DNA from: Scenedesmus sp. ARA3
Lineage: Eukaryota; Chlorophyta; Chlorophyceae; Sphaeropleales; Scenedesmaceae
Length of the DNA stretch: 64,000 nt
NCBI GenBank assembly: GCA_004335835.1
Contig: RWJK01001982.1
Location: 108,653-172,652, forward strand
Direction of reading: 5' to 3'
Shown here: positions 1 to 64,000 of the stretch, one piece after another
How positions within the stretch are numbered: the first letter of the stretch is position 1
Layout: the number at the start of each line of letters is the position of its first letter
Made by a program: the position numbers and the translations under genes
The notes under the pieces: model-generated
Told to the model about the DNA's origin: nothing
The model's input: only the letters and a program-made list of their open reading frames with translations
Database searches by the model: none

Positions 1-1029
1 TGCTCCACTCAACGAGGAGTGGGAACCCCAGTCAGGAGCCAACGAGAGGCTCATAGGGGGAATGCCTTGAGCAGACACCAAATGGCCCAGGCACACAACT
101 TCCGGCACACAGAAACGGCACTTCAGAGGATTCATTTTCATGTTGTACTCCCGACTGCGCTGAAAGACACATGCCAAGGAAGCCAACTGCTGCTCAAAAA
201 TTGCTGTAAACACAAAAGTATCATCTATGTAGGTTTTGGCACCAGTCACACTATCCAAAACCTCATCCATCAGCCGCTGAAACGTAGACGGCGCCGACAT
301 CATGCCCATGGCCATCCTTCAAAACTCAAAATTGCCAAAAGGAGTGGTAAAACCAGTCTCATGACAATCTTCCTCTTTCATCGGCACCTGCCAAAACCCA
401 GTCACATAATCCATTTGAGACCACAACATACATCCACCCATAGCTGCATGCACCTCCTCGATGCGGGGCAGGGGTAAGGGATCAGGCAAAGTGGCCTTGT
501 TGAGGGCCCACAGATCCACACACAGACGCAGGCCCCCATTGGGCTTTTTCACCAACACAACCGGACTCATCCAAGCAGACTTGCTGGGCCGAATCACACC
601 AAGCCGCACCAAACGCTTCAGCTCAACACGCAGCCACAGCGACTCGTGATGGCTCAGCTTGTAGGGCCGCTGCGTCACTGGCTCAGCAGAACCAGTGGGG
701 ATGCAGTGAAACACGCCTTTCTCATCCGGCACACAACCCAGAACTGTATCATCAACCGCAAAAACGTCACTATATTCAAACAACAAAGCCTGTAGCCGTT
801 CAAACAGCTGCTGCGTAAGATGCAAATATGCCTCGCGCTGCAGCTGCAACGCACACAGCAGCGCATCATGCTGCTGATCACCACCAACCTCAGATGCTGT
901 CGGTGAGCTGGGCGCGTCACCAGGCATGAAGCACAACTCCTCATCATCACAGGACATCAACTTAAATAAAGGCAAAGAGGTATCTGACTTCGAAACAAGC
1001 GGACTGCTGCTGCACACTGCACCACCCTA
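1..1029 (-). pseudogene. Ty3/gypsy-type retrotransposon pol fragment (reverse transcriptase), broken
   Basis: On the minus strand the frame reads a typical Ty3/gypsy polyprotein stretch. First comes a linker with VFAVDDTVLG, then the RT entry region (RPYKLSHHES, VIRPSKSAWMSPVVLVKK), the RT finger and palm motifs (ALNKATLPDPLPLPRIEEV, QMDYVTGFWQVPM), and TPFGNFEF. An in-frame TGA at 319-321 follows FGNFEF, after which the same frame resumes with SAPSTFQRLMDEV and the YIDD catalytic motif. A further in-frame TAG lies at 1027-1029. The fragment leaves the window at base 1, so the rest of RT, RNase H and integrase are not visible. The family assignment rests on motif order and is firm. The element is coding-defective here, unless the TGA is an error in the read sequence. 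Confidence 0.85.
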
Positions 1030-1389
1030 ACGGCCTGCTGCCAGCAGCGACTCCAGGGGCACGCGCTTGCCGTAGCAGCGGGACTCGAGGCTCATTGGGC
1101 AGAGAAAAAAGCAACCTTGACCGGTCCTTTGAAAGGAAAGACACTACCAAATCTCATCCTGAAAATCGTCGCACACAAGATCACACAATGCATTATGGAA
1201 CCATATGGTTCCTGATGACGTTCATCAATCAAGTGCACCAGGTGTGCAACTGCACTTCGCTTCTCATGGTTCATCAATCTGTGCATGCACTCATTACCGT
1301 GTTCTGATCCTTATGCACACAGTCATGCTCCTGCCGCCGTTGCTGCTGCTGCTGGCGCTGCTGCTGCTGCATCAGGCCCTGGCGCGCAG
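1030..1389. other. Junction between retroelement fragment and GH5 gene
   Basis: I see no GH5-like coding sequence here. Bases 1091-1165 resemble 13127-13215: both read GGCTCATTGGGC, then an A-rich stretch, then CACTACCA. This suggests a second retroelement remnant of the same kind near 13.1 kb. The last about 60 bases are CTG-rich and run into a CAG acceptor at 1387-1389. Confidence 0.4.
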
Positions 1390-3877
1390 TGTGATGGTGA
1401 GGACTGGTTCTCCATCTCCACCATCCCTCAGCTGGACTACACCTCTATCCACGTGTACGAGAGGCATATGGAGCTGCTTCCAAAGCCGTCAGGTGCGTGA
1501 TGCCTGTACTCGAGTAGTATTTTGTTTACACCACATATGCCAGGCCCCGAGGCGCGTGATGCTAGCTGCACACAGTGTGCTGAGGTCTAGCACCTGCTTT
1601 ACTGCCACTTTCCAGCCTTGTTCTGTCAGACACCTGTGTGAGTATATATAGAGAGAGGATAGTTACATGTGGGTCCGGGCACCATCTTAGATGGTATGAG
1701 CCACAACAGGTTGAACACAAGGTCAGAGACCAGAAAGGAGAGTGAGCACCGTAGAACATATATGGAGCTGCTTCCAAGGCCCTTAGGTGCGTGCTGCCAG
1801 CACTGTTGCTGCAGTACGCCGTGTGCTGCAATATAAAGGAGTGCTGAAGGCTGGCAGCTGGTTCACTGCCAGATGCAGGCCCACTGTTCTAGTCAAAAAA
1901 TCACCCGTGGTTCCACCCTAGTTTACGTGTAACACACAATGCAAGGCATGCATCAACGTGCACATCCCTGCTGTTGCTGCTGCTGCTGTTGCTGTTGCTG
2001 GCATCTGCAGGCTCTCAGGGCGACTGGCCCAACTGGATCCACTGCGGATGGTCCTGCTACGTCAACTGGTTCAAAAACTACGTGCAGGTATGCAGCGCAT
2101 CATACAAATACAGTGTTTGTGTGATTATGTGTTGCCCAAAGCCTTGTTCTTCCTGGCCAGCAGAGAGCACCAGGCATGTTTGCAGCTGCAGTGGCACCAT
2201 GATGCTGCACTCGGCTGTGGACGCCTTTGCCAACATTGGCTGCAGCGCACCTGCGCTTCCCACCCACCCTTAAGCAATTGGTATCGTGAAGCCGCACTGC
2301 TCTCACGCACCTGCCTGCCCACCTGGCTGCGTTGCATGTGCTCTGCCTGCAGCTGAACACCTGTCTGGCAGACAGCATGCTCAAGAGGCTGCTCATCACA
2401 CACAAATCGCGCCTGCCAAAACGTCTGCCTGCCTGCCTGCCTGCATTCTGTCTTCGCCTGCCTGCAGCTGCACACCTACCTCTCAGAGACCGTGCTGAAC
2501 AAGCCGATGATCATAGAGGAGTTGATACTAACAATTGCCTGCCTGCCAAATGCCTGTGTACTGTCCTAACTGCAGCTGCACACCTACCTGTCTGAGACCG
2601 TGCTGAACAAGCCGATGATCATAGAGGAGTTTGGGCTCACCTGGTTCAAGAAGACGCTGGACCAGCAGCGCGTGCTGTTCAAGGTGAGAGGGTTGAGATT
2701 TGCATAAGTTCTGGAGTGTGGTGTGGCACTTGAAGCCAGCTGCATATGCTGTGGGGGTTCGGGAAGGCGCTGGACCAGCAGCGTGTGCAGTTCAAGGTGA
2801 GGCACGATGTGATACGTAAAGCTTGCAGCTGCATACCGAGCAGCAACACCGCAAGCATGCAGTCACGTCTGAGTTGGTGCAAGCAGTGGGCGCAGCTGGG
2901 TTGGACCTGGAGGGACCTGGAGGGAAATGCCACTTCGGTAGTTCACTGTGTGCTGAGATGCCACTGTGGTGCAGCCGACAATCCACTGATGCTGTCGTGT
3001 ACTTCATGCAGCAACGCTGCTGCTGCACGATGTATTACTCTTGGGCACTGCTGTTCCTCAAGAGTGCTTGGATGCATTGCTCTTCGTAGCACTCCTGAGG
3101 CACAGCAGCGCCCCAGATTATACGCTATTTGCTATTGCATATGCATGTCGGCTCTTACGCTGCAGAAACAGCTGCTTATCACCGCGCGTCCAGTGACTGA
3201 AGGCAATGCTGCTGGCAATGATGCCAAAAATGCTGCGTGCTGCAGTAACTAATGCCAGATTGTGTGGAGCAGCGCGCATGTAAGATGGTGTGCAATGGAT
3301 GTTCATTTTTGCTCAACTTTGCGCCACCCTGCACAACACTGCAGGTCACATTCGACATGCTGGAGGAGTCAGCACAGTCCGGAGGCGCCCTGGCCGGAGC
3401 CATGTTCTGGAATGCAGCACACAACAACACCATTGATAGCGACGGCTACAACGTACGCATCGACAGGCCAGCATACATGCAAGCTGACTCAGCCATCAGA
3501 GGCCCTCCCAGGCCGCTGCCGGCTACTGTTGTTACATTGGAACAGGCGCGTGCAATGACAGTTGACAACCGCACCAGGCCGGTGCCGCCGGATGTTATTT
3601 TCTCGCCAGCTGGCGCACCGCCAGCGCTGCGTGCACAGATGAATGTAAAGCTGCCTGCTGTAAAACAGCCACGTCCCACAGCAAAGCCTGCAGCAGCAGC
3701 GGTGCCAGCAGCGGCAGTGCCAGCAGGAACAGTACCCGGAGCAGCAGTGCCAGCGGCAGCAGCAGTACCAGCAGCAGCAATGCCGGCAGCAGCAGCGCCT
3801 GCTGCCAAGCCAGCAGCTGCAGCGGCATCTGCTGCCTCTGCTGCTGCAGTCCCAGCTGCTGCTGTGCCGCCAGCACA

Positions 3878-3923
<46 letters not shown>

Positions 3924-4466
3924 CAGGCGAGCGCTGGTGCTGCTGCAGCTACTGCAGCCCCTACCATGCCTCCGCCTGTACCAGTTGTTGTCAGCACACA
4001 GCCTGTGACTGCAGCACCAGCAGCAGAAGTGCAGCAACCGATTGTGACAGGCAGACGTAGCCTGTTGTCCCGGGCTCGCAGCAGCCTCCGCCAGCTGCTC
4101 CACCCAGCAGACTTCACACCGGCCCTTGGTGTGAACTTCCTAGCACTGGACGATGTTCACGGTGCGAAGTCTGGCAGGAACTTACACCAGCTGGTGGATC
4201 AGCTGGATCCTTTTAGGAGGGCAGGATGGAGGGAGGCATGTGCTGTGGAAGCAGCAAAGACCTGGAGGCCGTACCGCCTGTTCAACCTCACGGACAACAT
4301 CACAACAGCGCCGCAGTACGTGAAAGTGCTGGAAAGTGGTGATGTTGTGGGCGTGATTAGCGATGCGACAGCAAAGCTGAACCGCCTGCGGCAGCAGTCT
4401 CCTGCAGCGCAGCAGCCGCCGCCGCCGCCGCAGCCGGAGGTTGTTAGCCAATCGGGGCGCAAGTAA
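1390..4466 (+). CDS. Glycoside hydrolase family 5 beta-mannanase-like protein, 3' part (5' exons not in place)
   Basis: Spliced model: join(<1390..1492, 2011..2087, 2576..2683, 3345..4466), with all phases agreeing. The protein carries the C-terminal half of a GH5 (beta/alpha)8 barrel. LDYTSIHVYERH is the strand-6 motif. KPMIIEEFGLTW is the strand-7 motif, in which the second Glu is the expected nucleophile. GGALAGAMFWNAA is the strand-8 motif. The first half of the barrel, with the acid/base Glu of the NEP motif, is absent from the window, and a retroelement fragment sits where it should be. After the barrel come an Ala/Pro-rich low-complexity linker and an unrecognised C-terminal region of about 130 residues rich in Arg and Leu. 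The likely role is secreted or wall-directed endo-1,4-beta-mannan hydrolysis. It is either a 5'-truncated pseudogene or a gene whose upstream exons lie beyond an intronic insertion. Confidence 0.8.
1650..1690 (-). repeat. Dispersed repeat copy A (possible LTR/primer-binding junction)
   Basis: Read on the minus strand, the core is GGTGCCCGGACCCACATGTA followed by ACTATCCTCTCTC. It is shared with 35792-35828 and 45605-45642. Copies A and B also share about 60 bases before the core (CTTTCTGGTCTC, CTGTTGTGGCTCATACC). The TGGTGCC start would fit a tRNA primer-binding site, but that is inference. Confidence 0.55.
1753..1793 (+). repeat. Intronic copy of GH5 exon end plus splice donor
   Basis: ATATGGAGCTGCTTCCAA and the following AGGTGCGTG repeat the true exon end and donor at 1461-1500 with few changes, about 296 bp downstream inside the intron. 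The copied GT is at 1787. Confidence 0.8.
2461..2523 (+). repeat. Intronic copy of GH5 exon 2576-2683, acceptor side
   Basis: About 60 bases, nearly identical to 2571-2633, include the CTGCAG acceptor and the codons for the HTYLSETVLNKPMIIEE segment, 110 bp upstream of the real exon. A more diverged third copy begins near 2347, so the copies are about 111-114 bp apart. The copy loses similarity just before the FG of the catalytic motif. Confidence 0.85.
2757..2803 (+). repeat. Intronic copy of GH5 exon 2576-2683, donor side
   Basis: GCTGGACCAGCAGCG, TTCAAG and the donor GTGAG of the exon end (2656-2690) recur about 112 bp further on. The copy keeps an intact GT donor at 2797. Confidence 0.85.
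3890..3923 (+). repeat. (CAG)n run encoding poly-Ala in the GH5 linker
   Basis: Eleven triplets read in the GCA frame inside the last GH5 exon. They sit in a larger Ala/Pro linker, the usual place for triplet slippage because the linker tolerates length change. Confidence 0.9.
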
Positions 4467-5922
4467 CAAGCCGTAGGCTTGTATGCTTGACAGCAAGTGG
4501 CATCCGACAGCTGTCACAAGTTGCAAGTTCTACAGCATCCGCGGCTTGTTGTGGCGTACGTAGCTTATGGAACAGGGCTCGTGAATCGGGTCAGCTGTCA
4601 CTGCAGTCAGTCAGTCGGTTGATTGATGATCAGTGGTATAGTTGTAGTGTTGTAGTTGTGATGTGCATATGCATGCCATGCATCATATTTAGAGCACAGA
4701 CAGCGAGGGAACTTCGGGGAGGTTGGTTTGATTGCTGTGCTTACAGCGACTGCTGTTGGCTGTACGTGCTGTTGGCTCGCCGTGTGGCAATCCAACATGC
4801 CAAGATGGCATGGCAGCACCAGCCAGCGCAGGTTGAATTAGCTAGCCTCAGGGGCACTGTACAGTACTTATTGGTTGCACCTGCACAATAGTTTGACTAG
4901 AAGGGGACTGCCTGGTTGCTGCTGCTGTTGCTGCGGCCTGGAGGCTGCGCTTTCAGTGTGCGATGCTTGCTTGTTTGGTTGCATGATGCTGTCTACGGAA
5001 GTGGCTGCACTTGCAGGGTAGAATGATATTATTTCACACTGATGGTGGCTGCCTGCTGACTGTATGGTTTTTAGCCTGGAGCTAGCTGGCATCACTGCAA
5101 CAAGATGACAGATCGGCTGCAGCAGCAGCATTGTCGATGGAAGGCATGAGCTGCTGCTGCACGCCACTTTCTGGGAAGAATGATTGCAGGTCCATACCGC
5201 CTGCGTGTGCAGCGGTATGACACCCTCCATGCATGCTGCGGCTTGTGCTGCAGCTCCATATAGGCATGGTTGTCACACTTTGCTCAGGCATCCTCTGCAT
5301 TGCATGCATCTGGCAAAGGCGTCTTTCATTGGCTGTAGCGCAACACCGACTCTGCTTTTCGAGAATTTGTAACGAAATGATACCGTGTTACCATGTTGAC
5401 AGCATGCTGCACAGCCCAGCCTTGGCCGGTTGTGCTCCTGCTCTGCAGTGGAGTTGAACTGGTGAACCCCATGCGTGCTGATATCCTGGTTGCTATGGCA
5501 GCAGCTGCCCTGCCAGCTAGGCGATAGCCTAAAGGCAACAGTGGTGGCAATCACTACAGTGAGGTATATATACCATACATCACGCCACTCTGTGCCAATT
5601 AAGCAGCCACATCGGTTGCTGCAGTAGCACCATAAAACAGCGCATTTTTTTTTATGGTGCACCAGCAGGCACATTCAACATCACACACGATGCCAAGTCG
5701 CCAGACGCAGCAACAGGATCGACCTGTGCCAGCAGCTAGCTCTAGGCTACTGCTGCTTATCCCTTTGCAGCCGTGCGGCAGATAGTGATTCCCAGCCTGT
5801 GCGCACAACATCCAGCCTGCATCCCGCATCAATAGTGTTCGACAACAAACCGCCCTCACTGGAAGCTGCCAACTGTCAGCATGTCGAAGGCTATCTGATC
5901 AGAGCCACAACTTGGAACCATG
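4467..5922. other. Intergenic / 3' regions of GH5 and SGNH-1 genes
   Basis: The two genes converge here. I see no supported coding sequence; ORFs in this stretch are short and lack family motifs. Confidence 0.6.
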
Positions 5923-6672
5923 TCAGTTCATGCTGTCGAAGCGCTGCACCATCACCAGGTACTCCTTGTCAAACAGCATGCGGTCAAAGCGGCCCATCGG
6001 CAGGGCGCTGTTGAAAGGGGCCAGGGCCAGGCCGTTGATCCTGAACTTGTGGCCGCCACTGCTGGTCTCGCTCAGAATGGTGGCACGCACACGGCAGTGG
6101 GGGTGCGCGCTGACCTGCAACACAGCAGATACAGCAGGTGAGGGCAGATGCATGGGTTGGAGGCGAGATGAGGTTCCTCTGGTGACAGCTGTACTGGAAG
6201 TGCAGGCATGGTGTCTGAAATGTTTTGACCACAACAACCGGATGCAAGTGATCACTTGTCATGGCAGGCATCTCAACAGCAGCAGCAGCAGGGCACTCAC
6301 CGTGGTGCGGATGGTGTCCAGCTCAGAGGCCCTGTCAGTGTTGACGGCATCCACCTTCAGCGGCTCGCACTCACAGCCGCTGACACATGTGATCAGCGCC
6401 GTACCCATGCCGTACTTGCTTCCTTGCTCGTCATTAGGGTTGTTGCCGTGACTTCGCAGGAACAGCATGACCAGCGAGATGGCGTGCCCGTTCCGAGCTT
6501 GCTCCTCGCTCAAGATCTTGCTGCTGTCGAATTCAAATTCGATGTACGACCCGGGAGTTTTGGAGGTCCAACCGTACTTGCGGCAGCCCGGGTGCGAGCA
6601 AGTGCGACGGCCCTCGTCCACCCACTTCCAGCCCATATTCATCACCTTGTGCTTGCTGAGGTCCTCACCTGC

Positions 6673-6703
<31 letters not shown>

Positions 6704-7074
6704 CAGCACATGAGTAGTTACACTGCTGCATGATGGTGCCTTGTTCGTGAGCCTGCATGCACAGCCTGCATGTGACACCTCGACTGTGTGTGTCACTGCT
6801 GTGATGATGATGAAGCACTGGTGCTGCGCATAAGGACACATGCGTTTGTAGTGTTTCATCCATTCCATGTGCCGGTGTGCAAGGTGTAAGGTGCTTAGTA
6901 TCATCTCACCTGCTGCACAGTAAGTCTCATCATCCACTTGCTGCGCTGCCCTAGGGCTGACAAACGGTGGCAGCGGAGGAGGTGCATCAGCCTGCTGCCA
7001 TTTGGCAGGGTCAGGCGAGTGCGGGTTGTACATCATGAGGTAGCTGCTGTCTTCACTGTAGGCACCGTCACTGC

Positions 7075-7116
<42 letters not shown>

Positions 7117-9557
7117 CGTAACTGTACAGCAGCTGCCGTTGACTTCTCCCACTGCTGCTGCCTGCCGAGCTGCGCGAGCCAGCAGCAGCACGTGATCCCA
7201 CAATGTGCCTCGTGTGTGTCTGCCTGGCCAGTACAGGTGCGCCGCTATGGCTGCTGCTGTGCATAAGCTCCAGTGTCACCAAGTGCCGGATTGCCCAAGC
7301 AACAAAGCCTGCCCCATACAGATGAGCTCCTGGCAGCTGCGGGTGCACGTGGTCATGCATCATCTCGGCACGTGTCATGCCCAGCTTGGCTTTCGCCACG
7401 TCATCATAAAATAACACGTCATATAACGCATCACGAACTGACACCCTGCAGGGTGCAGAGGCAGAGGTCACACAGGTTGGTCAGCGGTTTGCCATATCAC
7501 ACACCTGTGGGGCGCTGAAAACAGCGTTTTCACGAGTGGTGCTGATGTTGTGGCAGTTGCGTACGCAAGTGTGGGCTGCAGTAGCGCCTAATCATGCTAA
7601 GGGATTGCGGGATACCAATTGCAAGGTGCTGGGGCACACTGCACTGATGCATGCAGCAGTTGCTGCTGCTGTTTACTGGGGTCGGGTGGCACCAGCTCGA
7701 GGCATGACAGCGTGCTGCTGCTGCTCCTGCTGCTGCTGCTGCTGCTGGAGGCATGGGTTACCGTTTTCCGCAGTATGCTCACATTGGCACGCCGTATCGC
7801 TTGGCCAGGATGGCGTGCTGGTCCTCCCCTGCAGGTGCAGCACAGGCGAGTGCGTGATCATTGTGGGATGCCGCTGCACGCATGATTACTAAGAAGACAT
7901 ATGGTCGTGCTGCGTGTATTATAAATGTATCCGCCCGCCATTTCTGCTGTCGCCACTGCTGCTGTTGCTTCTGTCATGGGTGTCTGCAGCATTACCTATC
8001 TGTGTCTGCCATGCAGGTGGCGTCTTCTGCACCAGTCCATACTGTGCTACCATCGCAGGTGCAGCTGATTTCTGGCAACACAACACACATTTGACTCGGC
8101 ATGCCACCTTGCAGCTGCCTGCCTGCAGCTGGTAAGCTAGGAAATAGCACCTGCACCTGCAACATGCACACACCTGTGTTCCAGAAGGGGTTTGGCACGC
8201 TCGTGTAGGGCGGCTTATCCCCCACCTCGTCTATCTTCCACGCAAACGCTGCAAACGACAGCAGCGCTGCATGGGGTGCTCTCAGGATGATTTTGCGCAG
8301 CAGATTCTCGTATGCAGCCACCTGGTGCAGCGCCGGAAGTCAGGGCAGAAGGCAGAAGGTAAGCCAAGTATGATGAGGATGAAGTCTTTGCAGGCACCAA
8401 AGGGGTGCCTCATGGTGTCTATGCTGCTGCTGCTGCTGCCATGGACCCTGCTGCAGCAGCGGCCATGTTGAAACTCATCAGGGCTGCTGTTCCTACAGCG
8501 TTGCAGCCACAGCTGCAGCTGCTGCAAAAGATCGTTTATCAGCATCACCCAGCTAATTGATGGCCAGACCGTTCACGCATCCGCTGCCTGCCACAGCCGA
8601 CTGTAGGCTGCTGTGTTTCTCCTCAGATAGTGCTCCTGCCGCTTTGTTTGTCACCGCTGGGCCTAATGCTTCCAGCTGCTGCTGCTCACCTCTGGTTGTG
8701 ATATGCGCAGGCACTGCAGAGCTCCACACTGCAAACCATCAGACATTGCACACATCAGTGACTCTGCATCGTAGTTTACACTGGTTGCACTCTCAATTGC
8801 GGATGGCTACAATGCAGTTGCAGCTGCTGTTACGTCAAGCAGCAGTGTTTTCGCAGTCTGCCATCTCTGCAATGAGGGTGGCTGTGTTCCACTGCCAAAT
8901 CACTTCTACCACCACTGCTCACTGCAGTGCATGCTCCCACTGCTGCTGCTGCTGCCACCGCAGTTGCTGCCGCAGCTAATGGCTCCCGCACTGCATGTGC
9001 CGCACAAAAGCAATGCACTGGCTGCTCACCCCGTTCAAGCTGTACTCTACTAGCACCAGGTCAGTCTCAGGCGGCAAGTCCTGATAGTAACACAGCGACG
9101 CCACATTAGCTGACGTGGCGCCATGCCCCAGGTGCACAAAGCTAAAGTGCACATCAGGAAATGCTGCTTGCATCCAATGCCATGCTTCCTCCACCCAGCT
9201 GGAGTTGTCACAGCTGGGATAATGCCCGACAGTCACGCTGCCTCCAAACACTGCAACTGTCACATTGCTGCCTGGCGTAGCGAGTTTGAGCGCCAGCTGC
9301 CTCCAGTTCCGGCCCTGAAGCTCGTGTTTGAATCCCGAGCGGAACATCCTGTGCGCATCCTGCGATTGAAGTGCCAGGGGCGTACGCCAGAGCTGCTGCA
9401 AGACAGCATGGCGCCTGCCCTCATCTACTGCTGCCAGCTGCTGCTGCTGCTGCTGCAAACTCCTGCTGCTGACCAAATGAGCTCCAGCGGCGAATGCTGC
9501 ATATAGCAGTATGATGAGTTGTGCGGCTGCTGCGAAGCTGTGGACGCTGCTGCGCAT
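5923..9557 (-). CDS. Secreted SGNH-hydrolase-like protein, paralogue 1
   Basis: Model: complement(join(5923..6114, 6301..6668, 6910..7445, 7783..7828, 8174..8321, 8690..8728, 9030..9557)), 618 residues, all phases consistent. A hydrophobic N-terminus (about residues 9-27) looks like a signal peptide. Residues 101-112 (VAVFGGSVTVGH) form the SGNH block with Ser107 as the presumed nucleophile. HGATSAN (145-151) and VLVEYSLNG follow. DHVHP (285-289) supplies the usual Asp-x-x-His pair. The middle has a poly-Ser spacer encoded by a CTG tract. The C-terminal about 170 residues are Cys-containing (CSHPGCRKYG, CVSGCECEPL), end in GGHKFRINGLALAPF, and may be a beta-sandwich accessory domain. Family knowledge suggests an esterase/acyl hydrolase acting on wall or secreted polysaccharide; the substrate is unknown. 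It has a paralogue at 36083-39118 in the same orientation. A 39-bp exon (8690-8728) encodes CGALQCLRISQPE. Confidence 0.82.
6675..6702 (-). repeat. (CTG)n run directly before a 3' splice site, SGNH-1
   Basis: On the transcribed strand, CTG triplets run into CCGCAG, the acceptor of the exon that starts at 6668. The repeat occupies the position of the polypyrimidine tract. Confidence 0.85.
7078..7115 (-). repeat. Triplet run encoding poly-Ser in SGNH-1
   Basis: CAG triplets on the coding strand are read in the AGC frame and give about 13 Ser. The paralogue has a shorter Ser run followed by Gly at the equivalent place (near 37045-37080). Confidence 0.9.
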
Positions 9558-9792
9558 CGTTCACATGCAGTAGGCGGGCGCGGGAAGTGACACGCGCAGA
9601 GCTGCACGCATTCAGGCGCTTATCAAAACGTCGGCACGGAGTAATCAGCTTCGTTTCTTGAGTAGGACCTGAATGCACAGTATGTGCAGGTCGATTCGGT
9701 GCAGCATGCTGTTGCACTTGTCAATCACAGCAGCTCGCAGGTGCCTTGATATACAACTCGGTGCATAACAAAAGCTTCACACAGTGCCGTGT
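9558..9792. promoter_or_regulatory. Short divergent promoter region between SGNH-1 and TAG
   Basis: Only 235 bp separate the SGNH-1 start (9557, -) from the first plausible ATG of the glycosylase gene (9793, +). Both promoters and 5' leaders must lie here, unless the glycosylase starts at a downstream ATG (9832, 9841 or 9949). I recognise no core element. Confidence 0.5.
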
Positions 9793-11244
9793 ATGACACG
9801 TGTGTGCTTGTTAGAACAGCTCAACGTTCGCATGTACAGGATGCCGTGTTTTGGCACTGGAAAGAGTGGCAAAAGCGCGCTGCACTTTCAGAATGCCAAA
9901 CCATTCTTCACCAGTTGCTTCGGTAAGCTGCTGTACACAACGCGGACCATGAAGCGCTGTTCGTCCGAGACCAAAGGCCAGGGCACTCCGAGCGTGCCAG
10001 AGGGGGCCAGTAGGAAGCGATCTCGCCCTGCACGCAGCACCAAACCAAACAAGCGCACAGTGGACGACGCTGTAGCGGCCACAGGGTCGAAGGAAGCAAC
10101 AGCAGCAGCTACAGCAACACCAGCAGCAAAAGCAGCAGCTACAGCAGCAGCTGCTGCTCAGCCCGCTGCACACACAGCAGATGATCTACCCAGGTTTGCA
10201 TCGGATAACACGGCTGGTTGAACAGCAGCACCAACAGAACGCGCTCCTCAGCAGAAAGTGGCCTCTGTGCAGGTGCAAATGGGTGGGCATGTACCGCGGC
10301 GCTGCGTCAGCAGAGTACACAAGGTGAGCAGCGCCGCGCAGCACGCCCAGCGATTGCAAAGAGTCCACAAAAGCATCTTTTGCAGAATTTCGCATAGCAC
10401 AGCAATGTCATACAACTGCAGTGCATGCCATGCCCAAACAAGGAGAGTGCAGCTGCATACAGCACCAGCATATCGTATCAGCATAATGATATGTGTGTTA
10501 CATGACGGGAACACAGCCCGTTTTCGAGCCAATATAGGCTCAGTGGGCAACCATCAAAGCCAACTTTGCGCTGCAAGTCTATGGCTGCGCCATGCAGGTA
10601 CCATGACGAGGAGTGGGGCCGCCCCCTGCATGATGACCACAAGCTGTTCGAGCTGCTGGTGCTGGAAGGGGCACAGGTGCGGCCACTGCAGCTGCACAGC
10701 CGATTATGTCGTGCGTCCCATCAGCACCCTGCTGCGCAACAACTGCTGCAGCCATTCTTACTTTTGGCCTGCATGCTGATCCAGCTGCTGCTGCTGGAGG
10801 CTCCTAGCCAAGCGTGCCACATCTGCCTCACACCACATGCCTTGCTCCTGCTTTCTTGCTTGCGCTTATCATGCTGCCCTGCAGGCTGGGCTGAGCTGGG
10901 CCACCATCTTGGCCAAGCGCAAGGCATATCAGGACGCCTTTGCCGGCTTTGACCCAGCCAAGGTGATGGCACTACAGAGATACATAAGGTGGCATGTACA
11001 GGATCCTCATTGGGGTTCCCACTCCTTCAAAGAGAAACAATGTTTGAGTGCGGTGTGTAACATAACTTAACGTAGCAAACGCCGTGCACGGCTGCTCGCT
11101 GGCATGCAAGTTACCATGCACATCAGCAGTGCTGCTGCTGCACAACCTGATGGCAGCAGCAGCAGAAGGTCTGCAGTCCAGTGGCATACCAGGAGCATGC
11201 CGTGTTTGCTGGTTTGACAGCTACTGCGGCTGCTGCTTCTGTTC

Positions 11245-11296
<52 letters not shown>

Positions 11297-12827
11297 AGGT
11301 TGCTGCCTTTGACGAGGCTGCCGTTGAAGCGCTGCTGGCTGAGGGCTCCGGCGTGGTACGGCACAGGGGCAAGCTCGCCAGCGCAGTGAAGAACGCGCAG
11401 TGAGTATTGGTGCAGCATGTTTGTCATGAAAAGCACACAGCTCGCATATGCGCCCAATGCCCAAGTGGACTTCTGGCTATTCGGTACTAGGTTGTGCCAG
11501 GTCAGCACTCATGCTTTGTCATGGCAGCTGCGCGCCCTGGCCAGCGCAGTAAGGAACGCGCAGTGAGGGCAACACTCCAGTGTTGATCACACTGGTGAAC
11601 AGCTGTACCCAGCTACCCGGCTTTACCCAATGCAGTATCGGAAGAGCGTTTGATGCGGTGCTCTTGTTGCCAGTTCAGGATTCATGCTTCGATACGGCAG
11701 CAGCGCGCCTGGCAGCAGATACTTTGTACATATAGGTGGGCTGCGGGGCAGCGGTTGGTGAATTCAAGCCAGTCCTGTTCGCAGCGCTGCTTACAGCAGC
11801 CTGAGCATTTCATTGGGAAAAACCCTGACTAATGCATATTACAATAATGTGCTGTGTTGCTGCACTGGCATGCTGCAGGGTGGTGCTGGAGCTGCAGCGC
11901 GAGCATGGCAGCCTTGCCAGCTTTGTGTGGGGCTTTGTGCCCAACAGCCAGCCCATGGTGGGCAGCTGGAGCAGCATGGACCAAGTGCCCACCACGTGAG
12001 TGACTCACTTGCATGATGGTAGCGGACATCCACTATGCTGTGTAAGTGTATGTCACTGTTGTAGTGTAAGCTGCTGTTGTACATGCTTCATGGCGTGCAT
12101 CACGTGTGATGTTGAAGCAACATGGGCCAAGTCCCCACCACGTGAGTGCCGTGGACACCCACTTGTATCTGTATGCTGTGCTGTTGCTGTTGTAATGGGA
12201 GAATTTTCATTTTACATGTTGTATGTTGCGGTTGTACATTGTATGCTGCATGGTGGGCAGCTGGAGCAGCATGGACCAGGTTACCACCTCGTGAGTGCCG
12301 GCATGCTTGTTGCAACACTTGCGCTGTATGCCATGCCACGTGATGGTGTCATGTGCAATATATGGTATCTGGGCATGCTCTGCAAGGTAATGCTTTTGAA
12401 AACCATACCGTTGCAAGACTGAGCAACGGCCCTGCCTTGTTCATATAATATTGCAAGTAGGCAAATCTCAGCCATTCCAACACGTCATGTCTGCTGCGCA
12501 CGGTGCCTGGCTTATGTTTTCAGAACGCCGGAATCTGCAGCGCTCAGCAAGGCGCTGAAGCAGGCAGGCATGGCCTTTGTGGGTCCCACCACCTGCTACT
12601 CTTTCATGCAGGCGGCCGGCCTGGTCAACGACCACACCGTTGACTGCCACTGCTACCAGCCGATCATCGACAGCTACAGCAAGCTGCAGCAGCAGCAGGA
12701 TGAGCAGCAGCAGCAGCAGCAGGGTGAGCAACGTGACGGCGCCAGTGCAGCAGCAGATGGTCCTCCTCGTAGAGGCGCAGCGGCCAAGAAGCAGGGCAGC
12801 GGCAGCCGCCGCAGCAGCAGAGCGTAG
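9793..12827 (+). CDS. TAG: DNA-3-methyladenine glycosylase I (TAG family)
   Basis: Model: join(9793..10193, 10273..10323, 10598..10676, 10885..10962, 11299..11399, 11879..11995, 12524..12827), phase-consistent. The enzyme excises 3-methyladenine from alkylated DNA to start base-excision repair in the nucleus or organelles. RCKW and YHDEEWG supply the first Cys and His, and VNDHTVDCHCY the second His and Cys, matching the four zinc ligands of E. coli Tag. FELLVLEGAQAGLSW holds the catalytic Glu and the AGLSW pocket. Downstream are FDPAK, VVRHRGK, SFVWGFVP, ALSKALKQAG and CYSFMQAAGL, all in family order. The N-terminus carries basic KRSRPARSTKPNKR and an Ala-rich spacer; the C-terminus is Gln-rich with a basic tail. 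The start is uncertain: ATG at 9793, 9832, 9841 or 9949 are all in frame, and 9949 gives a compact N-terminus with a possible nuclear signal. Confidence 0.95.
11247..11298 (+). repeat. (CTG)17 run forming the 3' end of a TAG intron
   Basis: Uninterrupted CTG triplets end in CTGCAG, the acceptor for the exon at 11299. This is one of the longest pure runs in the window and is likely length-polymorphic. Confidence 0.95.
11535..11570 (+). repeat. Intronic copy of TAG exon 5 end plus donor
   Basis: GCCAGCGCAGTAAGGAACGC followed by GCAGTGAGG repeats the true end of exon 5 (11376-11406) about 163 bp downstream, keeping CA|GTGAG. Confidence 0.85.
12119..12150 (+). repeat. Intronic copy 1 of TAG exon 6 end plus donor
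   Basis: ATGGGCCAAGTCCCCACCAC followed by GTGAGTG copies the exon 6 end (11975-12002), with an intact GT at 12142. Confidence 0.85.
12249..12300 (+). repeat. Intronic copy 2 of TAG exon 6 end plus donor
   Basis: CATGGTGGGCAGCTGGAGCA continues into a GGACCAGGTTACCACCTCGTG version of the exon 6 end (11954-12002), with the donor retained near 12291. Spacing from copy 1 is about 150 bp. Confidence 0.88.
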
Positions 12828-13725
12828 CAGGCTGTGCTACGTGCAGCACTCCAAGCACATGCAGCATGCAGGCGCCGTGTCGTATAACATACAGTACATT
12901 CAAGCGCGCCTATGCTTCCAGAAGCACATGGATGCAGCAAGTCTGGAGGCCTGCGTTTAGAGTGTGTAAAAGTTCTGCACTATCAGCATGTCACTGCACA
13001 TGTAATGGTAGGCCGCAGCTGGGGTTTGTAGGCTGCCAGGAGCCACTAGGTTTCGAGTGATGTGGATCAAGTCAGCCCCACACGTTTCTGGGATGTTACA
13101 CACAGGCAACCTTGCCCGTTGGGGGAGCCAATGACAGGCTCATTGGGCAAAGAGAAACAAAGGCCGGACAAAGCAAGAGCCAAAGGCCCTTTCCACAGTC
13201 AACACTACCAGATTTCATTCCAATTTAGTTTTGACGAATTGCACCCTGCGGCTGCGATGTACTGTGCAAAGGTGGCCGTGTAAAAGCTAGCTGCCATGCG
13301 TACGTAGTGCTGGAGGCACCACCACAATACTGCAGGCAGAAATCAATCAGAAAGCCAATGATCTGGTTGATATACAACTCAACTGCAACCATACCACACG
13401 TCACAAACTGTACAAGTACAAAACCCTGGCGGGCCTTGATAATGACAACCACTGCTGACACACATGCCTGAACGTGCTGTGGAAGGACACCATATCGTGT
13501 GTTAAACACAGCATACTGCGGACAAACAGAGAGCAGCATGTTGCTGAAACACACGGCCTGCATCCCACATAATCCACACAACTGCTGCCGCCCTGCTAGA
13601 CAGCAAGGCCCCACCGCAGCTGCAGCCGCTGCGCTGTGCAGCAGGGTGGTGCTGCGTACACGCGCCATCCATCACGCTACCCGGGCGTACTGCTGCCGCT
13701 TCTGCTGCTGCCGCAGGTCTTGATA

Positions 13726-13756
<31 letters not shown>

Positions 13757-13872
13757 GGCATCAGCGCTGGGAGGCAGTAGCCGCACTCTGTCTGGTGCTG
13801 CATCATCAATGGCCATGCCCTCCTTCAGCAGCCGCCGCTGCTGCTGCTACTGCTGCTGCTGCTGCTGCGGCA
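12828..13872. other. Intergenic between convergent TAG and SNF8
   Basis: TGTAA, the usual green-algal polyadenylation signal, occurs at 12965 and 13001 downstream of TAG. A stretch at 13127-13215 resembles 1091-1165 next to the retroelement. A 147-codon minus-strand frame at 13225-13668 has no recognisable motif and I do not call it. Confidence 0.5.
13758..13832 (-). repeat. Copy of the SNF8 terminal exon downstream of the gene
   Basis: CATCAGCGCTGGGA, then GCAGTAGCCGCACTCTGTCT and ATGGCCATGCCCTCCTTCAG mirror 13889-13960, the C-terminal codons of SNF8, about 131 bp away. It lies in the 3' flank, so it is not an intronic copy. Confidence 0.85.
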
Positions 13873-14339
13873 TCAGCGCTGGGGCATCAGCGCTGGGAAC
13901 CAGTACAGCCGTATCTTGTCTGGCGCGCCATCATCGATCATGGCCATGCCCTCCTTCAGCAGCTCAGCCAGCACTCGCTCGCAGCGCTGACTGGCCCAGC
14001 CAGCTGTGGATGCCAGCTGGCCTGCAGGCATCAACAATCCCACGCAGCAAGTATTTCGTTAGCCTTCGTTCGTCCTATCCTAGTCGGATACATCATTTCC
14101 AAACCACTCCACACAAACGCTGCCATGCAAATGCAACAGCAAGCAAGGTTGTGAGTTGCAGAGCCAGCACCCGCTTGCAGCGCTGACTGGACCAGCATGC
14201 TACAACGTCAGCTGGTCTGCAGGGATCAGGGGTCAGGCACACAACAAGTAGGACTGTGAATATGACAGTGACGTAGCAGCTGGACCAACCTGCCGTAGAT
14301 GCAAGCTGGCCTGCAGAGCCATTAGGGTCAGGAGCCCGC

Positions 14340-14388
<49 letters not shown>

Positions 14389-16016
14389 CGCACCTGCGCT
14401 GATGTAGCCTGCTGCCTGCGCCAGCTCCATGACCTTGTTCTTGTCTGTGTTGAACTCGCCTGGCACGGAGCGGATGTACGTGCCACGCCCGATTGTGACA
14501 ATGTCAATGCCTCCACCCAGCACCTGGCGCAACAGGAACAGCGGTTACAGCAGAGACAGCAGCAGCAGCGGTGTTCGTGATGATGAGCAGCAGCACCATG
14601 CGTGTGACACAACACCTTTGACACGCCAATGCTGCCACTCAAGCCCACAGCCCCCGCCCGACTCCAACCAAAAAAACACACCAGCTCGCTTCATACACAG
14701 ATGAAGTAAAACTATTCAGGCCACGATGCCCACCCACCTTAAGCTTGCGCACCGCGCGCACGATGTCATCCTCGCTCACTGGGCCGCTCCTGCTGCCGCG
14801 CCGCCGCTCCACCGCGGCCCGCAGCGCCCCCAGCTCCATGAGCCCGCCATTCAGCTGCCTGCTGGCCAGGCAGGCCTCCACCAGCTGCACACCCAGCTCA
14901 TAATAGAAGTCACCAAAGCCCAGCAGCTCAGCCCACACGCCCTGCGGCGCTCAACAGACACGTTTCCCGCAGTTGAAAGGCAATCGGCAGTGCAGCTGCG
15001 GAGGTTTGTCAGCAGCTGAAATGCGCAACATCCTCCAGACGCCCTGCAGGGACCAGCCTGCAGCGTCTGCAGCATTATCAGCCCAGCCAGTTGATTGGCG
15101 GCTGGCCAGGCAGGCCTCCACCAGCTGCACCCCCAGCTAATAATAGAAGTCGCCAAACCCCAGCAGCTCCGCCCACATGCCCTGCCGGGGTTCGTCCGCC
15201 AAAGCATGACACAGCTCATGCTTTGGTGGACGTGGTTCCTAAAAGACGGTGGTTTGCTAGACATGGGTGATGGAGCTGATCACACAGCTCAAAGCTACTG
15301 CTTTTGTTGTGCCTCAACAGAAACCTCCATCCCACCGCACACTACCGCCCATACACAATTTCACTCCACACCTTGTTTGAGGCCAGCGGGTCCACGCCAA
15401 TGTTGGCGCACATGGTGTGGAACTGCGCCCTGAATACAGGGTCTGCGCGTATGTCTGCCTTGTGCTGCAGCGCAAACGCCTCCAGGCTGGACTTGAAGGT
15501 GGCCAGCTGCGCCTTCATCTGCTGCAGGCTGGCGCGCCGCACCTCCTCACCCGCGCTGCGGTACTGCTCCTGCGTGTGCAGATGGATTGTTTGCAGACAT
15601 GCAGATTCGGCCAGCAAGTCAGCGGGTGGGAGAGTGCGGGTGAGCGTTGAAGTGGTCAGGGTTTTTTCGTGGTGGTTGGGTGGGGTTGCAGGCTGTTGCA
15701 GACAGTCAGGCAGGATCGCATGTGGGGGCTGAAGGCACACAGCAGTGTGCGCACATGCCGCAAGGAAGCAGTTGTGTGCGATGGCATTGGTGCACCAGTA
15801 TGTATCGGCACTGGGCATGTAAAGGCAGCCCAGCAGTTGTGCGTGCTGCTGATGTCATTGGCATGTGCAGCAGCTTGCACCCTCTCCTCATCCGCAGCTT
15901 GCTGCAAACATGCAACCGTGCACAGCGCCTTGGTTACACACTGCAGCTGCAGAGCAGCAGCTTACCCTCGTCGCCTCATCCCTCTGGATGCCAGCGATAC
16001 CAGGGCGCCTGCGCAT
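13873..16016 (-). CDS. SNF8: ESCRT-II subunit SNF8 / VPS22
   Basis: Model: complement(join(13873..14021, 14394..14523, 14738..14941, 15372..15569, 15966..16016)), 243 residues, close to the usual 250. It is part of the ESCRT-II complex with VPS25 and VPS36, sorting ubiquitinated cargo into multivesicular endosomes. The N-terminus MRRRPGIAGIQRDEATR is the conserved start. ADIRADPVFRAQFHTMC, IGVDPLASNK and ELLGFGDFYYELGVQLVEAC form the helical head and first winged helix. SEDDIVRAVRKLK, TYIRSVPGEFN and VMELAQAAGYIS build the second winged helix. The end, LLKEGMAMIDDG then RLYWFPAL, is the standard C-terminus. The introns contain degraded duplicates of exons 3 and 5. It is divergently arranged with the SANBR-like gene. 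Confidence 0.96.
14161..14226 (-). repeat. Intronic copy of the 5' half of SNF8 exon 5
   Basis: GCAGCGCTGACTGGACCAGC and GTCAGCTGGTCTGCAGG copy 13965-14030, including the CTGCAG acceptor, about 197 bp upstream in transcription. A still more diverged copy is at 14276-14320. Confidence 0.82.
14338..14387 (-). repeat. Triplet run just after a SNF8 splice donor
   Basis: On the transcribed strand the donor GTGCGGG is followed at once by CAG triplets with one CAA interruption, about 16 units. Confidence 0.9.
15098..15187 (-). pseudogene. Degenerate duplicate of SNF8 exon 3 with an in-frame stop
   Basis: A minus-strand CGGCAG acceptor is followed by codons for GMWAELLGFGDFYY, then TAG where exon 3 has GAG, then LGVQLVEACLASRQ. 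It lies in the intron 240 bp upstream of the functional exon (14738-14941). Inclusion would truncate SNF8, so it is either skipped or acts as a poison exon. Confidence 0.92.
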
Positions 16017-16710
16017 GATGCTGCTGCTACTGCTGCTGCTGGTGGTGGTTGCGCTTCTGCTGCTACAGAGGGTCTCCCGCTAGCCGCAACACTGGGCCCT
16101 GAGCGCTAGTGAACAGGACCAGAGCTGCTCAGGGCCTTCTTAAATGGCTAATGCTGCCTACACCCAGCCCCTGAGGGGTGCCCTTGCAGGACAGGTGCTT
16201 GAGAGTTTATCGACGTGAAATATGTAAGCTAGTTACTTAGAAGTTAGATATTACGGTTGCTTGTACTCGTGCAGTGGAGCGTTTTGCTGTGAGACTCGAT
16301 TGTGCAGGTGATACCACGCACTACAGAGCTTTCACGCACGGGGGTGGGCTAGATCGTGATGCACAACGTTTGAGGGAACAGAAACAAACGTACAGACCAG
16401 AGAAGCAACGATAGGCCGATGGCATGGGTTGCTGCGTCAACATGACTGTCACGTCCCGTTTTGACTCGCCAACATCAGCCTGATGTACGAACCCCCCACA
16501 ACTAGTGTAACGCAGACCCTGCTGCAGCATATAACTTTCAAGCTTGTCTTCGAATCGTTCATCTGTTGCGCTGTCTTTACATCGCTGCTGAGCAGTGCTT
16601 GCAACGTATGCTGAGCAGCAGTATGGGAGCTTCTGGGTATTGAGCACATAGCTGCTTGGAAGACAAACACAAAGATTGCATTCACCTGGATGCTTGATTA
16701 ACACTACAGC
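16017..16710. promoter_or_regulatory. Divergent intergenic region SNF8 / SANBR-like
   Basis: These 694 bp separate the two start codons and should hold both promoters. More upstream SANBR exons may also be hidden here; I could not identify a SANT-domain exon. A 189-codon minus-strand frame at 16321-16890 overlaps the first SANBR exon in antisense and has no family motif. Confidence 0.45.
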
Positions 16711-19700
16711 ATGGGCGTGGTCACAATCCACGTATTGAGCGATGCAGCGCAAGGCAGCAAAGCTGTGAAGGACTACCATTGCGAGGTCAAGCTGCTGCTC
16801 AAGCATATGTGAGTAGAGTACACCCTCGTAAACTACTTGAACAGCACTTCCTGCACAAGCAATGCACACCATCAACACATGTGCTGGCATGGGGAAGCGC
16901 GGCAGCAGCCAGTGTCAGCATTGCTCAGTGGTACAGTCACTGCTGAGCTGACTGCAGTTGCGTGGCAGTGTACGGCAGCTGCTTCCATGCATGCTCAGCA
17001 AATGCTGCAACACCACCTCACACATCAAACAGCAAAGCAACGCATACCATCCCTGTTTCATGAAACCACTTGCAGGCAGTACTTCAACCTTCACTTGCAG
17101 GACCTTGCTCCAGGGCAGGACACTGAAATTGCTGTGCAGTGCAACCTGGTCACCTTTGACTGGCTCATGGCATATGTCAAGGCCAGCATCACCGGGGTGC
17201 AGCCGGTGCTGGATTGCAGCAACTGCATATCAATCTTGGTGGCATGCAGCTTGTTGAAGATGACGCAGCTGGTCAGGTATGTGCAGAGACCGCTCGAGCA
17301 TGTGCCACAGCATCAGCGCTGTGTGGACATCCTGCAAGCAGCCTAGTCCTTGTCGTGCAGCTGTGGTCCTCAGCGCAAACTAATAAACAGCTGAACAGCT
17401 GAACAGAGTCTCCGTCTGCAGGACACCAGCAAGTGCAACATGGGGCATGGGTCGATTGACATATTGATGTCCTGCTCTTCCCTCTGTCACACTGCAGGGA
17501 GGCGGTGCAGTTCATAGCAGCCAACATCCTGCGGCTGGCAGCAGCAGGTGCAGACATAGCCGCGCTGGACAGCGCACTCGTAACAAAGATAGCAAAGGTG
17601 CGGCAGTGCTGCTGCTGCTGGCTGGGTTGCCGCCATCCTGCATGTTGCAAGGCTGCAGCAGTGCGTGTGAACGCAGGCTGATGACTCTGCTGCTGCTCTG
17701 CCCCTTCAACTGTGATGTGTGCTGCAGGCAACAAGCGAGGAGGCACTTGAGGCTCTGCTGCAGCAGTGTGAGGTTGTGCAGCTGCCGCGCCTGATGACTC
17801 CCAGGTCAGCAGGGGCCCTCTCACACACACCAGCTGAAGCAGGCTCACACAGCAGCAGCAGCAGCAATGAGCTGCTGCAGAAGCTCTACAAGCACAAGCT
17901 AGAGGCGTTGCTGAAGGAGCACAACACAACACTGCTGCGCTGCAAGGCTTGTCAGCAGCTGTTCTCTGCGGCCAGTCACCACAAGCTGCAGTGCCCTGCA
18001 CTGGCTGCAGCAGCCACTGAGAGGTGGGTGCACAGGGTTGTTGGCTGCGTTGTTGGCGTGCACCGCTATCTACAGCACTGCACATGCGGGCACATGCGGG
18101 CAGCAAATGCTGCTATGCCAGTAAGCAACACGTGGTGTACAGGGGCAGTTGCCTCAGCAGCGGGACCAAACATGCCCAGATTGTTGTGTTAGCCGTGTCT
18201 GGACACGCTCCGTGTCAGGGCCACGCACAACACACACTGGCAGTTGGGTTGTACAGAGCCACTCTTCACCTAAAACTGTGTTTTGTTGCCATGCTTGCAG
18301 GCTGCGAGTGCTGCCGCTGCATCAGGCAGACCCTGCATGGCGCTTCCAGGACTTCCTGAAGCAGCAGCGGCAGCAGGCGCGGTCACAGCAGCAGCAAGCG
18401 CAGCAAGTTGACAAAGGGCACAGCCAGCCTCCGCAGCAGCGGCACCAGCAGCAGTCAAGAACAGCAGGCCCTGCTCCTTGGCGTGACCTGTACTACCTCA
18501 CATGGGGCCATGTGACAGTGCTGTACTGCACAGCCTGCCACCAGCACTTCCCAGCCAGGCAGTACAGCCACTGCAGCTTCCACCCGCTGGCCCCACTGTT
18601 TGCCTCAGAGGCGGATGCTGGGCAGTACCCGTGCTGCGGCAGGCCTGCGTGGCGGCCGGGGCTGGCGCCAGCTCACTGCCAGGGCTGCTGCGAAACACAA
18701 CACCAGGCGGCGCTGCAGGTGTGGCAGCCGTCACTGCAAAAGCGGCGGGACGGCAGCAGCAGCAGTGGCAGCAGCAGTATGGTTGCCAACATGACATTCT
18801 TGCCCTGCATGCGCACGGTGTTGCACGTGGGCAGTGTTGCTCAACTCAGCTTGGGAGGCTGCGCAGTCCTTTTATGCCACTCGATGGACGTAACACCTTG
18901 CTCTGCTGTCACTGCAATGCTGCTGCTGATATTGCAGGAAGGTCAGCATGACATTGCTGTGCGGACTTTGCAGCTGCTGCAGCGCTTTGGCGGCATAATC
19001 TCAGAGCCATACATGCCACCACCTGCACCCCCACAGAGGCGTGATGCGGTTGCCAGTGCAGCCACAGCCGCTGGTTTTGGGTGCAGCAGTGAGAGTAAGA
19101 GCTGCAGCAACAGCGATGGCAGCAGCAGCAGCAGACCTGGTAGTCGAGGTGGCAGCAGCCTGCCGCTGCTTGTCCGCATGACTAATAGGTCGTCTCCCCG
19201 CGCAGCAGTGAATGCCACCAGCACGCGCGGCGCAAATGACAGCAGCAGCAGGTGCAGTCCTAGTGTATCGCCTCGCATTTGCCAAGCTGAGCTGCACACT
19301 GCAGGTTTGCCCACGTGCAGCCGACCAGGGACAGCAGGAGCAGCAGCAGCAGCACGGCAGGCAGGACTAGAGAGTAGCAGCCACACCAAAGCTTACAGCA
19401 GTGCCGAAACAGCAAGCCCTGCAGCAGCAGGCAGCAACAACGATGATGGTGAAGTTGCTGATGTGCTTGAGGAGGCGAGCACTGTGCTGGACTACCGTTC
19501 TGCACACCTACGCAGCTTCATGGAAGCAGTGCACGCCACAGCGCAGTGCCGTGGCCAGGGCAGCAGCATGGCAGGCCTGGCTGCTGGCAACCCAGCTGGT
19601 GGCGTTCTGCCTGGCAACACTTTCAGCGCTGCAGTTGTGGACGCGCGGTGAGCTACAGCAGCAGCTTGCCTGCTGTGCAATGCTGCTAGCTGGCACCTAT

Positions 19701-20569
19701 TCACCTAGCAGAATCGTCATCATGGGCTCTGCACACACACGGCACGTGACACGTGTTTGTGGACCCGACCTGTCTTTGAAAACGAAGTGCAATGGTGCTC
19801 TTAAGGGCTGGGGCATGTCCTGCTGCTCATATGCAATGACGTTGCTGCGCTGCTGTGGCTGCTGTGCAGGCGAGCCGGCAGGCAGTCACTGCTGCCTGCA
19901 TCTGGCGTGTTGCATGGTACTGGGGTGGGCCCAACAAGCAGCAGGCAGCAGAACTCCTTGCCGCTAAGCAAAGGAAGCAGCAGGAATGCGAGGGAGCGAC
20001 TCAGCAGTGCTACCAGTGGCAGCTGCAGCAAAGCACCCACAGCAGCAGCGGCGGCGGCGGCCTCAGCGGCAGCAGCTGATGTTCAGGCCAGCAGAGTGAA
20101 CAGAACGCTGCTGCTGGAGCTGATGCATGAGGATGATGTGAGTCGCACGCAGATGTCCAATTGCAGCAGGCATACAGATCTGGTTGTTGTGACGCTGATG
20201 TAGCAGTTTTGCTCTGATGTCCAGGGTGCTGAGCTGTGTGCATGATGCCTGCGGCGATACCCTGCTGCTCTGCCTCTACTGCGCTGCTGCTCTATCAACA
20301 TGCACCTGTTATTTCGAGTGATGGTAGCTGTCTTGTGTTTGCTCCGTGCACTGCAGGCGTACCGCATGGGCCTGCTGATGCGCAAATTGGATGCTGCGCG
20401 GCTGCAGCCCCCTCCTGACGGTGCCTGCAGCAGCGCTGGGCTAGGCATGCAGTCGGAGGCTGATGTGGCGCAAGCAGCCAACAGTATGCTGTTTCAGGGT
20501 ATTGCAGCTACGGCAGGCCGCGTAAAGGCTGCTGGTGCAAGGCGCGGGAATGCGCAGGGTGCAGTGTAG
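16711..20569 (+). CDS. SANBR/KIAA1841-like BTB-domain protein
   Basis: Model: join(16711..16808, 17076..17276, 17498..17597, 17728..18023, 18301..18781, 18938..19647, 19870..20137, 20357..20569), 788 residues, phase-consistent. The first exon (VTIHVLSDA to YHCEVKLLLKHM) joins to QYFNLHLQDL, then IAVQCNLVTFDWLMAYVK and CISILVACSLLKM, the BTB/POZ fold typical of this family. LRCKACQQLF, then VLYCTACHQHFPARQYSHC with FHPL, YPCCGRP and CQGCC reproduce the family's Cys/His region in order. The C-terminal half is Ser/Ala-rich with short conserved stretches (LLLELMHEDD, AYRMGLLMRKLDAARL). The animal member modulates immunoglobulin class switching and binds chromatin factors; an alga has no such process, so only a BTB adaptor or transcription-related role is inferred. 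The animal N-terminal SANT domain was not found. The start may be upstream. Confidence 0.85.
18782..18937 (+). other. 156-bp intron of SANBR-like gene, frame-neutral when retained
   Basis: The intron has GT and AG ends and a CTGCTGATATTGCAG terminus. It is a multiple of three and free of stops, so splicing or retention both keep frame, and retention would add 52 residues (starting VANMTFLPCM). Confidence 0.6.
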
Positions 20570-21895
20570 CTGCCGAGTATCAGAAGTGCATTGGCAGTGC
20601 TGTAATCATTGTGCAGTGCACACCAGATGTCTGTGTTGCCGCTGTTTCCACAGCCACATGCACCCGACTGATGATGATCATCCGCATGGTCGCAGCTCAA
20701 GTCAACTGCGATGGAAAACGCAAGCGGGGCGGTGTCCTGGATTACGATGCAGTGGTTGAAACGGTTGGCAATACAGCGGGTTGTGGTTAGCAAGTAGCGT
20801 GGCACACACAAATCACGCCTGGGATGTCATGTTTGCTTATTTATACTTATATCTCCAGAGATACCTGCCTGCTGTTGGTGCTGAAGTCTCTCACAGTCCC
20901 TGCCGATTTCAAGCTAGTTTAAAATGCTGGTCGCTACAGACCTGCAAAAATGGCTTAATCAACGTGCGCAGCTGTTCTTGTCAAGCGATTGACCAGCGGG
21001 ACTGGCTCGGATGGTGCACCTGGGGTGGGCGGGGGCTCACTGGCTTATTTGTGCACAAGCCCTTCTTGCCTGCGTAAACTCTGCCAGTAAATGACGACAT
21101 AGAAATATAATCAAATCGCAAGCCCAACTTCTCAGCATAGCCGTTCAATAGGGAAAAACACGTACATAACATGATCCCGCCTCGACACCAATGCCTGTCT
21201 TCCTGACTGGACACCGTAGGGGGCTGAAAAACGAAGCCATAGCGTGCGGACAGGTTTTATACGTATTTTGCATTAGTATTTATCGCTCCAAACTTGCTTT
21301 TGTCTGTGTTGGCTTCGGGCCAAATTGCGGCACTTTAGCATCAAATGCTGCAGAACAACTATTAAAAGCAAATTTGTTGTGATCGCGACCGCAGCTGCAA
21401 GCTAGTGTGGTGCTGGGGCGAGATTGGGCCTTTGATGGTGCAGACACCGACAGGGCCGAGCGCACTCTGCCAGAGCCCACAGCCCCAGCCGGACAGTTGA
21501 AAGTTGTGGTGAGTTGTCGTAAAAGCAGTTTTACATGCAGGCTGTGATCATATCGTTGGCAAGAGCAGGCCTATCCATGAGAGCAGCTAGCAGAACATCC
21601 GCCCAGCTCGCTTGATGGTACAGCAGTGGCATCGGTTTCGCTGCGTGCACATGTGATCGGAACCTCCAAAACATAGGGTGTGCTGGGTTTCTGCCACGGA
21701 TTGTCTGTATCTAGGCTGGAATCTTGGATCATATACATCCCCAGCCCCAGCAGCTTACTGCTCCTGAGCCTGTGCATCCCTCTGCTGCTTTGCTCAATCA
21801 TATTCACAGCTAGGCCCACAAGCAGCCAGGCAGCTGCTGCCTGTCAAAACATCACACACAGTCAAAACACCACACACAGTGATCTGCACAGCAGC
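20570..21895. other. Intergenic, upstream of the Q/A/S-rich gene
   Basis: About 1.3 kb, comparatively AT-rich around 21060-21380, with no supported coding sequence. It should include the promoter of the next gene. Confidence 0.5.
20601..20605 (+). terminator. Putative TGTAA polyadenylation signal of the SANBR-like gene
   Basis: TGTAA lies 32 bases after the stop codon, a distance typical of green-algal mRNAs. The same motif is not consistently near the other stops here, so the assignment is tentative. Confidence 0.4.
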
Positions 21896-24083
21896 ATGGA
21901 CCAGGAGTTTGACTGCGCTGTCGTCTACTACATAAAGCAGCTGTCGCCCAGCGATGCCGCAAGCAGCAAGCAGATCAAGCTGCCCAAAACAGAGGCGCGG
22001 CGCTTCTGCGGGGACCTGCGCCATAAGCAGCGCTCCATGGTGGTGAGTTGGGTCAGCACCGCTGTGCCTGCTGACAATACATTAGTGCCAGCGGGCAGGA
22101 GTGCCAGCGCTCCAGCAGCAGCAGCAGCAATGCCAGCGCTCCATGGTGGTGAGCCAGCAAGGCTGTGCCTGCTGACGATGTAGTGCCAGTAGGCTTGCAA
22201 TGCACTGTGCAGTAGAGCCCGGCGCGTCTCAAATGCAGCAGTGCTGTGGCTTGTGAGAGGGCATCTGCTGTGCCATATAGCTGTCAACCAACCGCCATTG
22301 TATCAACAGCTGCGCACTGCTGTTGCTGCTGCTGCTGCAGACTGTGCTGGACCACCGGCAGGTGTCTTGGGAGTTCCTGTGCACCTGCTACGGCTGCCAG
22401 TACGCGCTGTCACGAGTCGGTGAGCAGGCAGCAGCACAGCACAGCACAGCATGCGCTGTCACGAGAGGGTCGGCAGCAAGCAGTACAACACATCACAGCA
22501 CAGAACAGCACAGGACAGTTAGGCACCTGGCATGCTTGCCTGCAAAGATGCAGCTGCGAACCTGAAATGCCTGATCTTCTGCACTTCTGCACGTGCTACT
22601 TGGTCATGACAGATCATTTCAGCCCCCATCCTGCAGCAGGTTGCTCAATTGTGCCTTGAGACACATTTCTGTGAAGCACAGTTGAGCGACTTATGTCTGC
22701 CGCCGCCGCTGCTGCTGCTGCTGCTGCTGCTGCGGTGTGTCTGTGTGTGCTGCAGCCGTCTTCTGCAACTCGTACCAGCTGCGGGCGGGGCAGTACCTAC
22801 TGTTCTACAAGGACAACATGCAGCGCCTGGTGCGTGACGCTTGTCGGCCAGCTACTGCACTTGCAGCAGCTGCTGCAGTGCTTTGGGCACTGAGCAGCTG
22901 CCTGCAATCATAACTGCAACTGCATCTCTGATGCCAGATGCCAGAAGTTTCAAGAGCAGCAGCATGTCACAGCCGTTCAGGCAGCAGATGTCACCATCAA
23001 GGACTGCACGGTTACTCAGGCTGTGTCAGGAGGCAGGAATGCAAGTGACCCTCGTGCTCAACCTAATCTGGTCACGCATTATGTGTGGTGTGTTGCTGCA
23101 GAGAATCGCAGTAACAGGCAGCCTGCCAGCAAAGCTGCAGCAGCAGCTGGCCGCCAGCAGGAGCAGTGGCAGTGCACAAAAGCGGCAGTACAGCCAGATG
23201 ATGCTGCCACCAGCAGCAGTACCAGAAATGGCTGCAGCAGCTCCATACAGCCCACATGGTGAGACAGACTCAACTGCATCACCAGCAGCAGCAACAGTGG
23301 AGAATGTGCACGCAGCACCGGATGGCACAAGCTGGCGTTACAGCCCGCAGGAAGCAGCAGGTGCTGCAGCTCAAGCAGCAACAGGCTTGGCTGCTGCTAC
23401 TGCTGCAGAAGCAGAGGATTCAACTGCAGTGTATGGACAGGAGCGTCATACTGCCGGCAGGCTAATGCAGGTGGCCTGGCAGCAGCAGCAGCAGCAGTTC
23501 CACTGCGTTGGCAGTGGGGATGACACACGGCCTGTCAGCGACCAGCAGCTGCAGCAGCAGGACAGCAGCCTGCACTGTGTTGGACAGCTTGGCTCAGCCA
23601 GGCGCCTGAGCGCCGGCAGGAGCAGCAGCAACAGCAGCAGAGGCGACCAGTACTCAGCAACGGTAGAGAGACGCGCAGGCGGCGGCATGCTGCCGCACAT
23701 CAGCCACCCGCACACCAGCCACCCGCACCTTGCAAATGGCTGTGGCACAGCTTCCCTGCAGGTGCAGCCACAGCCACACATTGTGAGCAAGAGCAGCCTT
23801 AGCACGGTAGGCAGAAGTGCACTTGGCAGCTGCACTGATGAGCTTGCTGTGCTGTACCAGCCCGCCTGGCAGCAGCCGCCGCAGCAGCAGTACACGGCCT
23901 ACACTTCCCAGACAGAGCAGCATGCTGCATGCGCCTCTGCAGCCCACCCACAAGCAGCTGCGCAGGATGCAGCTGGCATTACATATGGGTTGAAAACAAC
24001 AGCAGCAACAGCAGCTGTAGCTGGAACCACAGCCAGCCCAGGCAGCCGCCGCCTTGTGTGCCATGAGCAGCTGATGGAGAGCC

Positions 24084-24125
<42 letters not shown>

Positions 24126-24193
24126 ATGCAGGCCATCACAGCAGAAGCAGCAGCCAGCGCAGTGGCCAAACTCAGCGGCTGAAGCTCAAGTGG

Positions 24194-24224
<31 letters not shown>

Positions 24225-24413
24225 GCGTGGTAGAGTTGCCAGACGCTCAACGCCACCTGCATGGCAGCAGCCACTGCGATCAGAACATGCCACCACTCGC
24301 GGCAGCAGCAGCAGCAGCACGTGTTGCGGGTTACAGCCAGAGCAGCAGCGTGCTTCCTGTGGATGTTAGTGCTGGCAGCGGCGGCTGCGCGACCCCCTCG
24401 CAGTGCATTTTAG

Positions 24414-24444
<31 letters not shown>

Positions 24445-25720
24445 TGAGCAGCAGGTCGTGCTGCCAGACTGTGCCAGTTGTGCCGCTGCTGATGTGAACC
24501 TCTCGTGGCTACTGGCAGATGCCCATGGCCTGTCATACACATCGTCACCAACAGCAGCAGCAGCAGGTGATGCAGCAGCTGCGAAGAACCAGTGTTGTGG
24601 CAGTAGCAGCGGCAGCAACAGCAACAGCAGCAGCAGCAGTGAAGACATCAAGGTTGATGGCCTGCTGGGCATCGATGACCTGCGGCTGCCAGGCAATGCA
24701 TCAGTGGTGGGGCAGCTGCATGTTGCACCTGCTGCTGCTGCTGCTGCTGCTGCTACTGAGCCGCCAAGCAAGAGGCAGAAGGCCGCCACTGGTAAGTGTG
24801 CTGTCACAACTCCTGTAGGCACAACCACTGCAAACCCAGCAGCAGCAGCAGCAAGCGGAGGCAGCAGGTGCTCTATGCCACCTGCAAGCACTGCCTGGCC
24901 TGAATTCAGCATTTTGCTGCAACAGCTGTCTGCAGCCGTCACCAAACAGCAGCAGCAGCAGCAGCAGCAGCTATCAGCAGCTCAGAGTAAGCTGCCGGCG
25001 CTGCAGCGGACGCAGGAGGTACACAGCAACAGCAGCACAGAGCGCATGTGCAGCACCGTGGGCAGCAGGGGCGGCAACTTTGTCAGTCATTGCCCAGCAG
25101 TGCTACAGCAGTCACAGAAACCAATGACAGCTGCTGTCAGCTACAGCAATGGTGGGCCACTGCCTCCGCCGCCGCAGCCGCAGCAGCAGCTGTGTGGCAG
25201 CAACAGCTTTAGCAGCAGCAGCAGCACTGCTACAGCTGGCCAGCTGCTGCCGCTGTTTCAAGCGGCACCCAAACCTGGCACTGCTGCTCAGCCTGCTGGC
25301 AGATCCCCAAGCAGTGTGAACAGTGCTGCAGCAACACTGGCTGCAGCGGCAGCTGCCACTACTGCTGCTGCCACTGCTGGAAGCGCACCAATCTTCAGCC
25401 CATGGCCAGCTGTAGCAGTTGAGCATGAGCAGCAGCAACAGCAGCACCTGCAGCAGCTGCTGCTGCCATTGGCCTTCCCGCCTTTCAGCAGCAGCCGCGG
25501 CCCTGTGGCAGCAGCTGCAGTTCCACGCAACAGCCTGGCGCCTGCGGCAGCAGCACACCAGCAGAAGGTGCGGCTGCAGCATGTAGCGCAGCAAATGCAG
25601 GACAGATCACAGTGGTACCACCAGCAGCAGCAGCAAGGAGGGCAGGCGCAGCAGCTGTCCATAGGTACAGATGAATGGTGGGCGGTGTCTGGTTTGCTGA
25701 TGCTGGCCGACTGCAGCTAG
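21896..25720 (+). CDS. Unrecognised Gln/Ala/Ser-rich protein with a conserved-looking N-terminus
   Basis: Model: join(21896..22042, 22341..22419, 22756..22829, 23102..25720), 972 residues, all junction phases agreeing. The N-terminal about 105 residues look like a folded domain: MDQEFDCAVVYYIKQLSPSD, KLPKTEARRFCGDLRHKQRS, VSWEFLCTCYGCQYALSRV and NSYQLRAGQYLLFYKDNMQR. I do not recognise the family. The remaining 870 residues are poly-Gln, poly-Ala and poly-Ser with islands such as WLLADAHGLSY and EDIKVDGLLGIDDLRLPG, plus a basic PPSKRQK that could be a nuclear signal. That composition is common in algal transcriptional regulators, but no DNA-binding domain is visible. The last few codons before the stop overlap a CTGCAG, so a further 3' exon cannot be excluded. 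Confidence 0.62.
22133..22193 (+). repeat. Intronic copy of the exon 1 end plus donor, Q/A/S-rich gene
   Basis: CGCTCCATGGTGGTGAG at 22137 repeats 22031 exactly, and the following CTGTGCCTGCTGAC and TAGTGCCAG also match, 106 bp apart. The donor is preserved. Confidence 0.9.
24090..24124 (+). repeat. CAG-type triplet run encoding poly-Ala, Q/A/S-rich gene
   Basis: GCA triplets encode about 12 Ala. The same exon has similar poly-Ala runs near 24200 and 24735 and poly-Gln runs near 24417 and 24950. Confidence 0.9.
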
Positions 25721-27440
25721 CAAAGCAGCGGCATGTTGTATGCTGTAGGCCTGGCAAGGGAGTCTCGTTCATGGCAGGCAGCACAGCAGATGTCAACAGC
25801 ATGTGGGAGGGGCGGTGGTCGGCTGTTAGGAGGATACAAGACAAGGCGAAACAGTACCGTGTGTTGAAAATTGTGTCCACTCAGGCTCCTTTGCACTGGC
25901 TGCTTGAACAGCTGGCGGCCGCCGTGGACCTTGCGCTTGGTGGCAGCTGCTGCATGACAAACAGCAGCCAGTGGATGGTGTTGTGCATCATTAGAACATG
26001 TTTGAAACACTGTGTAGGATGGCTGTGCGGGACATGCTGGACCCTCCTCACCAGCGTGACGCAGCTACATTCTGTGCAGATTGTTTGTGTGTGGGCCTGC
26101 AAGCGCAATGCTGCAGTGGCAGTGCTTGCTTGCACAGTCGTCAACTGTCAGGTATGTGTAAGGACAGCGGCTGCTGGCGCTGGTGTGTTTGCTCTCGTCA
26201 TACGTTGCAGGCATACAGCATGTACACCTTGCATATAACTCACACCCTGCTGCCTTTGATCACCACAAATGCATTGATGCACATGTGACTGTGGCTGTAT
26301 TTGAATGCTTGCAGGGTGGTTTGTTGTGGCAGCTATATATCTGGACAGAATCTTGCTTGCTTCCTAGCAAGGGCAGCTCATCATCAGCTGCGCCTTCTCA
26401 TGTTGTGCAGTTGTGTTGTGGATGGTTTTAAAATGCAACCCAGGTGATTACTATTGCATGGTGTGTACAGCGGGTGCAGCGCCACAGCAGCTGCTGGTCG
26501 ATCCCAGCAGCGTACATGCGCCACAATTTTGCCTTCGGTGTTGTAGCTTGTTGCATGCATAGCTGAACAGAGACGGCAGCTTTGTTGCATCGGAGCTGCA
26601 TTGCAATGCATTGCAGCGTCAGCTTTTGGATCTGTAGCACCCCCTTGTTTGGGGCCGTGATCCAGCAAATCCGACCACGGTGTTGATAAACAGTGACATC
26701 AATGCAGAAGCTTGTTCTTTGTGGATATGCTCGTGCCAGCTGTGGCTCTTGTACAGCCTGTTTGTTTCTGGGCTGGCTGCTGCCGCAGTGCCTGCTGCTG
26801 GCATTAGCTGTTTTTGCTTGAACCCACCTGCTGTACAGCACATGTGGCACTGTTGCGGCCTCAATGATATAGCATGCAGCCTCATTCCATGTTTGCAGAT
26901 TTGTTTCTGGGCAGGGAGATGTACATTACATGTTATACAGTATCATGTGCAGCCAGTTGAGATGGTAGTGGTTTGTTTCAGCGGGTGTGTCGCCTGGCCG
27001 ATGCAACGGCACCATGATAATCTCTGGTGCCGCAGCTTGTTTTCCAGCAGCTGCCATCTTGATATTTGCAGGCCAGTTGCTATCAAGGTGTCAGGGTGCT
27101 AATGCGCAAGCGGGTGGTGACTGCGCTGACCAGAGTGCACTGAGGGACGAAGCACCATGCGTCAGCTGTGCGTCACTGCTGTGGCTTGATTGGTTACATA
27201 GTGACAACGTCATCATCATCATCATGTTACTCATCAAGCCATAGCATCAACGCCATCGCCATAGTGACAACGTGTGCGTTTGTAAAGCTGTTGCTGATGC
27301 CAGCCACTGCCCTTTCGATGCTTTGCTGACAATGCATCACAGTATGTGTCTGCTGCCGCAACCTTTACACGTGTCACAGCAGCTGTAGCAGAGGTGTCGT
27401 GTCAGGTGATCCGCTCAAGTGTCTGAGGTCTCAAGGTCTG
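25721..27440. other. Intergenic, no supported gene
   Basis: About 1.7 kb. ORFs are short, Cys/Trp-rich and motif-free. A small CAT triplet run is at 27210-27224. Confidence 0.5.
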
Positions 27441-28440
27441 CACCCTGACCAGCTACTCCCTCCTCTCCCTCTAGGTTGGGAGAGGGGCAGTAACCCACTG
27501 CCCCCTTGATGGCTGTGAAATTTTATCTTTATTTGCTGGCCGCGTGTGTCCGTGAGATGGCATCGGCAAGTTCGACTGGCATTCCGACACCGGTAACGCT
27601 GTAAATTCACAGGCACTACAGCTGGCTGCCCCGCCAGCCTTCGGAAGGGAGCTGCTGCCAGAGCTCAGGATGCCAGGCACAGCGCTTACCAAGAGACATA
27701 AATACTAAATCGTTTGATGTATTTGTGCTATGATCGGACGTTGAGTGGTCGCCAGTCGCCAGGTTTCATGGTTCATCTGCGACGGTTTCACATGCCAAGG
27801 TTTACCGATGAAGTGAGCTGGCAGCTTCGGTTCCAGATCATCCACCCAAGAACTCAGACTGCTTGGATTTTTCCGATCTGTGCCGCTTACATCATCTTCC
27901 GATGTCTGGCGACGCAACCGTATTCGATGTGCTGCCCTACTGCTGCCAGCAGCTGGGCCTGCAGGGCCTGGCCTTTCACAGTTTTGTTGTTGGTTAGTTC
28001 GGCGCAGCATTCACGTGCACCAGTGCTTCACATGACCTAGGGCCCACATGGCACAGCAGCAGGTTGTGCTTGGCCCAATTCTTTCATGCATGCAGTGCCG
28101 TACACTGCATTGTAGTTTGTGTTTGTTGCTGCACCCTCGCAATTTGTTTGGGTTGCCTGCAGCGTCGATTTCGTGGGTGCTGCCAGCATGGCTGGCTTGC
28201 CGCTATGCAGCTCTTACATGGTTACCTTCTTTGCTGCACGGGACCGAGCCTTGGAAGCTGCAGCCTAGCCTTGAGAGCCGCAACTGTGCTGCCGGCTGCT
28301 GGCCAGTGGTTGCACCCGTTGGTGCCCAGATACAAAGACAGAAGGAGGTACAGCAAGCACCAGCAGTGCTATAGCTGGTAGCTACCAGCGCAGTACACTG
28401 TGTGGCTCTTGCCCAGTGTATGGCACCATTGCTGCAGCTG
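27441..28440 (+). repeat. Unit 1 of a three-unit tandem segmental duplication (internally deleted)
   Basis: The 5' flank (GAGATGGCATC, ACAGGCACT, CAGCTGGCTGCC, ATGCC...GGCACAGC, GTTCATCTGCGAC, TGCCAAGGTT) matches the regions before 28841 and 32535. The 3' flank from about 28020 (CACATGACCTA, GTGCATGCAGTGC-type stretches, GAGAGCCGCAACTG, GAAGGAGGTACA) matches that after 31513. Almost the whole CDS is missing in between. Confidence 0.8.
27902..27997 (+). pseudogene. 5' relic of the ankyrin-like gene family
   Basis: MSGDATVFDVLPYCC and QLGLQGLA match the first 24 residues or so of the genes at 28841 and 32535. Then the sequence jumps to the 3' flank (FHSFVVG, stop). A deletion of about 3 kb explains it. 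Confidence 0.85.
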
Positions 28441-28840
28441 CTGTCAGACCAAGGTAACCCGTTGTGCCCCCTTAAAGTATTTTGAGGGATGTTCGTCGGC
28501 AGCTGGCTGCGCCTGAGATGGCATCAACAAGTTTGAGTAGCATTTTACAGGCACTTCAGCTGGCTGCCTTGAAGGGAGCTACTGCCGGGCCTTTAGGATG
28601 CCTGGCAGGCACAGCCATCACCAAGCGACAGAAATCCCCAACATTAGTCAATCGTTTGAATGATTGTGTTGTGAACGCACGTTGGGTGCCCAGCCACCTT
28701 GGTTCATGGTTCATCTGCGACCGTTGCACGTGCCAAGGTTCACCGGAGTGTGGGCTGGCAGGTGCGGTTCGAGATCATTCACCCGCGACCTCACCTGATT
28801 TGCTCAATGATTTCTGTCTGCAGCACTTGCTTCATCTTTT

Positions 28841-31513
28841 ATGATGTCCGGCGACGCAACGCTGATCGATGTTCTGCCCTACTGCTGCCAGCAGCTGGGC
28901 CTGCAAGGCCTGGCCTGCCTGGCAGCCAGCAGCAGGCAGCTGCGGACCATCAGCCTTGGAATGCTACCCGAGGGTGTCAGCATGCTGCTGGATGCATTGG
29001 AGGCAGCTGCGACGGCAGCTTCAGCAGCTGCGCCCCCAACACAAGCAGCAGCAGCAGCTGCAGCAGCATTTCCACCTCCACCACCAGCAGCAGCAGATAC
29101 TCTACATGCAGCTTTTGCCAATGCCATCACGGCTAGCAAGGTGCTGCGGCAGCGCTTGCAGGCAGTCACCTGGCTGCTCAGCCATGCACCCACAGCAGCA
29201 GCAGCTGCAGGCGTGGCTGAACGCGCACTGCAGATCCCAGCTGTGCAGCTGCAGTGCGCGAAGCAGCTGCTGGCAGCTGGCATGACAGTGACCTATGCAC
29301 AGCTGCTGCATGCAGCACACTGCATGGTGGCAGGAGTGGAGGTGTGGGTGCAGGCACAGCAGGAGCTGGGCTTGCAAAGCGACATCCCACCAGCTGCAGT
29401 GACCATCTGCTGCCCAGGCACCTGGCCAGAGGTAAATGCTCAGCACTATGCGGCAGCGTGGGGTGCGGCTGCGTGTTGGCTGCTTTAGTTGTGCTTATCT
29501 GATTGCTGCTTCTTCAGTCAGCATGTTACTTTGACACAGCCGGCTTCTGCCTGCCATCCCCTAGTGGCCCTGCACACTTTGCACAGCAGCATCGCAGCGT
29601 ACACATGTAGCTTCAACACGGACAGCTGCTCAGTCTGATTGAAAGGCAACGCCTGCAGCAAACATGAATAGCGTGCTGAATCCAGCTGCCAATTTGCAGT
29701 TGTGAACCATGCTTGCTTGTTATTTCTGCCTGCCGTCTCCTGTCTGCTGCATGCTTGCCCTGTTGCAATGCTGCAGCGGCCCCTGCGTCATCTGACTAAA
29801 GCGCTGCAAGACAACAGCACGCCTGACCTCCTGCAGCTGGCCATGAACAGCAAAATCACTACAGCGGCACAAGCCGTAGCGCGCAGCTTACCAGCTCAGC
29901 CAGAGCCACAGTTGGTGCGCAAGCTTCTGGTCACAGCAGCCACGCGCCTTCATGCAAGCGCAGCTCGCCACATGCTAGAGTTGCGGGCAGCTCAGCAGCA
30001 CATAGATGCGCCCACAGTCGAGACGCTGCTCTCGTTGGTGACGGCTGCTGAGTCGAATCGAGCCAGCGACATGATGGACTGGCAGCTTTCCCTGGCGTGG
30101 CACTCGCTGAAACCAGCAGCAGCAGGCCTGGGCAGTGATGCAGTCCTGCAGCTGCTGCGAGCAGCTGTGCAGCATGACACCTTGCAGTGCGCAGAACTGC
30201 TGCTGCAGCTGCCTGCAGCGCGGATGTTCAGCACAGATGCTGCGGTGCAGCTGCTGCAGGCAGCTGTCTTGCATGGCAACTACAGCTGCGCCACCCTGCT
30301 GCTGGCACTGCCTGCAGCGCAGCACCTCAGCACCGATGCTTTGGTGCAGCTGCTGCAGGCAGCTGTGCTGCATGGCGAGTACGGCTGTGCAAACCTGCTG
30401 CTGGCGCTGCCTGCAGCGCAGCAGCTCAGCACTGATGCTGTTGCACAGCAGCTGCAGTACACGCTTGAGAATGGAGCGTCCGGCCGTAATGCTGGGAATG
30501 GTCGAGGATCACACCTGCACCTCATCTGCGGCGCAGCAGCAGCACAGCAGCTGAGTTGCATGGCTGTGCTGCAGCTCTTGCATGCGGCTGTGGAGCGTGA
30601 CGCATCGGACGGCGTTGATGCATTGCTCAGGCTGCCAGCAGCACAGCAGCTCAGTAGCCAGCACCTAGTGGGTTTGCTTGAGGCGTGTCTGCAGCATTCA
30701 GAGTGCGCGAGCAGCAGCTGCATGGACCAATTCTGCCACATGCAGCAGGCGCAGCAGCTCAGCGGTGTCACAGTGGTACAGCTGCTACGCTCCTCGATCA
30801 TACAGTGCAATCCTGTCGGCACGAAGCACCTGAGCCAACTGCCAGCAGCACGGAAGATCTGCACAGCAGCTATGGCACAGCTGCTGTTAGTAGCTGTGCA
30901 GCAGGGCAGCTCTTTGGCCACTAAGTTCTTGCGCATTTTGCCAGGGGCTGAGCGTCTGAGCAGCGCAGCTGTGATGGAGCTGCTGCAGGCGGCCGTGCAG
31001 CAGGGCAGTGATGGCTGCAAAGAGCAGATTTGCAAGATGCCAGGGATAACAAAGATGAAGCCTGCAGAGGCGTTTGAGTTGCTGCAAGCGGCTGTGCAGC
31101 AGGGCAGTGCTGAGCGCACATCGCAGCTGTGCCAGCTTTTAGCAGCATACGACCTCAGCAGCGACGCTGTACAGCAGCTGCTGCAGGCGGCCGTGCAGCA
31201 GGGCAACGAGCCCTGCATAAAGCAGCCGTGCCAGCTGCCAGGAGCACGTCAGCTCGGCAGCTGTGTTGTGCAGCAGCTGCTGCTGCAGGCGGCAGAAACT
31301 GACAGCCCTGGGTGTATCAAGCAGCTGTGCTTGCTGTTGGCTGGACAATTGTACATCGTACATGATGCAGCAGTGCAGCAGCTGCTGCAGCAGTGCAGTG
31401 TTGAGCGTAGAGCGCAGCTGCTGCACAGCGTGCCTGCTGAGCTTGCGTGCTGCTGGCAGCTTGCAGCGCTGCAGGTCGCGGCAGACAGCAGCAGTGCTGC
31501 CAGTAAACAGTAG
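28841..31513 (+). CDS. F-box-like N-terminus with ankyrin-like helical repeats, intact copy
   Basis: Model: join(28841..29431, 29777..31513), 775 residues, phase 0 junction. Residues about 10-40 (VLPYCCQQLGLQGLACLAAS then SRQLRTISLGML) resemble an F-box helix bundle, with CLAASSRQLR as the typical core. An Ala/Pro spacer follows. From residue 340 on, 33-35-residue units recur: a LST/SDAVVQLLQAAV helix, then a CxxLLLxLPAAQ helix. They resemble degenerate ankyrin repeats lacking the G-TPLH turn, and at least a dozen units can be counted. F-box plus repeat proteins usually select substrates for SCF ubiquitin ligases; that role is inference. Two consecutive ATG codons begin the frame. It is the middle unit of the tandem array. 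Confidence 0.75.
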
Positions 31514-32534
31514 CTGCCAGCAGCGTTGAGGAGTTGTGTTGCAGCGGAGAGTCTCGTTAGCTGGTGCCTTGCAGTTAGCTGTGTCCGTCAACGGGCACTG
31601 TTGTGGCCCTTGCCACTTTGCAGCAGCATTTGCATCTATCAGTACGTCACATGACCTACTGTTGCAACCTACGTGGAACAGCAGGAGGTTCTGGTTGGCG
31701 CGGTCAACGCATGCGTGCATGCAGTGCTGTGCACTGCATCGTAGTCTGTGTTTGTGCTGCACCCCCGGGGGGTGCTGGGGCCCAGCGTCCATGTTTGGTG
31801 CCTGCAGCGTTGATTGTAGATCATGCGTGCCGTTAACATGAATGGCATGCCTCCATGCAGCTCCTATGTGATTTCCCCCTCTAGATGCTTGTTGTTGTCC
31901 ACGCTGCACAGCGCCAAGCCTTGCAAATGGCAGCTGAGCTGTGAGAGCCGCAACTGCGCGGGTGGCTGTTAGTTGCATCCTTGGATGCCCAGATGCAAAA
32001 GCGTCCTTCGAGATCCTGGATTTGTAAAATTTAGTTGTTTTACAGAAACTGAAGGAGGTACAACAAGCACCAGCAGTGTTACTAGCAAAGTATACTGTGC
32101 AAGTCTGGCATGGCACCACCGCTGCAGCCGCTGCCAAACTGAGGTAAACCATTAAGCCACATTGATCGGCTGCGATGGCTCGCTTTCTTTCGCTGGCTGC
32201 CAGTATGCATATGTGATGGCACTGGTATGTTCAGTTATATCATTCTAAAGGCATGCAGCTGGCCCTGACGGGAGCGACTGCCCGACCTTGCGATGCCTAG
32301 CAGGCACAAACATTATGGAACAAAAGAATTCCAGAACCAATTGAGTGCCGTGTGCTAAGATCGGACGTTGGGGGATGGATAGCCACCTGGTTTCATAGTT
32401 CGCCTGCCACCGTTTCACATGCCAAGGTTTTGACCGGAATAAGCGGCATGTGAGCTGGCAGGTGTGCTTCGAGATCACTCCACCCGAAAAATCAAACTGC
32501 TTTTTCCGGTCTATAAGGCATACCTCAACGCTCG
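31514..32534. other. Flanks between tandem units 2 and 3
   Basis: 31640-32120 is homologous to the 3' flank of unit 1 (28020-28430). 32125-32534 is homologous to the 5' flanks at 27441 and 28441. The unit boundary is near 32125. Confidence 0.7.
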
Positions 32535-35459
32535 ATGTCGTGCGACGCAGCAGTGTTCGATGTGCTGCCCTACTGCTGTCAGCAGCTGGGCCTGCAGGGC
32601 CTGGCCTGCCTGGCAGCCAGCAGCAGGCAGCTGCGGACCATCAGCCTTGGACTGCTACCCAAGGATGGCAGCATGCTGCTGGGTGCGCTGGAGGCAGCTG
32701 CTGCAGCAGCTCCAGAAGCAGCAGCAGCTACACCTCCCACACAAGCAGCAGCAGCCAGAACAAGGCAGCAGCACTTGCAGGCAGTCACCTGGCTGCTGAG
32801 CCATACACCCACAGCAGCAGCTGCAGCTGCAGGCGTGGCTGAGCGCGCACTGCAGATACCGGCTGTGCCGCTGCCCTGGGCGAAGCAGCTGCTAGCAGCT
32901 GGCATGACAGTGACCTACGCACAGCTGCTGCATGCAGCACACATCATGGTGGCAGGAGTGGAGGTGTGGGTGCAGGGGCAGCAGGAGCTGGGCTTGCAAA
33001 GCGATATCCCACCAGCTGCAGTGACCATCTGCTGCCCAAGCACCTGGCCATCGGTAGGTGGTCCTGCAGCCGCAGGAATTGCTCCTGCTGCTTCTGAGCC
33101 TGTATGCAGTAGTCGCTGCAGCAAACAACATGGTTGGTTGGCACAGCTGGTTGGCACAGCTGGATTTGTCTCACCAATGTGCTAGCAGCCTGGTAACCCG
33201 CACAAACGTCCAGCTACTGCACATGCTGAATTGCAAGGACTGATATGGCTTCTTGATCAGTGCTAGACAGCAGCAAAGCTGGGCTGTGAACTGTTTGCAA
33301 CATGGAAGGAAATTTGTATTCTGGCATGCGCAGTGCCATCAGCAGGAACAACAGCAACATGGGCCCTGCTGGTCACCACTTTGCGACTTGTTCTGTCTGC
33401 ATTCTCTTTCCATGTCGCATGTTATCTGTTCTGATGCTGCAGTGTCCCCCCGTTTTCCTGGCCAAGGTGCTGCAGCAGAACAGCACGCCCGACCTGCTGC
33501 AGCTGGCCATGAACTGCTGGAACTCAACAGCAGCAGAAGCAGCAGCGCACAGCCTGCCAACGCAGCTGGAGCCGCAGCTGCTGCGTAAGCTGCTCGTTAC
33601 GGCAGCCAAGCGCCAGCACGCAAGCGCGGCCATCCATATGCTTGGGTTGGAGGCAGTGCAGCAGCACATGGATGCAGCCACACTGGAGGTGCTGCTCAGC
33701 ATGCTGATTGCTGTCGGGACAGGCGGCGGGCTGGGACACATGCAACAGCTGTACCGTGTTCGGCATCTGCTGCGGCCAGCAGCAGAAGGCGTGGTCCTGC
33801 AGCTGCTGCATGAGCAGTGACGTGGTCCTGCAGCTGCTGCAAGCAGCTGTGCAGTACGACAAGCAGCAGTGTGCAGCGTTGCTGCTCGAGCTGCTTGCAG
33901 CACAGCAACTCAACAGTGACTTCATGGGGCAGCTGCTGCAGCAGGCTGTGCTGCATAACAGCCGCCAGTGCGCACATTTGCTGCTGGAGCTGCCTGCACC
34001 CCCACAGCTCAGCACTGAGAGTGTGCAGCAGTTGCTGCAGCACACGCTAGTCCCGAAGCGAGTACGTTTGTCGCCCCCTGGGAGCAATCTCCTGTGGTGT
34101 GTTCCGCGGCTCTGCAGTATGGCAGCAGCACAGCAGCTGAGCTGTGATGCAGTGTCACAGCTGCTGCATCATTCAGTGAGGCTTGGCTCGGGCAGCTGTG
34201 TGACGGCATTTCGCAGGTTGCCGGCAGCAGCGCAAATTGGCAGCAATGAAGTCGCGCAGCTGCTGCTTGCAGCTGTTGCACAAGGTGCGGAGTCCTGCAT
34301 AGCACCACTGTGCAGGCTTCAGGCAGCAAGGTTTATGAGCAGCAGCTCAATGACACAGGTGCTGCAAGCAGCTGTTCAGCAGAACAGCGATGCTTGTATT
34401 GAGTCTGTCATCAAGATGCACACGACAGCAGGTTGGTGCGAGCAGCTGACAGCAGACGCAGTGTCAGGCCTGCTGCTGGCAGCAGTGGAGCAGGGTGCTG
34501 TTGCTTGTGTTGAGGCCCTGTGGCAGCTGCCAGCCGCACAGCAGCTCAGCAGCCAGCAGCTGGTGGGGTTGCTGAAGACCTGTTTGCAGTCTCCGGGGCC
34601 CGGGGACCAAGACTGCACGTACCAGGTGTGCCGTACATTGTGCCGCATGCAGCAGGTGCAGCAGCTTGACAGCGACACAGTTGTGCAGCTGCTGCACACT
34701 GCTATTCAACAGCGCAGCCCTGATGGCATTGAGCCCTTGTGCACGCTGCCGGCAGCACAATCTATCAGCACAGCAGCTGTCGAGGAGCTGCTGCTGGCAG
34801 CTGTGCAGCGCTTGTTCTGTTCTGACAGCATCAGGCCCATCTGCAAGTTGCCGGGAGCTGCACGATTGTGCAGCACAGCTGCGGTGCAGCTGCTTCGATT
34901 GGCTGTAAAGCAGGGCAGTAGAGGCTGCACAGCCCAACTGTGCCAGCTGCTGGGGGCACGCAAGATGGACGGTGCTGCGGCGTTTGAGCTGCTGCAGGCA
35001 GCTGTGCAGAAGCGCAGCCCTGGATGTACAGCACAGCTGTGCCTACTGCCAGCAGCGCGGCAGCTGAGTACAGATGCAGTGCAGCAGCTGCTGCAGGCAG
35101 CTGTGCAGCAGGGCAGTGCGTGGTGTATGGAGCAGCTGTGCAAGCTGAAGGCAGCACGCAAGCTCAGCAGTGATGCAGTGCACCAGCTGTTGCAGGAGGC
35201 TGTGCAGCAGGACAGTACATGCTGCATGGAGCAGCTGTGCCGGCTGCCAGCAGTGAGAGGGCTCAGCACAGATGCAGTGCAGCAGCTTTTGCAGCAGTGC
35301 AGCGCTGAATGCTCAGCGCAGCTGCTGGCAAGCATCCCTGCTGAGCTGCCTGCTGCCTGCAGGTTGCACAGCTGCAAGTGTCAGCAGACAGCAGCAATGC
35401 CGAATGGACATAGTAGCTGCCAGCAGTGTCAAGGAGTTGCGTTGCAGCGGAAAGTCTAG
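32535..35459 (+). pseudogene. Ankyrin-like family copy 3, frameshifted
   Basis: Exon 1 is 32535..33053 (173 codons, phase 0) and exon 2 begins at 33443 (CPPVFLAKVLQQNSTPD aligns with the intact copy). A 31-bp tandem duplication at 33791-33852 (GTGGTCCTGCAGCTGCTGCA occurs at 33791 and 33822) throws the frame: the first frame stops at 33818-33820, and the repeats continue in another frame to 35459. The repeat region is otherwise open and well preserved (LSTDAVQQLLQAAV, LPAAR units), which suggests a recent lesion. The last about 30 codons are again out of register with the intact copy, after AEL. It is either a young pseudogene or an allele; the two parts could also be separate proteins. Confidence 0.75.
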
Positions 35460-36082
35460 CTAGCGCGGTGCTTTGAAGTTGCATGCTGTGTCTTTTGTCG
35501 CTTTGTTCCAGCATCTTGCGCCTATCGCTATGTAGAATAATCCACAAATCGCATGATACAACAGCATGTGTACACATGTTATGCTGTGCCCACCTATGCA
35601 TGCTTGCAGTCCCGTCCATTGTGGATATAAGATGAGGGATCGGGCGTGCAAGAGTGTGCATAGTGCTCCATTGTGTGCACTCTTCTTTCTGGTCTCAAGC
35701 CATGTCTTCACCCTGTTGTGGCTCATACCTGCGGAACTTATGGGACACAAACGTTTCGCAAGTTTGGGTGGGGGCGAGGTTGTGCATCTATGATGGTGCC
35801 AGGACCCACATGTAACTATCCTCTCTCACGAAGATTGTGTTAGCTTGGTGCCAAGCAAGCAGCAGCAGCAGCTCCTGACAAGAGCTTGCCACATGCAGCT
35901 CAATTCCGCAGCCTACCATACAAAGTACCAGCTGCTACAGCAACAGTACCAACCCTGCAGCAGGTCAACAGCTGCGCCCCTAAAGTCGCGCAAACATTAT
36001 CAAATGTTGAAGTCCCACGAGGGTAGCGTTTGCCAATCACTCTTCTCTCCTAGCAGGCTGCCGTGACTGCTGGTGTATATAG
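35460..36082. other. Intergenic between ankyrin-like copy 3 and SGNH-2
   Basis: It contains dispersed repeat copy B (35687-35830) and otherwise no supported coding sequence. Confidence 0.6.
35687..35830 (+). repeat. Dispersed repeat copy B (possible LTR/primer-binding junction)
   Basis: CTTTCTGGTCTC, CCTGTTGTGGCTCATACC, then GGTGCCAGGACCCACATGTA and ACTATCCTCTCTC. It is the best-preserved copy, and it matches copy A at 1650-1740 along its length. Confidence 0.6.
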
Positions 36083-37943
36083 CTAGTCTGTGTAGGCAGC
36101 CACAGCCATGCCGTTGATCTTGAACTTGTGGCCACCAGTGGTGGTCTGGTTGAGCAGCGTCACTGACACCACACAGCGCGGGTGGGCGCTGACCTGCAGC
36201 CCCACATGCAGTCAGAAGGAGCAGGCGGCAATACAGATGCATCGTTGGTAGTGCCTGGAGACATTGATGCCTGCCTTGGGAAAAAATGGCTGTATGACCA
36301 TGTATGTTGTTGATGCAAACTGAGACGCTTGTGCATGATGCAGTACACACAAGCTCCGGTCCACAGTGCTGCGTGTGTGCTTGATGCTGCTCAGGTTTGT
36401 CAGTCTAGTGGATGTCGTCTGGCACACAGCAACGCAGCCTGTACACTTGCTGTGATGCAGCACAGATTAACCAACCTGTGTCTGCACTGTGTCCAGCTCA
36501 GCAGTCCTGTCTGTGTTCTCGCCATTGACCTCCAACGCATCACAGCTGCAGCCCTGCTCACACTGCACCCTCACAATGCCCATGCCATCAACTGTCCCCG
36601 AGCCATCCTCCGGCACATACGACTGCTGCTTCAAAAATAACATAATAAGTGACAGCTTGCCCTTGTGCTGCAGCTGCTCCCTGCTCAGGACGCTGCTGGT
36701 GTTGAATTCGAACACGATTCGAGCGCCCGGCGTAACAGATTTGTAACCAAACTTCCTGCAGCCTGGCGAGCGGCAGTCATGCCGCCCTTCCTCTACCCAA
36801 TCCCAGCCGTTGTTGCTAACAGCAAATGGCTGGAATGCCTCCCCTGCAGCACAGAAAGTGTCCACATTCAGCTGCTGTGCTGCTACTGGGCTCACTGCAC
36901 TTGGCAATGCAGAGCTTGCCCCCAGTGCAGCCGCCAGTGCTGTGCTGTGAAGGTCGTTTGATGACTCTATGTTCGGCCGCTGCGCAGATATCATCCTGCT
37001 GTGCTGCCTGCCCAAACCTGTGCTGAAAGGAAAGATCCTCCCGCCACCGCCGCCGCTGCTGCTGCTGCTGCTGCTGCTGCTGAATAGTCCCAGCAGCCCT
37101 CGCCGCCGTGTTGGCAACATGTCAAGGTAGCTGTGTGCATGGTGCCGGTAATGCTGCGCTGGCGCTGCTGCCACCCCATGCTGCTGCTGCTGTGCCTGTA
37201 GCAGCAGCGACTTCGTAACAAGGTGGCGTAGCGCCCAGGCCACAAACCCTGCGCCATAAACCCTGGCTCCTGCCAGCTTGGGGTGTATGTGGTCTTTGAA
37301 GAAATCATCTCGTGTCAGTCCCAGCAGCGGCAGCAGCAGCGCATCATCGAACATTGCATTGTAGAGTGCATCCCGCACACTCACCATAGGCACGTTGTAC
37401 CTGCATAATAACAGCAAGGGATTGTGCACACAATGCAGATGTAACGTACATCTGGAAGGCGCGGAAGTTCTGGGAAGCAGCATATACACAACGTGTTGCT
37501 GGACCCGCAGCGCTGCAGCATGCAAAATGTACCCGCGCTGGTCCAGGCTGGTAGCAAAGCAGCAGCAGCAGCTGCAGAGCCACATCATACCACCATCTGC
37601 ACCCTAACATGTCGCCGGTGCTGTGCCACTGTCCCTTCACACGCACCTCTTGGCTATCACTGCATGCATGTCCTCCCCTGTCTTCCAGTACGCCCCTGGC
37701 AGGCCTTTGTGTGTTATCTTAAAGGAAAAGCAGGCCATGCTGAGCAGTGCTGCCTGCGGCGCCTTGAGCATCACCTTACGCAGCAGCTGCTCATAGCCAG
37801 CAACCTGCAGGGCAGTCAGCGGATGTGATCTGTGAGCAAGCCTTGGCAGTTAGGTGTGGGTGCAATTGTTACACCATGGTGTGATGTTGCGTGGCTGCTG
37901 CTCATAGCCAGCCACCTGCAGGACAGCCATCGGACGGCTAGGG

Positions 37944-37987
<44 letters not shown>

Positions 37988-38805
37988 GCCCACCTGTGGG
38001 TGTGAGAAGTCCAGGCACTGGCCAGATCCACACCCTGCAAGCAGGTGATTACACGGCAGCATCGGGGTTGAGCGTTGCAGCACAGACCTGGCAAACCCAA
38101 CTCTGGCCAAGCTTGTACGCCAGTCACACTGATCCCTGCTGGATCCTCGGACAGCATCTGTGCTGCGATGCGTGCCAAGCATGCATGCTGCTGCTGCTGC
38201 TGCTGTTCACTGCGCTGCACGCACCGTTGATCGAGTACTCCACAAGCACCAGGTCAGCATCAGGCGGCATGTCATGGTAGTAGCACAGCGCTGCTGCCAT
38301 GGCCACTGTTGCGCCATGCCCCAGGTTTATGAAGCTGAATGTCACATCAGGAAAGGCAGCACGCATCCATGCCACTACCTCCTCTGGCCAGCTGCTGTCC
38401 TCGTTGAACGCATGGTGGCCGACTGTTACGCTGCCACCAAAGGCAACAACAGTTATGTTGCTGCCAGGGGTGATGAGCTTGTGTGAAAGCCGGTCCCAAT
38501 TGCGAGGCAGCGGCACCTGCGGGCAATTCAATTGGTTGCTCTATGAGCCTGTATAGTGTGGTGGCGGGTGCAAAGTGTTCTTGGACGACAGTCTGCTATA
38601 GATAGGATGGCTGTGGTCTTGCAGATCTGAGAGAAAGATGGGGGAGGGACCTGCCTCAAACAAGTACGCTGCAACTACTTGGCGCTTGTGAATCACCACC
38701 TCAGAATGTATGTACGAGCCACCCGTGGTGAGCAATTTCTCAACGCGTGCCACAAGTGTTGCAACACAGCTCAAAATGTTTCGCCAGAATGACGGGCCCT
38801 CTGCG

Positions 38806-38844
<39 letters not shown>

Positions 38845-39118
38845 ACCTGCTGCTGCTGCTGCTGCTGCTATCCCCTGCATGCCCCACCTCGTATTTGTAT
38901 GCTGAACGCAGTAGAGGTTCAACATGGTGGCCCTTTACAGCTAATGGAGCCTCCCAGAGGGTTTTGAGCGCTGCCTTAGTGCTGCTGTCTGTCCTCGCGC
39001 CGTGGCGGGAATGGCTGTCACCGTCAAGAGCAGAAAACTCATATGCGCTGCCCAAGTAGTTACTGCTGAGCAGTATGCCTAATATCAACCTGAAGAAACC
39101 TGAATTGCTGGCGAGCAT
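36083..39118 (-). CDS. Secreted SGNH-hydrolase-like protein, paralogue 2
   Basis: Model: complement(join(36083..36193, 36476..37400, 37647..37804, 37994..38034, 38225..38516, 38888..39118)), 585 residues, phase-consistent. It starts with a signal-peptide-like stretch (FFRLILGILL). VVAFGGSVTVGH carries the presumed nucleophile Ser. LGHGATVAMAAALCYY, VLVEYSING, CGSGQCLDF, YEQLLRKVMLKAPQAALL and KDHIHPKLAGARVYGAGFVAW (Asp-x-x-His pair) follow in the order of paralogue 1. The C-terminal domain has CRSPGCRKFGYKSVTPGA, CEQGCSCDALEV and GGHKFKINGMAVAAY. Three intron positions differ from paralogue 1 and two are shifted by 2 and 15 nt. The probable function is the same: an extracellular esterase of unknown substrate. 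Confidence 0.83.
37892..37935 (-). repeat. Intronic copy of the acceptor and exon start, SGNH-2
   Basis: GCTGCTCATAGCCAGCCACC with TGCAGGACAG repeats 37787-37815, the start of the VAGYEQLL exon with its CTGCAG acceptor, about 111 bp away. Confidence 0.85.
37945..37981 (-). repeat. CTG/CAG run in an SGNH-2 intron
   Basis: About 12 triplets lie immediately after the donor of the 41-bp exon (37994-38034) on the transcribed strand. Confidence 0.9.
38807..38869 (-). repeat. CTG/CAG run in the first SGNH-2 intron
   Basis: Two blocks of triplets are separated by TACCTG, close after the donor at 38887. Confidence 0.9.
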
Positions 39119-40836
39119 TGCTCATGCATCGGGGTGTGCTAGCAAGGTGAGTCCGACGATGGGCGGTATCGGTTTGCTTTCGTTGGTGTGTATGCGCTAC
39201 TGGAAACCACAGACAATCAGCAATTCGCTGATGCTATTGACGCCACGCCAACTAGATTTGCTGGCGGTTCATGCTACTGGCTGTCACCATTTATCTTGTA
39301 CAGTCCCACAGCCCCTGGTGTCTAGCTGGCTACATCAGCCAAGTACTGATCAAACAAGGTGTGTTAGTATAAGGAAGTGCAGGTTACACACATTGCAGTA
39401 GCACAATGCAGCATATTGCGTCGTGTGTTCAGAGTACAAGCAGCCAAGCGGTCCAGGGTGCATGCAGATAAAAAAACATGTAGCAGGGTTCTCTGTCCTG
39501 CGCACGATCTACCAGGAAACGAGCCACAGCCAAGTGAGCAACTGGAAAGTTACACACGAAACAAAGCAGCGCAGCTGCAGCAGCCAGCCATAATCGCAGC
39601 GCCGCATCAGACAACACAAGTCATCCTTTTGCATGCGCTCCCCCTGCAAGCTGCAGGCTCGCCTGCCCATTGCTGCTACTGCATACAAAGAGTTGCAGCT
39701 GCTACTGCACTCCTGCTGCGCGCCTTGCTGTGCAGCTGCTCCTGCAAGGCTGCTTCTGCATCTGCGTCCACTGCTAGACTATGCAGCCTGCTGCAGCGCC
39801 AGCCGGAGATGCGGCAACACAACTAGACCTGCGCAGGCAGCAAGAGAGGCAAAACAGCAGGGGCAACACAACAGAGAGCTCCTGTGTAAGCACACGTCAT
39901 GCACGTGTGTGTGCGCTTGAGCAATCATGACAACTGAGGATGCACGGATCTCTGTGCCTGGTGCAGTAACAGGTGTGCATGCAACAGTAGAACATCATGC
40001 GACGGCATAAAACCACATGCACACGTACAAAGCATTGCGGCGTCAGAAGGTGGAAGGTTTTTTTTCACTAAGCACAGCACGAAGCCGGCATTCAGTGGTT
40101 TGAGTGAGATATTTAGCATCAGCCGCCATACAGCCAAACAGAACACCACGCTGCTTGCAACTGCTTGCAGGAAAGCAGCATGGCTGAGCAAACACGAACA
40201 GCTCAGCCCTTTGACATGCAAACAGAACACCCAAGTAGGCTTTGACCAGTCCAAACAAGCCACTGCATCTGCAGAGCTGCCTGCAAGCACACTATGTGTG
40301 CTAGTGCAGCACAATGCTGTTTCGAACATGACCAGCAGCTGCCCATGCCTTCCACCGCGCTGCTGCCACAGCACTTCCTACGTGCTGAAACACCCTGGTG
40401 GTGACCTTGCTGTGATAAGCATAGCCCATGTGTGCTGGCAGCACTTCTGATAGTCTGAGGCTTGCCTGCAAGCAGCTTATGCGCTAGCTGCGACGCTGCT
40501 GCCGACTGCTCGACTTTGTCCTGACCTGCCATAGTGTGCAAGTTCACTGCAGCTAGTCAGCTGCCTGCTCAGATGCTCCGCCCATGCCATACTACCAGCA
40601 GTGCTTGATGATGGGCAAACAGGCACGATCAACAGCTCCCATGCACTGCCTGCTGATGCTGGTGCCACTGCATGCGGCACCGCACAGCCGCTTGCTGCAT
40701 GCGCTGCACTGCAGGCCATGCGCTGCTGCTGCTGCTCCTGCTGCCGCACCCTTTCGTTGCTGCTGCGGCTGGTGCTGCTGCTGCTGGCCTGAGCACATGA
40801 GCCCACCTGCTACTACCCATTAACAGCGGAAGCTGT
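39119..40836. other. Intergenic, no supported gene
   Basis: About 1.7 kb between SGNH-2 and eS30. No frame shows family motifs. Confidence 0.55.
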
Positions 40837-41318
40837 TTAAGGGTTGTTGCTGTTGGGGCCCTTCTTCTTGCCGAAGCCAACCACTGCAGCAGCACAAGCA
40901 AGGCAGACAGCATATAATTAATCAGCAGGGGGTACTATGCATATGTGAAGCACTCAGGCACCAGATGCACTGTCAAGCAGGCTGCAGCCCACACCCAGGC
41001 TGCTGCTACTGCTGCAGCTGCTGCACGCCTCTCCCAAGCATCAAGGCAGCCCGCAGCTACGCACCAACGTTCACGAAACGGCGGTTGTACTTCACGCGCT
41101 TCATGGCACGGCCGGTGGGCTTCTTCTTCTTCTCCTGCTTGGGCACCTTGGGGGCCTGGCCACGCACCTTACCGGCACGGGCGAGCGAGCCGTGGACCTT
41201 ACCTACGATTACAAACAAAAGGATCAACCACTTGACTTGACAGCCGAGCCAGCAGCACTAGAGCTTGAAAGACAGCACTTCGGCGGCCTCAGGACAGTGA
41301 GAGAGCGCGCTTACCCAT
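40837..41318 (-). CDS. RPS30: 40S ribosomal protein S30 (eS30)
   Basis: Model: complement(join(40837..40883, 41065..41202, 41315..41318)), 62 residues. The protein reads [40 protein letters not shown], then NRRFVN and [14 protein letters not shown], the full eS30 sequence. It is a small-subunit protein near the decoding-site face. As in plants and algae, no ubiquitin-like FUBI domain precedes it. The first coding exon has only four bases (ATGG, then GTAAGC), so the start codon is separated from the rest by a 112-bp intron. Confidence 0.97.
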
Positions 41319-43023
41319 GATTGCTGTCTTCGGTTAATGCCACAAACTCGCAAAGAGGGGCCGAAATAGGTAAGCGGCAGTGAATATGGTGCACAACATT
41401 CGCCTGCCACTTGTGTTATAACACAATCGCTGCGGTGCGTGGGGCTTGAAAGGGCTTCAAAATGCTTTAAGTTGCGTAAAATTGCCAGTGTGCGTGCCAT
41501 AATGGCGTGCGCCCGTGCAGCACGAAAGTTGCTGCTGCTGCAGTGCCAAGCAGACCTGCTCTCAGAGTCTGATGCTGTCAGCTGTGTGAAGCTGACTAAT
41601 GCAAGCCATTGACCTGGCCTTGTGACGACCTCTGCATGGCTTTCAGAAAGTCTTACAGCAGCTACAAAGCTGCCAAGTCGTTGTAGCAGCAAGCGCTGCC
41701 TGGCATGGTGCATGCCACGAATGTCAGACGCCAGTTGTCTGGTGGAGGCTGCCAAGAAGCTGTGCTATGGTGACAGCAGGCTCAGGACTTTGCAGACGTT
41801 AGTATGTCATGGTAAGCACTGCGCAGATGCCAAAACAGACGCAGCAAGCGCAGACTTTTGTCATGGCAGTGTTGCACTACAGTGCAGCCAGCTAGCTGGA
41901 ATGCCTCCCGCTGTTTACGGCCAGCGGCTTCTGAACGCATGCAACAGTGATCTTGGTGACAGAACTCAGTCCTCAGCACACAGGTTGCAGGCAGGCGGAA
42001 GCACATCAGCATGCTGAGGTGGCAGCTGCTACATCCGCACACGCAGCATGCGCATACTGCCAGCACAGGGGATAGCCAAGCAGCCAAGCAGTTGATGCTA
42101 CCAGGCAAGTCAAGCCATGGATCTGCTCAGTATCTGCCAAGCATCATGGCCGCACACAGCAATGGCTGCGCCATGCGGCCCTCATAATCATTTTGATCAT
42201 TGTGTACCGTTTCAGCCCACAGCAACATGCACGCGACATGGGAAGTGTGGGTGGAGCCAGCTGCAGCCTGCAGCTCGAGGCCACAGGTGGTGGATGCTGC
42301 ACACGGCTGCGCAGACACTCCCCGCCAGTGCTTGACACCACATCACATGTGATCTGACAGCACGCGGCACTCACGCGGCCTGCCAGCTGCCCTACTTTCC
42401 TTGACTTTGATTGCCTTTGATTGCCTTTGTGGCTCGTTCCTCTGGACAGAACGCGCCGTGTGCCGCAACGTTGTAGGGCATCAGGGTCTGCCAACGAGGG
42501 ATGCATGAACTTGTGTGCATTGCTTTCTGGCTAGGCTGCAATGCTGCTGCATGCTTGTCTCCTCCACCCTGCAGCAGCGCTTCTGCAGAGCCGCTGCAGC
42601 GGTGCTGTTTGCACAGGTCAGCATGGTGCTTGGCCTGCTGCAGTGGGCTGCTGTTCAGGGCTGCTGAGGGCAGGGGTCGCCTTCTGTACTACGTCTCTGT
42701 TCCTGGGGCTCACGCACGCAGACATAGTACGGCAAGGGCAAACTCTGCTACTAGTAGCTGATGTTTCAAGTCTGGCATCAGTGTCGACGGCTGCAACATA
42801 TGCGGTTACACGACTAGAATGAAGGAATCATATCAGGATGCTGTGTATGCATCTTGATCTTGTGTCAGATGGTCAATTGCCACAGGATGATCGCGCTGTT
42901 TTCACGTGCATGCTATGCTGCACATCAGGGCTTTTGAAGAACCCAAACATACATTTTCCAACAACAAACATGCGTTGTGCTTTATTTACACACGCTGGGC
43001 TCAAAGCCCAGCATCACGACGTG

Positions 43024-43215
43024 GTTGAGCATCATACTTGCTCAATATGAGCTTTGAGGCGGCCCCGCAGGAATTGGTGTACCCCGGATTGGTGTACCCC
43101 GGATCGGATCCGAGTGATACAGGCTGTATGGCCATAGAGCCTGTGTTACTCGGATCAGGGTACACCGATTCCTGCGGGGTCACCTCAAAGCCCATGAGCA
43201 AGTATGATGCTCAAC
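43024..43215. repeat. Long inverted repeat (hairpin/foldback element)
   Basis: Left arm 43024-43125 pairs with right arm 43138-43215 around a 12-base loop. GTTGAGCATCATACTTGCTC at the left end is the exact complement of the right end. GATCCGAGT and ACAGGCT pair next to the loop, and CCCCGCAGGAATTGGTGTAC in the left arm pairs with one mismatch. The left arm holds an extra 22-base partial tandem copy of GGATTGGTGTACCCC. Few mismatches suggest a young foldback MITE or a small-RNA precursor. Confidence 0.9.
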
Positions 43216-45121
43216 TGAGCCCATGGGCCAGCCTGCACTCATCCCATCCTCTGAGTCAGAGGCACATGATCTGCCATCATTTGTAGTCCCCATGAGCCTT
43301 GTCTGGCTCCTTAGTGGGTGGGCTTGTGGCCCTACTTTGGTAACTGGTAACTGGTAGAGCTGGGCTGTGCCAGCAATGCAAGTCAGCGCAGATTGCACGC
43401 ATCAGCACAATCAAAAGTCGCAGCAATCAATCACCCATGTTGGTGGCGACACCACGATGTTTTGAAGCCTCCACCAGTCAAACGCAACGGCCTGCTTTGG
43501 GCCATGTTGTGTGTGTGCTGCCAAGATTGTTAGCCAAAAACAAGGCTGTGCTGTGCTGACTGTATACCAGCGCAACAGTCCAAACCTTCCACAGCACAGC
43601 AGCACACGCTATGAATCAACATCTGCAACAAGTCAAATCAGGTACAGCAAACATGCGCTGCTGTGCCGGTACAAGAAACAAAGGTACTCAAAATTGTCTC
43701 CGGTCAAAACGTACCAACGGGCTCCTTGCAGTGCTGTAGTCTTTTCACAGCAGTAGCAGCCAGCAACTGGCTGACTCATGATCTGATCCATCAGCACCGT
43801 ACTCGCATGACAAACCACCAGTGCACATGCACATGCGCAGACGCAGATGCAACTGCCTTCCGGATCTCATGTTGCACATCAAACATGACGGAAGAATGAT
43901 GCCAGGACCCCTTGCCTTGCAACATCAGCGGGCGCAAATGCTCACCAAAACAGCCTGCGGATGTGTGTCACCACGCAGCACTGTGACAATGGCCAGCAGC
44001 TCTGTGACAAGCAGTAGGTTGAAGGGGCCTACCTAAAGCAAGCATTTGGTACAAAAGCAGCCACACACCACACCTGTATCTAGAGTTTGAGATGCCACAC
44101 ACAATGCAAACAGAATGCAGCACACATCTGTGCTCAAGCGGCGATGCAAGAATTTTCGTGCATTTCTGTTGTGGGCCGTCACAGACACATGCTCAGCAGC
44201 AACACGCACCCAAGCCAACACGCAGAGTCAGACAGCTAGTAACCAGCAGAAAGAAACATGCTCTGAAAGTGCAGTAATAAGGCGCGCAGCGGCACCACAC
44301 AACAGGAGAGAGCCGCTCCGGCCGCCACAACACGTTTGGCTGAGTCATGATGGTATTATAACATGGCATGAGCACAAACGCAGCACTTTACCTGTGATGC
44401 AGAACCTGTTCCCCGGGGTCTTGCATGTGTTCACACCACTCATGCTCAACCCAGCCCCCACCCCAATGCAGTGCCCTATGGAGCTGGTGGTTGCCCAATG
44501 AGCCTGCCAATTGGCTCAAAAACGCGCTGCAGCGCTGTGTTCACGTCGTATAACACACGCATCGGGCACCGCGCCCTCAAGTGCGCCAATCAACAACCCA
44601 CCCTACCCCAGCAAACAGGATGGTTTAGACACAAACAGGAGGCCTCCACTCACGGCCCAAAGCCAAGCTTCCAAGCTACTATGATGCTCAACCTTTCAAG
44701 GTATTGTGATCACGACTCTGTCACAGCACGGCCACAGGTATCATGGTGCACGCCCTGGCAACAGCTTCAACAGCATTGTAAGCTGTCGTTTCAGCAATGC
44801 GGGCTCATTGTGCATGCAATGACAGTTCCCCACGGTACAACACGTACCCCACGTCAAGAGTCTCAAGTGGTAGGCACATGCCTTGTACAGCACACTCAGG
44901 CAGCTCTTGACAGCTGAGTGCCCCACACAACAGCACACACAGGCGCTGCTGACACAGCCGCATGTACTGGCAGTACAGCGTGGTGCCATGTTTCCTGGTG
45001 GTTCAAAACATGCGTTCCAGTGATTAGGGGCCGCTGCATTGGAGGCTGCCATTCAGGTAGCGGGGCTGTTGCGCTCATACTCAGGAAGCAGCAGCCCCTT
45101 AGCATGCCCCTGAGGTTCTAG

Positions 45122-45122
<1 letters not shown>

Positions 45123-45156
<34 letters not shown>
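45123..45156 (+). repeat. Intergenic CTG run
   Basis: About eleven pure CTG triplets, not associated with a modelled exon. Confidence 0.9.
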
Positions 45157-45158
<2 letters not shown>

Positions 45159-45604
45159 TGAGTCAACCACACAGCTCAGCCAACACCACAAAGTCAGCCA
45201 GTATATGCCCCTGAATCAGGAAATGCACGCACCCCCAGTAGAGCTGCAGCTGGCAGTTCAGCCACAACACAACATCAACCCAGGGGCACCACCCCACACA
45301 CAAACCAGCGGGAGCAGCCTAAGCCAGGGATCCTGCACCTTTCAAGATAGCATGTTTGCAGTCGCGCAACGGAAGACCTTTCCTGTTGGCGGCGGCGGCG
45401 GCACGTGTGTGATGCTCATAAGATGCGTACTGCTCTCCCAGCACCCACTCTGATTCTGGCACAGAAAACCGTTTTATACTCTGAAGCAGGCAAGTATTAG
45501 TCCCCCTGACCACCCCACAGGCCAACTCACGGACCTTCTCACCAGTGTAGTGGTACACCCACAGAGCCACATGCCCTTCCAACGGCCACACAGCTGTTCA
45601 GGCC

Positions 45605-45642
45605 TAGATGGTGCCAGGACCCACATGTAAGTATCCTCTCTC
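45605..45642 (+). repeat. Dispersed repeat copy C
   Basis: GGTGCCAGGACCCACATGTA, then AGTATCCTCTCTC. The flanks differ from copies A and B; instead CACAGCTGTTCAGGCCTA/T is directly repeated on both sides (45589 and 45650), as if the element sits in a small duplication. Confidence 0.6.
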
Positions 45643-46196
45643 AAAGGCCTCACAGCTGTTCAGGCCTATGCCAGTTCTGTGGCGCCCAGTTATGATCTCA
45701 ATCAACGCGTTCAACAACGCTTCCAACAACAGTGCATGCAGCTGTTCTCAGCCTGCATCTAGGCATCCTCCGTCCCACAAAACACTGCACCACTCTAGTG
45801 CACGCCGCAGCCCGGCTGTGGCATGCACTAGACTTGCAGCTGACCAGAAGGTGCCAGTACCATTGCCACTCAGTTCATATCAGGCACGCAAGCATCTGCT
45901 ATCACAACTGCACCGTGCAGCCAGCCTGCAAGCTGTGACAACCCGCCAACAGCAGCCTGACACAGCAAGGCGTGACATCGCAGCATCAACAGCTGCGCAA
46001 TGCCGTGACATATTCGATTACTGGCCTGATCACGCAGCCCTGGTTCAAGCCTGTAGTCTTTGACTCGCAGCACTCAACTTGCCGCAAGGTAACAAATCCA
46101 GCTACAAGCGCCCAAACTCGCACCAGGAGGCAGCTGCTGCAGGAGCCTCTTCAGAAAACCCCAGTGCCAAGCAGCAGCGCCACTGCCCCCTCTCAA

Positions 46197-48527
46197 TCAA
46201 TCCTCGTGCTGTGGCACGCCGCCCGGGATGAACACGCCTGTGCCCTTGCCGCTAGCCATGGCACCACTCTTCACTAGCTCAGCCAGCGGGTGCCAAAAGC
46301 TGCCAGCCCACTTTGGCGCTGCAGAGCGCGCCAGCTGCGCATTGCTGCTGCTGCTGCTGCTGCTGTCGCTGGCTGGCCGGCTGCTGCCGCAGCCAGACGC
46401 AGAGCCTGCAGCCATGCGATGCGGCTCATATCCCACTGTTGTGCAGGTACTGCTGTAGCAACCTCCTCCGGCAGCAGCAGCAGCAGTGGGAGATGTGCTT
46501 GGCCTGTGTGCTGCTGCTGTGCTACCTGCAGCAGCAGCAGCAGCAGCAGCCGTCCTGCCACATGCTCCAAAGTCGATGGACGCTGGCCTCCTGGCGCATG
46601 CTGCACCTGTGGGGCTGCCAGCAGTGCTGCTGCTGCTGCTGCCGTTGACAGCTGCCTTGAATGCATAAGCAGCCACAGTTGCACGCCTCGCAGGTGGCGG
46701 CTTAGGCACGGCAAAACCAGCCATACCAGGCTGCACTAGCCCCAGTCTGCCTTGCTGGCGCGCCGCCATGGTTGCTGTTGCTGCTGCTGTTGACAGCATC
46801 AAATTCAGCTGGCACAAGTCGAAGCTCTGTCTGGCTGCGTAGCCAGCTGCTGCTGCTGCTGCTGATCTGCTGCTGCTGAGTGCCGCAGCCTCCTGTGCAC
46901 GCTGCCTGGTGTAAGCCTCCTGCACGCGTGCTGCTTCTGCTGCAGCAGCAGCAGTGGCAGCAGCAGGGGCCTGGCTGCAGAAAGGGCTGGCAGCTGCCAT
47001 TGTGGAACCAACAGGGAGCGATGTCTGGAAAACAAAACTCCCTGGCTGGCCCAGCTGCTGCTGCTGCTGCTGCTGCAGCTGCTGCTGGTTGAAGCCACTT
47101 GCCGTCACTACTCCGCCACCTCTGCCACCCTCAACTGCTGCTGGTGCCGGTGCTAACACACACGGCGCATACAACAGGGATTGAAGTGCCACCTGCTGTG
47201 CCTGCTGCTGCTGCATGGGTGAGCTGTAGCCTCCGTTTCCCTGCTGCACTTGAGTGTAACCGCAGCTGATGTTCGAGTTGCCGGCAGCAGCAGCAGCAGC
47301 AGCAGCAGCTGCAAAGCCATCGTCAAGCAGCATGCTCGGCAACATGCTCAGCCCAGCTCCTTGCTGCTGCAGCAGCTGCTGCTGGTAGCTAGGAAGGCTC
47401 ATCTGCTGCTGCATGCTGGCTTGCGCGTCAGAAAGTGCTTCAGTGAATGCTGCGCTCGCTGGCACCATCATCTGACCTGGCGGAGCACCAGCAGCGTTGA
47501 GTTGTTGAGTTACCCCTGGTGACACCTGCTGAGTCACCCCTGGTGACACCTGCTGATTCACCCCTGGTGACACCTGCTGACTCAGCGTCATGCACTGCAG
47601 CTGTCCCTGATTTGCCTGTGGGGATGCAGCCTGAGCAAGCGGCAGATCAAAGCTTGCGGTGCCATAGGTGCCGTACATGTCAATCATGCGCTGCTGATTG
47701 GTGAATGCGCCTGGCATCTGACTGTCCAGCAGAGCTGTCATGCAGCCCAGGTCAATGCTGTGCCTGTCGGGAAAGGCGGTAGGGGTAGCTGTAGAGCGGT
47801 TGGGCGCCCAGCTTGGTGCACTGCAGGCAGTGAACACGGCAGAGTGTTGTTGACGCAAGCACCAGCGGGCAAGGCGGTATCAAGCATGATGTGTTGGAAA
47901 GTAGAAAGCAGACTAATGCTGAGCTGGAGCCATGCAATAAGATGGCAGGCGTACGGCGCCACACTCCTGACCAGCATGTTGGCGCTTACTGCCACGTGAG
48001 GAGCTGCATCAGCCGATGCAGAGCACGCAAGCCATGTGTACCCAGCATGCTTCACTGCTGCAGAGCAAAGCCCATTGAAAGCCTTACCTGCTGTTTGAAG
48101 CGCCTGACCGTTCAACTGTCAGCAGCTCTGTCATGCCTGCTGCTGCCAGCTGGTCGCGCTTCTGCTGCTGCAGGCATTGCTCTTGCACGCGTTGCTGCTG
48201 CTGCTGCTGCCGTAGCTGCTGCTTGAGTGCCAGCAGGTAGTGGATCTCCTGGTCTACATCCTGCTCCGAGTTTGCGCGAGCAACATCAGGCAACACGGGT
48301 CCCGCTTCTTCCGGGAACAACACTGTGGTAGTTGCGTCAGCTGCCTGCTGCTGCAGAGCCAGCAGCATCAAGGCATCATTCAAACTCATGTCCATGCTGG
48401 CGTCAAATGTGCTGCAGATGCTGCCGGCGTTGGATTGAACGAACACAGGTGGTGGTGTTGGGGTCGGAGACCGCATCGTCGACTGGAACGCTTCACTCTC
48501 CAGCCCCAGGCTATTAACTACCAACAT
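46197..48527 (-). CDS. Gln/Ala/Ser-rich protein of unknown function
   Basis: Model: complement(join(46197..47820, 48088..48527)), 687 residues, split codon agreeing. The N-terminal exon has MSLNDALMLLALQQQA and a probable coiled coil (VDQEIHYLLALKQQLRQQQ). The large second exon is low-complexity, with repeated QQVSPGV units and similar short motifs RHSIDLG, RQSFDL and PASIDFG. It ends with WAGSFWHPLAELVKSGAMAS, then GKGTGVFIPGG. The conserved-looking C-terminus argues for a real protein. Composition suggests a nuclear or RNA-granule regulator, but I recognise no domain and assign no function. Confidence 0.66.
47510..47590 (-). repeat. 24-bp tandem repeat encoding QQVSPGVx units
   Basis: On the plus strand CACCCCTGGTGACACCTGCTG recurs three times with small changes, plus a partial fourth copy. 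The translation is an eight-residue Gln/Val/Pro unit. Confidence 0.9.
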
Positions 48528-49544
48528 GAAAGTCTAGTACGGCAACCGGAGTTTGTGTCGTGCAGCGCTGCATGCAGAGTCCCGAGCACACTGACTCTCC
48601 TCTGCTCTGTGCGTAATCTCAGCCTTGCCGCTCCTGCAAGCAGCGAAAACGAGCAATGCGTTGTTTTTGTGTTTGAAGCTCGTGAGGTGAATATGCACGC
48701 ATCAACAGCACACGGCACGGACCAACAGCCAAGGTGCTGCACACATGCCCAGGCACCTGACAGCACCCGACGCGCACGTTCGTGATGCTGAGTCTTTGTG
48801 TCTTGCCGTCAGCTGTTACTTACGTTCGTAGCAGCGTGCTGATACGCTCTTACAGCTGGGGCAAGGCCGCACGATCACTCCAAGACTACACTATCTGCAG
48901 ATCAGGTGCAAACGTATACATTTGGTGGTGATGTTTGAACTCCGGATGTGCCATCGCGGTGACCCAGGGTGTGCAGATCTCGCGCCTGCACCCCAACGCC
49001 AGGCCCTCATTGCTGACGGTGCGAGCAACCGGCAGCCCAGTGACGCACCTTCATGCACCGCGAGCTACGGCATGAACATATTTATTGAATTCTTCCTCTC
49101 TGGAGGACGCAGATGATGATATGCACATAGTTTAATCTTTTGGCCTGATGTGCACATATGTGCAATTGTAAACAAGCAAGTGGTTGTCAGCGACCCAGGC
49201 AGCGGTACGTAAGGAGCCTTAGACGAACGTGAAGTCCTTAACAAGGATGACTAGTTTCGGCTTTTGACAGCCTCATCAAATCCTGCGTAGACCACATGCG
49301 TGTAAGGCTAGATGTAAGTGCTCACGAACGAGCAGTACAGCTGACAATGACACTGACAGTGCCAGCTGTACGTGTACTGCCTCTGGCAGTGAAAGTACGA
49401 TGCTGCCATGTGATGTGATCATGCATGGCAAGCAGCATGCAAGCATGGTAAATGCAAGCAAATGCAAGGCACTTAAACTTCAGTGCCGCGCGCGAATCAG
49501 GCGCGATGCAATGGATTTGTTTTTGGTGTAGGAAACTACAACAC

Positions 49545-49598
49545 GTTTGTGCTGCAAAGATCGTGCGGCACGTGCCGCACGATCTTTGCAGCACAAAC
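49545..49598. repeat. Perfect 54-bp palindrome with no spacer
   Basis: Bases 49545-49571 (GTTTGTGCTGCAAAGATCGT then GCGGCAC) are exactly reverse-complementary to 49572-49598. The centre is CACGTG. No mismatch and no loop. Confidence 0.97.
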
Positions 49599-50219
49599 TG
49601 CGACCAAGCAGGCATTAGCAACGACACAGATGATTCATGATGGATATGTGCGCTGATAAGGCGTGTTAGGCAGTCATTGCCTGCTGTATATGCAAGTCAC
49701 GTCGACGTCACCGCCATTCAGCACTGATCCCAGCCACAGTAGGGCATTATGCCGCGTGCCAGCATTGCACAGGCTGTGCGCCAGCGATGCAATGAACGCA
49801 AACAATGGGTTTTGAGTTCACAGCGTTGTTCAGGTGTAACCGCCTCTTGCTGCAGCAGGCTGGCGCATACATGATCGCTAATGGCTTGCTGGAAACTGAC
49901 TCCTGATGAGCTGCTCAGTGACCATCATGATGCTGCACCAGTAGGCTACCAAGCCACTGGACTACTGGACAATGAAACAGTTGAACCAGCTGTCCCAACA
50001 GCGACAGCGATGCGATTGCAGACACAGCCTGTACAAACGGCGTGCTGAGCGCCATTGCCGCTGTGCGCAACAAGTCAGACTGCAGAGCCGCCAGCACATC
50101 TGGTCACTGCTAGCTGTTGTCACAGCTTAGGTCCGCTGCTTACGGGTACATTGTACACTCTCTGTCAACAGCTGTCAACAGCAGCATACGTGCAAAGCAC
50201 ACCTGCCTCCTTGTCGTCT

Positions 50220-50220
<1 letters not shown>

Positions 50221-50271
<51 letters not shown>
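50221..50271 (+). repeat. (CTG)17 intergenic run
   Basis: Seventeen uninterrupted triplets about 0.9 kb upstream of the SmD1 start. Confidence 0.95.
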
Positions 50272-50273
<2 letters not shown>

Positions 50274-51163
50274 TGGCAGATGATGTGGCAGATGATTAAT
50301 GCAAGGGGCTCAGCTGCACACATCAAGCGCAGCGACTTGTATGGAAGCAATTTGCTGGCAGCAAGCACTAGGTGCAGTTACAAGACCTTAACAAACTGTG
50401 CAATGAGGTAGCAGCATCGCGGCTTACCTGCTGCATCGTCCCTGCATACAACCTGCCGGCAGACTAGCATGCCAATTGCAACAGCATCCACAACTTTTCA
50501 AGGCAAGGGCACACTGAAGGTCAAGGGGTGCGTGAGTGCTCAACCCCACAGCATAAGCCAACGTGGAAGCGCGTAAGCTCACAGTGGAAAGGGGCTGGAG
50601 CTGTGTGTGTGATGTGGCTGGAAACAGGCCCTTGACTTTGCAATGGCATGGTGCTGAATACGTGTGCAGATCAGGCCCCAGGGTGACGACATCCAGCCAA
50701 TGCCGAAGTGGCACACACGGGCCTGCAGCAGTCGTAACTGTCACACCTACTGCACCTGGTGGAAATTACACATACAGATCTGCCTGGCGCTGATGGGAAC
50801 GGGAGTGAGTGAAGAAGAACAGTTTGAAGGGCTGCTGCTGTCATAACAGGGGCACCAGCACAGCTGAACCCGGCATGCCAACCCTGCTGTCGTCCCTAAT
50901 CGCAACACCTGCCTGCACTCATATATTACGTATCTTTGTTCAACGCAAGCATCGTCGCTGTCGTGCTCGATACTCACTTGTGGCACCTTTTGCTTGCCTG
51001 TGGTGCTGATCGCGTGATCCGGCAACTTAACGATACTTCTTCACAAACTAGAGGCCAACGAAATACTCTCGCTGCTGCTGCCCGCGCTGCTTGCCTGCCT
51101 GGCCCCACACAGCAGTAGTGCATAGCCAGCAGCAGCAGCAAGCAGCCACGGGGCTTCAACACA

Positions 51164-51667
51164 ATGGTGAAGCTCGTCAGGTGCGATCTGGCTTCAAATC
51201 GCATTACAATCTTAGTAGTGGTCTGCAGACAGCCTGCACTTTCAACATCCAGCTTATACGTCTATGCATCAGCAGCAGTCTGTCTATAGGCACAGTGTGC
51301 CCTTGACGCACAGTGGTTCTCCTGCTGCAGGTTTCTGATGAAACTGTCGAATGAGACAGTACAAATAGAGCTCAAGAATGGCACAACGCTGCAGGGCACC
51401 ATCACAGGTGCGTGCTGCGTGCTGCTGCGCTTGGCATTCTTTCAGCAGTGCCAGGCAGTGCCATCATTTGTTTGGGATAGCAGCACCAGCAGGCACGGCG
51501 ATCCAGCACAAAGTGACCTGTTGGTTTGTCTACCAAGCCGTGACAGCAGTTATACGTGATCTGCGAGTGCGGCATGTCAGCGGGAACCGGTGTACAGATT
51601 GTGTCCGGCACGTGTACATGATGCTGCTGTGGTAGTGGCAGCAGCAGCAGCTGCTGTGGTAGCGGCC

Positions 51668-51709
<42 letters not shown>

Positions 51710-53142
51710 CAACTGCAGCACCACCTTTGCAAACTTTCATCTGCAAGAGCACCACCAATCCAGCATCAGCAGCAGGCAGCAGGGCATGCACCTCATCACC
51801 TTGCTTTCGTTTTGTTCTTTTGCTCTCAGGTGTTGATGTGGCTATGAACACGCACCTCAAGGCGGTCAAGCTCATGCCCAAGTGTTTTCTGCACTGCTGA
51901 CTCTGCTGCCGCGCTGTCCCCATTTGCCGCACCGCCTTGTTCTTTCGCCCCTTCAGTTGTGGATGTGGCCATGAACACACAGCTCAGGGCAGTCAAGCTC
52001 ATGCCCAAGTGCTTTCTACACTGCTGACTCTGCTGCCGCACTGTCCCCATTTGCCTCACTGCCTTCTTCTTTCGCCCCTTTAGGTGTGGATGTGGCCATG
52101 AACACGCACCTCAAGGCAGTCAAGCTTATGCCCAAGGGCCGCTCCCCGATCTCTGTGGACCACATGAGCGTGCGCGGCAGCAACATCCGCTACTACATCC
52201 TGCCAGACTCCCTGAACCTTGACACGCTGCTGGTCGATATCGATCAGCCGAAGCAGCGGCCGCTCAAGCCGCCGAGGACAGGTGTGGGCATCTGCTTTGG
52301 GTATTATGTGTGTGTTGAGCATTTTGTGTGCTTGATGTTTTACTGCTCATGCTGGACACGCTGCTGGTCGATATCGATCAGCTGAAGCAGCGGCCGCTGA
52401 AGCCGCCGAGGACAGGTGGGGCTGGATATATGTGTGGGTGTGTTGGGGTGTGTGCATGTGTATTGAGGTGTATGCTGCTGTGGTGTGCGCCCAGCGCCCG
52501 CGTGGCTGTGTGTGCAGGTTGGGTGCAGATGTGTCCTTGTGCGCACCTGCATCGGGTGTTATGTGTGTGTTTAGCACTTTGTGTGCTTGATGTTTTACTG
52601 ATTATGCTGGACACGCTGCTCGTCGATATTGATCAGCTGAAGCAGCGTCCGCTGAAGCCGCCGAGGACAGGTGGGGTTGGATATGTGTGGGTGTGTTGGG
52701 GTGTGTGCATGTGTCTGGACGTGTATGCTGCTTGTGGTGTGTGCTCAGCGCCTGCGTGGCTGTGTGTGCAGGTTGGGTGCAGATGTGTCCTTGTCCCAAG
52801 CGTGCGGTTGCTTTTGGTGTCCTGCAAAAGCGCCGGCATTGTTTCTACATGCATTCCGACCCTGCTTTCAGTGGCAGGATTCATTGCAGATGACGACACC
52901 CATGTTACCTTTGCAGATCAAACCCTGGGCTGATAATCGCCTTGCGACGCTGCCGATATGGAATCTGCCTGCCTAGCCAGCTGCTTGATTGATCGATTGT
53001 GTAGTACCTGGTCTCAGTGTTGTTTCGTCCCGCCCACTGCTGCTGCTGCTGCTGCTGCTGTGTTGTTGTTGTGCTTGCAGCTGCTGGCAGGGCCACCCGC
53101 GGGCGTGGGCGTGGCAGGGGACGCGGCAGGGGTAGGGGCTGA
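51164..53142 (+). CDS. SNRPD1: Small nuclear ribonucleoprotein SmD1
   Basis: Model: join(51164..51180, 51331..51407, 52084..52281, 53081..53142), 117 residues, the usual length. It is a core Sm-ring subunit of U1, U2, U4 and U5 snRNPs. Sm1 is [19 protein letters not shown] then MNTHLKAV, and Sm2 is [19 protein letters not shown]. The end of exon 3 ([16 protein letters not shown]) leads into a short exon coding [20 protein letters not shown], the expected RG tail, for which the acceptor at 53080 is the only one giving the RG frame. Two introns hold tandem copies of exon 3's own edges. It is notable that a spliceosome gene carries the densest decoy splice sites. Confidence 0.97.
51669..51709 (+). 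repeat. CAG-type run in SmD1 intron 2
   Basis: About thirteen triplets with no coding role on the SmD1 strand. Confidence 0.9.
51830..52010 (+). repeat. Two intronic copies of SmD1 exon 3 start with acceptors
   Basis: Copies at 51830-51881 (acceptor CTCTCAG) and 51957-52010 (acceptor CCCTTCAG) repeat GTGGATGTGGCCATGAACAC and the downstream codons up to ATGCCCAAG. The real exon is at 52084. Spacing is 127 bp each, and the spacer (CACTGCTGACTCTGCTGCCG, CTGTCCCCATTTGCC) is repeated too. Confidence 0.95.
52351..52420 (+). repeat. Intronic copy 1 of SmD1 exon 3 end plus donor
   Basis: GACACGCTGCTGGTCGATAT and the following CGATCAGCTGAAGCAGCGGC run to CCGAGGACAG|GTGGGG, nearly identical to 52219-52288. 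The donor is kept at 52416. Confidence 0.95.
52607..52860 (+). repeat. Intronic copy 2 of SmD1 exon 3 end, part of a 256-bp tandem duplication
   Basis: The exon end (GATCAGCTGAAGCAGCGTCC, CCGAGGACAG|GTGGGG) and the following TGTG-rich stretch repeat 52351-52600 with a 256-bp offset. Confidence 0.93.
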
Positions 53143-54442
53143 GGCTCAGGCTCCTACTGGGGTAGTGCTGCAGCCGTGCGCAGCAAACAGACAGCGCGCA
53201 GCATCAAGCTTCGATGGCTGGAGTGTGTTGGGGGTTGCTTCTGCTGGGTGCAGGGCGTTGTGAGGCTGGTGGCAGTTCCAAAGCAGCCGTTTTGGCAAGC
53301 TCAGGGTGCATTGCACTGCTGCGCGTTGTTGTTCACGCTGCTACCGGCTGCAGTTGCGGAATGGTCTGGCGCACTACATGTGGATGAACATCAGGCATTA
53401 CAGATGCAACATGCTGTGCAGGCGTTAGTGTGTGCTGAGTTGTGTGTGAGTGTTTGAACACCAAAAGGTGCACACTTTTGTGCAGCTGCTGACAAGGCCA
53501 CGCTGCGGCTCTTGCACTGTCAGTGCTGCATGACGAAGAGCAATATGCGGCTGGAAGACCACTGCTCTCTGCATGCGTGGCTGTTGCGGTGCTGCTGTTG
53601 ACGCTGTCTACACGGGTGTGCCAAAGTATGGCGCGTGTTGGATTGTGCTTGCACGGCTGCTATGCACAGGCCAGTGGCAGACTTGACTTGTGAACACTGC
53701 CTGTCAACTGCTATGTTGCGGCCTGCGTGAGCATTTTGATGGGGTTGGTGAAAGCCAGCAGTTCAAGTCTTTCAAATGGTGCACTGTCAGGGTGTACCCT
53801 ACACAGTTCTTTGGACTGTTTTGTAACACGGTGTGAGTCACGTGAATATGTTGAAGATTCCTTGCCATACCAAGTGCTGATGAAAATGACTTATTGTCCG
53901 ATTAATCGCTTACTGAACGGCATATATGTTACAAGGGTGCTCACAGCCTGCGCAGCTGCGGGCACCAAGCATACGAGGTGCACAGCTGCAAACAATCAAC
54001 CATCACCAACCCTCTGCAGAATCCCAGCATCTAGACTGATTAGGATTGTGATGACTTTGGCCGCAGCTGTCAGTGATCAATGCACATGACAATGTAAAAC
54101 CAGACACAAATCAAGAATGGCAAGAGTGAAGGGCTGCAGGCCATGCACTGCAGCAGCAGCAAGCTGTAGCTCAGCTAAGCCGCCTGAACTGCAGCAGCAA
54201 CTGTCTGCACCACCAACACAATGCAGTAGCAGTGGCTTGATTAGACATCATAACCCACTCACAGCTGGCACATGTGCGCTCAGTGTGTGGCAGAAGTGCT
54301 ACGTGGAACGCTGCTGCCGCCACTGCTGCTGCTGCTGCTGCTGCTGTTGAGCCCGTCGTCCGCAAGCCTGCCGTGCAAACCTGAGCTGGGGTTGTCAGTG
54401 GCCAAGCAGTCATGCCGCTGCTGCTGCCGCCGCTGCTGCGGC
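53143..54442. other. Intergenic between SmD1 and ClpR1
   Basis: Convergent gene ends. It includes the most diverged copy of the ClpR1 exon end at 54358-54415. No other supported feature. Confidence 0.55.
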
Positions 54443-54510
54443 CTACTGCTCTGCGGCGTGCCTTGTGAACCTGAACTTGGTCTTGTTGGACGCAAAGTAG
54501 CCCTGCCGCT
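54358..54510 (-). repeat. Two diverged copies of the ClpR1 terminal codons beyond the stop
   Basis: At 54443-54510 the minus strand reads QGYFASNKTKFRFTRHAAEQ stop, echoing the real C-terminus QGFFSSDKPKFRFTRQAGEQ at about 54567-54629. A weaker copy lies at 54358-54415. Spacing is about 120 and 90 bp, with CAG/CGG-rich spacers. Confidence 0.9.
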
Positions 54511-54566
54511 GCTGCCGCCGCTGCTGCTGCTGCTGCTGCTGCTGCTGCCGCTGCTGCTGCTGCCGC

Positions 54567-55300
54567 CTACTGCTCCCCCGCCTGCCTTGTAAACCTGAAT
54601 TTGGGCTTGTCGGATGAAAAGAAGCCCTGCTGCTGCGCCATGGCGTCCTTTGCGATCTTGCGGAAGCGGTTCATCTTGTAGCCCGGCACCAGCTTGTCAA
54701 CCAGGCCCTCCTCGTAGGCCTGCTTCACGCTGAAGTAGCGCTTGCTGCAGAGGGCAACACATTAACAAACAAGCAGGGTGGGCAGCGGCGAGTGTAAGTG
54801 GTGTGTGCAAGAGATGCGTTCAGTGTCCTTAAATATGCCTGCTGCACTTTGAAGTAGCGCTTGCTGCAGCACAACAGACAAACAAACAGATGCACACAGT
54901 TGATGTAACAGGGCAAGTGGCAGTTGTGGCTGGGCACCAGCTTGTCCGCCAAGCCTTCTTTGTAGGCCTGCTTCACACTGAAGTAGCGCTTGCTGCATGT
55001 GCAAAGAACAGCCAACAAAGACTGAGTGACACATCAGTGGCAAGTGGCAGATGTGGCCGGGCACGAGCTTGTCAACCAAGCCTTCTTTGTAGGCCTGCTT
55101 CACACCGAAGTAGCGCTTGCTGCAGCACACACAAACAGAAGCAGTACCAAGAGGTTCATAACTACAGGTTTCCCACTGCGCCGCTCACCGTGAGAGGTAC
55201 TCCTTCTGGCAGGTGGCCAGGTCCTTGCCGGTGCTGCGTGCCAGGATGGCTGCATAGTACTTGGTGGCGTACTCCAGCTCATTGGCCTGGTGACACAAGC

Positions 55301-55340
<40 letters not shown>

Positions 55341-57413
55341 GAGAGGTTTGCACAACCACATGATGGCTGCGTAGTACTTGGTAGCATACTCCAGCTCGTT
55401 GGCCTAGCAGCTGCAGCAGCAGCAGCAGCAGGTGTGCACGTGGGATTCTGCACATGTACGCACGGGCCAATGGTGGGCTGCACGCCGCCTGCAGCTGATT
55501 TATAACATTAGCCTTCTTGCAAACCATACCTTGACATTGACGTCGGCAGCTGATTCATGAGGGCAAAAACATGTTCCAGCAGCATGGCACAGATTTATAT
55601 TAAACAGATCATGCCAAGAACTGGGCCCTCTGCGCCTGCAGAGGCTGCATGGTGAAGGAAGCAGCATGAACACCGCAAAGCCGCCGCACCTGCAGCTGCG
55701 CGTCCACTGCCTGCCCAAACACGCGGTTCATCACAGGCGGCGCCGTGCTGATCTTGGCGTGAGGGAAGGTGTAGCGGTGGCCCTTCTGGCCTGCTGCCAG
55801 CAGAACTGCGGCCTGGTTCTGAGCCTTCCAGGTGACACCTGCAGCGCGATGATAAGCCAGCCACAGCAGCACAGCACAGCACAGCACGTGAGCACGAATG
55901 TGACACCTGCATCCCGCACAGCAAGCACGTGAGCGCACATACCTAGGCAAGCACCGGATACACTGGCCAGGCCGCACGTCCTGCAGTCCTGGCTTGCAAG
56001 CACACAACCTCACATAACATAATATAGTGGTTTGGGCGACACGCCCACAAACCTGCGCACCAGCCGCCCACCTGCTGTACAGCAATGCAGCAGAAGCAAC
56101 GAACGACCGACACGCGAGAAGCCGCTTTTGCTCACCTGTGTACAGCGGGGCGCGCATGAAGCCCAGCGCTGCCAAGATGGCAACAAAAACAGTCAACAAG
56201 CAACACCTCACATCATATCGAAGGTGCAGCACACAGCAAGGAAACACCACACCCCACCCACCTGTGTACAGCGGAACGCGCGTGAAGCCCAGCGCCGCCC
56301 AGATGGCACAGCACACATCACCCTCAGCAGCCAGCACACACTAAATGCGCACAAAGAACCTCCAAAAAAGAAGAATCAAGTAGTGCGCCCACCTGTGTAC
56401 AGCGGGGCGCGCGTGAAGCCCAGTGCCGCCCAGATGGCGTAGAACTCGTTGTCTGCTGACACTGCCTGGCCCTGCTCGTTGATGCAGCCCGTGGAGTTGA
56501 GGTACACGTAAATGGGCTTGGTGCGGTTCTTGTCATCGAAATCAAGGTAGTAGCACTGCGCAACCACCAGCTCAGTCACCGAGGGCAGGAACTGCGTGTT
56601 ACATGTAATGTTGGGTGAAAGGCAGCAGCCAGGCAAAGCAGCAGAGTGTCAGCTGTGTACATGTGCCGGCAAGAGTCTCTGAAGGTAGTAGCACTGCGCC
56701 ACCACCAGCTCAGTCGCCGAGGGCAGGAACTGCGCAATGTATGTTACGACACAGCAGCCAGCAGCAGCAGCAGCAGCGTTAGCTATGACAATGTGCAAAT
56801 GTCTGAACGTGAGTGTGTCAGGTAGTAGCACTTCATATAAGCATTGCGCACTGCAAGGAAGGGGTGCCAGGCCCAAGCACAACAGGCTGGAGCAACGCAC
56901 TGGCAGGGGTCTGCATCCTGCATGCCTGCATGCTTGTTGCTGACCTGGCGCGACACCCATGCAAACTCCGTGTGCAGCAGCACCACTGCCATCTGCTGCA
57001 AATGCTGCAGCTGCTGCTGCTGCTGTGTAGGACCAACACTGCAGCTTGCCAGTCCATGCAAACACAAGATCTCACCGGCATGCTGATGTAGATCACGCGC
57101 TGCTGCAGCAGCAGCGACGGCAGGTCAGGCGGGTTGCCAAACCGCTCCGCCTCTGGCAAGAAGATAGGCCTGCCCTCTGGGTAGCTCTGGTAGTCACCAT
57201 ACGCTGCACGAGCACCTGAGTAGCTGCGGCCTCTGCCTGCCATTGTTGCTGCTGCCGCGCCGCCAGGGCCGCCTGCTGCTGCTGCTGCTGCCGGCATGCT
57301 GTAGCTGCTGCTGCTGCTCTGCGTGGCTGCGCGCGCTGCAAAGCCGAGGCCTGCCGGGTTTGAGGGGTCGAAGCGCTCGCCGCGCATGTAGTGCTTGCTG
57401 GACAGCGTGGCCT

Positions 57414-57482
<69 letters not shown>

Positions 57483-58531
57483 GTGGCAAGAAAGTGAAGG
57501 TCAATACCCTATTCATTGGTGCCAAGCAGTGCACTGTTATAGCAACGCATAGCCCAGTGCACAGTTGATGATGTGTGCATCCTGCAGCAGCTGCGGGTAC
57601 TGCGGCCTAACAGCTGCGCTGAGCAAAGCCAAGCGCATTACAACTGTGCACTCGCTTGCAGGAGGTTGGCAGCGCAGCGCAATACAGGCATCCCAGTGGT
57701 CGCAACACACGCGTTTCAGCACATCAATCGGCTCATGAACATACTGCGCATGCTGGCATGCTGCAGACTACCGGCTGCTTGCATTTACGAGACGCTTGCA
57801 AGCATGTTGATGTCAGTCAGCTGCAAGCATATGCACGCTGCTGTCCTGGTTTGACTCAACAGCAGCAGCTGCATGCCGTGATTTCACAGGTTTTGTTAAA
57901 AAAATTCCATGCGCAGCTGATAGCTGCAGCCATTTCTAACCAGAGGGCAGCAAGCAGCATGTGCATGGGCACCTTGCTGGTGCTGACATAGCAGCATTTA
58001 TATTGCAACCACATGCTGTATGCTGAGACAGACATCGTGTATTGCATGTATGCCAAAAATAGCTATTTGCATCACGCACACAACACATTAGGGGACTGCG
58101 GGCCAGCTGCTGCTTTGCTGCTGTCACGACTTCACCACTCTTCTGCCTTACAATCATGCCACATCGCTAGCTGGCCAGCTCACCGGATCAGGAGTGTTAA
58201 TGCCAGGCCCTGAAAGCCCCAGTGCAGCTATCTGCTGCGGTGTGAGGCCATAGAGTGGCTTGTCCTCCTGCTGCTCCTCTGCTGCTGCCTGCTCCTCCTG
58301 CTGCCTGCCTGGAGCGAACCACTCATACTGGTCTGCTAGCTGGTTCGTAAGACGGAAATACTCTGCATCTCCATCGGAGTATTCGCTCGAGGGCCCGAAC
58401 ACCTGCCACTTGTGGGCTGCTGGCACCGTTCTGCTCTTTGATGGCGAGATCACTGGCCGCAGTGCTACGCGCGCGCTGCTGCGGCCGGCGTGCGCCACTG
58501 CACGTCTGCTGTCATGCAGACGGCAGTGCAT
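54567..58531 (-). CDS. CLPR1: Plastid ClpR1-type non-catalytic Clp protease subunit
   Basis: Model: complement(join(54567..54744, 55189..55286, 55690..55838, 56393..56591, 57076..57411, 58184..58531)), 435 residues, phase-consistent. It is a structural subunit of the chloroplast ClpP/R core. The N-terminus (MHCRLHDSRRAVAHAGRSSA) is a plausible transit peptide. GNPPDLPSLLLQQRVIYISM, then FLPSVTELVVAQCYY, KPIYVYLNSTG, WAALGFTRAPLYTG, AAVLLAAGQKGHRYTFP and RYFSVKQAYEEGLVDKL align with ClpR1. Relative to ClpP, the nucleophile Ser position is Asn (KAQNQAA), the His position is Thr (ISTAPP) and the acidic position is basic, so it cannot be proteolytic. LNSTG replaces the SPGG loop, as in plant ClpR1. 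The C-terminus has a Gln-rich FFSSDKPKFRFTR extension. The first exon is assigned by phase and context and is the least certain part. Confidence 0.9.
54836..55126 (-). repeat. Three intronic copies of the ClpR1 exon 6 start with acceptors
   Basis: GAAGTAGCGCTTGCTGCA recurs at about 54851, 54979 and 55108, after the functional one at 54732. The second and third also repeat GGCCTGCTTCACAC and CAGCTTGTC/CGAGCTTGTC. Spacing is about 119-129 bp. The copies at 54851 and 55108 keep a CTGCAG acceptor; at 54979 it reads ATGCAG. Confidence 0.95.
55303..55339 (-). repeat. CTG run (transcribed strand) before the ClpR1 exon 5 acceptor
   Basis: About twelve triplets end some 15 bases upstream of the CACCAG acceptor at 55287. 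Confidence 0.9.
55362..55414 (-). repeat. Intronic copy of the ClpR1 exon 5 start
   Basis: Codons for ANELEYATKYYAAI are preceded by CTGCTAG, copying 55243-55292 about 120 bp away. Confidence 0.93.
56137..56310 (-). repeat. Two intronic copies of the ClpR1 exon 3 end plus donor
   Basis: Plus-strand ACCTGTGTACAGCGG followed by C/GCGCGCATGAAGCCCAGCG-type sequence occurs at 56137 and 56262 in addition to the functional 56391. Spacing is 125 and 129 bp. Each copy retains ACACAG|GT on the transcribed strand. Confidence 0.95.
56682..56735 (-). repeat. Intronic copy of the ClpR1 exon 3 start
   Basis: GTAGTAGCACTGCGCCACCA and CGAGGGCAGGAACTGCG match 56545-56597 with few changes, acceptor included. 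A stub of the same sequence is near 56820. Confidence 0.93.
57415..57483 (-). repeat. Long CTG run (transcribed strand) directly before a ClpR1 acceptor
   Basis: About 23 triplets with one interruption run without a gap into the CAG acceptor of the exon at 57411. It is the longest triplet tract in the window. Confidence 0.95.
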
Positions 58532-60722
58532 GCTCAATGTGTGTCGTGTAGGAGGGGGGCCAGCAGCAGCAGCACTTCGGAGGTCCTCGGCGATTCGTGC
58601 AAGCCACCTAGCAAAGAAGTTCAACGTTTATGTCAACTATACAACATTTGCTAGAAGTGCTTAACGCACGCCCTAGCTTCAACATCCGACATGCTGTGGC
58701 TTGGACTGCACGGGTTTTGGCTGGGCGCTTGATCCAAGTATTGCAAATACACATGCATGCACTGTGCCATCTATCTGCACTGATTGGAGGGAGGCTGTCA
58801 AGCAGGCCTGTACTTGCTGCTTGTACTGCTGCTGCAGCAGCAGGAGTCCTGAATCACCGACTGGGCGTTTGGACACTTAATTCGATGCTTGACAATGTAA
58901 GTGTTCCTATTTACTTCCGTCAGCCGTCAATCGAGTACACCAACGCACTCTGGCAAGCTACTTGCTGACAGCCATGCCAGCCTGGATCTATTTGCACAGC
59001 CTGCTATGCAGCTGCTGCAACACTCTTCATCATCTGGAGTTGTTCAGAAATGCCGTGCATCCTGCGAGAACAAAATTGAAAGCCCGCCTTTACATGTTCA
59101 GCAATTGTACAAAAGACATCCCGCACAAGTGCATCACCCCGCCATGGGCGCACGCTGCAGCCGCATGCCCATATGCTATGACATGTGTGGTAGGCTAGCC
59201 CAGTCTGTAGTAATGCAACCAAGTACTCAATGACAGTACAGTAGAATTTCATCTGAAAAGGAAGCCCAGTCATCAGTAGCACAACATCCTGACCTGGGCT
59301 GCTAGCGTGAAGGAGTGCTTCACTATCCTGCTGACCCGGTCAGCTTGGGCCAAGCTAACCGCCTACCATGCTGGAACACCACTAGCTGGCAAGCTCAACA
59401 GCAAGATGCAGCCCAAACAAAACTCGCTGGCGAGCATGAACAAGCCTTGCCTTGCTGGCGCTACGTTCGCCTGTATGTCACCTGTCGAAACCAGCGGCTG
59501 CAGAAAGCTGGCAGCTGCCAGTGCGAAGTCACATTGTTTGGTGAAGTACAATGCGCACCATGCCTCAGCCTTTACCAGACTTGTGATTTGATTCGAAACA
59601 TCCCACTGATACCTGACACATCACCTAAAGCTCAAGGCAACCACACGTTTCCGTGCACAACTAGCAGCTGGCAGCTGCTCTGTAGCAGCACTGACACAGC
59701 TGAAGCATGCCATGCGCAGCACCAGTGCTTTTCCCAGTGCACGCAATGCTGACAAGAGGATGTACATCTGCACGCAAGGCCCAAGCCTGGACCGCAAACA
59801 ATATGCAAGGGGCATACCTCACCCACAGTAGTAACAACAATACCTGCCAGGCCACCACAACGCAGAGGGCGCAGCGAGAGGCCTGTGTGATGATCAGTGC
59901 TTGAGCAAAGCTGTAATAAACACACACAGGGCGTGTTGCAACAAAATACTAGCACTGAGCCCTGAACTGTTGGCAGAACATGAACTTGCAGCCCTACAAT
60001 AGACCTGCATCTGCAGATGAGGCTGACACAAAAATGTGGATGATTGCACGACTGTTTGCATGCGGTATAGGCCTGGGTAACAGCCCCTGTGAGTGGGGCG
60101 CACTGGCAGTGTTGCAGCCAGCACAAACCTCGTGTATCCCAGAACTCCAGACATGTGCTCGCAACCAAGCAGCGCACCACAAGCACAACACGCTAGCTGC
60201 TCTGCTGTAGATGGCCCACATTCCTACCAGCGCCTCACCAAGCAGAACATTCAAAGACGCAGAACAGTTGTTACTAAACAATAGACAGCTCCACACGCAA
60301 ACACTGTGCAGCATCTTTCAGCTGCTGACAAATGCCCCTCCCCAGCCCAGCAATCTCCCACCCCAGAACATCCTCCAGCTGCACCGCATAAAGTGCAGTT
60401 ACACCAGGTCACACCATGAACCCAAGAAACTCCACCTCGGAATGCGTTGTCACACGCTGTTCCCCAATCTGCTTGTCGCCCGCTGCCCCTCCTGCCTATT
60501 CCTGCTACCCTACAGTAACATCTGCTGCCATGGTTTAGCAAGCTGCAGGATGCTGCAGCAAGCCAGTGTGTCACAGCATACTTCCTCTGCCAGCTAGTGG
60601 TACCAGCCACTGCATAAGCCTGCACGTCACAACGAGCTACACCACCACCAGCTGCTACCTTACTCTCGCTCGCCGCAGCAGCTGCAGCACACTTGTGCAC
60701 ACATACAATGGACAACACGCGC
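58532..60722. other. Intergenic between ClpR1 and the kinase gene
   Basis: 2.2 kb with no supported coding sequence. It should contain the ClpR1 promoter and the kinase 3' UTR. Confidence 0.5.

Positions 60723-64000
<3,278 letters not shown>

What the first reader, a model, noticed from the sequence alone, without database searches (positions are those of the whole stretch)
1461..57000. Introns built from tandem copies of neighbouring exon edges with their splice sites
In seven of the modelled genes, introns (and two 3' flanks) carry one to three diverged copies of the adjacent exon boundary: 30-90 bp of coding edge, the GT or AG, and nearby intron. Spacing is usually about 105-130 bp, sometimes larger (up to about 300 bp). 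Copies occur on donor and acceptor sides, keep functional-looking GT/AG, and differ by point changes, so they are not an assembly echo. By my hand count, 19 of 54 acceptors are also followed by GT, as expected if duplication of AGGT-bearing segments creates or moves introns. I know of tandem duplication as a proposed origin for single introns, but not of a genome where it marks most genes.
Basis: partly seen in the sequence, partly recalled or inferred. Interest (0 to 1): 0.88.

Follow-up and report, generated by a model that had tools for sequence, protein, structure and literature searches.

The report
Tandem duplications straddling exon edges
In this green-algal genome, short stretches of about 127 bases that straddle the border between an exon and an intron are often copied in tandem into the neighbouring intron, which seems to lengthen introns without changing the protein; the process is of a known kind, but its frequency and preferred size are unusual.

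Summary
In 264 kb (the window plus 22 other stretches of the same genome) local direct repeats are abundant (157 pairs against 1 in a simulated control) and rarely inverted (150 direct, 4 inverted). Of 602 predicted splice edges, 48 have one to five diverged copies of the exon edge on the intron side, the nearest a median of 127 bp away. Copies diverge almost neutrally, while the working exon changes mostly at third codon positions. Copy offsets are not multiples of three, so the copies look spliced out. Best reading: recurrent tandem duplication with a preferred unit near 127 bp; units crossing a coding edge survive because splicing hides the copy. This lengthens existing introns. Intron creation from duplicated AGGT is not supported: AG|GT is at most slightly enriched (70 of 307 against 57.7), and at most 8 of 180 introns show the required register. 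Two things stay open. Coding edges carry more duplications than uniform placement plus detection bias predicts. Exon-derived parts stay more alike than intron-derived parts, although a high indel rate could explain that.

The parts
52084..52281 (+). working exon 3 of an SmD1 gene (LSM domain)
   Evidence: gene model; Pfam LSM 63 bits for the hand-joined protein
51957..52012 (+). copy 1 of the start of SmD1 exon 3, inside the upstream intron; spacer like the working acceptor's
   Evidence: offset -127, 0.89 identical over 56 bp
51830..51882 (+). copy 2 (outermost) of the start of SmD1 exon 3; all four differences synonymous; intron flank not alike
   Evidence: offset -254, 0.92 over 53 bp
52352..52415 (+). 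copy of the end of SmD1 exon 3 with GT, downstream in the intron
   Evidence: offset +134, 0.95 over 64 bp
52607..52670 (+). second copy of the end of SmD1 exon 3 with GT (part of a 255-bp tandem duplication)
   Evidence: offset +389, 0.91 over 64 bp
2468..2523 (+). copy of the start of exon 2576-2683 of the first gene (GH5 mannanase-like by eye; Pfam gave nothing for the fragment)
   Evidence: offset -108, 0.96 over 56 bp
2353..2398 (+). older copy of the same exon start
   Evidence: offset -223, 0.70 over 46 bp
2756..2796 (+). copy of the end of exon 2576-2683 with GTGAG; intron flank only weakly alike
   Evidence: offset +113, 0.88 over 41 bp
1760..1786 (+). copy of an exon end at 1466-1492 (edge seen by eye, missed by the gene finder)
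   Evidence: 87% over 45 bp including intron
12113..12141 (+). copy of the exon end at 11995 of a 3-methyladenine glycosylase I gene
   Evidence: offset +146, 0.86 over 29 bp
12249..12290 (+). second copy of the exon end at 11995
   Evidence: offset +295, 0.90 over 42 bp
11537..11562 (+). short copy of the exon end at 11399 of the same gene
   Evidence: offset +163, 0.88 over 26 bp
14161..14216 (-). copy of the exon start at 14021 of an EAP30 (SNF8/VPS22-like) gene
   Evidence: offset -195, 0.79 over 56 bp
15056..15185 (-). copy of the exon start at 14941 of the EAP30 gene (125 bp of exon)
   Evidence: 83%
13775..13837 (-). copy of the exon end at 13901 of the EAP30 gene
   Evidence: offset +126, 0.79 over 63 bp
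56682..56729 (-). copy of the exon start at 56591 of a Clp protease subunit gene
   Evidence: offset -138, 0.96 over 48 bp
56262..56307 (-). copy of the exon end at 56393 of the Clp gene, with GTGGGT; intron flank unrelated
   Evidence: offset +131, 0.93 over 46 bp
56136..56181 (-). second copy of the exon end at 56393, same inner boundary
   Evidence: offset +257, 0.91 over 46 bp
55359..55403 (-). copy of the exon start at 55286 of the Clp gene
   Evidence: offset -117, 0.89 over 45 bp
54834..54863 (-). copy 1 of the exon start at 54744 of the Clp gene
   Evidence: offset -119, 0.87 over 30 bp
54924..54992 (-). copy 2 of the exon start at 54744
   Evidence: offset -248, 0.86 over 69 bp
55052..55119 (-). 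copy 3 of the exon start at 54744
   Evidence: offset -375, 0.87 over 68 bp
54471..54512 (-). copy of the last coding edge of the Clp gene in its 3' flank
   Evidence: offset +124, 0.83 over 42 bp
37894..37934 (-). copy of an acceptor and exon start at 37804 (GDSL-like gene, name by eye)
   Evidence: 88% over 41 bp

Best explanation
Recurrent direct tandem duplication of short DNA segments, with a preferred unit of roughly 100-150 bp. When a unit lies across a coding edge (splice donor, splice acceptor or the end of the last coding exon), the extra copy falls into intron or flank, splicing to the right site hides it, and it survives. Units wholly inside exons would add about 40 residues or shift the frame, and are mostly lost. 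Arrays then grow by further duplication of the same unit. The copies are dead exon edges that decay almost neutrally, and introns grow by about one unit per event. Shown here: the duplications, their genome-wide frequency, size preference, orientation, position and near-neutral decay. Inferred: that the copies are spliced out, that survivorship sets their position, and the molecular origin (staggered breaks filled in, or polymerase slippage).
For: Direct 150, inverted 4 pairs. 157 pairs against 1 simulated. Nearest offset median 127. Exon part median 51 bp; breakpoints fit uniform placement if the intron part need only be 6-20 bp (P 0.19-0.52, 24 donor and 35 acceptor edges). Copy offsets modulo 3 are 31/22/30, whereas 6 of 7 repeats lying within one exon are multiples of three. 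Changes unique to a copy: 48/46/80 by codon position, 66 silent to 104 replacing, 3 nonsense (5.3 expected); changes of the working exon or shared: 9/6/32 (24 arrays). Similarity includes the junction in 82 of 90 cases, as a tandem unit must. Within arrays, exon-derived and spacer parts differ by similar substitution levels (0.140 and 0.148), though gap-friendly alignment flatters the spacers. Copies also occur at the ends of last coding exons, where no splicing is involved (L010:2116-2422, L016:90-317). Relatives' proteins align once to each working Clp edge (P0002 and P0033).
Against: Uniform duplication plus detection bias predicts that 53-64% of edge-or-noncoding clusters lie at edges; 55 of 65 to 60 of 65 do. 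Exon-derived parts are more alike than intron-derived parts even between two intronic copies (0.83 against 0.62, random 0.51; 23 of 24 arrays). 30 of 90 similarities stop just past the splice consensus, and 15 of 59 well-preserved copies have no detectable similarity in the intron flank. If acceptor units must carry 40-60 bp of intron, the exon parts are longer than expected. Silent changes in copies are somewhat above neutral (39% against 29%).
Confidence: 0.68

Rival explanations
1. Exon-anchored sequence exchange: old tandem duplicates whose exon-derived parts are kept alike with the working exon by gene conversion, while intron parts drift away. It would add to, not replace, the duplication process.
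For: Exon-part and intron-part identity are uncorrelated (Spearman 0.06, 74 pairs). Exon parts >=0.95 occur with intron flanks near random, for example window 52415, 2468 and 56729. Two Clp copies share both exon boundaries but not their introns. Edge excess beyond detection bias.
Against: With an indel:substitution ratio of about 0.5 the simulated intron identity equals the observed mean (0.64 and 0.63), and at ratio 0.2 it is 0.73; at any ratio at most 1 of 51 pairs is individually lower than expected. Several of the striking pairs have weak but significant local similarity in the intron. Conversion was not seen directly.
Confidence: 0.22
2. Intron birth by tandem duplication of an AGGT-bearing exon segment.
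For: AG|GT acceptors 70 of 307 against 57.7 expected. A few introns pass the register test (at most 8 of 180).
Against: AG|GT is not clearly enriched among copy-bearing edges (8 of 27; 11 of 21). Copies bring their own stretch of intron in about half of the cases (31 of 59 clearly) and sit at offsets other than the intron length. Some passing introns lie in simple or coding repeats.
Confidence: 0.07
3. The copies are functional: decoy or recursive splice sites, or alternative exon starts.
For: AG/GT kept in 75 of 83 copies (partly ascertained); slight excess of silent changes.
Against: Near-neutral codon pattern, offsets not in frame; the inner ends listed rarely show a donor; the aligned relatives' Clp proteins carry one copy. 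Acceptors with copies start with GT in only 8 of 27 cases.
Confidence: 0.05
4. Assembly artefact (false duplication from haplotypes or read errors).
For: One array holds a run of 50 N, so assembly was hard there (L015:6333-6382).
Against: Copies differ by 5-15%, working and dead copies show different codon patterns, arrays have up to five copies, and periods differ between loci.
Confidence: 0.03

Closest known systems
Tandem duplication crossing an intron-exon boundary in the potato RdRp gene (Ma et al. 2016, PMC4974935; results section read)
   Same: A unit holding the 3' end of an intron and the 5' part of an exon is duplicated in tandem; acceptor signals come from the parental intron.
   Different: There, part of the upstream copy stays exonic and a new intron arises, in one gene. 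Here the copies seem wholly intronic, occur at about 8% of splice edges, have a preferred unit near 127 bp, and affect donors as well.
Tandem genomic duplication model of intron gain (Rogers 1989 as reviewed in PMC3443670; passages seen)
   Same: Tandem duplication inside genes with splice-like signals.
   Different: The AGGT register and intron birth are not seen beyond a handful of doubtful cases.
Internal repeats from staggered breaks in new introns of Daphnia (PMC4202315; passages seen)
   Same: Direct repeats inside introns, interpreted as repair of staggered breaks that lengthens introns.
   Different: There, repeats shared with an exon are 4-12 bp; here the exon part is a median of 51 bp, in arrays of up to five copies.
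Introners (PMC9860276; two passages seen)
   Same: Found in many green algae; change introns genome-wide.
   Different: No shared sequence family: three spacers searched genome-wide hit only their own locus.

Membership tests
Tandem genomic duplication intron gain (AGGT model) | duplicated exonic segment with AGGT supplies both splice sites | tested here: not met
   AG|GT 8 of 27 copy-bearing acceptors against 70 of 307 of all
Tandem genomic duplication intron gain (AGGT model) | intron length equals the unit, intron ends resemble the opposite exon edges | tested here: inconclusive
   At most 8 of 180 confident introns above 500 random comparisons, several in other repeats. The gene finder turned many copies into false exons, so only 5 of those 180 introns carried a scored copy.
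Tandem genomic duplication intron gain (AGGT model) | intron absent from relatives | not testable with these tools
   no relative's DNA within reach
Tandem duplication across a coding edge | direct orientation, adjacent or at a fixed short offset | tested here: met
   150 direct, 4 inverted; 37 of 48 nearest copies at 100-150 bp
Tandem duplication across a coding edge | unit contains the exon-intron junction | tested here: met
   82 of 90 similarities reach at least 3 bases past the junction
Tandem duplication across a coding edge | intron part of the unit duplicated with the exon part | tested here: inconclusive
   31 of 59 copies clearly, 13 weakly, 15 not
Introner family | near-identical intron sequence at many loci | tested here: not met
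   3 of 3 spacers searched genome-wide hit only their own locus; the similarities between loci listed are mostly short CAG/CTG repeats, except the dispersed repeat at 1651-1744
Insertion with target-site duplication | direct repeats flanking unrelated inserted DNA | tested here: inconclusive
   Clear at one noncoding locus, L022:1237-1555 (46-bp perfect repeat around a 227-bp piece of a dispersed repeat); at exon edges spacers are mostly local

The most novel reading that the evidence does not exclude
Working exon edges and their dead copies in the neighbouring intron evolve in concert: exon-limited exchange, by DNA conversion or even by an RNA-derived template, keeps tens of bases at exon edges alike with intronic copies while the introns drift. 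The introns would then hold a reservoir of exon-edge variants able to feed silent and replacing changes back into genes.
Probability: 0.18. Interest if true: 0.8.

Novelty: new variant of a known kind. Interest (0 to 1): 0.52.

Why it matters
If the frequency holds genome-wide (about 8% of sampled splice edges), this alga offers a dense natural record of short tandem duplication, with enough events to measure unit size, breakpoints, decay and tolerance by the spliceosome. It would show a steady route of intron lengthening, and let one ask why spliceosomes pick the right one of several near-identical sites. The preferred unit of about 127 bp points to a specific lesion or repair geometry that could be tested.

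Tried and rejected
A first gene finder collapsed into tiny exons and was replaced by a stricter one. That one still calls many copies exons, so tests on whole introns are weak (5 of 180 confident introns with copies; those five have median length 385 against 219, P 0.03). A first reading that copies are under coding selection (third-position excess in copy against working exon, 128/110/312, 91 pairs) fell when changes were assigned to lineages. A reading that breakpoints centre on the junction fell against uniform breakpoints. A reading that only the exon edge is copied was weakened by simulation of indel decay. Spacers as mobile elements: no matches elsewhere for three spacers. Edge excess as a pure detection bias: simulated bias only 1.3-1.4-fold. 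Rfam found nothing in the window. Literature searches for duplicated splice sites or exon-edge copies listed no report of such a genome, within an open-access library only.

Full report
What the window is. The window is a stretch of an unnamed 87.3-Mb genome in 1,567 contigs. Splice sites are CAG|GTGAG and CTGCAG|. A Clp protease protein joined by hand from the window's exons is 94-97% identical to three database proteins (one of them over 80% of its length), and 88% to one whose source label reads Chrzof1 (Chromochloris zofingiensis, my reading of the label) and to one of Chlamydomonas incerta. So it is a chlorophycean green alga. Pfam supports Sm (LSM), Clp protease, protein kinase, EAP30 and 3-methyladenine glycosylase genes; the GH5-like and GDSL-like names are by eye, and Pfam found nothing in the two fragments sent.

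The copies exist. Self-comparison finds them at the coordinates given. To see whether they are special to the window I took 22 further stretches, 200.4 kb in all. Over 264.4 kb there are 157 direct pairs with offsets of 50-450 bp against 1 in an order-3 Markov simulation, and 150 direct against 4 inverted pairs at a score cut-off. The offsets peak at 110-139 bp, with weaker humps near two and three times that.

Position. A home-made gene finder trained on these sequences gave 602 splice edges of confident exons. Leaving out the 99-bp coding repeats at 27-36 kb in the numerator, 48 edges carry one to five copies on the intron side, 83 copies in all: 27 acceptors and 21 donors. Of 73 duplication clusters, 55 span an edge against 28.5 +/- 3.6 for random placement, 8 lie in or partly in exons, and 10 touch no confident exon against 31.7 expected; at least two of those ten look like edges by eye (1466 and 37783). 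Exon thresholds of 2-8 and a second low-complexity filter give 51-60 against 24-34. Among clusters with a pair of at least 88% identity, 24-29 of 34-37 lie at edges against 13-18 expected. A simulation of decay and BLAST detection gives edges only a 1.3- to 1.4-fold advantage, so 53-64% of edge-or-noncoding clusters should be at edges; 85-92% are. The excess is therefore not explained by survivorship and detection alone as I modelled them. Two cautions: exons are predicted, and copies themselves are sometimes called exons.

Anatomy. Nearest copies lie 127 bp away (median; 37 of 48 within 100-150). The exon part is 51 bp (median). Similarity passes the junction by at least three bases in 82 of 90 cases. 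Breakpoints inside exons fit a uniform draw if the intron part need only be 6-20 bp; if 40-60 bp of intron are required the observed exon parts are on the long side. Copies also occur at the ends of last coding exons (L010:2116-2422, L016:90-317), so splicing is not needed for their making.

Decay. Copy against working exon differ at 128, 110 and 312 first, second and third positions (91 pairs). In 24 arrays with at least two copies, changes unique to one copy fall 48/46/80, with 66 silent, 104 replacing and 3 nonsense (neutral expectation 29% silent, 5.3 nonsense), while changes of the working exon or shared by all copies fall 9/6/32. Copies thus behave as dead sequence, with a mild silent excess that I cannot explain. 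Copy offsets modulo three are 31/22/30, while 6 of 7 repeats inside single exons are multiples of three.

The intron part. Intron flanks of copies range from 93% identical to unrelated, and this does not track exon-part identity (Spearman 0.06, 74 pairs). Between two intronic copies, exon-derived parts are 0.83 identical and intron-derived parts 0.62 (random 0.51; 23 of 24 arrays). By local alignment 31 of 59 well-preserved copies share their flank, 13 weakly, 15 not; the outermost copy is the usual exception. Similarity drops as a step at the junction between working and copied edge, and as a slope between copies. Either the exon parts exchange sequence, or introns decay mainly by indels: spacers show 8.5 gap openings per 100 bp against 1.8 in exon parts, and a simulated indel:substitution ratio of about 0.5 reproduces the observed mean (0.64 and 0.63), with no more than 1 of 51 pairs individually off. 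I therefore keep conversion as a rival and not as the main reading.

Not intron birth. AG|GT is 70 of 307 acceptors against 57.7 by base frequencies, and not clearly higher at edges with copies. The register test passes in at most 8 of 180 introns, several of them in other repeats. The published case nearest to this is a potato gene in which a tandem duplication across an intron-exon boundary did create an intron (PMC4974935, results section read); the same paper mentions an 83-bp tandem duplication inside an intron that changed nothing, which is closer to what I see.

Possible origin. One noncoding locus shows a 46-bp perfect direct repeat around a 227-bp piece of a dispersed repeat (L022:1237-1555), the footprint expected of a staggered break filled in with captured DNA. 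Repair of paired nicks or staggered breaks in plants is known to give tandem duplications of this size range; that is from memory, not from a paper read here. The unit preference near 127 bp stays unexplained.

Noticed in passing
window 27600-35500: Two related tandem genes with arrays of 99-bp (33-residue) coding repeats, in frame; unrelated to the exon-edge copies and left out of the copy counts.
   Followed up: partly
window 1651-1744, 35678-35827, 45606-45643: A short dispersed repeat, also in L014, L020 and L024; one copy lies inside the spacer of the first gene's duplicated edge.
   Followed up: partly
window 454-927, minus strand: Predicted protein resembles a retrotransposon reverse transcriptase (recognised by eye).
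   Followed up: no
L022:1237-1555: 46-bp perfect direct repeat flanking a 227-bp piece of a dispersed repeat found at eight places in the genome, itself included (lower bound); two other copies continue beyond the piece on the right side.
   Followed up: partly
L015:6333-6382: Run of 50 N inside a tandem array, so at least one array is imperfectly assembled.
   Followed up: no
L021:9179-9561 (minus strand): What looks like a whole micro-exon of about 39 bp with both splice sites, duplicated.
   Followed up: no
window 54309-54636: Last coding edge of the Clp gene repeated in its 3' flank with period near 124 bp.
   Followed up: partly
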